Shown: positions 1 to 64,000 of the stretch, one piece after another
How positions within the stretch are numbered: the first letter of the stretch is position 1
How the letters are laid out: every line of letters starts with the position of its first letter
From: Costus lasius
Taxonomy: Eukaryota; Streptophyta; Magnoliopsida; Zingiberales; Costaceae
Direction: 5' to 3'
DNA length: 64,000 bases
NCBI GenBank assembly: GCA_027563935.2
Contig: CM050453.2
Span: forward strand, 10,248,001-10,312,000
Translations under genes and position numbers: made by a program
The notes under the pieces: model-generated
The model's input: only the letters and a program-made list of their open reading frames with translations
What the model was told of the DNA's origin: nothing
Databases searched by the model: none

Positions 1-89
1 TTGGATGGAAGAATTGCGCCACTAGTGTGTGGCCACAATTCAATTTGAGTGGGCGGCTAGGAGACGATTTAGGAGTTTAATTATTTTAG

Positions 90-330
90 GAATTAACCAA
101 GTCCTAATCCAATTAGGACTCTAATTAATTGTTTAAATAATTAAATCCTAATCTAATTAGGATTCTAATTAATCATGATCAGTCCTAATCCAATTAAGAC
201 TCAAGTGGGCGACTTGATCAAGGTTCAAATTAAATTTTGAATCAAGTCCTAATCCAATTAGGACTCTAATTATTTATTTAATTAATTAAATCCTAATCCA
301 ATTAGGACTCTAATTAATTCAAATAAATCA
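90..330. repeat. Short imperfect AT-rich repeats
   Basis: At least five copies of a self-complementary core (CCTAATC, AATTAGGA, CTCTAATTAATT) occur at irregular 40-90-bp spacing. The units are diverged, so this looks like an old internal expansion, probably within the copia LTR or its flank. There is no coding potential. Confidence 0.5.
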
Positions 331-1150
331 GCCCATTTAATCCCACAAAAATAGGGCTCTAATTAATTAATTAATTAATTAGCCCATTTTTTATCATGAT
401 TAATTAAACTCACATGAGGTATAGGCGCTAACCCTAGTCTAACTAGGGTTAAGCATGCGCCATCTCTTTTCTTCTCCCTAAGCCCATTAAGCCCAACTTT
501 TCAATGGGCCCAGCCCAATATCCATTATGCATGTTAACCAAGCCCATGGATCCAATCCAATTTAACCCTAGGTCAAATTGGGCTAACCATGGTTAATATG
601 CCGTAAATGAAAGTTGGCTCCAACAAATCTCTTCCATCTCATCAGGCCGATTGGCGCTGATGAAATCTCCAGAATAGATCCGAGTTATCCAATAACTCGA
701 TCATAAGGCTTCCCGATCAATACGAGAACTCGAGTATCAAGGTGTGCGACCCTGTAGGTTCCTCTGACGTTGGCAGTGCTGACCCATGGTCACCACAAGC
801 AGTGAGTGGCACCTAGCAGTGCATCGCTGCTACCCAAGTCATCGGAATGGATATCGACATCGACATCCTCATCATCGCAACCAGGTACAGATGCATTACA
901 GTCTCTTTACCGAACTGAAATCCGATTGGCCAAGTGTGTCATCACTTGTTTCTATCCAATCTCATGGCTATGACTAAATCAGGTCTAACCTGGGTATGGC
1001 CATACACTTTCAGTCATAGAACCATAGAGGAGCTCCATGGATATCATGCTTCCCTTAGGAAGGGGCAAATCCTATGTCTGCGTATTGACATTCTCATATG
1101 GGTCGTGACATGCCCAATGACAACCGTTATTACCTCCCAACTACGGCAAG

Positions 1151-1594
1151 TAGGGATGACAAAAAACCCCATCCCCGACCCGACCCGACCTGAAGTAAAT
1201 GGGGGAAAACCCGAGTTGACTGGGGGTCGGGTCGGGTTCGGGGAAAACCCGACGGGGGTATAGTCGGGTCGGGGTCGGGTATGGGAATTTAGATACCCGC
1301 CCCGAACCCGACCCCGAACCCACCCCGACAATTAAAATAACAAATTTACCCCTTATAAGTTATAACCTAGTTACTAAATTTTAATAATTTATGTATAAAT
1401 GATGATATAGTTTATGTAAAATATTTTTTATTTATATATTATGAATAAAGAATGAAAATTAATTTTAAAATATTATTTATAATTTATATTTATATTTTAG
1501 GTCGGGCGGGGTCGGGTGTGGGGCAGGGTTTTCTAAACCCGTCGGGTTCGGGGATGACAAAACCCAACCCCGACCCGCCCCGTTGCCATTCCTA
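1151..1594. mobile_element. Non-autonomous hAT-type element (444 bp)
   Basis: The ends are near-inverted: TAGGGATGACAAAAAACCCC at the left and TAGGAATGGCAACGGGGCGG as the reverse complement of the right. The subterminal regions are rich in GGGTCGGG/CCCGACCC, and the middle is AT-rich. An 8-bp TSD flanks it with one mismatch: ACGGCAAG at 1143-1150 and ACGACAAG at 1595-1602. An 8-bp TSD with TAGGG-type ends fits the hAT superfamily. There is no transposase; overlapping ORFs on both strands come from the GC-rich arms. Confidence 0.85.
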
Positions 1595-2050
1595 ACGACA
1601 AGGTATTAGGTTATATCAAAGCATATCCCTAACCACATAGAATGGCCAATGACCTCAAGTCAAGGGATCAATGCATCTCCTATCACTTGTGAGGATAACT
1701 CGTGACACTAAGTCATTGTCTCACAGCGGGTCAGTTCAGTATATCTACCACTGATATACCCATATGCCTACGTTAGCATCTCGTGCCTAACCAGCCTATA
1801 TACCAGTCTTACAAGTACCATAACTGTCTCATATCCACTAAGGTACATTGACTAGGGACAAATAGTTTGAGCATAGATCCAATTTGTCTCCAGGGACATT
1901 ATCATATAAGTACATGTTCGCAGATGTAAACAAATAATGATAACGATAATGCCAGTATGATATAAATATCAATGTCAAGTAGTACAAGTAACGGACCAGA
2001 ATTAAGTCCTTAGGGCATATACACCAACAATCTCCCACTTGCACTAAGAC

Positions 2051-2697
2051 CTAGAGGTTGAGAAATCTTAACCCCATATCTCTAGCGTGACCATCATGCT
2101 TCTGCTGCGCCAAAGCCTTGGTCTATGGGTCTGCTAGATTGTTCTCTGTGTCAACTCTGCTAATCTTGACATCACCTCTGTCTATGATCTCTCTGATCAG
2201 GTGAAATCTCCTGAGTATGTGTTTGGATTTTTGATGAGACCGTGGTTCTTGGCTTGTGCAATTGCTCCATTGTTATCACAATAGATTTCAATGGGATCCA
2301 CTGCACTTGGAACCACCTGAAATTCAGAAATGAACTTCCTAATTCAAACGACTTCTTTGGCTGCCTCAGAAGCGGCCACATACTCGGCTTCGGTTATAGA
2401 ATCAGCTATGGTGGATTGCTTGAAGCTCTTCCAGCATACAGCGCCTCCATTTTTCTTGAACACATAGCCGGCCTGCGATCTAAAGTCGTCAGGGTCAGAC
2501 AGGAAAGACGCATTAGTGTAGCCCTGCATACTGAGCTCTTCCTGTCTCCCATAGACCAAGAACAAATCCTTAGTTCTTCTCAGATACTTTAGGATGTTTT
2601 TTATAGCCACCCAGTGCTGTATTCCAGGATTGAATTGGTATCGGCTGGTTATGCTCACAGCATAAGCCACATCTGGTTTAGTACACAACATTGCTTA
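2051..2697 (-). pseudogene. Ty1/copia pol remnant (end of reverse transcriptase and RNase H)
   Basis: The minus strand encodes the 3' end of a copia polyprotein. MLCTKPDVAYAVSITSRYQ at 2691 is the end of the RT region. The RNase H signature KQSTIADSITEAEYVAAS follows, then, after a frameshift near 2345, residues resembling YCDNNGAIAQAKN and the C-terminal tail ending at a stop at 2051. A further stop interrupts the tail near 2130. Upstream coding stops abruptly at about 2697, where homology to the expected RT is lost. The remnant is non-functional. Confidence 0.85.
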
Positions 2698-3350
2698 CTC
2701 AAAATTTCAGCATGACTTTAGCTATTTTTCTAATCTAAACACACTCACACAACATCAAACCAAATCACCAAAGTCACAAGAACACAACACCACTTTTAAA
2801 AGAGGAAAATACCAATTCTCATTAAAATACCAATACAAAAAACCTCTTAACGTTGGATTTCATGCCAACTCAGTTCACTCCACAATAATACAATAAAGAT
2901 CATACAACACTTAGAAGAAAAACCTTTACAAGATGAATTTCCCCTAAGCCCAAGGTATTGGTGTCCTCTCGTTGAGCACTGGATGAATGGAAGACTTCTC
3001 CTCTTCTTCTTGGATTCCTCTCGTCAAGAAGATGGCCACTGGTGATCTCCAAGAAATCGCAGCTTGTTGTAGGGAAGAAACCTCAAGTCTTGTCGCCTCC
3101 TTTGGAACCCTTGGCCACAAGAATTCGTAAGCAACAAGAGAGCAAGTAGTAGTTTCCTCAACTCCATTTACATTCTTTAGGCATGCGCCAGCCAACCCAT
3201 GTCTTCAAGTAGTTACCTACTTAAGTGATGGGTCTTGAGCTCCAGGCTTAAGAAGAAGCCATCCCCTCTAGCTTTCAAGGATGTCCAGTCCCTTAATCTG
3301 GTCTTCAGGTCTTAGCAAGTATTAACACTGTCATCCCTAGTTATAGATCT
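2698..3350. other. Gene-free stretch, probable degraded repeat
   Basis: This runs from the break in the copia remnant to the start of the LTR-like region. I see A/C-rich, low-information sequence and one short minus-strand ORF (83 codons) with no recognisable motif. The sharp break at about 2697 suggests an insertion or deletion boundary, but I found no TSD. Confidence 0.4.
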
Positions 3351-4900
3351 TTTTATAAAAGCATGATCATATTTCAAAGACGTGCCCATAACTTCCTCAA
3401 CGACAACCTTTCGGATGAAGACGATTTTCACTAAAGAGATTACAGGCACGGCCATAATTCAGCACAGTCGCAATCTTCTGATTGGCAACTTTTGACGCTA
3501 CAACTATGGCCACAAATCAAGCTGAAGCCATACTACTCACCCACAAATTTTGAGACAAATTGGACTTCTACATCAACGTCATGGGCATGGCCATAATCTG
3601 CCTCACGGCCATAATCTGCCTCATGATCGTTATCTGCCTTGTCGATCGTAATCTTGCAGCCGCCGGAATTTATTACGGGCCGCACCGCTTTAAATGCTCA
3701 TAACTCCTTCGTTTTAACTCTGATTCGGACGTTTTTGGAGTCGAAACGAAGAGGATTAAATGAGCATTAATAATATGGGGGTTACAAGAGTTAATGAGAT
3801 TGCAATTAATGCATAACTGTTATATTACGGTTACAAATATAATGGCCCATTATACCCTTAATTATAGAGCCGCCTACAATAAATTAGCCATAACTTCCTC
3901 ATTATGGCTCCGATTTTAATGATCTTGGTATCAAAACGTAGATAATTAAATTCTCCATCAAAGCATTGTTCAGAAATGAGTTTGGATTCTATTTAAAGGT
4001 CGAAATCTAGCTTGGAATGACAATGAGTCTGGGCGTGGTGTGAAGTTCTCGGAGAAAGTTTGGGAGAAGAAGTTCTCTTGTGCATCCATTCCAAAAGGCT
4101 TGTAGGAAGAAGATTTCAACCCTTTTAGAAGAGTTTGTAGTCTTTTATCTTTTAAGTCTTTCTTATATTTCGTTCTTCTTCTAGAGATTTGTACTCAACG
4201 ACGCTATGATAGCGTAATCTCTTTGTCGGAACTAAGGGTGTAGTCTCGTTTGCATCTTTTGTTTGAACTTATAATTTCATAGCAAGAATAAATTTTACCT
4301 TGTGTTTATCCATTCTATGCTGTTTTACTGCTAGAGTTACCTTAATCACGTAATTTTTTTTCTTAGGCGCCACAAGAAGGACTGAAAGGTGAATTGCGAC
4401 GCTAGATTTGCTAATTCGGACATACTCTGAGCCGTCAAGAAATGAGGCGGGATTTGTATGAGGAATTTTATAGTATCTCTGATCCCAATGGGTCAATCTA
4501 GGCACGGTGAGCCACGAAAGTAGGACGTCGGTCTAGATTGACACCGGATTATGCCGTCGAAAGAGGGTAATCTATACCTTTAGATACTTCCTTGAGCGCT
4601 TTTAGAATTGCCTTGCTATGATTTTAACTCGTTTGAATTTAAAGATCCATCAACGAGATGAACCCGAAGTTCCGATATCTCTAGCCCAGTTTTTACACCA
4701 AAAACTTTCTCTTGCTTGACTCGGTTTGCTTACTTCGCAATTTCGAATCATTTGATCGATTGTCTAGCTATCAATTCACAATTACTTGGTACTTGATCAC
4801 TGTCCCTGTGGGATCCACATCTAAAGTACTGCCACGACGAAACCGTCATGCTTGCGGTTAGTTGTGCGTTGGTAAAGCACACATCATATAGCGGTGGGGA
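3350..4900 (+). repeat. Degraded Ty3/gypsy (Athila/Tat-like) LTR, ends not resolved
   Basis: The layout matches the better-preserved Athila-type LTRs in this window. Repeated CACGGCCATAAT-type motifs lie at 3450-3660. A middle region contains GATAGCGTAATCTC and GTAGTCTCGT. The tail near 4790-4860 reads GTCCCTGTGGGATCCACA and then a CTTGCGG motif, like the LTR tails at 28790 and 34130. I found neither a TSD nor exact ends, so this is a family-level call by resemblance. Confidence 0.4.
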
Positions 4901-5004
4901 GAGGCAGTTGGGATGCGGATACTTGGCTACAATAGCAGCTGGTGGCCCGCTTAGGAAGAGTGATGCAAAGAAGGAGCGGATTGAAGCAGGAGGCGAGGAG
5001 GAAG

Positions 5005-5488
5005 TAGGGGTGAGAATTCGGTAAAAACCAAAATCGAATTTATCGAAATTCATTTACCAAAATTTGTTATACCGAATTTTTAAAAACCGAAACCGAACCG
5101 AATTTCTTAAAAATCAAAATTTTACCAAACTGAATTTACTGAAAAAATTTAGTAAATTCAATAAATTACTGAAAAGTTTAATTATTAAGGATTTAATTAA
5201 TTATATGATTAGTAATTAGGTTGTTAGGTATTAGATAATGGATTTTAGACTTTTAGTAACTAGTTATACTATAATAAAATTAAAATATAATATATTTTTT
5301 AATATATATATATATCGGTAAATTTGATTTTTTACCGAACCGAAAAAAACCAAACCGAAAATCGAAAACCAAATTTTACAAAACTTATTACCGAAACCGA
5401 AACCGATTTTTTTTTTATCGAACCAAATTTACCAAAATTTTTGGTAATCGGTAAAAATCGAATTAACCGAACTGAATGCTCACCCCTA
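5005..5488. mobile_element. Non-autonomous hAT-type element (484 bp)
   Basis: Terminal inverted repeats (TIRs) begin TAGGGGTGAGAATTCGGT at the left and TAGGGGTGAGCATTCAGTTC at the right (reverse complement). An 8-bp TSD has one mismatch: GGAGGAAG at 4997-5004 and GGAGGAAA at 5489-5496. The interior is AT-rich with many ACCGAA/TTCGGT motifs near the ends and encodes no transposase. Joining the two flanks gives one continuous GA-rich stretch, so the host sequence can be read through. Confidence 0.88.
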
Positions 5489-5589
5489 GGAGGAAAAGGG
5501 GCGCATACCAGGGCTTGGGAGGTGGCACCATAGGGTGCATCGCCGTTTGTGATTGAGGGGAGGAGTGGCTTATCTGTCATTTGTGATTG

Positions 5590-8157
5590 GGCTTAGAATA
5601 GATGCACTTGAGTAGTAAATGAGGCCCAAAGTAAGGATCCACTTGTGCTCAAGCATCAACTAGAGTGTTGGAGCTTGTTCTATTCTTGTGCTGCCATGGA
5701 TGTTGTCAAGCGCAAGCAAATTAATTAGGGTATTAATTTGCTTTACCCCCAAATCCTGTTCTCACTCCTCTGCTGCGTCAGCCTCCTCGTTCTGAACGCC
5801 AAACGTCGAACTCATCGTTCGTGTAACGCTTAGAGGAAGTCGCTGCGAAGGATTAGGGGAGGGTGCTTGCGGCAGAACCGAGCAACGGCTACTCAGTCCT
5901 TAGCCCATTCACCGGTCGGAGCTCGAGAAGATGGTCTGAGAGACATGTCGTCGGACGACAGAGGATCACGGGAAGAAGAAGTAGGAGGAAGCATAGGAAA
6001 AATTTCTGCTCGATTAACAAGATCGAACCTCCATAAAACCCTCTTCACTCCTCACGCTACAACGTCTCACTCACTCTTCCCTTGTCAAGGCTTGTCGAAG
6101 GTTGCCGCCTGGAGTGGAGGACATTCGCCTCTATGAATGCCAGGAGGAGGGAACTGCGTCGCTCGTTGCTTTCTCGTTGGTTGGTCCACTTGATGCTCCT
6201 CGCTAGTGGAACCTCCCTCGTTCTTCTCCAAGATAGAGCTCTCTACCCTCGTCGAATTGCCCACCAGGCGTTTTAAGGATGGAGGAGACGATGCAGGGTT
6301 TTTTCCATCTCAGCCATCCGGATGATCGCGTCCGCCATTGTATCCCTTGAAGCCGCCTACCAGGTCCACAGATCTCGCCCGCTGTCATCGATTCCCATCT
6401 CATCTGCGCGATCATCGATGCGGCTGCTGGAGTTATGGGATTCGTCGGCACTACTCTGTGGATTTGGGCTAGCGTTTGCTTTAGCGACGCGAGATTGGGC
6501 TTCCTTTTGCGTCTGCAACGACGGGTTGGGCCGCTGCCCAATCCCGTGCTCCTCTCGGTCCAATCCGAGAGGATTAGGGGTCATATTTCTCCCCTGCCTG
6601 AACTAGACTTGGCGGTCGATGCTCGTGACGAAGTTGCTATGGAGCTTACTCGCACCCGCGCATAATCTGTTGCTCTCCGTCCCTGCACTAGAAGTCGAGG
6701 CTACCAAGCTGTCTCACTAAATATCGGGGATCCATCCGGTTGCGTCCTTGTGGAACACTTGGACTCCTCCCAAGTGTGGAATCACGGACGCTTTCGCTCG
6801 CCGAAGTAATTCATAGCCGAGGAACCTCCCTCGTTCTTCTTTTGGATAGAGCTCTTTGCCCTCGTCGAATCGCTTGCCCTGCGTTTTAAGGGCGGAGCAG
6901 ACGATGCCGGATTTGGAAAGGGACCATTTGCCAGCTATAACACCTGATTCTGTGAAGGTTGGGCCAGACGAAGATGGGCTGGGCAGCGGCCCAAGCCCAT
7001 GCACTGAAGAATCCATCGAAGTCTGAAATTGAGTCAACATTTTAGTCAATGCCAAATTGGAAGCACGAAGCAGAGGTGATTTTGCTGGCGCGGGCATCGT
7101 CTTCCCCGATTTTAGTAGAGACGTGGGGCAGCAACATTCCCAGGCGGCATCACCAGCAACGTCTGCGGAGACGTCAGATGAGGCGGTTAAAGTGGACGAT
7201 GATTTCGGCAGGGCACAGATGTGGGCGACGCAAGAGGCATCAACGACCTTATCTTCAGCGGCAAAACCGGAGGTGGGCTCGATGAAGATGGCGTAGCGGG
7301 AGCGTGATGATCATGCGAGTCTTGCAGACGTGCTCCACGCGAGGAATATGCGACGGGTGGAATGGTTTTGATGGAGATGGTAGAGGCGAGATCCCTTCGC
7401 CTTTAATGCTCAAGCAGAGGCATTGAGCAAGGGTATGCACGGCGGGCACGCCACCACCGGTGTCGATGGGCATCGCCCCGTTCAGAGGTGAACGAAGAGG
7501 TCTGAGAGACCTGAGTCCGGCGCCAGGGGGCGACGGTGAGAGTCAGATCTAGAGAGGAGAGTTTTGAGCGACTGTAAGGTTGATGATGAGTGTTGGCGTC
7601 GATGTGAGCGGACGTGAGTGAGCGAGATTCGATAAGCGGATCTGTGAAAAGGAAGTGGGTTTTTGTAACTTATTTTTGAGAGAGTATAAACAAGTGAGTT
7701 TCCCGTTTTATCTAGTTGTCTTCTCCGGTAACTCCTTGTGATTTCTAGCTTCTCCGTGTGCTTCATCATTCCTGGAAATGGTGGCTTTCGGCGGGCTGTT
7801 AAGTAATGGCGATGAGGCTGAGGGAAAGGCGAGTGTCCTTTCCTTGCAGGCACACGATCCTTCTCTGGCGACGTGCTCACCTGGAAGGAATGTAGGCGAC
7901 ACTCTTTGAGCTCGGCGTGGTGACATTCATGTTTATGCGCTGAAGACGAAAGCGGTTATTTTCGAACGGGCGACATTCGAAAGAAGGAATGACCCGAGTC
8001 AACTGTCAATGCAAAAAAATCAAAATTGACTAGAAAATTTTGACCAGTGGGCACACAAATGTAGATTTGTCAAAGGACGATTCGCGTAGTGTGACACTAG
8101 CCGTCGCGTGTCGGTCCCTTCCATTTGGGCCGTCCGCGAATCACGCCGAGCGTTCGC
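5590..8157. other. Gene-free region with internal duplications
   Basis: I recognise no gene here. Many overlapping ORFs on both strands arise from moderate GC content, and none shows a known motif. The region holds a segment near 6202-6310 repeated at about 6816-6910 (sharing AACCTCCCTCGTTCTTCT) and the upstream copy of the PPR-gene flank (6330-6590). These look like remnants of duplicated gene flanks or old LTRs. Confidence 0.4.
6330..6590 (+). repeat. Direct duplicate of the PPR-gene 5' flank, copy 1
   Basis: This is about 260 bp closely matching 8546-8795. Shared blocks include CCACAGATCTCGCCC, GCGGCTGCTGGAGTTA and GACGCGAGATTGGGCTTCC, all in the same order and orientation. The copy retains CATTGTATCCCTTGAAG uninterrupted. 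In copy 2 the same site carries a MITE, so copy 1 serves as an empty-site reference. Beyond 6600 the two sequences diverge, and no PPR coding sequence follows here. Confidence 0.8.
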
Positions 8158-8166
8158 CATTGTATC

Positions 8167-8545
8167 GAAGAAATGTCCTAAGCTGGGCTTAGGATTGAAA
8201 ATCTGGGTACCTCATTTTTGAGGTAAACCGATTTTTTTTTATTTTTTTATTTTTATAAATGATGTACTCTTCGTAAGTTTTCAAATGGTATCAATATTGG
8301 GATATTTTAGATTACGTATACGTATAAAATACCCTAAATAATACTAAAATTTTTTTATATTGTGAATAGTATTTTGTCTTATATGTAATATTATTTAGGG
8401 TATTATATATATATATATAATCTAAAATATTCTAATATTGGTACCATTTGAAAAGTTAGAAGGAGTACATCATTTCCTTAAAAAAAAAGAAAAAAAAACA
8501 TAAAAAATGAGGTATCCAGATTTTCAATCCTAAGCACATTTCTTC
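8167..8545. mobile_element. Mutator-like MITE (379 bp) with 9-bp TSD
   Basis: A perfect 9-bp direct repeat, CATTGTATC, flanks the element at 8158-8166 and 8546-8554. The ends are inverted (GAAGAAATGT / ACATTTCTTC). A longer imperfect inverted repeat follows (GCTTAGGATTGAAAATCT and its complement), and the arms fold back through the AT-rich centre. A 9-bp TSD with long TIRs is typical of Mutator-like elements. It lies about 255 bp upstream of the PPR start codon and may therefore sit in the promoter or 5' UTR. There is no coding capacity. Confidence 0.88.
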
Positions 8546-8799
8546 CATTGTATCCCTTAAGCAGCCCGCCAGGTCCACAGATCTCGCCCCCGTCGTCGAT
8601 TCCCATCTCGTCCGCGTGATCGTCGACGCGGCTGCTGGAGTTACGGGATTCGTCGGCACTGCTCAGTCGATTTGGGCTGGCGTTTGCTTCAGCGACGCGA
8701 GATTGGGCTTCCTTCCGCGTCCGCGACGAGGGGTTGGGCCGCTGCTCAATACCGTGCTGCTCTCGTTCCAATCTGAGAGGATTAGGCGTCACAGTTGTC

Positions 8800-11154
8800 A
8801 TGGTGACTCCGTGCAAATCCCCTTTCTCTCCCTTCCTGTCCGCCCAGCTCAATGCTCTCCCCAAACTCTCTCTTCCGCCGCCACCGCCGTCACCGCCGTC
8901 ACCGCCGTCACCAGACTTTACGAACGCCACATTGCAGCAGACGAAACAACTCCATGGCCACATTATCCGAACGCAGTTTCAAACAACCTACACTGTGCCC
9001 ATCAGTCCTCAAGCCCAACTCAACTATCTCGTCACTTCTTACATCAAGAACAACACGCCCGGCTCTGCACTGAAGCTTTATGCTTACATGCGAAAGACCA
9101 GCACCGGGCTTGATAACTTCACCGTCCCGTCGGTCCTCAAGGCCTGCGCACAGCTTTCGAGCATCCGACAAGGCATGGAGATCCATGGTTTTGCCATAAA
9201 GGCTGGATTTTACTGGGATATCTTCATACAAAATTCGCTGATGCAGATGTACGTTGATTGTGAATCCTTGGGTTCTGCTGTGAAGTTGTTCGACGAAATT
9301 CCTGAAAGGGACGTGGTTTCTTGGAGTACCATGATAAGGAGCTACGCATGGTGTAAATTATTCAACAAAGCCATTGATCTCGTCAGAGAGATGCTCCTGT
9401 CGGACGTAAGACCTACTGAAGTAGCTATTATCAACATGCTCAATCTCTTTGCAGATGTTGGGGATTTGAGGAAGGGTCGGCCAGTCCATGCATATCTGCT
9501 CAAAAACAATGTTAAGGAAGCTCCAAGTGTTAATGCTACCACTGCACTGATTGACATGTATGTCAAATGTGGAAGTATTTCTGCTGCAAGAAGAGTCTTT
9601 GACAGGATGACTGAAAAGAGCACTGCATCCTGGGCTGCAATTATCGCTGGTTGCATTCGCTGCAAGGATTTGAGAACTGCAATGAACTTATTTATTGAGA
9701 TGCATCATAATTATGTCATCCCTAATGAGATCACGATGCTGAGCTTGCTGATTGAGTGTGCATCAACTGGTGCATTGGAATTGGGCAAATGGCTTCATGG
9801 TTACATACTTCGACATGGATTCAAGATATCAATAGTTTTGGGCACTGCGTTGGTTGATATGTACTGTAAGTGCCGTGATTTAAGGAGCGCGAGAGCAGTG
9901 TTCGACTGCATGAAACAGAAAGATATTGCGATGTGGACTGCTATGGTGGCGGGATATGCACACACCAATTGCTTCATAGAGGCCTTCGATCTCTTCACCC
10001 AGATGAAAGATTCAAATATACAACCAAATGAAGTAACCATGGTAAACCTCCTGTCTCTATGCTCTGAGGCTGGAGCCCTAGATCGAGGAAGGTGGATTCA
10101 TGCCTACATTGACAAGCATGGAATGGTGAAGGATGTTGTGCTCACCACCGCCTTGGTGGACATGTATGCCAAATGTGGGGATGTCAGTGCAGCTTGTGAA
10201 GTATTCTTCAATCATACAACTGAGCGAGATGTATGCATGTGGAATGCCATGATCAATGGGCTAGCCATGAATGGATATGGGGACAAAACTCTCAGCCTTT
10301 TTATGGATATGGAAAAGCTGGGTGTTCGACCAAACGACGTCACATTCATCGGTATACTGCGTGCATGTAGCCATTCAGGACTAGTAGAAGAGGGAAAACA
10401 ATTCTTTAATTACATGGAACAGACCTTTGGTTTGGTTCCCAAAGTTGAGCACTACGGATGCATGGTTGATCTTCTTGGTAGAGCTGGAAACATCGATGAG
10501 GCGCATGAACTGATATGCAAAATGCCCTGCCAACCAAATGTGATCATCTGGGGTGCACTTCTTGCTGCATGTAAAGTTCATAAGAATCCAAAACTGGGGG
10601 AGTTGGCAGCAAAACAACTTCTCAACCTGGAACCTCAGAACAGTGGTTACAACATACTTCTCTCCAACATTTATGCGATTGACCGCAAATGGAACGAAGT
10701 TGCTGAAGTAAGAAAATGCATGAAGGATGCAGGAATTAAGAAGGTTCCTGGGATTAGCTCGATTGAGTTAAATGGAATTGTTCATGAGTTTGTGATGGGC
10801 GATGCTTCGCACCCACAATATGAGAAGATTCAAGCTATGGTCTTGGAGATGCAAGGAAAACTCAAACTGGCAGGGCATGTTGCTGATACTTCCGGTGTGT
10901 TTCTGAACATAGACGAGGAAGAGAAGGAAACAGTTCTTAACTATCACAGTGAGAAATTAGCTATGGCATTTGGTCTTATCAGTACCCCTCCTGGAACACC
11001 GATTAGAATAGTGAAGAACCTCCGAGTTTGTGATGATTGCCATGCCGCTACTAAGCTTCTCTCTCAGATATATGGTAGGGTGATTGTTGTGCGGGATCGA
11101 AACCGCTTCCATAGGTTCTGTAAAGGATCATGTTCTTGTAAAGATTATTGGTAG
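8800..11154 (+). CDS. PPR protein, PLS class with E and DYW domains (probable organelle RNA-editing factor)
   Basis: An intronless ORF of 784 codons from the ATG at 8800. A further in-frame ATG at 8734 lies in the duplicated flanking segment, so I prefer 8800. After a short N-terminal region with a proline run come about a dozen PPR repeats of the P, L and S types. The E region follows with a PG-box-like PGISSIELNG near residue 655. The DYW deaminase domain occupies the C-terminus: HSEKLA at about 716 (zinc/catalytic HxE), CDDCH at 744-748, and the end CSCKDYW. Family members bind organellar transcripts and specify C-to-U editing. The HRFCKG segment before the terminus departs slightly from the usual HHFKDG. 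Neither the editing target nor the organelle can be read from sequence. Confidence 0.93.
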   Translation: MVTPCKSPFSPFLSAQLNALPKLSLPPPPPSPPSPPSPDFTNATLQQTKQLHGHIIRTQFQTTYTVPISPQAQLNYLVTSYIKNNTPGSALKLYAYMRKTSTGLDNFTVPSVLKACAQLSSIRQGMEIHGFAIKAGFYWDIFIQNSLMQMYVDCESLGSAVKLFDEIPERDVVSWSTMIRSYAWCKLFNKAIDLVREMLLSDVRPTEVAIINMLNLFADVGDLRKGRPVHAYLLKNNVKEAPSVNATTALIDMYVKCGSISAARRVFDRMTEKSTASWAAIIAGCIRCKDLRTAMNLFIEMHHNYVIPNEITMLSLLIECASTGALELGKWLHGYILRHGFKISIVLGTALVDMYCKCRDLRSARAVFDCMKQKDIAMWTAMVAGYAHTNCFIEAFDLFTQMKDSNIQPNEVTMVNLLSLCSEAGALDRGRWIHAYIDKHGMVKDVVLTTALVDMYAKCGDVSAACEVFFNHTTERDVCMWNAMINGLAMNGYGDKTLSLFMDMEKLGVRPNDVTFIGILRACSHSGLVEEGKQFFNYMEQTFGLVPKVEHYGCMVDLLGRAGNIDEAHELICKMPCQPNVIIWGALLAACKVHKNPKLGELAAKQLLNLEPQNSGYNILLSNIYAIDRKWNEVAEVRKCMKDAGIKKVPGISSIELNGIVHEFVMGDASHPQYEKIQAMVLEMQGKLKLAGHVADTSGVFLNIDEEEKETVLNYHSEKLAMAFGLISTPPGTPIRIVKNLRVCDDCHAATKLLSQIYGRVIVVRDRNRFHRFCKGSCSCKDYW

Positions 11155-11542
11155 GTGGTAGAGATATTCTTGTACACCCTATATTCTATGAGGGGGACAA
11201 TAATGGAAATTGGGGAAATTAAATAGGAAAAAGAAACAAGTGGAAAGAAAAATTGTTACCACAATTTCACATTCTCGTTCTCACATTCTTGTTCAAGAAT
11301 ACCAACTAATTGCTAATCTGAAGCTTATTCCATGTCACTCTTCAAAAATCACAGCACACCCTCCCACTGCAGCCGAGACATGAGACATTCTTCATGCTTT
11401 GGTTGAATATTTTGCACCGTGATTTGAAATCTATATGGGATCTTAATTTGGATCTTTCTTCAGTTTCTCAATAATTAAGCAGTAGAATGCCCTGTGGTTG
11501 ACTGGTTTGACATAGGATTTGAAAAGAAAGCATAGGGTTGAC
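11155..11542. other. PPR-gene 3' flank
   Basis: AT-rich spacer between the PPR stop codon and the ATI1-like pseudogene. It probably contains the PPR 3' UTR. I see no further gene. Confidence 0.5.
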
Positions 11543-12033
11543 ATGACGGACAATTCAAAAGTTGGAGAGGAAACTTCTGCTCGAGGAGTTGACTGGGAAG
11601 TTTTGTCCTTCACAGCATCTGCCTATGCTGCTGCACTAGTCCCAGACCTAGACCTGATGAGCTTGACCCTACCAATGGAAATAAAGAGAAGGAACAAAAA
11701 CAGAATTTGAGCCATCTGATGAATTATTCATGTCTCATCATTTTGTCTTTCCACAGCGAGCATTAGAATCTACCACTAGAAACAGATATAGGAGAAATCC
11801 ATAGTGGACAAGAGGGACATAATGTAAACCTTTCGGTAGTAGACAATGCTAGCAAATTTGACCATTCTGGGGAAGAAAAATTCCAAACTGAATATAATGA
11901 TGATATGCGAAGAGTTGAATATTATGAAAAGGGGAGTAGAAGTTATGTTTATGATATTGGATTTGATGAGGTGGGCAAGTTATTTGCATAGTCAAACTTG
12001 ATTATAATTGACCAGGATATGCTAGTTGACTAA

Positions 12034-12292
12034 GGGCTTGTTTAATTGAGGAGAAAAAAGGGGAAAAAAGGAAAGAAATCTCATTTTTCTTTTGATTTAT
12101 TAGAGAGATTGATTTAGGGGGAAAGAAAAATAGGCCAATTTTCTCCCCTTTTGCATTCTCTCCAAAAGAGGGTGAAAACACTTCTCCCCCCTCCCTTGCT
12201 ACCAACCTCACCATTTTTCTTCCCACTCATTTTTCTTCATTTCCTCTTTATTCTTCTCTCTTTTTTTCTTGCCCCCCCAATAAAACAAGCCG
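12034..12292. mobile_element. MITE in the ATI1-like pseudogene (about 260 bp)
   Basis: The ends are inverted: GGGCTTGTTTAATTG at the left and CGGCTTGTTTTATTG as the reverse complement of the right. The left half is purine-rich and the right half pyrimidine-rich, so the element can fold back. It separates two ATI1-like coding blocks. I see no clean TSD (TTGACTAA versus TGTCTGAT), so the superfamily is uncertain; PIF/Harbinger or hAT is possible. Confidence 0.6.
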
Positions 12293-14553
12293 TGTCTGAT
12301 TGAGTACATGACACTGAATCTGAGAAAGAAAAACCTTTGAATATGAATGCAGATGCACCTCGATATCCTACAAATACAAATGAAGATGAACATAATGGAT
12401 CAAACCTTCCTTGCTAAGCTTGGTGGAAGAGGCATGCGATTTCTTTATATAACCGTGCAAAGGATGTCAATCCAGTTTGGTTTGTTGTTGTCATTGCTGC
12501 AGTCATGGGACTTGTAATTATAGGGCGGAGGGCAGGTTCATCAAATTAAATGGAGGTTTAGCGTCACTGATGAGGTATGTTCGCTTCCATTGTGCAAAAA
12601 GTAGCTAAATGAATGTCAGAACATATTTATTTTTCTCATTATACCTTTTATGGCATGAGGGTAAAGGCAATGATTTATGAGGTTCTTGAATCTAGTTTAT
12701 CGGTTCTCACCTACATTTCATGCTTTTTCATTGCAGCGCTTACAATGTATACTGACATTGTCGATAAGGACAATCCACTCCTTTTAATATTTTTTTTTTT
12801 CATCTTTAAAGTGCTATTCTGGAATACCTATGATGCTTGTAAACTTAGCAAACACCCTAATTCATTCCTTCCTAGTTCTACTGATTGGATTTCACCTCCT
12901 TATGAGTTATTTGTTATAACTGAATTCTGATTTTTGTTCCTAAATGGGACAACTATAAGTAATTCATATATTTTTTTTTATCAAGGATCATTCTTTTGAC
13001 ACTTGGTTTTGTTTGCTTAAAAGTGTATCTAGTGTCCCTACTGGATTTAAAAATCAAAATTGGGTTTCAAGTTTGCCTCAAAATTTTGTTTACTGATATA
13101 CTTTCACAATATATGCAATATGCTTTTCTTTCCTTTTATCAGTCATATGGAGTTTTATATTAGAATGCTTATTGTTACACAAAATGAGAAAGTAGATCAT
13201 GTGCCATCATATTCTTGATGTTGCTCACTAGAGATTGTTACCTCATTAATTGTGTTCTTACTAAAGTTATATAGGGTTTGTGACATCACTTTTTTCTTTA
13301 TCCTATATCAATATTTTTCTCTTAACCTCTTTGATCTTTGCTTATTAATCATATTCATGCTTTTGGTATTAGATCTAACAAACTTAGTCCTCTCTGTTAT
13401 ATAACTCTTAGGCATATTCAAACTCAAGAAGGCTTAAGCGAGTTAAAGTTGATTGCCACTTTGCAATGTTGTTCTAAAGTTCAAGAAGATTTGTACACTA
13501 GTCAAAAATTTTAAAAAGCAACTTGCATCTTTACCAAACCTCTTTTTGCCATTCAGTTTTCCTTACATTGTAATGAGCTGAGCAATGTTTATCATTTATG
13601 TTCCAACTTGAGGCGTAGAGTAGTTATGTTAGCTTTAATATCACTGGTCTGGTAGTTGGGTTTTTTTTTTCTGCCTATATGGCATATATTTCATATACTT
13701 GACACCTTTATTAAATTTATCTCATTTAGAGATGCTGCATCTTTTTATTTGACGGTGACTTTACTACTTTCTAATTGGTAGTCACGGCACATAATGAGTA
13801 TTATGTTCTGCCATTTAATAATGTATTATACCTAGTGCTTTGCGTTAATCTAAATTGCATTTTCTACCATGTCTATTAAAATACATCTTTAGTACTGGTT
13901 TCTCTATCCATCTTCTCTTTCAAGTCATCTTCTAGAGTGAAAAAATAAAGCTTGCTAAGATGGCTCAAAACAACTGTTATCTTTCTTATTATTGTCTCAA
14001 GCAATGATCCCATTTTTGCTTGTAACCTTATTCTTTGCTGTTGGTTTGGCACGGCACTGCCCATGATCTGGACATCTTTCCAGATTGAGATGCAGTTTTT
14101 GTTTTTAGTCAATGTAGCACTATTTCAGATGTAACTGTCTCTTCTTAAGGAGTGGATTTCTAGTCACATTAATGATGCTTGTATAATTCAATGGGGAAGT
14201 GCTTATGATCTTATCAACAAGATTTATTAACTTATATTTATTTATAACTGTGCTACTGTGATGAGACAATTATACTTTTATCTGCATGACAGTCCTGAAA
14301 AGTCACTAATTTTGTCAAAGATCACTCACCTTTCTTTTCCCTTGTTCTTGGGTATCCTAGTAAGACATTTCTTGACATACCAGTTTGCCTAGTTTTGGGT
14401 TGTTATTTGCACTATATTATTATTTTTGGCAAAAAGCAAATGTAGATTCTACAAAGAATTAAAACAGAATATATGATTATATATGATTCTATTACATTCT
14501 CTTGCCCCATGGGCTTTCTCCCCTAAAATGATCTACAATTCGCATACATGTAG

Positions 14554-16674
14554 TGTTACGCCCCAAAAACCACTCGGAACCCGCGCCGGGAATCCCGGAC
14601 CTCGGGACGCACAACACTGTACCTGTCATATCAATCCTGACAACTGAAAGGTACAGACTGAATAAAATAACATAATCAGGCCAGCCCGGCCTTAAATATC
14701 CAAAAACAATAATACTGACACAAGATCGGCGCAGCGGTCAACAGAAATAACAGTAACAGGACCGGCGCAGCGGTCGATAAACCAACAGATAACATGACTA
14801 GCGCAGCGGTCAACAGAACTAACAGATACACGACCGGCGCAGCGGTCAACAGAGTCCAACATAACAAAAATATAATAAACAAAAGACCGACAGAAGCAAA
14901 ACTAAACCGGACTGGTGGTCACCAAGCTATCTATCTAATCTGCCCCCGAAGGAGCCGCGCCTGAACCTGGAGGCAAAATAAAGGGGGTTAGCCGGAGGCT
15001 AAGTAGGGATACAACATATCACATGGTGCATGATCAGAGTGTAAGGGTTTACCAGATTACCACAGTAACTCTACATGTCCCGTATATCGTATAGTCAAAC
15101 TCAAATACGTATCAATATATGTGTCCTCAGACAGATAAAAACTGGGAGCTGGTACAGTAGTGGTCCACGACCTGCAACTCTATAAAATAGAGTGGTCCCT
15201 ACTGATGGCTCCCCGAACAGTAGAGACGACTGTCCGTCGACAGCCCGCTAGTGTAGTGTCCTACACTCAGTACAACCCCTCATTGGGCTGATAACAGACC
15301 TCAAGCCCATAACATCAGACTCTCTTGGTCAGAGACGATCACACAGCGTCTCAACAGAAATCTCACAGGTAGTATCTGAGGTACACTGAAGTATCTATCG
15401 CTAGACATTCAGCCCTCATACATACGTATAACATAACTCATACCAGCTATCTCTATAGACTAGCATGCAATACCGATACTCATACCATGTGTCATACAGA
15501 CAGTTTATGTCAACGGATAAAGACTAGAGCAGAACAGGAATAGAAACGTAATCAACAGGGCTAATCAGCAAGAAGAAGGTGCCGCTAACTAACATGCGGT
15601 TGGCACTGTCACAAAGAACGGAGGTAGAATCCCTACCTCAGATGCAGATGTACAGAAATAGAACCAACCAGGTAATCACGTATCAACCAACAGTTCCTAG
15701 CAGGGTAATCAAGGTATAAGTTCACAATATTCTATTTAATCCATTTTAATCGTAATTACTAGTTAACATGTTAATCCAAGTTCGTCAGGTATTTATGTCC
15801 AGATCCAGGTTCGGTTTACGCATGCATTCGTTTACTCGTATACGAAGGGGGTTCGGGTACTAACCTAGTTCGCAGCCTTGTGCGAACGCAAATACCATCG
15901 AGTCGTCGAGAATACGTCAGAACCAACTAGAACGCGTAACACGAGACGTCGGCACGAACTTCGAGGTTCGCCGGAAAGTTCATCGGAGTCACTGTTTACC
16001 GCCGGAACAGTATTTTTGGTGGCCGATCGAAGCTCTCCGGTAGTCAAATGAAAGCTGGCGCCGAGAGGGATACGGCCGTACAATCGGTTCCACGATCGGA
16101 GGTCTGGATCGCCGAAGATCTAGGAAAAACCGATCGGAGGCGGCGTTCGCAGGTCTCGCTGGAGCCGAGGAAGGTGATGCCGAAAATGGACTAGGGGGCG
16201 GCGGAAATGTTCGCCAATGGGGGGAGGAAGCTCGCCGGAGGTAGGAGAGCTGTAGTCGACGCCGGAAGGGAGGAAGATCGCCGGCGTGGAGAGGGAATTG
16301 TGCCCACGCGTCCGCTGCCGAACAAAACACGAGCGGAGGAGAGGGACGACGCCAAAATCAGTTCGCAGTAGATTAGGGCTTGTCGTCGCCGGCACTAGGT
16401 CTCGCCAGAGCCGTCGCCGGACGCAGAGATACTCGCGCGAGAGAGAGGGAGATGGAGGCTGGGTCGAACGAAAGAGGCAAGCGTGCGTTCGGTGAACGAA
16501 AACGGGTGAAGGCTGGGAGGAAATAAGGTAGAGGAAGCCACAACGTCACGGGCCGACAACGAAACGTGGAAAAGGTTGGGCACGACCACTAACACCAGGT
16601 GACGTCCCATCATTCCATTTAATTTTAATATTATTTTAATCAAGTTTTTGTCCGTTTGCATCACGGGCATAACA
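14554..16674. mobile_element. Solo LTR, probably Ty3/gypsy (2121 bp)
   Basis: It starts TGTTACGCCCC and ends GGCATAACA, giving a 9-bp terminal inverted repeat with one mismatch. A perfect 5-bp TSD TGTAG lies at 14549-14553 and 16675-16679. There is no internal coding region, primer-binding site or second LTR. The size and the TGTTACGCC start resemble plant Ty3/gypsy LTRs. It is internally repetitive at 14720-14860. Unequal recombination between two LTRs is the usual origin of a solo LTR. Confidence 0.88.
14720..14860. repeat. Four tandem units of about 36 bp inside the solo LTR
   Basis: GCGCAGCGGTCAACAGA-type units begin near 14727, 14763, 14800 and 14836, separated by short AC-rich spacers. 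Units 1, 3 and 4 share GCGCAGCGGTCAACAG exactly; unit 2 has GATAA after CGGTC. The regular spacing suggests replication slippage. Confidence 0.75.
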
Positions 16675-16896
16675 TGTAGTGTAAAATGAGTCTAGTCTAG
16701 GATTTTTTATAGAAAATCTTTTGATCTTTGTAACCTTCCTCCATACTTTGACATCTAGGGCAAGGGTGAGAATTCCTTTTGGTGACCTTGTCGCCATTAT
16801 TTCCCATGGTATTGTATTTAGTAATATTTTCTATGATAAAATCATTCATTACTTATGCCAATGTGACACATGTAGCTATATTAGATCACTCTCTAA

Positions 16897-17956
16897 GGCT
16901 GTGTTTTTTTGAAAAGAATTTACAGCGAAAAGAAGGAAAAGCAATGCTTTCTGTCATTTCCTTAGAAGGATGAAATATGATAAAAGAAAGACGGGAGGAA
17001 AATAAGATAGTTTTCCCTTGAAATCCAATCTGCATGAAAGCAGAAATGAAAAAATTTATTCATGTTGCCCCTTACCCTCTCCCTCCTCGTCCGCGACGAC
17101 CCCTCCCTCGCGACCCCTCCTCCCCCAGTGCCGAGATCCAAGCTCACCCTTGCCGCCTCTCCTCCCTCCGGCGGCAAGCTCTGCCTCTCGCCTCTTGCCA
17201 AGCTCAGCGAGTGGTGCCGCGTCCGCCTCCCACCTCCCACATACCGCCTCCCACCTTCCTCATCCCGCCTCCTGCGGCCGCTTGACGCCTCCTACCTCCC
17301 ACATCCCACTTTTTTTGGTTGCTTCCTGCCTCCTGCATCCCGCCTCTCGCCTCTCAAGCGTCATGTCTGCCTCTCACCTCCCTCATCCCGCCTCTTGTAT
17401 CCCTCTTGCCTTTTGCGGCCACCTCCTGTTGAGCTCTAGTTCTCGTTCCGCCTCCTTGCGAAGCTCACGTACGCCTCCTGCCAAGCTCACTAGCCTCGCC
17501 TCTTTGCCGAGCTCGCCCGTATATGCCTCCCTATTGAGCTCGCGCCTTCCTCCTTGCCGAGCTTGTGATCCTACTCAGCTTTCGCCCGTGACCTTGATTC
17601 GCTACTGGCCGCACCCCTGCTCTGTTTGCTGCCCGCCATCTGCCTTGCTCCACCGCCGCCCGCCCTGCTCCGCCATTCTCGGCCCTACTCCGCTGCCAGC
17701 GGCGCCTCTGCTCCGTATGCTTCGCGAGCTCCCACGTCGCTGCCGCTGCAAGCTCTGGGAGCTCCCACACCACTGCCGCCGCAAAGCTCTGGGAGCTTGA
17801 TCTCCTTTCTCCTCCCCTGTCTTTACAACCGAGGTCTTGTCTTCACAATCGAGGTCTTGTGAAATTCACGTGACTATGATAATCTTCCCTCCCATTTTTC
17901 TTTCCTCTCATTTTTACTTTCTTCCCACTTTTACTCCCCTCTAACAAAACATAGCC
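16897..17956. mobile_element. Non-autonomous PIF/Harbinger-like element (1060 bp)
   Basis: The TIRs are GGCTGTGTTTTTTT at the left and GGCTATGTTTTGTT at the right (reverse complement), flanked by TAA at 16894-16896 and 17957-17959. A 3-bp TAA TSD with GGC-type ends fits PIF/Harbinger. The interior (17060-17800) is a GC-rich, low-complexity stretch of CTCC/GCCTCC repeats. It yields a 260-codon Pro/Ser/Ala-rich ORF that I treat as an artefact. A 7-8-bp TSD reading (TCTAAGG/CCTAAGG, hAT) is the alternative. Confidence 0.65.
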
Positions 17957-19536
17957 TAAGGTAATTTGAATTGGAATAGAAAAAGATAGAACTTTGAAAA
18001 ATTGTATAGGAAGAACAAATGTTTAATGCCCCTTGTACCATACTATGTGCACATGTTGTACGGCTAGTTCACCAGACCTTTTTAGTCGGATGTCCTTATA
18101 AGTTAATTTCAAAGAGAATTGCCATGTTACTTTTTCCATCAAACTTACCTTATCTTCTTCTATCTCGTTATGGTTAGTAATATTCCAGAAGAGAATGACA
18201 CACTGAGATGAGGGAGGTCGATGTTGAGCATGGGATTGACTTATGAGGCATATCAAATGCAATAAATTCCACCAGCTGCATTATAGTCCTCTAGGGTGCT
18301 AAGGATCTATCGAAAGCTAGTCTATATACTTCCATGAATGTCAACCGTAATCTGAGTGTTCAACTAGGTATCTTACTAGCAAGACATATGTTTAGCTAAT
18401 CTACCTTCGAAAGCATAGTCCCCCTTCTTTATGTGATAATGTGATTGCATCTCAAGACATTTTGTGGAAACCCTACTTGTTCTTTATTGCCCAAAGAAAT
18501 TGAGCAATAAGGTGTTTCATTCTCTCAATGACCCTGCCTAGGAATTGCTAAAGAATCACTTCGAAACAGCACAATATTGTCTAGCGCAAATAAATTAAAG
18601 TCTAGCCGGCAGGAATTTATTTTTCCAATTTGATAGTCTGTTAGATACACTATAAGTAGTAGACAATCAGCATAGTAAACCTGTTTGGAGACAAGAGGAA
18701 TACCCTAATATCTATTTAGAACCTTTCATTACACCAAGAATAAAGATAATCTTGTCTGCAATCAGTTGAGTCAGGCTACTATAGATATCTACGAGTTTGC
18801 TATATCTGCTTGAAGTCTAGTTTCAGTTGCAAACTTGTGGACTTCTTTTATTTGCAGAATATAACTTTACTCTTGGGGCATCTTTTATTTTAGAATTAGT
18901 ATTTGATCGTGCTTAATTTGAATGATATAAATCTGCTTCAAGTCTCATTAGCTAACTTAGCCATTAGAGATATTGAAAAGAATGGCGTCCTTTTGCCCTG
19001 GGCTTACATGGAGAATTTCATTTATATATTGGGATCATTTACTAGAAAGTAGAAACATAACCAATTTTTGTGCATATAGAACTTAGTGGTGGGTTGAATA
19101 AATTATACAAACCTTTTCATATGGACAACGAATTCAATTGTTCTCTGTACTTGGTTGTTTTGTAATTCAACCAATGCACATGAAAGATACATTTGCCAAG
19201 TATTGCAATATAACGTTGGACTTGATGCTTTAGAACTTCCACAACCCTGATACAATATATACTCTATAGAGCTGGATCCTTGGTGGCTTAGCTGATCTAG
19301 ATGTTCTGAGTAAAATACTAATGCTTGTAATAGCATATTCGATTATGCCATGCAGCTTCCAGTAATTGTTGATTGTTGCTACAAGGCACACTTGGCTTTT
19401 GTTTCACAAACTAACTCTTCTTAATTACTTCTCACAGAGGATGAGTAGGATGCTGGGACCTATCAGCCGGTTTAAAGATCTTCTGGTGGGTGGCCATCAC
19501 CCCAGCCTGATAGCCAGTGCCTCTGTCAGCTTTTGA

Positions 19537-21618
19537 GTCATTGATGACGATAAGAATTCAGTTGCTGAAAATGAGATGTTATCACTATAAGTTTGGCAAC
19601 ATGACTTATTCAAAGTGTTTCACTCTTTTACCTTGTTCTAGTTACGCATATTTGATAAATTGTATAGTATGATATGTGTCTATAATGTCTGGGATTCTAG
19701 ATAGGAGGCTATAAGTCTTATAATTCAAGAAGTTTGTGCATGCTAGCATTTTCTCTCGTTGATAGTATATTTGATCTGGTTTTAACTAAGATGGCAAAGC
19801 ATTTCATAGTAAGATCAAGGAAATTTCTGGTTTTACCATTTTCTCTAAAAGTCTGAAAAATTATATTGAGTCATAATCCCTTTTTTCTTTCAGCACGACA
19901 AATCAACCTTTTCTCCCTTCAACATTCCCTTCCCAGTTCCCATTTGTGTTAATGTTTGTGAGTCCCTTGAAAAAAAAAAAAAGGCATGCACCTTTTTTCA
20001 TAAAGATCTTAATTTTGTTTTACTAGAAGAGTGAGACCAGTTCATATTTCATCATATTCTACTGAATTGGTTTTCTTTGTAAGTCATGAGTTAGATCATT
20101 TATTGACTCTGATCTAATTATACTTCTTGCTCATTTATATCTTTTCCTCCCAAACTAATCCATCCGAATCGCGGGCGAAAAAGTCCTAGAAAACACAATG
20201 CCAATTCGCTCGACCTCGTCTGTCTTCACCAAAAAAGCTTTTTCGCCTTATTCTCGTCTCTTCTCTTGTAGCCTTTCGCCCAAGCTTCTTTTGCCCCCAT
20301 CTCGTCTCCTTTTCTCCACCAGCAAGTTTGTCCCGGACTCGCCTCTTCGCCGCCCAAATCCACTGCAAGAGGTTCTCATTTGCGGTCGCCACTACAGATC
20401 TGTCACACCTCGCTTGCCATTGCAGATCCGCAGCTCGCAGCCACTCACCGATGCAGATCCGTCGCATCTCGCATGCTCGCTGCCCAGTTCCGCTTCAACT
20501 TGCCACTCAGATCCACTGCTCGCCCTAGATCTGCTGCTCGTCCCAGACCTGTTGCTCGCCCCAAATCTCCTACAGCCCAAAGCGACTTGCCACATATCCG
20601 ATTGTAAGATTGATTTTTTTTTTTGCCACAGATCCTAGTTTTTTTGCCCTAAACTCATCTGAATATGCAATCTAGAATCAATTTCCATATGTAAAATATT
20701 TTAGCATAATGTTGAAATAACTATGGAATTTTGGCTGGAATGCCTTGTCATGAGAGAGGAATGTGCATCAGCATTGCCTATCCTGCACACACAAAGAGTT
20801 TTTATTTTTATTTACTTGACTTACACCTCACATGGTTTTTATTTTTGACTCTGAAATTTTGAGAAGCAAACATAATATAGTTTAATTAACTGTATAAATA
20901 GATGAAGAGATTATGAGTTCTTATGCGTATGGCCTTCACTATTTGTAGAGTTAGTAGAAGGTGGATGTGCTAGCTATTATGTTCTTAAAATTTATTTTCA
21001 GTTCTTCTTTGAAGGTTACATTTTTAGAGCTTAAGTTTACTAATGTTCTACGAGTAAACCTGGCGGTAGTTAGCTATGATAATCCACATTTGAGAAAAAG
21101 GAATTGTGTCCATGTATGTTATCTGGAATAACCTTGAAGAATTCTACAAGATACTCTCCTAGGATTTGACTTTTTACATATTTTTATTTAACTCGTACAT
21201 GCTTTCAGTGAAAAGAGGAAATTCATTATATCTTCCATGACCTTGCAATTAAATTTTTAGAGCTTGTTTTTCAAAACAGTTAACTAAACTTATTGCTAGA
21301 CGATTGACTACTACATTTCAGAATTATTTGAATTTCCATTACTATTTTGAAATCATATAACATGTTGCTTGCATGACAGATTGTCTAAATACACTCCATT
21401 AGTAATTTACACCTTCAACACTATGACTAAGTTGCATCTAGGATTCCCCTGAAGTTTACACTTAACTATGAAAAAGTAATTTACAACTACAACACTATGA
21501 CTAAATTACATCTACGTCTAAGTATTATTGTTTGTCTATTTTTGATTTGGCATAATGTATGCCTTTATTATGCAAGACTGTTTTACTCAGTAAAGATTCA
21601 TTTATAGGTCTTATCATT
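19537..21618. other. Gene-free spacer, partly a DNA-transposon 5' flank
   Basis: It is AT-rich except for a GC-richer block at 20190-20600 built of repeated CAGATCYGCTGCTCGCC-like motifs. That block gives short overlapping ORFs on both strands with no known domain. It may be the 5' region of the Harbinger element that follows. I found no TIR. Confidence 0.4.
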
Positions 21619-22915
21619 ATGGCTCCATCAAATGATGAAGACAGTAGACTTGCATTAATGCGCAATCACCATTGTAGAAATTGCCAAGTTAATATGTGTG
21701 GCCGTGTATAGTGCAGTACATGCCTTGAAAAGTCATATTAGGTGTACGTGGACAAATCAATGAGACATAGTAATGAATATAAATACAGAATGAGAAAGGA
21801 ACTTTTAAAAAACTTAACTTCTTATGATGAAATATGTCATAGCATATTACGAATGAGAGTACATGCCTTTGTGCATTTGTGTGAGATACTGCAAGCTGGA
21901 GGCCTAGTGAGAGATACCAAAACTAATTCAATTGTGAAAAAAGTGACAAAGTTTTTATATTTGGTATCTCATGATGTCAAATATCGAGAACTATGTTTCT
22001 TCTTTCATCATGGTTCTCGAAGTATTAGTTATCACTTTCATGAGGTATTAAGAGCTATCCTTATCTTACATGAGCAATTCAATTTATCAAGCAACCTGAT
22101 GGTGATGATGTTGCTCCAGAGATATACAATAGCAACAGATTCTATTCTTATTTTAAGGTATGTTATCTTAATAATAGATTTGGTATATTATAATAACCTT
22201 TTCGAATGCTAAGTCAACTATATTAAACAGGATTGTCTAGGTGCAATTGATGGTATACATATTTGAGTAAAAGTGCCTTCTAGTGATGCACCTAGATATA
22301 GGGGAAGAAAAGATTGGCCAACCACAAGTGTTTTAGCAGCATATTCATTAGATTCACATATTCTAAAAAATGCCATCAGTAGACCTAATAAGTTAAAGAT
22401 TCCATAAGGTAATTTTTGTTTAGAGCAATGTAAAAAAATTAGTTGTTACTCAATTCGAATATTAAATATTATTATTGTAGGTAAATACTACTTAGGAGAT
22501 GCTGGATTTGGAATAAAAAGTTGGCTTATGATACTGCATGGAGGAGTATGGTATCATTTGAAAGAGTACTCAAAACATAATCCTCAAAATGGTAGAGAAC
22601 TTTATAATCATTGATATGCATCTTTTCGTAATGTGATTGAATGAGCTTTTGGGGTATTAGAGAAGAGATTTCCAATCATAGCAAGTGGAACAAAGTCCTA
22701 TTTTCATATTAGCACACATATTCAAATTATTTTAGCTTATTGTGTCTTACACAACTATTTAATAGGGGCTGATCCAAATTCTCAAATAATTGCTGCCATC
22801 GATGAGGAATTATCAAACACCGTAAGCAATAATGTCTCTAGTACAGAGAGATAAGATGAAGATGCTAGGAATGGAATTCTCTTTAGAGATGCTATAGCTA
22901 ATACAACGTAGAATG
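21619..22915 (+). pseudogene. PIF/Harbinger transposase (HARBI1-like DDE nuclease), degenerate
   Basis: Reading through stops and a short intron-like gap, the plus strand carries the ordered marks of a plant Harbinger transposase: a start at 21619, a helical N-terminal region (LCEILQAGGLVRDTK, HEVLRAIL), then the three acidic sites. These are CLGAIDGIHI (Asp), YYLGDAGFGI (Asp) and RNVIE followed by a stop and AFGVLEKRFPII (Glu). HNYL follows near the end. In-frame stops include TGA directly after RNVIE, consistent with CGA to TGA decay. The element is dead. Confidence 0.82.
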
Positions 22916-23103
22916 GTTGTCATATAAAAGATAGTTGTTGTTGAGTGTTTTTTACATTATCATGTAATGCAATATGTTACACTTACCCATATGTTTGACT
23001 TACCCTTACGTATTTCTTGTAAAACAATGTGGAATGTTGTTGTGCTAATATAATTTATGCATTTTGTTATTGTACTAATTTATTTTATATATTTTAATCT
23101 AAG

Positions 23104-24035
23104 ATGAGTAAAAAAGCAATGTCAACTGAAGGCTCGAAACGGGACAATTTTAAATGGACTGAAGACATGGACAATGTCTTCATAGATGCGATGCTAGAAC
23201 AACAGGCAAAGGGCTATAGGGTCGAAGCTACTTTTACCTCAGTAGCAAACAAAAATATGCTAGCCATATGATTGGAGAAATTTCGGGTACCGTTGAGTAA
23301 AGATCACCTAAAAAATCAGATCAAAATATTGAAAAGTCATTACCTACCATGAGTTGTTCAAAAATAAAAGTGGAATTGCACGGAGTTACACTTCCAAAAT
23401 GTTTGAAGTGGACAATAATGTGTGGGATGAACCCATTGCGGTATGTTTGAATTTATGATTTTGGGAATCTCATTTGGGGTATTGTTTTGTATGTACTTAT
23501 GTGAATTTTTATATTTGCTGGCAAATCCTCAAATGAGGAAGTGGAGAACTACTCCTATATATAACTACGATAAATTACAAGAATTATTTTCAAAAGATCG
23601 AACTACTAGTGGAATAGCTGGTACTTGTAGGGATCATATTAACATACAAATGATGAAGCAATAAAGTATATGCCTACAGTTCAACACCCATTAGGTGAAG
23701 ATGTTGATGTGACAAGCCCACCTAGGCCATCGTTTAAGTCACCTAGCTAGACTTCAACATCATTGAAGTTTAATAAGAGAACTTTCAACTCTTACCTTGC
23801 AAGAGACAAAACTGAAGTTAGATGAACCAGTTGGGTGCATGAAAGAGAGTAATGAAGTTTTACATAAGCAATCTGCACATAAATGCACTAAAAAAGAAAT
23901 ATATAAAGAGCAATGCAAAATTGGAGTTCCAACTCCATGCTTATCTCAAAATTGGAAGTAGTCAAGAGAGTACATATCTATTCTTCTCAGTTCTTGAGAT
24001 TGTTCGGCTTGCCCTCCTGGATGAGATGATGGGTT
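23104..24035 (+). pseudogene. Myb/SANT-like ORF of the Harbinger element, degenerate
   Basis: PIF/Harbinger elements carry a second ORF with a Myb/SANT-like domain that helps the transposase reach the ends and the nucleus. Here the plus strand reads FKWTEDMDNVFIDAMLEQQ, then SKDHLKNQIKILKSHY, and after frameshifts KWRTTPIYNYDKLQELF. All are typical of this partner protein and in the usual order. Several stops and shifts break it. Its position about 190 bp downstream of the transposase supports one element. Confidence 0.78.
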
Positions 24036-24834
24036 GAATCCTGGAGTGTTTGAGGCTTGTTACTCTCTTTATATTATACCATGTTGATGGTTGTATGTCT
24101 TCATGGTATTTTGTATGGTTCCACTCAAACTTGAAACCATTGATGTTGGATAGTGTTGGATTAGGAGCTATGTTGTATTTGAAACAATTGTTGGCATTTG
24201 TTACTTGTTGGATGTTGTTATTTGGTGTTAGACAATAGTACTTGTTGAAACCATTGCTGGCATTTTGTATGTTGTTGGATATGGTATAGGGTAATTGGAT
24301 ATTGTTATTTCATCGTGGATATTGTTCCTTGTTGGTTGGATATTGATATTTTGTATGGTATTTGAAATGTTATGTATTAGTGATATAAAAGACTGATATT
24401 GATATTTTGTATGGTATTTGAAATAATTGGGTGAAGTGGAGAACATCCTTCAAGGAAGAACATGAGAAGGCTTATCCTTCTCCTTTTTTTTCAACATGCT
24501 TGATTTTGTGGTTCATTCCTCTTTGTTGGTTTGCATCTGAATGTCATTGTTGCCATAATTCTTTTTCAGGGACACTAGCTAATCGGTTACAGGAATCTTA
24601 CTTTCTGGTTTAAATGGAAAATGTAATTTGAATAAAATATCATGATTAACTTTTTTTCATAGGAAATTTTACAATGCTTGATATTAGTGGTTCAAATGTT
24701 GAAGTGCTTGTTCCCTTGAAAATCATTCTCGACCAAATTGGCCGAGCGAGTTTATAGCTACCTTTTCCTAATTAACTCCTTCCTCCAGTTTTTTGCTATG
24801 TATTTTGCCTTCCAATCTTCCTCCACATTGATGA
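24036..24834. other. Gene-free stretch with TGTTGGATATTG-type repeats
   Basis: This is probably the 3' part of the Harbinger element. Short G/T-rich repeats (GATATTG, TTTTGTATGG) recur at 24100-24420, and GATATTGATATTTTGTATGG occurs twice near 24340 and 24400. No gene is seen. Confidence 0.45.
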
Positions 24835-25085
24835 TATGATGTTGGTACCAAGCAGAAGGACATGGTGGTAGCCTCAACTCTTCTAGTGGCTGGTGGATCT
24901 GTTGCATATATGCAATCATGTCGCTGCAGAAGATCTCCTGAGTCAGAATTTTCTTCAGATTCCACTGCATCTAGAGAGAATGGAGAAAGCTTGAGCTAAA
25001 ATGATGTAGGTAATCAGCCAGTTCGTTTGGCAAAGCCAAGAAGAGATGGATTGAAATCCTTGAGTGGGACACTGTCAGGTTCTTG
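24835..25085 (+). pseudogene. Possible fragment of a peroxisomal ABC transporter (ABCD1/PXA1/CTS-like) first exon
   Basis: The plus strand reads KQKDMVVASTLLVAGGSV, then AYMQSCRCRRSPES and, after one stop, RRDGLKSL. In PXA1/CTS the first exon has a hydrophobic segment followed by an Arg/Ser-rich stretch and GLKSLQVL. The order and character match, but identity is modest and I am comparing from general knowledge of the family. It carries a stop and has no visible continuation, so at best it is a captured or decayed fragment. Confidence 0.4.
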
Positions 25086-26500
25086 AGTTTGCGAATAGTT
25101 TATAGTTTGTACAGGTCATCTTGTAATAAACTTGCAAATTGTTGGTGGGATCGTTGAGCCTGACAAACAAGTTACAACATGAATTGATGCATGATTATTA
25201 TGTTACATCCTAATATAGTCATTCTCTATGTTCTAATTTGCATCCGTTCTTGAACTAGGTATTTAGCATAGGCCAGTCATTAACATATTGTCCATCTGAG
25301 ATTTTAAATAGTACATGCAGATAATTTGAGTTCATGCTAGTTCACAGTGAATAAAAGCGATAGTGGTGCCTCAACTATTCATAATTGAACATTCTTCAGA
25401 TCAACTATTTTTGTAAATTGTACATGAGTCAAATTTTTTTTGAGAATCCTATTAATATTATTGAAGTAAATTCTATTAATATTATTCAAGTGAAAGTAAA
25501 ATTCTTTGGATAAATTATTTTTATAAATTTGTGCACAAGTAAAATTCTTTTAAGCACTATGTTAATATTATTCAAGTGAAGAAAAAAGTTTTCATCCAAT
25601 TGTTAAATGTCCTCTGTCTCTTGTATTAAATTATATGACGTTTTTTACAATGATACAAATGAAATATATGTAATAGTTTGAATTAAAAAAATAATAAAAT
25701 GTAGGTAAGTTTATAGGCATTTTCTTGATTTGATAAATGGGCATAGCAAATATATATTCAAATTAATTTTATTTTTTAAAAAAATTATTAAAGTTTTGTA
25801 TGAAATTTATTATTATTAGATTTGTATCATACTCAAGTCTCACTTTTAATTTGATATAAAATGATTTTTAAAAATTATATAATAGGTAAATTTTTTTCAT
25901 CTTTTTCTCCCTCTCAAGGAAACAAAGTTAGACTTTTTTTCTTTTTCCTGTGTTTTTTTTTCTTTACAATTTTTTTTTCTTTACAATTTTTCTTCCTTCA
26001 AAGAAAACAGAATGAGGGAATGAAGAAATAAAAGTTTTACCCCTGGTTCGGCCCCATATGGCCAAGTTGTTCAATTGTATAGTGATGATAGCAATTGTAT
26101 GGGAGGTGTGTGGGTTGTGTGGTTGGCGTGGTTCAAGTATTGTAGCATTGACACTTCTCTTGTAGCATGCATGGCGCGTGGGAGAAGCAAGCCTTTGCTT
26201 GGGGGTTGGCATCCATGCACCCAGAGAGCGGTGAGGGGGAAGCTCGCCGAGTGACGAGAGAGTGGCAGACCTGAGCTCAGCCGTGTGATGAGAGTTGAGT
26301 TTCCAAGCAAACGAATAGTGACGAGAGGTATGTGGCAGACATGAGTGCTTGCATGAACGGTTCACACAAACGTCACAGCTTCTGATCCAAAGAATGATTT
26401 TTTCCATTGTCTGGCTGTCTGGCTGTGTCGTTATATGGCCAAACACAACTCAACTTGCGGTTGCTGCGGCACGCACTCGTGCTGTTGACCATGCAGCTTG
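25086..26500. other. AT-rich gene-free region
   Basis: It contains poly-T tracts and runs of AATATTATT. One minus-strand ORF at 25964-26446 (160 codons) has no recognisable domain. I see no supported gene. Confidence 0.4.
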
Positions 26501-26509
26501 GCCAAATGG

Positions 26510-26913
26510 GGTAAAATGTTTGCAGCGGAGCATCCTACTTAATTTTTTTTGAATAGGGTGCTTCATTTTAACCCTAAAAAGATTTTTTTAAAATTTTTTT
26601 TATAGAAATGATCTACACATCTTAAGCTATTCAATGATACCAATATTGCTATAAACAAGATTACACATACTGAAAAATTTACCTAAACATTTTGCATAAA
26701 AAACAAAAAATACTATTCACTTTTGTTTTTTATACAAAATGTATAGGTGAATTTCTCATTGTGTGTAATCTTATTCATAGCAATATTGATACCATTGAAT
26801 AACTTAATATATGTAGATTATTTATATATTTTTTTTTAAAAAAATTTTAAATAAGGAAATGGGGCACCTAACTGCAAAATTTGCAGTAGGGTGCCCCGTT
26901 GCAAATTTTCCCT
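26510..26913. mobile_element. Mutator-like MITE (about 404 bp) with 9-bp TSD
   Basis: A perfect 9-bp TSD, GCCAAATGG, lies at 26501-26509 and 26914-26922. The arms are long inverted repeats: the left contains TTTGCAGCGGAGCATCC and GGGTGCTTCATTTT, and the right reads TTTGCAACGGGGCACCC and GGTGCCCCATTT as its complement. The inner arms share GATACCAATATTGCTAT. It has the same plan as the element upstream of the PPR gene and the arm at 29258. Confidence 0.85.
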
Positions 26914-26933
26914 GCCAAATGGGCCCTAGGTGT

Positions 26934-27328
26934 CTGAGATGTCAACGGGTCAGGTACCCACGAGTTTTGGTCAAACTCGAACCTGAACCCGACTAAACCC
27001 GAGTCGGGAATTTAAACGGGTACCCGTGGGTATCCGTTTAAATTAAAATATTTATTTTAAAATTATTTTTTAAATTTTTTACAAAAATATAACTATAAAA
27101 TAATATTAATAATAATTATTATATTTATTTAAAATTATTTTATTATATAAATATATAAATTTATTTTTTATTATATATTAATCGGGTATCGGGTATCTTA
27201 ATCGGGTACCTGAACCCGTGAGAGTAAACTCAAACCCGACTCGATTAACTAATCGGGTATCCGAACACGCCATAAATGGGTCGAGTCGAGTCGGGTACCC
27301 ATGAGTTTGGGTACCATTGACACCCCTA
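26934..27328. mobile_element. Non-autonomous hAT-type element (about 395 bp)
   Basis: The right end, read as reverse complement, is TAGGGGTGTCAATGGTACCC; the left end is the related CTGAGATGTCAACGGG. Both subterminal regions are rich in GGGTACCC and CGAGTCGGG-type motifs around an AT-rich core, the classic layout of short plant hAT elements. I could not find a matching 8-bp TSD, so the left boundary may be damaged. Confidence 0.65.
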
Positions 27329-27378
27329 ATCCTCTCTATTTGTAATCCTGCTAAATTCTTTTCTAGCTTCTTTGTAGG

Positions 27379-28821
27379 TGATGACATGCATTGATATAGT
27401 ATTTTTAGCATACTTTTACCATCAATTATCTCTCTTTTCTATCATATTTTTACTCATTTTGGCTTAAATCCTTTTATTTGTTCGGAATCTTCACCTCTCT
27501 TCACTTTTGTCATATTTTAGGTAAAAATGACCAAATTTTGATGGATTTTGAAAGATCCGAGTACACGAATAGATTCCAGATGCCAAGACGAAGTCACCTG
27601 CCAAATTTCATGAGAATCGGAGCAAGTTTGAAAAATACACCCCGCCCGTGAAAATAATTACGGCCATAATTTCTGCGGTGCTTTTTGACGTTTTTCACAG
27701 AGAGTTTTACGGCCTGCCAGTGAAAATTTTCACGGCTGTAATTCCTGCCCATGAAAATTTTCACAGCCGTATTTTTAACCCATAATTGAACAGAAGAAAA
27801 TATGTCCGCCTGTGAAAATGTTTATGGCCGTAATTTTGTCCGCCAATTTTGGTTTTGACTCCATTTTTCATCCGATTCGACCCGTTTTTGAGCCAAATTT
27901 TGGGGAAAACCTAATAGAAAGATGAATAACTATTTAAGGGAGCTTTGGGCCAAGTTTGAGGACCTTTTGGCGAATTTTCAAGGCAAGAACCAAGGAGGAG
28001 GCGAGATCTAGGGCACCGGGCGGCGACCAACGAAAAGGCTTCGATTCCAAGGATTATTGGCGACGTTCTTCATCAGGAAACATTAATCCTTGTCTTTCTT
28101 TGTCTTTTTCATATTTTTTAGCCGATTGTAATCATTAACATGGAATTCTTAAACGTGAACATGTGTAGCATGTCAGCGTAAACTCCTATGCAGGATTAAG
28201 GGCGTAGCCCTCTTTGTTCTCATGACTTGATTGCTTTATACATCTTATGAAGTTATTTATTCTTGTTAGTTTCAATTATTGTTGCATTAATCACATGATA
28301 ATTACTGGTCATGATTCTCATGTTTTAGACGTCTCAAGAAGTACTGAGAAGTGAATTGAGACGTCGGATCTACAATATTTGGACAAGTTGATTTGAACAC
28401 GAGAGTAGTTCGAATTGACTTGCGGGATCTAAGATTTATCAAAAACTCATTGAGTTTATCTTGAGTTAATAACCACGAGAGTAGGGGATTAAGTCAGATA
28501 AACACCGGATTGTACTACTGAGAAGGGGCAATCTGTACATGCGGATAAATCTCCTTCAACATAGTAAATCCTTCATAAGATTTCTTTAATTTTAATAAGT
28601 CATGAAGCATAGACTGGTGAACCCGAAATCCTGAACTTTCCATAAATTGATTACAAACCCCAGATTGCCTTTTGTCGCTTTTGTTCAGTAGTGATAAACT
28701 TCATTTTCTCTCAGATTAGTCTAGCTAACGATTTTTAGTAAGAATCAGTACTTAGCCATTGGTCCCTGTGGATCGATATTTTTATTACTTCGACGTATCC
28801 GTGCACTTGCGGATCACATCA
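27379..28821 (+). mobile_element. Athila-type solo LTR (1443 bp)
   Basis: It starts TGATGACATGCATTG and ends GGATCACATCA, with a perfect 5-bp TSD GTAGG at 27374-27378 and 28822-28826. The tail (CCCTGTGGATCGATA, then GTGCACTTGCGGATC) matches the Athila LTR tails at 31120 and 34130. Palindromic TGAAAATTTTCACGG and TTACGGCC motifs recur at 27650-27840. No internal region is present, so this is a recombined solo LTR. Confidence 0.9.
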
Positions 28822-28826
28822 GTAGG

Positions 28827-29257
28827 CCCGCTAATAAATATCATCCGAAGTGTCCCACCCAAAATAAAGAGCTCTACAGGACTCTTAATGGAATCTACCC
28901 CACATAGGGGACACAAAATGACACAGGAGCGTCACTAGCAAATGAAAACACTTCACGTCTCAGCCAAAACAATAAACAACAAGTACCGTATGCAAACAGT
29001 GATGTACATGTGCAAACAGAAAACACCACGTAGGGCATTGAGACAGAAAAGTTTGCATGTAGCCAACATAACACACAACACAAACACAACACAAAAAGAA
29101 GAGTAAGACCGAGGTACGATCACAGCATAAAAATATGAAAGTTCGATGAAAAAATGAGACTATAGAAAGTCAGAAAAAATAGTCGAAATGAGAAGTTACC
29201 TTGGCAGGACTTGAACTTGCAGCTCCACTATAGCCGCATACCTGAAAGAAGGGGGAA
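28827..29257. other. Gene-free spacer
   Basis: Low-complexity sequence rich in ACACA/AACA. It has a short minus-strand Cys-rich ORF (65 codons) without a known motif. I see nothing else. Confidence 0.4.
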
Positions 29258-29377
29258 GAGAGGAAAAAATTTTACAGCAGGTACCCAGCTTAATTATTCT
29301 AAGTTGGGTATCTCATTTTTCCCCTAAAAATATTTTTTTTAAAATTTTTTCTATAGAAATGATCTACACACCCTAAG
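29258..29377. mobile_element. Left arm of a third Mutator-like MITE, truncated
   Basis: The order GGAAAAAATTTTACAGC, GGGTATCTCATTTTT and then ATAGAAATGATCTACACA mirrors the left arm of the MITE at 26510. The second arm is missing; the sequence switches to LTR at 29378. Confidence 0.55.
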
Positions 29378-31959
29378 TGTCAGGCCTGGTTCAGGCCGGT
29401 CCGGCCCAAAGCCCACTGGGCTAAGATCAAACCCAAGCCCGCAGCCAAACGACAGCCCACGCATCAAATCGGCCCGGTCAACATGTGCTGTTGACCCTAA
29501 ATTGCACGCAGGATGCAAACCCTACGCGGACGTTGCGGCGGCAGCGTTCCCATCGCGAGATTTGTCCGCGATGTCTTCAGACACGGCGAAGTACGGTGTC
29601 TTCTCCGCAAAGATCGGACGGGGTGGGCTGCGGACGATGCAGAAAGTCGACGCCCTAATTTGGGGAGCGGGGAGCGTGCGGATCGCACGCGATGGAAGCG
29701 GCGGCGCTCCCCTATAAGATCGTCCGATGGCGGACAACGAAAGGGGATCCAACTTGGTGGAGTGATGCGTTGCGTTTACACCATGTTTTTGCCTATATTT
29801 TAGATCATATTTTGAGCTTAATTGAAATGATTTTGTGCTATTTTTAGTATTTTTGTTTTACTTTGCACGGAATCTTCACTTTTCTTGATTTTAATAAAAA
29901 TGTAGGTAAAATGGCGTAAAAACGAAGGATTTTGAAGCCAAAGCATGATTCCCGAGGACATCGCGGGCCTACACGGCAAATTTGGGGCCAAAATGTTGAA
30001 GAACGAGACATTTACGGCCTTGGACGTAATTGCAGATTCAGCTGTGAACACGATGACGAGAGGAAGGCGAAAATCGGCTAAGTGTCGCAATGAACAGAAA
30101 CTTTCACGGGTGTGGCCGTAATTCCATCACAGACCGTGAAACTTTCTGTGACCGAAAACATTATACACAGAAACATTTACGGCCTCAGCCGAAATACATC
30201 ACGGGCCGTAAAACTTCCGCTCGACGAGTTTTTCACCCGATTCAAACCGGATTTGAGCCAAACTTCGTAGAACCGTTCATTGATGGATTCTAAATCGGAC
30301 GAGCACAAGCGGCGGCGGCGACAGAGGCGACAACTTGATTTCTGAGCATACTCTGGCGAAATTCCATACGAATTCAACGATCGATCCACTCTTCCTCATC
30401 TCCAGAACGAGGAGAAGGCGTTTTTGTTATTTTTTCTGTGATTACTTTGCAAATTCTTAGAAGATATTCACTCGTTCATCACAAACATTACTTCCTTAGC
30501 AATATAAGCGAGTAGATACCTTTTTCGGGATTATTGGGCGTAGCCCACTGATTTTCATGGATTAATCTACATTATTGCTCTTTTCTTATAAATTTGTCAT
30601 CCTGATTTAATTGAAATTGCATGTAACCCGTAAATTACCTTGGCCAAGTAATCTTATGTCTTTGACGAAGTGAGAAGGACCAAGAGGTGAATTGCAACAT
30701 CTGACCTATTTCAATTAAGCCTTCAAATCTAATCACGAGAGTAGGTTAGATTCATCTAATGAATTAACCTGCTTTTCATAGAACTCAAGGGGTTTAATTA
30801 GGTTGACTGTCACGAGAGTAGGGAGTTGACCTAATTGAATACCGTATTACGCTCCGAGAGGAGGTAATATGTACAATAGGAAAAGTATCTTTTAGGATAA
30901 ATAAGTTTATTGATTGGGTTATTTTTACACGATTCATGTTTATCAGTGTGGCGAACCCATGAATTCCCGATACTTTAGAAATCAAGTCTCTTAAAAGTTG
31001 TTTCTGAGTTTGTGTCGTGTGTAGAAGTTAGAACAACCAAAGATTGATTCCGCCTAAATTCAAACATATCAAGAAGTCAGTACTTAGCTACATAGTCCTC
31101 GTTGGGAACAATAATCTTTTATTATTTCGATAAATCCGTGCACTTGCGAATCACTATCATGGAGCTTGAGCGATCATCATCGGCGTTCAGGAGTGGAGCA
31201 AAATCTTGGAGAGAGTGATTGTAATCGGTGATCAGGGGATCACCGACGAGGGAAGGGAGTGAGGGCACCGGTGACAGGGGTCGCCGGCTTTGAGAGAAGC
31301 TATAAGCTTTTCGAAGAAATAAAACAGCAGCTTTTCTCTAATCTTCCTTCCCCTTGGTTTCAGCGTCAATTCCTCGTCTCCGACAACAACGATGACGTCT
31401 GGCAAGAGTTTGAAAGCGGGGCGGCGGCCTCTCCCATCCGGTGAGTCCTCGAGCACGGGCGGCGCTCGGCGAAGGAGATACGGCGGACAGAGCGACGCAG
31501 GCGACATCGCGTAGCAGCGGAACGAAGGAGACAAGTTCTGATTTTGACTAGGTCAAAATCAGAACAGTGATTCCAGAATTCGATTTCACGAATTCGGCGA
31601 GCGAATTGCAAGGGCTGACATCAGCTTCTGAATACCGAGCGGCGCGCAGCGGGCGAAATCGGCGTGAAGAAAAAAAATCCTGGCCGACATCAGTGTGACG
31701 TCAGCGAGAAGATTTAATCTGAGGAACAACGGTCAACGTTGATTTTGACCGAGGGGTATTCTGATTTAGGGTTTGATTTCTGATTTTAGGGTTAGGGTTT
31801 TCTGAGCGACCTTGTAATTTGGGATAAAATTAAATCGGGGAGTTAGAGTTTTGATTTGGGGAAGAATTTTACCCGGAAACCCTAGGGAGTTCACGCCTTG
31901 GTGTTTCGCCGGACAACCCTAAGACACCAGTTTAGGGCTCATCCGACCGGGGTGTGACA
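29378..31959 (-). mobile_element. Solo-LTR-like sequence (about 1.2 kb net) interrupted by an Athila solo LTR
   Basis: The ends are TGTCAGGCC at 29378 and GGTGTGACA at 31959, which form a short inverted repeat. CTAAG occurs on both sides (29373-29377 and 31960-31964), as a 5-bp TSD should. Removing the Athila solo LTR (29763-31159) and one TSD copy leaves about 1180 bp. Caveat: the left flank is a MITE arm that does not resume on the right, and CTAAG also precedes the next LTR-like sequence. The exact structure is therefore uncertain. Confidence 0.5.
29763..31159 (+). mobile_element. Athila-type solo LTR (1397 bp) nested in another LTR
   Basis: It starts TGATGCGTTGCGTTTACACC and ends CGAATCACTATCA, with a perfect TSD TGGAG at 29758-29762 and 31160-31164. 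The tail has GTGCACTTGCGAATC, and the interior repeats GGCCGTAAT/CCGTGAA motifs (30000-30220) like its relatives. There is no internal region. Confidence 0.9.
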
Positions 31960-31987
31960 CTAAGACACCAGTTTAGGGCTCATCCGA
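31919..31987 (+). repeat. Tandem duplication, unit about 41 bp
   Basis: CTAAGACACCAGTTTAGGGC followed by TCATCCGA occurs at 31919 and again at 31960. The second copy straddles the boundary between the solo-LTR-like sequence and the following LTR-like sequence. Confidence 0.85.
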
Positions 31988-32001
31988 TCGGAAACCCTAA
32001 G

Positions 32002-32744
32002 TGTCACGCCTGGCCTAAAGATTCTCTGACGGAACTCTAGACCGGCGTGAAATCCCTAACCTCAGGTTTCCGAGTGTGATTTTATCCCAATTGGAAAACC
32101 CTAATTCACCATGTACAAAATCACCCCCAAATTGAAGAATTGAACGTAAACCCTATATTTGAATTTACCCGAATTTTGACCGTTAACGCCGCCACGCCGA
32201 ATAAGTTTCTGGTTTGTTGACATCGCTGCACGTTAGCGCCGCGAAATCAAAAATTCGAACCCGATTGTGTTTTGCTTCTCCGATTTTGACCCCAGGTCAA
32301 AATCACCGTCCGATTCGTCGAATCAAACGCTGAAAGCTTCGATTGTATCTTCGTCTTCAACGTGGCACACTCGTCCGCCTTCGCCGCGTCTGCACACGAA
32401 GCTTGTCGATTCATTGCCGGAGGAAGGTGTGCTGGCAAGGGAAGCTTCCCAAACCTCGCCCTCAGCCTCACGTCGATGACCGGAGGCCGTTTGTCGCCGG
32501 GAAAATCGTCGCCGCCATGGAAACTCCAGAAACAGGGGAATAAGTAGAGATAAGGCGAAAGCTTTATTCTACCTTTCCAAGCTACAAAACTCCTTCTGAC
32601 TCTCGCCGCCGACGCTCCCGTCCCTCCCTCGCTGGTGATCCCTTGATCACCGATTACAGTCGCTATAATCCTCTCATCGGCATCTCCCCAGACGCTGGAT
32701 ATTACGGTCGCTCAATGCTCTCCAAGCTTTCTATTAGTGGTGGG
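32002..32744 (+). repeat. LTR-like sequence split by element A (continues at 63948)
   Basis: It begins TGTCACGCCTGG and continues to the insertion site of element A. The sequence resumes at 63948 and runs off the window. Its reverse complement resembles 31160-31959: for example GTAATCGGTGATCAGGGGAT at 31225 against GTAATCGGTGATCAAGGGAT here. Two related LTR-like sequences therefore sit head to head. No protein is encoded. Confidence 0.5.
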
Positions 32745-34180
32745 TGTTAAGTCATTTTTATATAGAGAATTATATGTGATTTTTATTGTTATATCTTCAT
32801 TATTCTAGCATTTACACCTTATTTACATGGATTTATTGCATTATCTTCGGAATCTACACTCGTTGGTGTTCTTGCATCATTTCAGGGAAAAAGCGAGGGA
32901 ATGCGACTTTTTTCAGCGAAATCTGTCTTCTCAGCAAAAAGCACGGTCCACCCGATGACCAGAATCATGCCCTATGCCTTTGGTGTCGCCTTATATCGAT
33001 TTTCCAGATTTTGGCCCTCGACTTATCCACATCAGATAGAAGGTTCCAAAGGGGCAGAAGAGGAATTCGACCAAGGGAGGGGGGACAAAAGGCAAAAGCC
33101 CTATTCACGTAAAGGGATCACAATTATTGGCGGAGGAATTCATTCGTTTACGCACGCACGAAGGAAGACGGGCGGCGACTGAGCAGCGAAAGAAAAGAGG
33201 AAAACCTTCAACGCGAGAGCGTGAAGGAGGCGGACGGACGATCAGAGGAAGAAGAGGGCTCCTCCAGGCGGCTTCTTCTCTCTTTAGGGAGTCTTATTTG
33301 CCATTTCTCATCTATTCTGCCATCTTCGTTGTCCATGGATGCTATGCTAGGAATTGTTTATGCTTTGCTTTGGAACATGAGTATGGCAGCTTAAATCTTG
33401 TTTCAGGGCTAGGGAAAGCCCCTTGAATGTTTTATGCATGTATTGTGATTACATTTTGTAAACCCTAGATTGTCTTACCTTGCCTAGTTGCACCTCTTGA
33501 ATGAAGATTACCTTGTTGCTTTCTTCATATTTTAGATATCCGGTATGGCCGAGAGGCACATCTAGATGTTTGATAACCTAGGCGAGGGTACCTCAATCAT
33601 CGCACGAGAGTGGTTGATTAGGTACGGGTAGTGCATACTATTTCGTGCTCATTGGGTTTATTCGGGTAGACGTACTACGAGGGTAGGCGTCGAACCGTAC
33701 AAACATCTTGTTGCATCACCCGAGAGGGGACAACATGTACAAATGATGAGATGGTATGTACGATCCGGCACTCAATGAGTTTATTCGGTTTTGCGTCCTA
33801 CGATGGTAGACGTTAAATCGGGTAAAGCTCCTAGTCGCAAGTTGCATCGCTCGAGAGAGGACAACATGCGCACTCTTGGATCACCCTAGGATTTTAAAAG
33901 GGAATTGCATGATGTTATTTCATCCATGCATAACACATCGAGGTGGTGGACCCTAGCCCTGATTTCTTGCATCCTTGGATCCTTAGTTGTGCTATTACAT
34001 TGCTTTCCTCTTGAGTTATCTTGCTTTGTTCTTTAGTTTTGATTTATTAACCATTTCACAACCATCAAACGATCGTCTAGCTTGCGATAATCTAATCAGG
34101 TGGTACTTGGTATTTGGTCTCTGTGGGATCGATACATTTATATTACTTCGATAGTCCGTATACTTGCGGAACGGCTATCA
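32745..34180 (+). repeat. 5' LTR of element A
   Basis: It starts TGTTAAGTCATTTTTATATAG and ends CTTGCGGAACGGCTATCA. It aligns end to end with 62507-63942 at the same length. Confidence 0.95.
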
Positions 34181-34186
34181 AGTTTT

Positions 34187-34203
34187 TGGCGCCGTTGCCG
34201 GGG
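34187..34203 (+). other. Primer-binding site of element A (tRNA-Asp type)
   Basis: TGGCGCCGTTGCCGGGG lies 6 bp after the 5' LTR. It is complementary to the 3' end of plant tRNA-Asp(GUC) including CCA, the primer usual for Athila elements. Confidence 0.92.
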
Positions 34204-34371
34204 ATCAAATTTATCAATATCGACACGGTTGTGTTATTGCTAGACTAGACATTTTTCTTTCTTTTAGCTTATTTGTTTTTAGTTATTTAGTGTTAATCTC
34301 TTTTAGATATTTGATAATCACTGCTTATCTTTTTGTTAATTGGAAAGGTTGCCTTTGAACTCACTTGGTTT

Positions 34372-34506
34372 ATGCGTAGGACTCTATGGACGGGAGAACT
34401 AGTACCTTTAGATCCTGAAATTGAAAAGACCTTCCGGCGCCGTAGAAAAGCTAAGTTCAAGGCATCTATTTCTAAAGAATCTCTTGAACAGCTCAAGATG
34501 GATAAC
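34372..34506 (+). pseudogene. gag start of element A, truncated after 45 codons
   Basis: The ATG at 34372 opens MRRTLWTGELVPLDPEIEK followed by an Arg/Lys-rich run, the usual start of Athila gag. The reading frame is cut at 34506 where element B begins, whose first bases supply a stop codon. Gag would normally run for several hundred more residues and continue into pol. Confidence 0.8.
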
Positions 34507-34837
34507 TGACACGATCCGCAAGTGCACTGATATGTCAAAGTAATATAAAAGATGTCAAATCCCATAGGAAACAAGGTTGAGTACTAGAAAGTCCGAGTCC
34601 TAATAGCTAGGCGAATCGAAACGTGGGTTTTTGAAGACGGAAATCGAAAACAAACAAGTGCAACTAATTCAGTAGAGAAAAGATATAAGAGAGAATTCAG
34701 GGCTACGGCTTCCACCACGATGATAATCTTAATCGCACAAGAAAGATATTAGTTATTTGGTTTATTGGTTTTGCACAAGGAGTCTAACCCTAGGGTACAA
34801 GGTGCCATCTCTCGAGTGATCCTCTATACTCAGCCAA
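34507..34837 (-). repeat. LTR of element B, 3'-terminal part
   Basis: Read on the minus strand it ends CACTTGCGGATCGTGTCA, an Athila-type LTR terminus, and contains CACTCGAGAGATGGCACC like the CACCCGAGAGGGGACAAC of element A. The rest of this LTR is at about 55015-56278. The plastid block lies between them. Confidence 0.8.
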
Positions 34838-36742
34838 ATCCTCTTTTTTTATGATTGAATTGACCTCTACGGTCCCATATTTAGTAATTCCCGAATTGCT
34901 TCTTCTGTATCGTGGATCATCAAAATAAGCAAGAATACCTTTTCTACGTAAAATACCCTGTTTTGGTATTTCGATTGAAATACCAAAACAGGGTATTAGC
35001 TCTTTCTCTCACTCTTGATCATATTGTAATGGAATGATGAATCTATTTCTTCGCTTTTTCTCCAAGAAATAAGAATTACCTTGGATAATAGAAGGATATA
35101 TGAAATTCCAATAACCATTAGATATCGTTTGATGAGGTCTTGTTGAATAATCAAGAATTTTCTTATCTTTTTTACCAGAAGTATCCAACAAACAATTAGT
35201 CATTAATAGGTCAGAGATATATCTTTATTCAACAAAAAAAGAATGAACATTTATTTGATCTTGATCCTTGTGGAGCGAAAAAGACACTCTACTAGATCTG
35301 GACGGACCTCCTGCTAATATCCATAAATGACTTGTTTTTGATAATAGATGAACATTACCATATGTATATTCAGGTGCATGGTGGACATCGGTACTCCAGT
35401 GCATTTCTCCCTCTGATTCAGAATAAATATGTTTTCGTACCTTCTCTTTAAAATGAAAAGTAGACGTTTCAGCACGAATCTCAGCAATCACTTGTTCTGA
35501 TTCTACATATTGATCATTTTGAACTAAAATAAAACTTTTTGATGGAATATTTAAATTATGTATAATATCCCGACTCTCAATAGTTACATACAAGTCTATA
35601 GAACATAGAAAAGCAGGATGCCCATGACGAGTACGTGTGGGATGAACCAAATCCTCATTGATTTTCATTTTTCCATTAGAAGGAGCTCGTACATGCTCGG
35701 CAATACCGCCTGTGAATACTCCACCGGTATGAAAAGTTCTTAATGTTAGTTGAGTCCCTGGTTCCCCAATTGATTGACCCGCAATAATACCTACAGCTTC
35801 TCCCAATTCGACCAGGTCACCATGAGTGGGACTCCGACCATAACATAATTGGCAGATCCAAGACGTACTCCTGCAAATAAAGGGGGTTCGAATATATATT
35901 CGTTGTACTCGAAAGGTTATGAATCGATTGATAAGTCCAATCCCAATATCTTGATTTCGAGTGGGAAGGCATCGTAAACCAATATATATATCGTTTGCTA
36001 ATACACGACCAATTAGTGTTTGAACAAAAACTTTTTCCGGCATCCCATTTTGAGGATTCACCGAAATACCTCGGATAGTGCCACAATCTGTTCTACGTAC
36101 AATAATGTGTTGAACTACTTCAACAAGTCTACGTGTGAGGTATCCAGCATCCGATGTTCGTACAGCAGTATCTACAACTCCTTTACGGGCCCCATAGCAA
36201 GAAATTATATATTCTGTCAAAGAAAGTCCTTCACGTAAATTGCTTTGAATGGGTAAATCAATCATTTGTCCTTGGGGATCCGACATTAATCCTCTCATAC
36301 CCACTAATTGGTGTATCTGAGATGCATTTCCTCTAGCTCCCGAAAAGGACATTAGATGTACTGGATTAGAAGGATCAGTCATCCGAAAATTAGGATTCAT
36401 TTCTTGTCTCAAATATTCACTTGTAGCATACCATATCTCAATCGATTGACGTAATTTTTCTACCGCGTGTACATTTCCATAATGATGGTGTTTCCCCAAA
36501 ATAAAACTTTGTTGTTTGGCGTCTTGGACTAACCATCCCTTAGAAGGGATTATTAAAAGATCATCAATTCCTAATGAAATAGATGTAGCGGTGGCTTGCT
36601 GGAAACCCAAAGTCTTTACTTGATCCATGATATGTGATGTATATGCCACTCCGAAATGATCTATTAACCTGCTAATAAGTTGTTTCATAGCAGTTCCATT
36701 TATCGCTTTATTGTGAAAGACTAGATCGGCCCGTTCTACCAT
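34838..36742 (-). pseudogene. rpoC2: rpoC2 (plastid RNA polymerase beta'' subunit), 5' part, with nonsense codons
   Basis: This encodes the N-terminal part of the beta'' subunit of the plastid-encoded RNA polymerase. From ATG 36742 ([19 protein letters not shown]) 505 codons are open, including [13 protein letters not shown] and the conserved [20 protein letters not shown] stop at 35225-35227 and another at 35009-35011 interrupt the same frame, after which recognisable rpoC2 continues to about 34838. The second looks like TGG to TGA. The usual upstream ATG is altered, so translation would begin at the second Met. The protein is normally about 1,380 residues; roughly the first 640 codons are present. 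Confidence 0.95.
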
Positions 36743-36948
36743 AAGTACCTCTTATACTGCTAAGTAGGATTCGACAATGGACCCAAGTCAGTGATTCGAA
36801 AACTTCCTTTCCTCAATCTCAATCTTGATTCACGCGGAAATTCATAAATTAGAATACCGGTGAAATTAGGGAGACCTGAATTCCCATGGGCACGAACATC
36901 GCCTAATCTAATTTCTTAGTCTTAGTTATGAGTAATCTAATTTCTTAG
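36743..36948. other. rpoC1-rpoC2 spacer with a short duplication
   Basis: Plastid intergenic sequence. TAATCTAATTTCTTAG occurs twice at 36903-36950, the second copy running up to the rpoC1 stop. Confidence 0.7.
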
Positions 36949-39862
36949 TTATGAGTAGGCTCGACAAAACCCCTGTATGGCTTCTTCTATTTCTCGATAA
37001 AAAGAAATATGACCAAGAGTGGTTCGAATGTATATACAACGAATTTCTTTTGTTACACTTTCTACTTTTGTTACGCTTTCTACTATTAGATAGTGCCCAT
37101 AAATCTCATGATAGGTACCCAAACCCAAAGATTCATATTGAACTTCGACGGGAACTTCTCTTGAACCAATGATACGTTGATCTAGTCTCCATCGGAGCCA
37201 CAAAGGACTATCTAAACTGATTCGTTTCTGTCGATAAGCTCCAAGGGCATCATAGGAACTAGAAAAATAGGGTTCTTTCAGATACTTATAGTCATTATTA
37301 TTATTGTCAACTGTTTTATTTTGGTAGTTTCCGCAACTATATGGATTATATTTATTTGTACAAATACCTCGACGATTCTCGATCGTTAATAAATAGAGCC
37401 CAATAAGCATATCTTGAGTTGGTACAGAAATAGGATCCCCGATAGCCGGAGACAATAGATTCATATGAGAAAACATAAGTAAACGAGCCTTCGCTTGAGC
37501 TTCCAAAGATAAAGGTACATGAATAGCCATTTGATCTCCATCAAAGTCTGCATTGAAGCCCTTACAAACTAATGGGTGTAAACAAATAGCGCGTCCTTCC
37601 ACTAAAATAGGTTGGAACGCCTGTATGCCTAATCTGTGCAGGGTGGGTGCTCTATTCAATAATACAGGATGCCCCTGCATAACTTCTTGAAGTATTTCCC
37701 ATACAATGGGCTCTTTTTCCCGAATTTTACTTTTAGCAATTCCTATGTTAGAAGCAACATGTTGTCTAATTAGACCACGAATTACAAATGTTTGGAAAAG
37801 CTCTATTGCTATTTCTCGAGGTAATCCACACTGATGTAATGAAAGAGAAGGACCCATGGCAATAACGGAACGTCCCGAATAATCGACACGTTTACCAAGC
37901 AGAGTCTCACGAAATCTTCCCTCTTTGCCTTCAATTACATCTGAAAATGACTTGTAAACTTTATTATGACCATCCCTCATTGGTTGTCCGCGGATCCCAT
38001 TATCAAGAAGTGTATCCACGGCCTCTTGTACCAATTTCTCTTGACACATTACTAATTCCCCTGGCGTAGATCTACTTGTTGCTAATAGATCGGTAAGAGT
38101 ATTATTCCGATAGATAACTCGTCTATAGAGTTCATTAATATCCGAACTCATTAGTTTACCCCCATCTATCTGAATGATTGGTCTCAACTCAGGAGGAAGA
38201 ACTGGTAATAAGCACAAAATCATCCATTCTGGTTCTACATTTGTTCGAATAAAATGTTTAGCTAATTCTATGCGTCTAACCAAAAAATCCTTTCTTCTTG
38301 TAATTTTTCTATCTTCCCATTCATTTCCAATGGATGCCTCTTCCCCTAATTCCTTCCATTCTACCAATGAATTACCTGTAATAATTCATAAATCTGAATC
38401 GGCTAATTGTTCTCTGATAGCACCTGCTCCTGTAGAGATTTCTCGATTTCTAAATGTCTCGAAGCCTTGGGTAGTAAAAAAAAGTGGTATGCTGTATTTC
38501 CGGGATTGGATTTCATATTCGAATAAACCTCGTAATCGTAAGAAAGTAGGTTTTTTAACTATGGGCCTAGCAAAAGAAAAATCGAGATAGATTCCTGTAG
38601 GATTGGATTCCCCCCTTAAAAATCGGACGTGAAGGTTTCCTTTCATCCGGCTCAAGTAGTTACCTCAAAAAGGGGATTCTTTTTTTATTTTTTTAAAAGT
38701 TTGTTCGAAAAACCCTACACTATAAACAAAGAACTACTCCTTACTCAAGTTCTCGCTAAGGACCAATGATTCATTCCTCTTTTTTTTTTTACTTTTCTTT
38801 TCTGAATTACTTATGATAAAATTGGACAAAATGAAAATATGAGATTTTTGAGTAGTCTACTTCCTGTTAAATGATGAATCCCCTTAAAATGAAAAGAATA
38901 CTTTGGGACTCGTAAGGGATTTACTTGTCTATATATCGTTCTATTCGATCTTTTAGGCCCCTACTCACCTCGATGGTTATGCCATGATGCCCCTTAAAGC
39001 ATATATGCGATAGATAGACTTCGGTAACCATGCTATATTTGTTTGCTTAAACAGAAGCTCTCTATTCTCTATTCTATAAAGTAAAGATCTCTATTCAAAG
39101 TAAAGATCTCTATTCCCTAAATCTAAATAATCTAAATAAAGTAAAGAAATGAAATAGTTGATCCCCCCCCCCCCAAAAAAAAAGTCTTTTTTCACGAGGT
39201 ATAACTAGCAATTCCTATTTATACGGAATTGACCATAGATCAATTCCCCTTTCATTTGGAAGTATTGAATACACCTATAATTCTGAGTTTCATGTTACTT
39301 CTACTTCTGCCCAAATACATGTCAAAGCCGGGGACATCCCAATCGGATTGAATGGGATGACAGTTTCTCAGTCCGAATCTGTAAAATTTCAATTTTGATC
39401 AAATCACACATCGCAGTATACTAGGCCTTCTAATTCCTTAAGGGGCTTATCTAAAAGATTCGCGATATAACTAGGAAGACGTTTCAAATACCACACATGA
39501 GTCACTGGACATGCGAGTTTGATGTATCCCATTTGATATCTTCGTATCCGAGAATCAACAAATTCCACCCCGCATTGTTCACAAAATTTCGGGTCTTCTT
39601 TTTCGGCTCCAATCACTCGATAATTTCCACAAGCACAAATTCCACTTTTTATGGGCCCAGAAATTCTTTCACAAAACAATCCATCTTTTTCCGGTTTATT
39701 GGTCTTATAATGAAACGTATAGGGCTTTGTCACCTCTCCAACTATCTCTCCATTGGGTAAGATTTTGTTAGCCCAAGCCTTTATTTGTTGAGAAGAAACT
39801 AGTCCAATTCGAAGTTGTTGATGTTTATACCGGTCAATCATGGAATAGAAATTCTGATTCAT
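36949..39862 (-). pseudogene. rpoC1: rpoC1 (plastid RNA polymerase beta' subunit), two exons, one nonsense codon
   Basis: This encodes the catalytic beta' subunit. Exon 1 (39862-39410, 453 bp) starts [20 protein letters not shown] and carries the zinc-binding cysteines ([14 protein letters not shown]). Exon 2 (38580-36949) contains NADFDGDQM, whose aspartates hold the catalytic Mg. A TGA at 38386-38388 replaces the Arg codon usual after ADLDL, so the frame is closed. The C-terminus ends ...GFCRAYS. A short VESVTK duplication lies near 37050-37090. It is nearly full length but not translatable as it stands. Confidence 0.95.
38581..39409 (-). other. Group II intron of rpoC1 (829 bp)
   Basis: The 5' end is GTGTGATTT, close to the GUGYG consensus. 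Domain V is visible at about 38616-38656 (minus strand GAGCCGGATGAAAGG, then TTCACGTCCG). It contains a run of 14 C at about 39163-39176. Retention of this intron argues against a grass donor. Confidence 0.88.
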
Positions 39863-39867
39863 TCAGA

Positions 39868-42800
39868 TCAAGCTTCCTTCCTATTAATCTGGAAGTTCTT
39901 CTCAGATACAAGGAAATGATTCAGTTCTAGAGCTAAAGATCGTAGTTCTCGAACGAGCAATCGAAAAGATTCTGGAGCATCTTCTGGGTTAGATACTTTT
40001 TCTCCAATGATCGTAGCACCAAGTACTTCTTGACGAGCTCTAATATGATCAGATTTATAAGTAAGCATCTCTTGTAAAATATGAGCAACACCAAATCCCT
40101 CTAGAGCCCAAACTTCCATTTCTCCTACTCGTTGTCCTCCTTGCTTCGCCCTTCCTCTAAGGGGTTGTTGTGTAACAAGTGCGTAATGTCCACTAGAACG
40201 TCCATGGATTTTATCATCAACTTGATGAATTAATTTTAAAATATAGGACTTTCCCATTAGAACAGGTTGCTCAAAAGGGTTTGCTGTTCTTCCGTCAAAT
40301 ATTCTGCTTTTTCCGGGATATTCCGGTTCAAATACCCATGGATTTTTTGTTTGCTTACAGGCTTCATATAATTCGGAAAACACTAGTTTTCTCGAAGCCT
40401 CTTGCTCATATCTCTCATCAAAAGGTGCTATTCTATAATGTCTCTTTAGCAGATCCCCCGCTAACCCGAGCGAGCATTCAAATATCTGTCCCGTATTCAT
40501 TCGTGATGGTACTCCTAATGGGTTGAAGACCATATCAATAGGTGTTCCATCTTGCAAATAGGGCATATCTTGTCTAGGCAAAATTTTGGAAATGATACCT
40601 TTATTCCCATGTCTTCCAGCTACTTTATCACCCACTTTGATTTCACGTTTCTGAGAAATATATACACGAATCGTTTCTGAATTATAACCGGAACCCCCCT
40701 TTTTCCGGATCCATCTCACATCAATAACGCGACCTCTTCCACCTATAGGCAGTTTTAGAGAAGTTTCTTTTGCAGTGTATACCTGAATTCCAAGTATGGC
40801 TCGTAATAATCTATCCTCTGGAGCATACGACGATTCGTTTGCCGTCTGAGGCGTTAATTTACCTACTAAAATATCACCTGTTTCTACCCAAGATCCCAGC
40901 ATCACAACTCCATTTCTGTCTAAATTGCGGAATAAATGAGCCTCTAGATGCGGTATTTCCTTAGTGATTCTTTCAGGTCCTTGGCTTGTCACATGAGTCT
41001 GAATTTCATATTTCCGGATGTGAAAAGAAGGATAAATATCTTCATATACTAGACGTTCGCTAATTAGTACTGCGTCTTCAGAATTGTAACCTTCCCACGG
41101 CATATAAGCTACTAATACGTTTTTTCCTAAAGAGAGTTCCCCACCAACTGTAGCCGCACCGTCCGCTAAAATTTGTCCCTTTTTAATGCATTTACCCCGC
41201 GGAACCTGAGGTTTTTGATGCATACAAGTATTTTTGTTGGAACGTTGATAGATAACTAATGGAATACTTATAGTAGTAGTAGTGTCCCCATTACTTGATA
41301 AAATAATTTTGTGAGGATCAGTATAAATGATCTTTCCCTCGTGTTCGGCTATAGCGGAAACCCCCGAATCTAGAGCCGTTTGGCGTTCCAGTCCAGTTCC
41401 AACAATGCACCTCTCGGACTGAGAAAGCGGAACTGCTTGGCGCTGCATATTAGAACTCATTAAAGCCCGATTCGCATCATTATGCTCGATAAAAGGAATG
41501 AGGGAAGCCCCAATAGAAAAATATTGGAAGGGAAAAATATTTCTAAGATGAGTCTGTTCCCATGCAATAGTCAGAAACTCTTGACGGTATCGAGCTGGAA
41601 CAACCTGTTCTTCCTGAATACACCGATTCAAGGCCAAAGAATTTCCTGCTGCTACCATATAATATTCATCTCTATTTGGTGATAAATAAACTATCTGTGC
41701 CTCTTTTGATCTTTCAGATATTTCATAAAATGGACTCTCTATGGATCCCCAATGGCCAATCTTCACATGAATGGCTAAGGATCCAATAAGTCCAACATTG
41801 ATTCCTTCGGACGTGTCAATTGGACAAATACGTCCATAGTGGCTAGGATGAATATCTCGTATCCGAAAACTAGCAGTTCGCCCCGTCAATCCTCCAGGAC
41901 CCAAATAACTCAATTTTCGCCCATGAATGATTTGTGTCAATGGATTAGTTCGATCCAAAACTTGAGATAAAGGATGTAGGCCAAAAAACGATTCATAAGT
42001 GGTTGTTAATGAAGTTGAAGTTACCAAATTTTGAGGAGTCGGTATCAATTTATGCCGAATTGTTCCAGATATAGTTCCTCGAACCGTGTTTTCTAAACGA
42101 ACAAGAGCCAATCCGAATTGATCCTGTAGCAGATCCGCTATAGAACGAATACGTTTATTTTTCAAGTGATTCATATCATCAAGTGTACCCATTCCAAACT
42201 TCATTCCGATCAAATGATCCGCAGCAGCCAATACATCTTGTGGTAACAAAAATGTATTGTTCTGGGGTATATCAAGATTCAGTCTCCGGTTCATATTTCG
42301 TCGACCAATCCTTCCTAATTCACATCTTTGTTGAAAAAATTTCTTTTGTAATTCCTTATATAAGGACTCAGAAAATACCGGATCCCCGCCTACACAAGCA
42401 AATTGTTGATAAAATTCCAAAATAGCATTTTCTTTTGACCCAATCTTTGTTTTCTCCTTATCATTCGGGAAAGACAAGAAAATTTCAGGGTAACAAACAT
42501 TATCTAGAATTTCTCTTAGATTCGAACCCATAGCCGATGATAGAACTAGAATAGATATTTTTTGTTTCCTACTCACACGGGCCCATATCCTTGTTTTTCT
42601 ATCAATCTCTAATTCCGATCTTCCTCCCCAATCTGATATTATGGTGCTGGTATAGACAGAAATTCCCTTATGGTCCAATTTTGAACGGTAGTAAATACCA
42701 GGACTTTGCAATATTTGATCGATCACAATTATGTATATTCCATTTACTATAGAGGTTCCCAGGGAATTCATTAGAGGAATGTTCCCAATAAAAACGGTTT

Positions 42801-43092
42801 GTTCTTGCATATCTCTACCGGTTTTCCAAATTAATCCCGCGGGTACATATAATTCAGAAGAATATGTGAGTGATTCATACACAGCATCTCTTTCGTTTAT
42901 CAAGGGTTCTACCAATTGATATCTTTCTACAAATAATTTCAATTCAATTTCTTGATCTGTATCTTCAATTTTTGGAAACTTATGAAATTCTTCCGTCAAG
43001 CCCTCATTAATGTACCTACAAAATCCCTCAAATTGGATCTGACTAAATCCAGGTATTGTGGACATTCCCTCATTTCCAACATTCCGGAGCAT
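39868..43092 (-). CDS. rpoB: rpoB (plastid RNA polymerase beta subunit), uninterrupted copy in the NUPT
   Basis: An open frame of 1074 codons, the usual full length for plastid rpoB. It runs from [20 protein letters not shown] to a C-terminus ending [12 protein letters not shown]. Conserved beta-subunit blocks are present: [54 protein letters not shown], and [19 protein letters not shown] followed by [15 protein letters not shown]. The start lies 6 bases beyond where rpoC1 begins downstream, as in plastid operons. No stop or frameshift is seen, unlike its neighbours. In this nuclear location inside retrotransposons, expression of an imported product is unlikely; I label it CDS only because the frame is intact. 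Confidence 0.95.
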
Positions 43093-44754
43093 CTTAATTT
43101 GAAGTTTCCTGTTTATCGTTATCGAAAAAATCCCATTATTAGCTCACTATTTATCGAACCATATGGATCGGTCTAGCAATGATGGAATGTATATTCTGTT
43201 TACTGAATCACATGAAATTTTAGCCAACCCCATATATGTATTTCATACGTATGAACGGAAATGAGACAGAAGAATGAAGAGATTTTTCGATGCAAGTTCG
43301 AATTTGTGACAGGTACAAATTACAAATGGAAATAAATTGATAAAGCATTCCCGGAAAAATTTCGTGACTTACCTTATGGAGTCTTAGATAAAATATCAAA
43401 ATTCATCCAATTTCTACCTATTATTCTGATATTACGATCAGATTGATTGGGTACCAAAAAAATAAATGGATATGGATTCAGAATAAAATCGAATCTCTAT
43501 GAATTGAAAGAGATAAAGAAAGACAGAAGCAATATGGAGTTTCCCTTTTTAGCATACTGAATTTCATTTCATGTTCAAAAAACTTTTCGGATTCTTTTCT
43601 TTTTTTGCTAATAAAATATATAGAATATGATTGAATTGCGTAATAAGAGTAGTATTTTATTTATTTTATTAAGTGCATGCCGATATAGCTATCTACCTAT
43701 TCGCATATCACATTGGCAACAGAGGTCAAGTCGCACTATATCATAATTTCTATTTTTTCTATTGCATATAGAAAATGAAAAATAAAGAAAAAATAAAGCA
43801 TGACGATTCCCTATAGGGATATGTACATAAGAAAGACTCGCCCCGGTATCTGTGTAATAATTTCTATTTTTTTATTTTAGGGGTTTACATATACACATAT
43901 ATATGGTTATAATTGAAATATTGAAATTTGAAATTGAAAAAAATTGATTATTGAAAATAATTGATACTTATTTACTGATTAGTCATAAATCAATTTGATT
44001 TTGTTATGCCATTAAGGAAACCCAACAATTTGAGATACAAATTGAAGAGCCTTTCACTAATTCAAACACTAATTCAAAACAAATAAAATGGTTAATGGTT
44101 CCAATTAATGGTTCCAATTTGCCCTGAATTTTTCAGTCACAGACTGAATATTTTTGATCTTATCAATAGAAGAATTATTTCATTATTGATCACTAATCAT
44201 AATGGAATTGATGGCGCAAAGTCAAAATAGAATCTTAAGGCTATTAATGAACCAATCCAATGAATCCACTCGTTATAAGATTTATGGTCGAATTGGGAAG
44301 CATTAAGTACAAATACGATACACACACCTTTTCTTGGAAAATGAAATAGCAAAGGAATACTCCGATCCTACTGGAACATGTAGGAATACTAAGACCTATT
44401 GTTTTTTACCCCTTTTCTTTTCATAAGCAAAAGACATCAAGATAGATAACTATCTATAAGATACCTCTATTTCCTATTTGATCTAAGCCTTACCGCTTTT
44501 CTTTCTGTGAAAAAATGGAGAAACACCATCAAAAAAATGGGGAAACACCATCACCCGTATTACATACATTCTTTCTTTTTTTCGTAATCCCCTTACCTTA
44601 CACGGGCAAAGAAATTTTCTTGTTTTTCAACCTTGACTTTTACTCTACTCTATAACTCTATAAGAAACTCTATAAGAAATAAGAATAAGAGCTGGCCAAC
44701 TATCCTGATTGAATGTTTGAGTACTCAGAGACTCTCGTGAGTCCGGATACAAAG
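43093..44754. other. Plastid spacer upstream of rpoB
   Basis: AT-rich plastid intergenic sequence without genes. It presumably includes the rpoB operon promoter, though I cannot point to a confirmed site. It is cut at 44754 by the chromovirus. Confidence 0.7.
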
Positions 44755-46546
44755 TGTGATGCTCCCGGGATTTAGCACAAATCCCAAAGCACACCGAGAT
44801 GGAGCGATGGCGGGACCCCTCGTCATCAGCCGTGTTGGACGACTCGGGTGTGCGATTGTGTCACTGAGGTTGACACAAGTCCATAGGGCGAGGGTTGAGT
44901 CAAACCACGGAGTGTGGGTTCACACGTGGATGTGGGCTTCTGACTCGACCCATGGACCCCAGACCCTCTCGCACGAGCTTGCGAGCGTGTGCATCGAGGA
45001 GGGTCAACCGTGGGGCGATTCTGAGGTCGAATCAGCCTTGAACCGGACCTGAACCCATCTTCCAGGCTGAACCGAACCGGTTCAGCCGGTTCAATCCGGT
45101 CGACGGTGTTTCGCTCGCACGCGAAGGGGAAAATTCCCCTGTTCTTCACCTCCTCTCCACCTGCACTGTCTCCGGCGCCGATTCCGGCCAGCTGGAGGGG
45201 GATCACCGGAAAAGGAAGGTGGCTGGCGACTCGTGCCTCCGTGGCGAAGACGTTGGCAGCGAAATCGGGCGTGGACTCTGACGTGGACGAGCCCAGGGCG
45301 ACGATTGGAGGTCGCCCCGGTGGAAGCGAGATCTCCGGCCAATCACCGGCGGAGATCGCGGTTGCGTGGTCGACGAAGATGGAAATCCCATCCTCGTCGA
45401 GGGGAGGTTGCAATCAAGCGAGATTGGAGCTTGAGCAAGGTCTGGCGACGACGAACTCTCGGCGAGATTCAGATCTGGGAACAGAGCATCTTGTTTGGCG
45501 TCGGCGACGAGGCTCCGGCCGTGGACTCGTCGGCGTTCCCTCTCAGATCAACTCACCGGTGCCCTGAGGTAACGAGGAGACTATCTCCTCCGGCGCCGGC
45601 AGCCAGACGCGGGAGAGCGATCGGATTTTTCGATCGCCGGTTCCACGCAGCCACAGCTTCCATTGGGTAGAAATTCTCGTCGGCGGCGACTCCTCCGGCG
45701 ACAATACTCCGGCGGCGGCTTCTCCGTTCACGGGCGACCAGATCCCGACCTTCCGGCGGGGATTCGGTGGCCGGACGGTGACGGACGGAGGAGGATGTGC
45801 CTCCCCTGTTCCGACCGAAGTCGCTCTGTTCGGACGCGAGCGGACGCGAACGGGAAGAGGAGGGAAGTTCCGTCGCGCGGGTTCGTACGCGCGTCTCGCT
45901 TCGTCTCCGACCGGACTTTCCGACGCGGCTTCTCGGAGGATCTCGGTGGGCTCGGCTCGTGGAGTGGTGGCACGCTACAAGGGTAAACCCTCCCCGGATC
46001 TATCGTGTGTAGTGGTAGTAGGACGGGTTTCTCGTGTGTAGTGGATAGAGACTTTACCGCCGTCCGGACTTCGTGTGGCTTTTCGTCCGGACGGTTCTTT
46101 GAGTTATCTGCGCCCGCATATGTGTAGTGCGGGTTGTGCTTATTTGTAGGTACTGCTTGCTTGCCTGCAAAGTCTAGGACGTGTGTGCCGGCACCCTTGA
46201 AGGTGTTCGCCACCGTCCCCTTGTGATTGCTTGAGGCCGCGCCGGTGCCTATCTCGGCTGTGTAGAGAAAGGAGCGCGGGCTGAGGAAATTTCTGTGAGT
46301 GCAAAGTGTTTGGAGAGTCTCCATCACTTTGACACAGTTGAGAGATTTGTATTCGTGTCCGAGGGGCGGTATTCATACCGAACCCTTTGCGCACGTGGTG
46401 TGAGGACTTGTAAAAGTGCTGGGGCAGCTTCCGCAACGCGATCCTAACCGGTCGCGGGCCACTCTAGTGTAGGGCTGAGATCTCCGCGAGGGGATCTGCC
46501 GGTTGTGGTTAAGTTTATTATAAAAAAAATAAATTTGCCCATAACA
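44755..46546 (+). repeat. 5' LTR of the chromovirus
   Basis: 1792 bp, TGTGATGCTCCC to CCCATAACA. It is GC-rich for an LTR. It contains long ORFs on both strands (up to 199 codons) that recur in the 3' LTR and are by-products of base composition. Confidence 0.96.
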
Positions 46547-46549
46547 AAC

Positions 46550-46563
46550 CGGTATCAGAGCTT
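46550..46563 (+). other. Primer-binding site of the chromovirus
   Basis: CGGTATCAGAGCTT lies 3 bp after the 5' LTR. It matches the TGGTATCAGAGC complement of initiator tRNA-Met except at the first base. Confidence 0.8.
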
Positions 46564-46787
46564 AAGTTTGTGTAAGTCTATTGTCAGGGATATCGACGTC
46601 GGTGTACGCTGTTTGGAGGGTGCGTACGTCGGTGCCTAGCGCCGGGGCGTAGTCTCTCAGCCTCTTCACTGATCGCTCAGTTTCGACACAGACCGAGCAC
46701 TACTTAGCTCTTTTCAGTGCACCCAGAGGTCAGACCATCAGATCTCATTCCACCAGCAGAACTTCAGAGTTACTTCTCACGATCACA

Positions 46788-49700
46788 ATGGTTACAGCTG
46801 TAGAGCGCATCTCCCACTTGGAGACTGCGATAGGGAACTTCGATGGAGACGCTACGATCATGGTGCGTCTCGAGGCACTTCGGTCGGCGGTCGAGTCCGT
46901 TGGGACCCGCCTGGATTCTAAGTTGGCACGTCTCTCCAGTGCCCTTGGTGGACTTGCATTGGAGGTGGCTTGTTTGAAGGGGCAGGCTGCTGCCCGTGCT
47001 TCTACTTCAGCCACAGGCGCTGGGAGTTCCCAGCCGCAGACCACTAGAGTGCGCGTTCCCGAGCCCTCTACTTTCAGTGGGGTACGCAGTGCAAAGGAAC
47101 TTGAGAATTTCCTTTGGGATATGGAGCAGTATTTCAGGACTGCTCAGGTGCCTGATTATGAGAGAGCGCAGCTGTGTTCGGCATATCTGACGGGTGACGC
47201 CATGCTCTGGTGGCGTACCTTAGTGACCCCTCCGGGAGAAGAGGTGCCACGTGACATCTCATGGGATGAGTTGAAAGCTGAACTGAAGAATCAGTTCCTG
47301 CCGACACACACTTCTAAGACTGCTAGAGACTCTCTGCATAAGATCAGACACACGGGGACAGTTCGTGAGTATGTTCGAGCTTACTCTGCCGCCATGCTCG
47401 AAATACCACGAATGGAAGAAGAGGATCGCTTGTACTTCTTCTTAGAGAGGATGCAGACATGGGCACAGTTGGAAGTTAGGAGACATAGTCCATTAACTCT
47501 CAAAGAGGCTATGGCCGTAGCTGATTCCTTAGTGGATTTGAGGGATAGGAAGCAATCTGCCCCTATCTCCTCTGGTCCATCTAAGTCACGTTCCCCTCAG
47601 AGGAATAAGGGGAAGCGTCCAGCTCCAGGACCCAAGGGTGGGTATAAGAAGAAGCAGGGAAAAGGAGGAGCTACCTCTTCAGGAACCGGCCAGAAGAAAG
47701 CCATACCAGCCGGTTCTCCTCCTAGGGGCGCTCCCAAGCAACAGCTGAAGTGTTTCCTTTGCCGAGGTCCTCATCGCATGCGTGATTGTCCTCGGGGAGA
47801 TACACTTGCAGCCATTGTTCAGCGGGAGGCTGCCCAATCTGAAGATCCTCTGATCACTGTGAATCCTTTGGTGATCAATGCCATTGCTACTTCCACCACA
47901 ATGAAGACCAAGTTGATGTACGTGGAGATGAGGGTGAACTCACATCGAGTTCATGCCATGATCGATAGTGGTGCATCTCATGTTTTTGTGGCTCATGGCA
48001 TGGCGACGCGGCTAGGGCTGAGCATGTCCCCTACTCAGGACCGCTTCAAGACGATCAACGCTGAGGAGCGGCAGATCGCAGGAATATCCTATGATGTTCC
48101 TCTTGTCTTCGGGGAGTGGAAGGGTAAGAACCATGTACGCGTGGTTCAGATGGACGATTATGATGTTATCGTCGGCTTGGAGTTGATACAGAAGATGAAG
48201 GCTGCTATAGTCCCTCATCTAAAGGGTGTCCAGGTGATGGATGAGAGATACCCTTGCTTTGTTCGTTGCCTACAGTTGGCTGGGTCGGATAAGTCAGTAC
48301 GACCAGGGAAGGCTCAGAGTACATACATATCGGCTGCTACTCTTGAGACAGGCTTACGTCGGGGCGAGCGGACCTTTCTGGCTACATGGGTGACGGCCCC
48401 TGTAGAAGGTCCAGACGACGTACCAGCGGAAGTGAAGAATTTACTTGAGGAGTTCCAGGATCTTCTTTCGCCTGAGCTACCTAAGGAGCTTCCTCCCAGA
48501 CGTGCGATTGATCACCGCATTGAGTTGGTTCCTGGGGTAGCTCCTTCTTTCCGACCCCCATACCGCATGCCTCCTGCAGAGCTCGTAGAGCTGAGGAAGC
48601 AGTTGGATGAACTCTTGGCAGCTGGGTTCATCCAACCCTCCAAGTCTCCATTTGGTGCTCCTGTGCTGTTTCAAAAGAAAAAGGACGGTAGTCTTCGCTT
48701 CTGTGTTGACTACCGTGCCTTAAATAAGATCACCATCAGGAACAGATACCCGATCCCACATATCCAGGACCTCATCGACAGACTAGCGGGCGCTACTGTC
48801 TTCACCAAGCTTGATTTGAGATCAGGCTATTGGCAGGTCCGCATAGCTGAAGGAGATGAGGCGAAGACAGCCTGTGTCACCCGGTACGGCGCCTTCGAGT
48901 TCTTGGTTATGCCATTTGTCTTAACCAATGCGCCGGCTACCTTCTCCCACCTGATGAATAATGTTCTGACACAGTTGCTAGACGATTTTGTAGTCGTCTA
49001 CCTTGATGATATCGTGGTGTACTCGGCCACGATGGAGGAGCATTTGCAGCATCTGAGATTGGTGTTTCAGAGACTGAGGGAACACCAGCTGTATGTGAAG
49101 AGGGAGAAATGCTCCTTTGCTGCTTCTGAGATCCAGTTTCTGGGCCATGTGGTAGGCCATGGCACTGTCCAGATGGATCCTGAGAAGGTGTGTGCCATCG
49201 TCGAGTGGACCGCACCTACTTCCCCTACTGAGCTCCGATCTTTCCTGGGAGTGGCGAATTTCTACAGGAAATTTATCCAGGACTACTCCAAGATCGCAGC
49301 TCCCCTTTCTGACCTCCTGAGGAAGGAGACTCCATGGCTATGGCAAGAACGGCATCAGACTGCGTTTGCAGAGTTGAAACGCAGGATCGCCAGTGAGCCG
49401 GTTCTTCGTATGCCGGACTTCAGTCGGCCCTTTGAGGTCCATACCGATGCCTCTGACAGAGCGATCGGTGGAGTGCTCTTACAGGAGGGGCATCCAGTGG
49501 CATTTGAGAGCCGGAAGTTAAGTCCGGTGGAGCAGCGTTACTCAGCTCACGAGAAGGAGATGGTCGCCGTGATCCACTGCCTTCGAGTTTGGCGCATCTA
49601 TCTTCTCGGTAGCGCTTTCGTAGTGAAGACGGATAATGTCGCCAACACATACTTCGCTACGCAGAAAAAGCTCTCACCTAAACAAGCGAGATGGCAGGAG

Positions 49701-51332
49701 TTCCTCGCTGAATTTGACTTCACCTGGGAGCACAGACCGGGGCGCTCCAATGTGGTTCCAGATGCTCTCAGCAGGATGTGCACTGTAGTGCTTGCTTCTA
49801 TATCGAGGATTGAGGGTGATCTCCTCGATCGCATTCGGCAAGCTGCTGCTCTCGACACCAAATACCAGCAGCTGATCGCCGACGTGCGAGAAGGCAAGGT
49901 TCGTCGTTACTATCTTCAGGGCGACGACCTTTTGATGGCCGAGGGCGGTCGGCCACTTGTTCCGGCGACTAGCGGACTTCGACGCGAGTTATTGCGTGAG
50001 CTTCACGACTCGGCATGGAGTGGACATCCGGGACAGCGCAGGATGCTGATTCTATTATCCCGATCTTGTTATTGGCCCTCCATGCGAGCTGATGTCGATC
50101 ATTATGTCCGCACCTGCTTGATCTGCCAGCAGGATAAAGTCGATAGGAGGCGCGAAGCTGGATTGTTACAGCCTCTTCCTATTCCGGAACGACCATGGAC
50201 TTCAGTTTCCATGGATTTTATTACTAGGTTACCGAAGGTCGAAGGGAAGGCTTCTATCTTTGTTGTGGTGGACAGGTTCTCTAAGTACTCTGTGTTCATC
50301 GCAGCACCTGAGCCTTGTTCAGCCAAGGAGACGGCTGACCTATTCTTCAAGCATGTAGTGAAGCTTTTTGGGCTTCCTCTGGACATTGTTTCTGACAGAG
50401 ATGCCAGGTTCACTGGTAACTTCTGGACGTCCTTGTTCAAGACTCTTGGTTCCGAGCTAAAGTTTTCTACAGCGAACCATACTCAGACCGATGGCCAGAC
50501 GGAGAGGATAAATGCACTACTTGAAGAATACCTTCGTCACTTCGTGTCGGCAAGCCAGCGCAACTGGGTGTCTCTCCTCGACACGGCGCAGTTTGCCTAC
50601 AACTTGCAGCAGTCTTCAGCGACCGGTAAGACACCATTTGAGTTGGTGTTAGGACGACAGCCTCTCACCCCCGCTGATATTGTGCAGCACACTGATGGTG
50701 AGTGCCCAGCAGCCTATCGGGTTGCGAGAGATCATGCCGAGGTGCTCCAGGAGGCTCGTGATAGCTTAGAGCACGCTGCAAGAAGGATGCAGCATTATGC
50801 CAATCAGAGTAGACGCGATGAACAGTTTGAAGTTGGACATCTTGTGCTTTTAAAGTTGACACCTCAGATGTGGAGAAAGATCTCAGCCAAGACTGCGCAT
50901 CGCAGCCTTATTCAGAGATATGAGGGACCTTTCGAGGTCTTAAGACGGGTTGGTGCTGTAGCCTACAGGCTGAAGCTTCCCGACAGATTAAAGCTTCATC
51001 CGACCTTTCATGTGAGCTTTCTGAAAAAGTTTCACACCGACGAGACCGACCCCAGTCGCTCTCAGGGGCGTCGGGCTCCTCCTAGTGTTCGGGCAGAGTT
51101 CGATAAAAAGATTGAAAAGATTTTGAATCACAAAACACTTGGACAGTATAGGAGGAACAGGCGGATGGAATTTCTTGTGCAGTGGGAAGGAACACCCATA
51201 GAAGAAGCTAAATGGGAGAAAGCTTCTGATTTGTGGCAGTTTGAGGAGGAGTTGAAGATCTACATGGACAGCCTGTCGTCGAGGGCGACGACGAACTTGG
51301 GTGGGGGAGTATGTGATGCTCCCGGGATTTAG
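46788..51332 (+). CDS. Chromovirus gag-pol polyprotein with chromodomain (1514 aa)
   Basis: One uninterrupted frame carries all domains in Ty3/gypsy order. Gag holds FLWDMEQYFRTA at about 105-116, GDAMLWW near 140 and a zinc knuckle CFLCRGPHRMRDC near 320. Protease has MIDSGASHVFV near 395. Reverse transcriptase has FCVDYRALNKITIRNRYPIP near 645 and the catalytic YLDDIVVYS near 740. RNase H has FEVHTDASDRAIGG near 880. Integrase has an HHCC zinc region ending CLICQQDK and the DDE residues in SMDFITRLP, IVSDRDARF and TDGQTERIN. A chromodomain (RMEFLVQWEGTPIEEAKWE) lies near the C-terminus. The ORF extends 21 bases into the 3' LTR. Confidence 0.97.
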   Translation: MVTAVERISHLETAIGNFDGDATIMVRLEALRSAVESVGTRLDSKLARLSSALGGLALEVACLKGQAAARASTSATGAGSSQPQTTRVRVPEPSTFSGVRSAKELENFLWDMEQYFRTAQVPDYERAQLCSAYLTGDAMLWWRTLVTPPGEEVPRDISWDELKAELKNQFLPTHTSKTARDSLHKIRHTGTVREYVRAYSAAMLEIPRMEEEDRLYFFLERMQTWAQLEVRRHSPLTLKEAMAVADSLVDLRDRKQSAPISSGPSKSRSPQRNKGKRPAPGPKGGYKKKQGKGGATSSGTGQKKAIPAGSPPRGAPKQQLKCFLCRGPHRMRDCPRGDTLAAIVQREAAQSEDPLITVNPLVINAIATSTTMKTKLMYVEMRVNSHRVHAMIDSGASHVFVAHGMATRLGLSMSPTQDRFKTINAEERQIAGISYDVPLVFGEWKGKNHVRVVQMDDYDVIVGLELIQKMKAAIVPHLKGVQVMDERYPCFVRCLQLAGSDKSVRPGKAQSTYISAATLETGLRRGERTFLATWVTAPVEGPDDVPAEVKNLLEEFQDLLSPELPKELPPRRAIDHRIELVPGVAPSFRPPYRMPPAELVELRKQLDELLAAGFIQPSKSPFGAPVLFQKKKDGSLRFCVDYRALNKITIRNRYPIPHIQDLIDRLAGATVFTKLDLRSGYWQVRIAEGDEAKTACVTRYGAFEFLVMPFVLTNAPATFSHLMNNVLTQLLDDFVVVYLDDIVVYSATMEEHLQHLRLVFQRLREHQLYVKREKCSFAASEIQFLGHVVGHGTVQMDPEKVCAIVEWTAPTSPTELRSFLGVANFYRKFIQDYSKIAAPLSDLLRKETPWLWQERHQTAFAELKRRIASEPVLRMPDFSRPFEVHTDASDRAIGGVLLQEGHPVAFESRKLSPVEQRYSAHEKEMVAVIHCLRVWRIYLLGSAFVVKTDNVANTYFATQKKLSPKQARWQEFLAEFDFTWEHRPGRSNVVPDALSRMCTVVLASISRIEGDLLDRIRQAAALDTKYQQLIADVREGKVRRYYLQGDDLLMAEGGRPLVPATSGLRRELLRELHDSAWSGHPGQRRMLILLSRSCYWPSMRADVDHYVRTCLICQQDKVDRRREAGLLQPLPIPERPWTSVSMDFITRLPKVEGKASIFVVVDRFSKYSVFIAAPEPCSAKETADLFFKHVVKLFGLPLDIVSDRDARFTGNFWTSLFKTLGSELKFSTANHTQTDGQTERINALLEEYLRHFVSASQRNWVSLLDTAQFAYNLQQSSATGKTPFELVLGRQPLTPADIVQHTDGECPAAYRVARDHAEVLQEARDSLEHAARRMQHYANQSRRDEQFEVGHLVLLKLTPQMWRKISAKTAHRSLIQRYEGPFEVLRRVGAVAYRLKLPDRLKLHPTFHVSFLKKFHTDETDPSRSQGRRAPPSVRAEFDKKIEKILNHKTLGQYRRNRRMEFLVQWEGTPIEEAKWEKASDLWQFEEELKIYMDSLSSRATTNLGGGVCDAPGI
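51297..51311 (+). other. Polypurine tract of the chromovirus
   Basis: TTGGGTGGGGGAGTA directly precedes the TG of the 3' LTR at 51312. It overlaps the last codons of gag-pol. Confidence 0.88.
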
Positions 51333-53102
51333 CACAAATCCCAAAGCACACCGAGATGGAGCGATGGCGGGACCCCTCGTCATCAGCCGTGTTGGACGAC
51401 TCGGGTGTGCGATTGTGTCACTGAGGCTGACACAAGTCCATAGGGCGAGGGTTGAGTCAAACCACGGAGTGTGGGTTCACACGTGGATGTGGGCTTCTGA
51501 CTCGACCCATGGACCCCAGACCCTCTCGCACGAGCTTGCGAGCGTGTGCATCGAGGAGGGTCAACCGTGGGGCGATTCTGAGGTCGAATCAGCCTTGAAC
51601 CGGACCTGAACCCATCTTCCAGGCTGAACCGAACCGGTTCAGCCGGTTCAATCCGGTCGACGGTGTTTCGCTCGCACGCGAAGGGGAAAATTCCCCTGTT
51701 CTTCACCTCCTCTCCACCTGCGCTGTCTCCAGCGCCGATTCCGGCTAGCTGGAGGGGGATCACCGGAAAAGGAAGGTGGCTGGCGACTCGTGCCTCCGTG
51801 GCGAAGACGTTGGCAGCGAAATCGGGCGTGGACTCTGACGTGGACGAGCCCAGGGCGACGATTGGAGGTCGCCTCGGTGGAAGCGAGATCTCCGGCCAAT
51901 CACCGGCGGAGATCGCGGTTGCGTGGTCGACGAAGATGGAAATCCCATCCTCGTCGAGGGGAGGTTGCAATCAAGCGAGATTGGAGCTTGAGCAAGGTCT
52001 GGCGACGACGAACTCTCGGCGAGATTCAGATCTGGGAACAGAGCATCTTGTTTGGCGTCGGCGACGAGGCTCCGGCCGTGGACTCGTCGGCGTTCCCTCT
52101 CAGATCAACTCACCGGTGCCCTGAGGTAACGAGGAGACTATCTCCTCCGGCGCCGGCAGCCAGACGCGGGAGAGCGATCGGATTTTCCGATCGCCGGTTC
52201 CACGCAGCCACAGCTTCCATTGGGTAGAAATTCTCGTCGGCGGCGACTCCTCCGGCGACAATACTCCGGCGGCGGCTTCTCCGTTCATGGGCGACCAGAT
52301 CCTGACCTTCCGGCGGGGATTCGGTGGCCGGACGGTGACGGACGGAGGAGGACGTGCCTCCCCTGTTCCGACCGAAGTCGCTCTGTTCGGACGCGAGCGG
52401 ACGCGAACAGGAAGTGGAGGGAAGTTCCGTCGCGCGGGTTCGTACGCGCGTCTCGTTTCGTCTCCGACAGGACTTTCCGACGCGGCTTCTCGGAGGATCT
52501 CGGTGGGCTCGGCTCGTGGAGTGGTGGCACGCTACAAGGGTAAACCCTCCCCGGATCTATCGTGTGTAGTGGTAGTAGGACGGGTTTCTCGTGTGTAGTG
52601 GATAGAGACTTTACCGCCGTCCGGACTTCGTGTGGCTTTTCGTCCGGACGGTTCTTAGCGTTATCTGCGCCCGCATATGTGTAGTGCGGGTTGTGCTTAT
52701 TTGTAGGTACTGCTTGCTTGTCTGCAAAGTCCAGGACGTGTGTGCCGGCACCCTTGAAGGTGTTCGCCACCGTCCCCTTGTGATTGCTTGAGGCCGCGCC
52801 GGTGCCTATCTCGGCTGTGTAGAGAAAGGAGCGCGGGCTGAGGAAATTTCTGTGAGTGCAAAGTGTTTGGAGAGTCTCCATCACTTTGACACAGTTGAGA
52901 GATTTGTATTCGTGTCCGAGGGGCGGTATTCATACCGAACCCTTCGCGCACGTGGTGTGAGGACTTGTAAAAGTGCTGGGCCAGCTTCCGCAACGCGATC
53001 CTAACCGGTCGCGGGCCACTCTAGTGTAGGGCTGAGATCTCCGCGAGGGGATCTGCCGGTTGTGGTTAAGTTTATTATAAAAAAATAAATTTGCCCATAA
53101 CA
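51312..53102 (+). repeat. 3' LTR of the chromovirus
   Basis: 1791 bp, colinear with the 5' LTR. One A is missing from the A-run just before the terminal TTTGCCCATAACA, and about 20 substitutions are scattered along it. Confidence 0.96.
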
Positions 53103-53107
53103 CAAAG

Positions 53108-53620
53108 TATCTTCAGTCCTTTCCACAACTTCTAAATGGATTTCCCATCAGCCTATCCAATCTAATTCCAGACAGAGTCAGTAGATACAACTTTAGTAGT
53201 GGTATGGTAGTGTAAGATAATTAGGAATTCTTGATAGTCTTTTCTACAATCTCTTCTTCAATCCTAGGAGCAAAAATGGAGTGTCCTTTAGGAACCTTTG
53301 GATACCAAACCAAGATTTCCGACCTCTTACTTTCGTAGTTATGAATCCCAGAATTGACTCTCATTATTTATGTTCTTGTTTTGATAAAACAAATGTCGGA
53401 ACCAATCATAATCATATTAATAAGTAAGGCTTACTTCATCCCTATTTGTACCGGTTTGGGCCACACCCAAAACCTGGATTTTGAGAAAAAAATTTTACCT
53501 TTTTTTAGAACTACAGATTCTTATCGATAGGATTATTCTTTTTCCTCTGCTTCTCCGGGGACAGAATTTGTCTCGTCGAGTTAAATCAGCAGAATACAAA
53601 ATCCACAGTTTTTTGTTGAT
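53108..53620. other. Plastid intergenic sequence after the chromovirus
   Basis: It resumes directly from the sequence before the element once one TSD is removed (GTCCGGATACAAAG, then TATCTTCAG). No gene is recognised. I read it as plastid DNA from its continuity and base composition. Confidence 0.65.
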
Positions 53621-53621
53621 T

Positions 53622-53692
53622 AAGCGACACCCAGATTTGAACTGGGGATAAAGGATTTGCAGTCCCCCGCCTTACCACTTGGCCATGTCGCC
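53622..53692 (-). tRNA. trnC-GCA: Plastid-derived tRNA-Cys (GCA) in the NUPT
   Basis: The minus strand folds as a cloverleaf. The acceptor stem is GGCGACA/TGTCGCT, the D-arm contains TGGCCAAGTGGTAAGGC, and the anticodon loop CTGCAAA has anticodon GCA. The T-arm is CCCAG-TTCAAAT-CTGGG. It resembles plastid trnC-GCA. Its strand is the same as rpoB here, whereas in the common angiosperm plastome trnC lies on the opposite strand from rpoB. Confidence 0.88.
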
Positions 53693-53837
53693 AAACCAAA
53701 TCCGATCCAAAATGGATAAAATCAAATGGTATCCATCCATATTCTATTACTAATTCTTTTTTTTTATTGGATCCAGTTTAGATTATTGGATCCAGTTTAG
53801 ATTATGGTATCCATCCATAATTAATGGATTGTTAATT

Positions 53838-54915
53838 ATGCCTAGATCTCGGATAAATGCAAATTTTATTGATAAGACCTCTTCAATTGTAGCCAATATC
53901 TTATTACGAATAATTCCGACAACTTCCAGAGAAAAAAGGGCATTTAGCTATTACAGAGATGGTGCGATTTGATTCTTTTTTTGTAGTCTAGTCGTCCTCA
54001 GTATTACGAGAAAGAAAAGAGACGTGGTTCGGGATAGAAAGAACCAAATTATTGAAATAAACCCACGCTTGGTGAAGGTGAAGTTTGTAGATAGAACAAT
54101 TCCTTCTATCGTGTATCCTCGATTGATGCAGCCTCAGATGCTTCAATTGTCAATTTTAGTATTGAGCGAAAGGTTACACCTATAGGTTCCGTATTGCGAG
54201 TCAATCCTACTCCACTAGTACCAATAGGCGGCATAGGGGAAGAAGCACTACACCCAGGAATCAACAACACGAAAACTTTGTTATAAATTAACCTTTTCCT
54301 TATCGGTATCAGGGCTAACAAGAATGGTTGGGACAATAAACATCCATCTCGTTCGTACTTTGGGTACCCGTATAACCATCAAAGGTCGTTGAAGTGACTA
54401 ATTCCTGGAAATAGAGGGCGTTGAAGACAAAGAAATTGTTGGAGTTACCATTTCCATCTAGCACTAATACGATTGGTGTTAAGAAAAAACCTCTTGCGGG
54501 AAGGCTGGCTAGAGATTTCTTGTAAAAATACCAGCTCCTGTCAGTTCATAATGAGAAGAGTGAAATTTGAATTCCATGGATTATTTCCCTTAGTACTATG
54601 CACAGAAGGGAGGAGCCGTATGAAATGAAAATCTCATGTACGGTTCTGGAACGGAGATTCTTTGAATAGAATGAACGACCGTAACGGATGTTGGCTCAAT
54701 CCGAAGGAAATTATGCGGAAGCTTTACAGAATTATTATGAAGCTACGCGATCAGAAATTGATCCCTATGATCGAAGTTATATACTCTATAACATAGGCCT
54801 TATACACACAAGCAACGGAGAGCATACAAAGGCTTTGGAATATTATTTCCGCGCACTAGAACGAAACCCATTCTTACCACAAGCTTTTAATAATATGGCT
54901 GTGATCTGTCATTAC
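53838..54915 (+). pseudogene. ycf3: ycf3/pafI (photosystem I assembly factor) exons 1 and 2, exon 3 missing
   Basis: Ycf3 is a thylakoid TPR protein needed for photosystem I assembly. Exon 1 (53838-53961, 124 bp) reads [20 protein letters not shown] and ends in AFSYYRD plus the first base of the next codon. Intron 1 follows (53962-54685, GTGCG start). Exon 2 (54686-54915, 230 bp) reads [18 protein letters not shown] to [10 protein letters not shown], containing TPR repeats. Intron 2 starts GCGCGACTAT, a change from the expected GTGCGAC. The plastid sequence ends about 100 bp later, so exon 3 is absent and the gene cannot be complete. Confidence 0.93.
53962..54685 (+). other. Group II intron 1 of ycf3 (724 bp)
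   Basis: It starts GTGCGATTTG and contains a clear domain V at about 54612-54647 (GAGCCGTATGAAATG with TCATGTACGGTTCT). A minus-strand ORF within it (76 codons) is incidental. Confidence 0.88.
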
Positions 54916-55014
54916 GCGCGACTATCTCCACTATAGAAAGAAGGAAAAAAAAGATCCAATTGACTAGTAAATACTACAAAAAATAGGCTTTCTACATATG
55001 CATCGTCTAAAGCA

Positions 55015-56278
55015 ACGGTTTCCCTGTGTTCGTTTTAGACCAACCTCCTACTCTCGCAGTGGATCGTTCTAAGACAAACCCAATGAGTTCTATGGTAGAC
55101 TATGAAATCCTCGAGCGAAGACCAAGCACTCTCGTGTCGAGGTCTCGCAAGTTTTACTTAGAGGTTCGACCCTTACGATCCTTCTCTCGATATGAATCGT
55201 AACGGCTAACACGCGAAATTACTCGGCCAGGGTAAAACCATGAAATAAATACATCAAAGTAAAATATGCTCACAATTCATACCAAATAACATAAATAGAT
55301 ACAAAGTTTGCAATTAAAATCTTCAAAGAGTTTCCACCAAGCCCTGAAATAGGGTTTACGCTACAATCGTCATTGAAACGCTCAAAATCTCTCTTTTAAT
55401 GAAATGAAAAGTATAAGAAAATGAAGCTAAGGGGAAGGAGATGATGAACCGAAGGAATCCTGAAGAAATCATGATGATCGTCTGTCTCAATCTCCAAAAA
55501 TCTCCAAAAATCGCCTCTGTCGCCGTGTTCTTCCGCCCGCGCCACTTCTTCGTGTGAATGCTTGATAGTTAGGGCATGAAAATTGGGGCTTTTATATTCT
55601 ATCTGTTCGCCTCTGAAAGAGCTTTCCATAGACACCTCACTTGCTAAATTTGGACTCCAAACGAGTGAGAAATCAAGGAAAAACCGAGTGGAACTCGGTC
55701 TTGTTCGCGCCTGGGTTGGAATCATGGGTGAACCCCGCCGGGTTCACCTGCCCGTGATTCCCTCTGTGAGTTCGGATGAATAGAAGCGCGGTGAACCCGG
55801 CGGGGTTCACCCGCCCGTGCTTCTCTCTGGACAGATCTCGACCAAAGTGAAAACCGGTGAACCCGGTGGGGTTCACCTGGCCGTGATGCTTTCTGGACCT
55901 CTGCTGGCTGACGACCGGGATGGTGAACCCCATGGGGTTCACCCGCCCGTGATTCTCTCTGTGAGTTTCCTGCAGCCTGGCGAAGAATCTGGTGAACCCC
56001 ATGGGGTTCACCTGGCCGTATTTTTGAGGCTAACTCTGTTTAAGCCCAAATTTGATGTGTGACTTCGTCTTCACACGAGAAATCGTCTCATGGCCTCAGA
56101 ATCTTCAAAATATGTCAAAAAAAAGGGTATTTTTGCTTGAAATTGCATAAAAGTACCAAAAAGTGAAGATTCCGAAGATATGAAGGAAATAAGGCTATAA
56201 TGAGTATAAAAGTGTTGAAATAAGCCTAGATTTGACATGAAATACAACGGAAAAATACTACCAAAATGCAATGCATCA
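55015..56278 (-). repeat. LTR of element B, 5' part, with a palindrome array
   Basis: On the minus strand the LTR starts at 56278 with TGATGCATTGCATTTTGG, close to the TGATG starts of the two Athila solo LTRs. Just outside it is the sequence GCTTGAGGACAAGCAAAG, the pre-LTR context of Athila elements. It continues, after removal of the plastid DNA, at 34837-34507, for a total of about 1.6 kb. Confidence 0.78.
55730..56015. repeat. Five regularly spaced 22-bp palindromes in the LTR of element B
   Basis: GGTGAACCC-4 bases-GGGTTCACC occurs near 55732, 55790, 55856, 55922 and 55991. The 4-base centre varies between copies (CGCC, GGCG, GGTG, CATG). Each copy is followed by a CCCGTG/GGCCGT-type motif. 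Spacing is 58-69 bp. The inverted arms are perfectly conserved across units while the spacers vary. Confidence 0.85.
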
Positions 56279-56989
56279 AAATACTCCAGACTTAAATCTT
56301 TGCTTGTCCTCAAGCAAATAGAATAAGATGAAGTACAAGATGGGAATAAGAACAATCTTTTGGGTTGAGGTATACATCCAAGTTAGAGAAATATTTAATA
56401 ACAATCCAAAACCAAATCAGGAGAAATCATGTAAATGGTTGTTTCAAGTGTTCAGCAGTTTAATCTCACAATTTCTAGATGTTAGTCAACTTAGTAAGCA
56501 ACAAATATAGGATTCAATCAAGCCTACACATAACACTCATGCAATTCCAATCTTCCCTATTCAAATCGTTGGGGTTAACTCAATTGTTCCATCAGGGTAT
56601 AATACACTGATTATAGCAATAGACTTCAACTCATAACCTTAGGTACCATTGCCAATTTTTCGCAATGCCAAGTAGAGGAGTCTCTTTATTGATTTCAACT
56701 TCACATCCCTTAGATTTCAACTCATATCCTTCGGTACCACTCCCAATTTTGCGCAGTGCCAAGTAGAGGAATCTAGAGGGTGATTCGTTTTTTTTTTTTT
56801 TTTAACAGCAGTTGATAACACATCCTTTTTGAACATATGTAGTGTCTCCCTAATAACAAAAAGGAATTCAAAGAATAACAAAGTGAATATGTATCTCAAT
56901 ACGATTCTCATGTAAGTTGCAAGCTTGAGTTGATTAAACAATCATAGAAATGTTTGACCCACTAATGAACAACTTAAAAGCAATCCAAA

Positions 56990-57760
56990 TCACAAAATTT
57001 CAAAATCATAGAATAAATGGACATGTTCAAAAAGTATCTCGGTCTGCCGCACCATACCATCACTCTCACCGTGGCCAAATAAGGTGTGGGCCAACACGCG
57101 GTGGACATATTTTATCATAGGGTTGTATAGGCTGGACGCACGGGCCACACGAGCGGAATAGATGTGCTCGTTGGTAATCGCGCCCCAAAAGCCCTGCTCA
57201 CTAAACTCAGTGGGGACCCTGCGAACACAAGGCTCTGGAAAACCATATATGCTACGAAACTGTGAGAGAGTAAGAGTGTGCTCGATATTACCCAGTTGAA
57301 ATGTCAAACTCCCTGGATTGTCTTCAAGAATAGGGTCAGCTTTCATTTCTAAAGAGCTCAAAAATTCCAATGTCACGCCAACATACGTAGGAGAAAATAA
57401 TCGCTGGAACTGCTCCAAACCTACTATAGAATACATCATATCAACATCGTCCAACATCCCCAGCATCTGCAATGTCAACATCGTCCAACATCCCCAGCAT
57501 CTGCATTGCTCCTGGTCGGCGTCACGGAAGACGATCCCGAACTCGTTCGGGGGAGAGGCATATGGCTGTGATCGGCAGGAGGGAGTGCACCCATGGCGAG
57601 AGGAAGAGGAGCCTGGAGTCACCGCCGAAGATGGTCGGCGAGTTGGAGGTGTAGGCATAGGCTCATACTCTTCATCGTCGGTGGCGGACGAATCGGACAG
57701 CGCCTATTGAGGGCGTGAAGTCCTCTTCGCAGCCATTACTTTTGTTCGTGGAGGCATGGT
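56990..57760 (-). pseudogene. Athila ORF-1-like (env-position) protein of element B, broken
   Basis: The minus strand opens MPPRTKVMAAKRTSRPQ at about 57757, meets a stop at 57704-57706, and continues in another frame from 57658. The shared core includes VGVTLEFLSSLEMKADPI, FRSIYGFPEPCVRRVP and YNPMIKYVHRVLAHTLFGHG, parallel to the ORF at 60091-61527. A 33-bp tandem duplication (57462-57530) repeats CTGQMLGMLDDVD-type codons. The frame is lost after GESDGMVRQTEILF. The function of this Athila protein is unknown; its place downstream of pol led to the name env-like. Confidence 0.8.
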
Positions 57761-57945
57761 GCTAAAATAGATCAAGATCAGTTGGGAAGAAGATCTGGCC
57801 GGTGGCGTGAGGAAACGTGAGCAGGTGGCGGATCGGCGGAATCCGAAATCCTTAATCGCTCGAAGCAAAGATTCGTCAGAAAAAGGGAAAAACTGGATCA
57901 AACCCTTAGAGATCTTCTTCAAGTGCTAGGAAGAGCTGTGAGTAG

Positions 57946-58600
57946 GTGGCAGATCTAAGCTTGGCCGATCCTAAACATAGTGCTATCAGTGACCCTTCCC
58001 CAGCAAGTATGGCTGTGAAATGTGACTGGGGATCCAGCAAGTTTTTTGGATCAACCGATTCTAGTGATGGGTTGGTTACCACAACCGAAAAAGGAGGGAA
58101 GGAAGAGCTTTCGCTGGAAACTTGGAAGCAGCCTGTGCTTGCATCTCAAGGGGAGAATGTGAAGAAATTACTCTACAAGGGTGAAGGTGCTAGCACACCA
58201 AAGATCATGAAAGAACATATTGGTATAAGCATTCCAACCGCGGCTCGGAACAGAAGATTGGGGAGACGTAGGAATCTCAACTCCGAAATTGAAAATATCA
58301 CAGAATGGACTCCATGAATTTGGAGTGGCTGAGCACAACGATGGTGAAGGTTCAAGAGTTGCCAATCGAAAGAAATATTCTCGAGATATTCTCATGACAC
58401 TCTCACCGCAGTACGCACAACTCCCAAAAGATTATGAGATTGGTCCAGACGTACTTGATCCATTGTTCACCGATGGTGTAAGAAGATTACCATGTCCTAG
58501 TTCGGGGAAGAGTAAAGACAGATCATCATGTGCCTCGTGGGCATATGAGACACTTGAGGAGCCGAACACTGTTCACCTCTCCAATCCCCCGGATCCACCT
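57946..58600 (+). pseudogene. Fragment resembling eIF4G (eIF4E-binding region), host gene piece in the nest
   Basis: After one frame change the plus strand encodes NRKKYSRDILMTLSPQYAQL and then PKDYEIGPDVLDPL. Plant eIF4G has a KKYSRDFLL-type segment followed by LPxxFE and I at the same spacing. The YxxxxL-phi pattern (YSRDILM) is the eIF4E-binding consensus. Upstream codons (GGKEELSLETW) are acidic/polar like the eIF4G linker. It is not Athila pol. It is broken by a stop near 58315 and lacks the MIF4G and MA3 domains. I infer capture of a host gene piece; the assignment rests on family knowledge only. Confidence 0.5.
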
Positions 58601-58602
58601 TG

Positions 58603-58680
58603 ACATGGCATCATGGTCAAGCCAAAGACCTTAAAATGGCGCTTCTTGGGAGGCAACCCAAGCTCTTTTCCCCTTTTTCT
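58603..58680 (+). pseudogene. End of the Athila pol of element A (relic)
   Basis: GGGAGGCAACCCAAG at 58649 together with codons for HGQAKDLKMALLGRQP is the usual end of Athila gag-pol, just before the pol-to-ORF-1 spacer. Its presence in plus orientation before the plus-strand ORF-1 ties it to element A. Confidence 0.6.
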
Positions 58681-60090
58681 TGCTAGTTCTTTTAGTAATT
58701 TTCTTAATGGCATTTTCATTTCTTAGTAGTTAGCTTAGTGGTATTTCGGATTGCTTATCGCGATGGTATTTTGATCTGTCGACCACTTGCTTAGTTTTCC
58801 TCTCTTTGAGTAGTTAGCTTAATGGTGTTCTTGTCTGTTGTGATGGTATTCTAGGTAATTGACTGCTTGCTTGCTTCTATTATATTTAAGTAGTTTGCTT
58901 TGATCATCCCTTTTTGGTAGTTTGTTCCATGGTATCATCGTTTGCTGTTCTTAATTGATAGGCTGAGATGGTATTGAGCTGATGTTTGGATCTATAAATC
59001 ATTTGCCCAGTTTTTGCTCTCCCTCTCTAGTCTATCGCTGTAGCACCTACCATGGTATTTCCGCTTGTTGCTTACATTTGCTGCACTTGGGTGGCGTGTG
59101 ATGATGGTATTCTGATGCTGTTAGTCACTTGTTGGTGCTACTCTCTTTTGATTGATTTGAACTGTTTGGTCACGGTGGTATTTTAATTTCTAGATCCCGT
59201 GCTCACCCTTTCTCCATGATGAGTTGTAGCCAATTGCCTACTTTTATTCTCTTCATGTAGTTTGTGGAGCTCTACGTTCACTTTGCTGAAGTTTTGGGTC
59301 ATTTGTTTCATGATTTTACACTTAACGTTGCCCATTGATGATGTTGAGGTGGCTTTGTGATGGTATTATGCTTTAATCTATTTTGATGACTTTGGGGAGC
59401 CTAATTTTATGTTTATCATTGTCCAGGGACGATCTGGGTGCAATTAGAGACCAATTGCGTTGTTTCCAAAATTCCACGGTCGACCCGGCGATGACAGTCA
59501 CACCCATGGTTCCAATAGCTGCACTTCATGTTGTGAGTTCCGTTCTCCATAGAAATTTCCTCAGGCCGCCCAATGATTAATACCTCGGCCCGCGAAATTT
59601 CAGACCATTGGAGGCGACTCCTTAAGTTCAAGTAAGGTTTTTCACAGAAAGTTCCTTTGGGTACCCAGTGACCGAGACCTCGACCATGGTTTCTAGAGGC
59701 AGATTTCGCAGAGGAAAACATGAAATCCGAGTTCTCCACAGAAAGTTCCTCTGGGCACCCAGTGACCAAAACCTCAGCCCGAGGAGTTCCGGAGGCAGTC
59801 ACTGCAGCATAAGTCTAGGAAGTCCCAGTTTTGCACAAACAGTATCTCTGGCCACCTAGCGATTCTAGCCTCGCGCCGAGTTTATCAGTGCGGTCCCTCT
59901 CACTTAACTTCACTTAACTTTGAATACCCTGCCTACTTAAACCCTTCATATGCCCGCGCTCTCTCATTTCATCGCCCTGAACTTTCCTCGCCCCGTGAAA
60001 CCCTAGCTCGATCTTCGCCTCTTTTCCCGTCGCCACCCCATCTCTTTCACTAGACCTCACCGCCGGAGCTTTCTCTCTTCTCCTCTCTCC
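58681..60090 (+). other. Spacer between pol relic and ORF-1 of element A
   Basis: The first part (58700-59380) is T-rich with dispersed ATGGTATT and TAGTTAGCTTA motifs. The second part holds imperfect tandem units (see 59530-59870). No gene is seen. Long spacers here are common in Athila elements. Confidence 0.55.
59530..59870. repeat. About four imperfect tandem units of 90-105 bp
   Basis: Each unit carries AGAAAGTTCCTCTGG, CCCAGTGACC and ACCTCAGCCCG or a close variant. Units begin near 59540, 59645, 59740 and 59825, with the last the most diverged. Confidence 0.65.
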
Positions 60091-61527
60091 ATGGGACCCC
60101 GTAAGGCATGCGTGCGCCCCTCCTACCTCCGTAAAAGCCCGCGCCAAGCATCGCCTTTGAACCCTGGCCCAACCTCCCCTGCCCCGGTGTAAGCCTCCGC
60201 TTCCGCACAAACCCCTTCAGGCCTGCCTGCACCCACGGCCACATACTCTCGTCGGCGTAGGGAAGGGAAAGCACCGGCCTGCTCACCACCTCCTCCTCCT
60301 CCACCACACAACCCGGCATTCCACCCCACCACGGACGGGCACGTCATCCGCTTCCGCGACGCTGAGCACGAGGCCAGATATTTCGCCCTTTCCAGGCGGC
60401 GAATCACAAATACCAGATACCTGGATGCCCCCACGTTGGTCCAACTGGGACTCTTTGACGACATCATATGGCTCTTCCGGGACAATGGCTGGGAGAAATT
60501 CCTCAATCAAGCCTTCCTAACACACATTGGACTAACTTTGGAGGTGCTAAGCTCCCTCTCCACCAGCAGATCAGGGCCCAACAATGAACTCTTTTTGGTA
60601 TGTTTTCGATTGAACAACGTAGAATACCGACTTCCGCTTGACGAGTTTAACGCAGTCTATGGTTTTCCTTCTGATATCGAGTTTCACAAACCCTGCGGTT
60701 CATGGGAGAAAGAGTTCTGGCATTCAATCTCTTCTGAGGCACGTTATTCCTCCAAAAATACCAGAGCCAGCGCCATATCCAATCCTTGCCTGCGGTATGC
60801 CCATCGCCTATTGTCTAACACCGTTTTCGCTCGTGGAGACAGTGATTGTATGCTGAGGCATGTGGAACTCATTTTCCTGTGGGCTATGTTGAACCAATTT
60901 CCTCTGAACACCGGATACCACTTGGCAAAACATCTGGAGCACGTCGGCCAAACCTCTAAAGGGACGATTGCAATCGGTGGATTGCTGACGCCATTGGCCC
61001 TGCACCTTGGGCACAACCCGTATGGTACCCCAGAAGCTAAGGGGAGCAGGCAGCTCGATATGGAGACCTGCATTGCCATGAAGATGATCTTTCGCCGAGG
61101 AGATGTTTATCATCCCACGCTACGTGGTAGCCTCCATACCATTGCACTACCGAATACTACGCGTACTTCCATCAGGGTCCGCGACAACTGGAACATCATT
61201 CTTGACGATGCAGATGTTCCTGTTCCACCCTCAGCTGTCCCTGCCCCATTCACATCTGGTCCACCACCGAGAGCTCCCCACGAGCCTACAACCCATGACC
61301 TACTTCAGACCTTCCTTCACCAGCTCAAGACTCAAAGCGCCCAGATTGATACTCTGATGGGCAACGTGCAGAACATTTATGCTTTCCTCCGCTCTCATTT
61401 ACTTGGTTTCCGAAGCACTGCTGCTTATCCCACGCAGGCGGCTGCCGATTCTTCTGACGACCCCTCCGACTCTTCTGATGCCTCTTCTGATGATCTTAGC
61501 GATGCAGGGGATGACCCCCGCGACTAG
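60091..61527 (+). pseudogene. Athila ORF-1-like (env-position) protein of element A, one nonsense codon
   Basis: From ATG 60091 the frame reads MGPRKACVRPSYLRK, meets TAA at 60190-60192, and then stays open to the stop at 61525-61527. Without that stop it would be 478 codons. The core has LFDDIIWLFRDNGWEKF, THIGLTLEVLSSLSTS, YGFPSDIEFHK and FARGDSDCMLRHVE. The C-terminus has a PP-rich hinge and a Ser/Asp repeat tail (SSDDPSDSSDASSDD). This is the Athila ORF-1 family. It lies about 980 bp before the 3' LTR, as expected for element A. Confidence 0.85.
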
Positions 61528-62506
61528 ATTGTGAGTTCTTACACCCACCCCACTTTTGTATGCCTTACTGTTCTTCTCTTTTGGCATCGGGGACGATGCC
61601 TCATTTACCATGTGGGTGGGGTTTTCTAGGCACTTTGTTACTTAAGCATTTTTGTTATAACTAGCCTTTGATATAACTTAGTATCACTGCCAAAAATTTT
61701 ACCATTTGGTATTCACGACTATTGCTTCGTTGTTGAGTATTGTTTTGGAAGTTAGATGACTATCTCCCCATGCTCTAGAACTCTATAATATATTCTTTCT
61801 TGCCTTTAAGCATGTTTTCATTTGTTCTTTGCTGTTAATATGATTCATTCGCACGATCCTGCCCCTCTACTGATTTTTGCCTGCATAGATCTTCTGCATG
61901 TGATTAATTGCCTTGTGGTGGATAACTTAAGGATAGATTCTTGGTAAGTTGAGCTCCCACTTAAATTGTGGGACGCCGCTAGCTTTCTACACCTAATTTG
62001 ACACTAAATGGTTAATCGAGAAAAGATTCTCTAGCAAAGTCTAGAGACACTTCTATAAAAAAAAAAGGAGCACAAAGATCCTCTCAAAAAAAAAGAGGAC
62101 AAAGATCCTCTCAAAAAAAAAAAAAAAAAAGAGGACAAAGATCCTCTCAAAATTCTCCAAATGTTTGTATACCTTCACATCACTTGTAGAAATACCCTGA
62201 TGTTTCCCTTTTTTTCACTTTCATCTCAAACCACTTAGAGGCTTCGAACCTTGTATGGGGAGGAACTATGACGTTGATTAGGAGGTGTAGTAGCTATGTG
62301 TGGAACTCATTTACTTTGGGATGCAATGCTTACCACTTAGATATCCGATAGGAGTCTATCACTTGTGGGATGTTTGACCATTATATGGATCAGTGTTAGC
62401 ATTATCTTAGAGAGGTTTGAACTCAAGTCTTATGAATCATCGTTACAGCTTAGTTTCATCTTATTTTTTGCTTGAAGACAAACAAGAGTTTAAGTCTGGG
62501 GAGATT
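61528..62506 (+). other. 3' untranslated part of element A with polypurine tract
   Basis: It includes three A-rich units with AAAGATCCTCTCAAAA (62070-62150). It ends in TTGAAGACAAACAAGAG and TAAGTCTGGGGAGATT just before the LTR, the Athila pre-LTR context. The likely polypurine tract is at about 62497-62506. Confidence 0.7.
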
Positions 62507-63942
62507 TGTTAAGTCATTTTTATATAGAGAATTATATGTGATTTTTATTGTTATATCTTCATTATTCTAGCATTTACACCTTATTTACATGGATTTATTG
62601 CATTATCTTCGGAATCAACACTCGTTGGTGTTTTTACATCATTTTAGGGAAAAAGCGAGGGAATGCGACTGTTTTCAGCGAAATCTGTCTTCTCAGCAAA
62701 ACGCACGGTCCACCCGATGACCAGAATCACGCCCTGTGGCTTTGGTGTCGCCTTATACCGATTTTCTAAATTTTGGCCCTCGACTTATCCACGTCAGATA
62801 GAAGGTTCCAAAGGGGCAGAAGAGGAATTCGACCAAGGGAGGGGGGGACAAAAGGCAAAAGCCCTATTCACGTAAAGGGATCACGATTATTGGCGGAGGA
62901 ATTCATTCGTTTACGCACGCACGAAGGAAGACGGGCGGCGGCTGAGCAGCGAAAGAAAAGAGGAAAACCTTCAACGCGAGAGCGTGAAGGAGGCGGACGA
63001 ACGATCAGAGGAAGAAGAGGGCTCCTCCAGGCGGCTTCTTCTCTCTTTAGGGAGTCTTATTTGTCATTTCTCATCTATTCTGCCATCTTCGTTGTCCATG
63101 GATGTTATGCTAGGAATTGTTTATGCTTTGCTTTGGAACATGAGTATGGCAGCTTAAATCTTGTTTCAGGGCTAGGGAAAGCCCCTTGAATGTTTTATAC
63201 ATGTATTGTGATTACATTTTTTAAACCCTAGATTGTCTTACTTGCCTAGTTGCACCTCTTGAATGAAGATTACCTTGTTGCTTTCTTCATATTTTAGATA
63301 TCTGGTATGGCCGAGAGGCACATCTAGATGTTTGATAACCTAGGCGATGGTACCTCAATCATCGCACGAGAGTGGTTGATTAGGTATGGGTAGTGCATAC
63401 TATTTCGTGCTCATTGGGTTTGTTCGGGTAGGCGTACTACGAGGGTAGGCGTCAAACCGTACAAATACCTTGTTGCATCACCCGAGAGGGGACAACATGT
63501 ACAAATGATGGGATGGTATGTACGATCCGGCACTCAATGAGTTTATTCGGTTTTGCGTCCTACGACGGTAGACGTTAAATCGGGTAAAGCTCCTAGTCGC
63601 AAGTTGCATCGCTCGAGAGAGGACAACTTGCGCACTCTTGGATCACCCTAGGATTTTAAAAGGGAATTGCATGCTGTTATTTCATCCATGCATAACACAT
63701 CGAGGTGGTAGACCCTAGCCCTGATCTCTTGCATCCTTGGATCCTTAGTTGTGCTATTACATTGCTTTCCTCTTGAGTTATCTTGCTTTGTTCTTTAGTT
63801 TTGATTTATTAACTGTTTCACAACCATCAAACGATCGTCTAGCTTGCGATAATCTAATCAGTCGGTACTTAGTATTTGGTCCCTGTGGGATCGATACATT
63901 TATATTACTTCGATAGTCTGTATACTTGCGGAACGGCTATCA
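62507..63942 (+). repeat. 3' LTR of element A
   Basis: 1436 bp, starting TGTTAAGTCATTTTTATATAG and ending TTGCGGAACGGCTATCA. It is followed by the TSD GTGGG at 63943-63947. Confidence 0.95.
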
Positions 63943-63947
63943 GTGGG

Positions 63948-64000
63948 ATCTCTCCATCGTTGCTCGATCGCTCCTATCGATCCTCTCTGGTGGAGTAGTG
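63948..64000 (+). repeat. Continuation of the split LTR-like sequence
   Basis: ATCTCTCCATCGTTGCTCG follows the TSD and continues the sequence interrupted at 32744. It runs off the window end. Confidence 0.5.

What the first reader, a model, noticed from the sequence alone, without database searches (positions are those of the whole stretch)
32740..63947. Four-level nest that dates a plastid DNA transfer between two LTR clocks
Element A (TSD gtggg) contains minus-strand element B, whose LTR contains plastid DNA, which contains a chromovirus (TSD caaag). By eye the LTR pairs differ by about 3% (A) and about 1.1% (chromovirus). The plastid insertion must be younger than A and older than the chromovirus, so it has both an upper and a lower age bound without a plastome clock.
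Basis: partly seen in the sequence, partly recalled or inferred. Interest (0 to 1): 0.8.

Follow-up and report, generated by a model that had tools for sequence, protein, structure and literature searches.

The report
Chloroplast DNA sandwiched between retrotransposons
A three-piece chunk of chloroplast DNA landed inside an old jumping gene in a ginger-order plant's chromosome and was then hit by a younger jumping gene, so its arrival has a maximum and a minimum age; each ingredient is ordinary, but the stack offers a check on how such transfers are dated.

Summary
Element A (LTRs 32745-34180/62507-63942, TSD GTGGG) encloses a truncated minus-strand element B. B's LTR is split by plastid DNA, which is split by a full-length chromovirus (44755-53102, TSD CAAAG). 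LTR pairs differ by K2P 0.0293 (A) and 0.0107 (chromovirus), p=2e-4. In 7 of 7 genomic copies read, B's LTR runs unbroken across the plastid site. A plastome contig in the same assembly (C56) shows the empty chromovirus site and that the insert is three rearranged fragments: rpoC2-rpoC1-rpoB, trnC region, ycf3. The insert differs from C56 at 52/11,832 sites (0.44%), far below A's per-lineage value (1.43%, p=1e-7) and indistinguishable from the chromovirus's (0.53%, p=0.48). So the sandwich is right, but the transfer sits at its young edge: well after A, close to the chromovirus. B's 5' half and second LTR are gone, so B's own TSD cannot be checked; C56 is an imperfect reference. It is a complex NUPT made by end-joining: a new member of a known kind, useful mainly as a cross-check of NUPT and LTR clocks.

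The parts
32740..32744 (.). Target site duplication of element A, left copy (GTGGG)
32745..34180 (+). 5' LTR of element A (TG...CA)
34181..34506 (+). Element A: primer binding site (34187) and, read by eye, the start of gag, cut by B
34507..34820 (-). Element B, outer end of its 3' LTR (314 bp); 94.9-97.1% to the 8 copies aligned
34821..44172 (-). Plastid fragment F1: rpoC2 (5' part), rpoC1, rpoB and upstream spacer; plastome contig C56 30482-39833, 39 mismatches in 9348
44173..44754 (+). Plastid fragment F2, first part (C56 29117-29710), ending in the chromovirus TSD CAAAG (44750-44754)
44755..46546 (+). Chromovirus 5' LTR
46788..51332 (+). Chromovirus gag-pol ORF, 1514 aa, with C-terminal chromodomain
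51312..53102 (+). Chromovirus 3' LTR
53103..53107 (.). Chromovirus TSD, right copy (CAAAG); single copy in the plastome empty site
53108..53805 (+). Plastid fragment F2, second part, with trnC-GCA (53622-53692, minus strand); C56 from 29711; BLAST extends it to 53813/30416 through part of the filler
53806..53822 (.). Filler at the F2/F3 junction; repeats sequence at about 53727-53742 (templated end-joining look)
53823..55021 (+). Plastid fragment F3: ycf3 exon 1, intron 1, exon 2, start of intron 2; C56 12348-13545
55022..56278 (-). Element B, rest of the same LTR (about 4 bp of the LTR lost at the plastid insertion site)
56279..57936 (-). Element B, remaining internal region (polypurine tract, ATHILA ORF-1-like ORF 56990-57658); lacks 1.2 kb that copy L009 has, and is cut off on the right
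57937..57953 (.). Filler joining truncated B to element A
57954..62506 (+). Element A, right part of its internal region, with ATHILA ORF-1-like ORF 60436-61527 and polypurine tract
62507..63942 (+). 3' LTR of element A
63943..63947 (.). Target site duplication of element A, right copy (GTGGG)

Best explanation
Four events are stacked. (1) An Athila/Tat-type element A integrated (shown by TSD and LTRs). (2) A second element of that kind, B, integrated into A's gag in the opposite orientation (shown by its LTR end inside A); then, or at some later time, a deletion removed B's 5' half with its LTR and part of A's interior (shown against family copies; its timing is inferred). (3) A break in B's remaining LTR was repaired with three fragments of plastid DNA: 4 bp of microhomology on the left, 1 bp at F1/F2, a copied filler at F2/F3, about 4 bp of target lost. 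This is a complex NUPT made by end-joining (mechanism inferred from the joints). (4) A chromovirus integrated into the trnC-region fragment (shown by TSD and the empty site in the plastome). A came long before the plastid DNA; B's divergence allows any age up to A's; plastid transfer and chromovirus lie close together. With recalled rates of 1.3e-8 to 4.5e-9 per site per year: about 1.1-3.3 My (A), 0.4-1.2 My (chromovirus), 0.34-0.98 My (plastid, from the plastome distance). The nesting itself requires plastid >= chromovirus.
For: TSDs and LTR pairs. B's LTR is unbroken at the plastid site in 7 of 7 copies returned with flanks, out of 39 other matches listed, and in L009. Plastome contig C56 matches all three fragments at 99.0-99.6%, and at 97.3% for the part of F2 with a 13-bp gap, and shows the chromovirus empty site. 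Three stop codons, one in rpoC1 and two in rpoC2, are absent from C56, so the block is a decaying nuclear copy. Differences per site-lineage: A 41/2870, B private 19/1388 (upper limit), plastid 52/11,832, chromovirus 19/3582. The F2/F3 junction is spanned by none of the 49 other matches listed for that stretch (40 of 53 candidates scored). In A-family copies L031, L032, L033 and L035 the sequence before 57954 is interior sequence absent from the window.
Against: The plastid point estimate (0.44%) is a little below the chromovirus's (0.53%), the opposite of what nesting requires, though within error (p=0.48). C56 is an imperfect reference: about 200 codons of its rpoB, between indels at window 41194 and 41850, are in another frame while the window's rpoB is open, so some of the 52 differences may be errors in C56 and the true nuclear divergence lower still. 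B's TSD cannot be checked. No reads were available. The 10-kb query with the F1 stretch never got an answer from the genome search, so other nuclear copies of F1 were not surveyed.
Confidence: 0.92

Rival explanations
1. The nest is an assembly error: plastid contigs joined to retrotransposon sequence.
For: Plastid-derived contigs (C56, C41) are present in the assembly, and no reads could be examined.
Against: The block differs from the plastome contig at 52 sites and carries three private stop codons; its junctions have microhomology, filler and small target loss; the chromovirus TSD sits on a plastome empty site; the window has no N.
Confidence: 0.03
2. The plastid block, perhaps already carrying the chromovirus, was first elsewhere in the nucleus and was copied into B later, or B carried it when it transposed. 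The upper bound would then date the arrival at this site, not the transfer from the plastid.
For: B's second LTR is missing, so whether it also carried plastid DNA cannot be tested.
Against: Of 49 other matches listed for 53103-54960 none spans the F2/F3 junction (40 of 53 candidates scored); no such block is in the 7 B copies read across the site; the plastome comparison independently puts the transfer after A (p=1e-7).
Confidence: 0.04
3. The plastid DNA came by way of the mitochondrial genome, which often carries rearranged plastid pieces (recalled).
For: The three fragments are rearranged relative to the plastome; a mosaic in the mitogenome would look alike.
Against: F1 and F2 are neighbours in the plastome (65 bp apart), the three fragments plus filler account for the whole insert, and no other listed genomic match spans the F2/F3 junction. 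The mitogenome was not identified or searched, so this is not excluded.
Confidence: 0.05
4. The LTR clocks are distorted, by gene conversion or by family-specific mutation rates, so the bracket has no numerical value.
For: 25% (1042 of 4126) of nested pairs in 15 plants show the reverse order (PMC7251063, section 13); here the plastome distance falls slightly below the lower bound.
Against: Neither pair has an unusually long identical run; the plastome distance and GC>AT per GC site fall at or within error of the expected order, and B's private divergence does not exceed A's.
Confidence: 0.1

Closest known systems
Complex (multi-fragment) NUPTs formed by non-homologous end joining (PMC6215612, passages read)
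   Same: Several organelle fragments joined in scrambled order, microhomology or blunt joints, small target loss
   Different: Sits in an LTR and is itself interrupted by a datable element, so it is bracketed in time
Nested LTR retrotransposons used as relative clocks (PMC7251063, abstract and section 13 read)
   Same: Order read from nesting, ages from LTR pairs
   Different: A non-transposon event, a plastid transfer, is the middle layer
NUPT dating by divergence from the plastome (PMC12572781, passages read)
   Same: Substitutions per site against the plastome as relative age
   Different: Here the estimate can be checked against two LTR pairs at the same locus

Membership tests
Complex NUPT | Several plastome segments, not collinear, inside nuclear DNA | tested here: met
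   Three segments of C56 in changed order and orientation, flanked by nuclear elements on the 110-Mb contig C8
Complex NUPT | End-joining junctions (microhomology, filler, small target loss) | tested here: met
Complex NUPT | Decay of the genes relative to the plastome | tested here: met
   Three private stops; 27 of 52 differences are GC>AT
Chromovirus (Ty3/gypsy) | Ty3-type gag-pol with C-terminal chromodomain between LTRs, 5-bp TSD | tested here: met
Chromovirus (Ty3/gypsy) | Phylogenetic placement within a chromovirus clade (CRM, Tekay, Reina, Galadriel) | not tested
   No tree was built
Athila/Tat-type LTR retrotransposon (A and B) | TG...CA LTRs, tRNA PBS TGGCGCC..., ATHILA ORF-1 type ORF before the polypurine tract | tested here: met
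   (the PBS of B is seen only in copies L002 and L007, not in the window); that this PBS marks Athila/Tat is recalled
Athila/Tat-type LTR retrotransposon (A and B) | Autonomous pol with RT and integrase | tested here: inconclusive
   Of 12 ORFs of 180 aa or more in the window 8 were scanned and only the chromovirus ORF matched RT or integrase; B-family copy L009 has no ORF above 354 aa; the families were not surveyed

The most novel reading that the evidence does not exclude
The plastid transfer and the chromovirus insertion happened almost together, long after A, as two outcomes of one episode of genome stress; or, equally compatible, plastid-derived DNA accumulates substitutions more slowly than LTRs at the same locus, so plastome-based NUPT ages are systematically too young.
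Probability: 0.2. Interest if true: 0.5.

Novelty: new member of a known kind. Interest (0 to 1): 0.35.

Why it matters
NUPT ages are usually read from divergence to the plastome (as in PMC12572781, passages), with an assumed nuclear rate. A NUPT sandwiched between two LTR elements has a maximum and a minimum at the same locus, so the two clocks can be tested against each other. Here the plastome estimate lies at the minimum. A genome-wide set of such sandwiches would show whether NUPT clocks run true, slow or fast, and when such transfers happen relative to transposon bursts. One locus alone does not change any picture.

Tried and rejected
Protein-only clock. Before the plastome contig was found I compared the window's rpoB with 119 of the 120 listed homologues (P0001, a fused protein, was dropped) and rpoC1 exon 2 with 118 of 120 (two shorter than 600 aa dropped), and took 3 stops in 207 targets as GC>AT events. 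This gave 0.8-1.45% GC>AT per site. The plastome gave the direct value, 0.62% (27/4358). The protein route was too high: one of the three stops is a transversion, and at least 9 of the 19 unusual rpoB residues must be the species' own, since only 10 substitutions separate the two rpoB stretches.

Viral-contig scan for rpoB relatives: none confirmed. A peptide from 53.1-53.6 kb against Pfam: none; the region proved to be plastome sequence.

A collinear single plastid insert: rejected. Gene conversion between LTRs: no sign in the identical-run test. For LTR pairs all transitions were counted as GC>AT, so those values are upper limits. Two of the 52 plastid mismatches (53806, 53808) lie in the filler.

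Literature: seven answered searches. In their listings I saw no paper that brackets a NUPT between two LTR clocks; the one requiring NUPT, LTR retrotransposon, interrupted, older than and younger than together returned 0 papers. Listings were capped at 10-25 papers, and most subscription papers are not held. Passages of PMC7644871 describe chloroplast and retrotransposon insertions in Allium centromeres without such dating in what I saw; a term search in PMC10789010 found nothing.

Full report
Setting. The window lies on a chromosome-size contig (C8, 110 Mb) of a 1.28-Gb genome in 269 contigs, at 10248001-10312000. The host belongs to the ginger order: the PPR-DYW ORF at 8734-11154 is 79% identical to a Musa acuminata protein, 77% to Zingiber officinale and 93% to a protein of an unnamed contig, and the best rpoB hits are Musa and Zingiberaceae, with Canna at rank 20.

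Element A. Two LTRs of 1436 bp, TG...CA, flanked by GTGGG, differ at 41 of 1435 aligned sites plus 2 indels (K2P 0.0293, SE 0.0046). The PBS is at 34187 and an ATHILA ORF-1-like ORF lies at 60436-61527. All 8 loci returned for 57900-58640 were compared; apart from the window's own, 7 of 7 align with the window from 57954. In L031, L032, L033 and L035 the sequence just before that point is about the same in all four and reads, by eye and recalled motif, as the end of a protease region; L034 is itself rearranged there. In the window that part of A is missing.

Element B. Its LTR starts at 34507 inside A. For the first 314 bp the genome search scored 40 of 2814 candidates, 39 besides the window. 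All 7 copies returned with flanks continue from 34820 over about 4 bases straight to 55022 (55026 in L007) and on into the rest of the LTR; L009 does the same. The plastid block is therefore inside one LTR. Copy L009 shows B's fuller layout: the window keeps B from the 3' LTR to 57933 with a 1.2-kb difference inside, and lacks the rest with the 5' LTR. Private substitutions of the window's B LTR against eight copies are 2/314, 14/784 and 3/290, 19/1388 = 1.4% in all, 0.96 (0.56-1.65) of A's per-lineage value. That is an upper limit for B's age, because closer copies may exist.

The plastid block. Contigs C56 (67.5 kb, partly N) and C41 (19.2 kb) hold plastome sequence; the tRNA genes on C56 fit a large single-copy region (recalled). 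Against C56 the block is three fragments: F1 34821-44172 (reverse; rpoC2 5' part, rpoC1, rpoB), F2 44173-53813 minus the chromovirus (forward; spacer and trnC-GCA), and F3 53823-55021 (forward; ycf3). F1 and F2 are neighbours in the plastome, 65 bp apart, one turned round. Junctions: TGAT shared on the left, G shared at F1/F2, a filler at F2/F3 that repeats sequence about 80 bp upstream, and about 4 bp of LTR lost. This is the signature of end-joining described for complex organelle insertions (PMC6215612, passages). None of the 49 other matches listed for 53103-54960 spans the F2/F3 junction. F1 could not be searched in the genome: that query did not complete.

The chromovirus. The plastome reads GGATACAAAGTATC at the site; the window has CAAAG on both sides of the element. 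The LTRs differ at 19 of 1791 sites plus one indel. The 1514-aa ORF is open. The clade within chromoviruses was not tested.

Clocks. Differences per site and lineage: A 1.43%, B at most 1.4%, plastid 0.44% (52/11,832), chromovirus 0.53%. Plastid versus A: p=1e-7; plastid versus chromovirus: p=0.48. GC>AT per GC site: A at most 2.57%, plastid 0.62%, chromovirus at most 0.66%. Ratios: plastid/A 0.31 (0.20-0.46), plastid/chromovirus 0.83 (0.49-1.40), A/chromovirus 2.69 (1.56-4.64). The nesting requires plastid/chromovirus to be at least 1, so the combined reading is that the plastid DNA arrived shortly before the chromovirus. Against this, the point estimate lies slightly on the wrong side; and since part of C56's rpoB is out of frame where the window's is open, errors in C56 may inflate the 52. 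The three nuclear stops (one in rpoC1, two in rpoC2) are absent from C56.

Times. With recalled substitution rates of 4.5e-9 to 1.3e-8, A is 3.3-1.1 My and the chromovirus 1.2-0.4 My; the same rates give 0.98-0.34 My for the plastid distance (by hand). The absolute numbers are only as good as the rates, and LTR order is reversed in a quarter of nested pairs elsewhere (PMC7251063).

Verdict. The added results are the unbroken LTR copies, the three-fragment structure with its junctions, the plastome empty site, and an independent comparison that confirms the upper bound and places the event at the lower one. It is an ordinary kind of event caught in an unusually datable arrangement.

Noticed in passing
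G000 C9:14472226-14846023: Seven matches of 88-89% to about 400-460 bp of the ycf3 fragment, spaced 56-69 kb apart: perhaps an old plastid insert inside a large repeated segment.
   Followed up: no
G000 C9:7940845-8168550: A second cluster: seven matches of 80-83% to the same 215 bp of the trnC-side spacer within 0.23 Mb.
   Followed up: no
G000 contigs C56 and C41: Plastome sequence left in the nuclear assembly; about 200 codons of rpoB on C56 are out of frame while rpoC2 is open.
   Followed up: partly
window 8734-11154: Open 806-aa PPR-DYW gene, 79% to Musa.
   Followed up: no
window 29763-30892: Two stretches about 75% similar to the flank of B-family copy L008; A may lie next to or inside an older element.
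   Followed up: no
window 26584-26854 and 8184-8538: Two near-palindromic stretches (80% and 75%), possibly foldback or MITE-like; partly similar to each other.
   Followed up: no
window 57441-57505: Perfect 34-bp tandem duplication (1.9 copies) inside B's ORF-1-like ORF.
   Followed up: no
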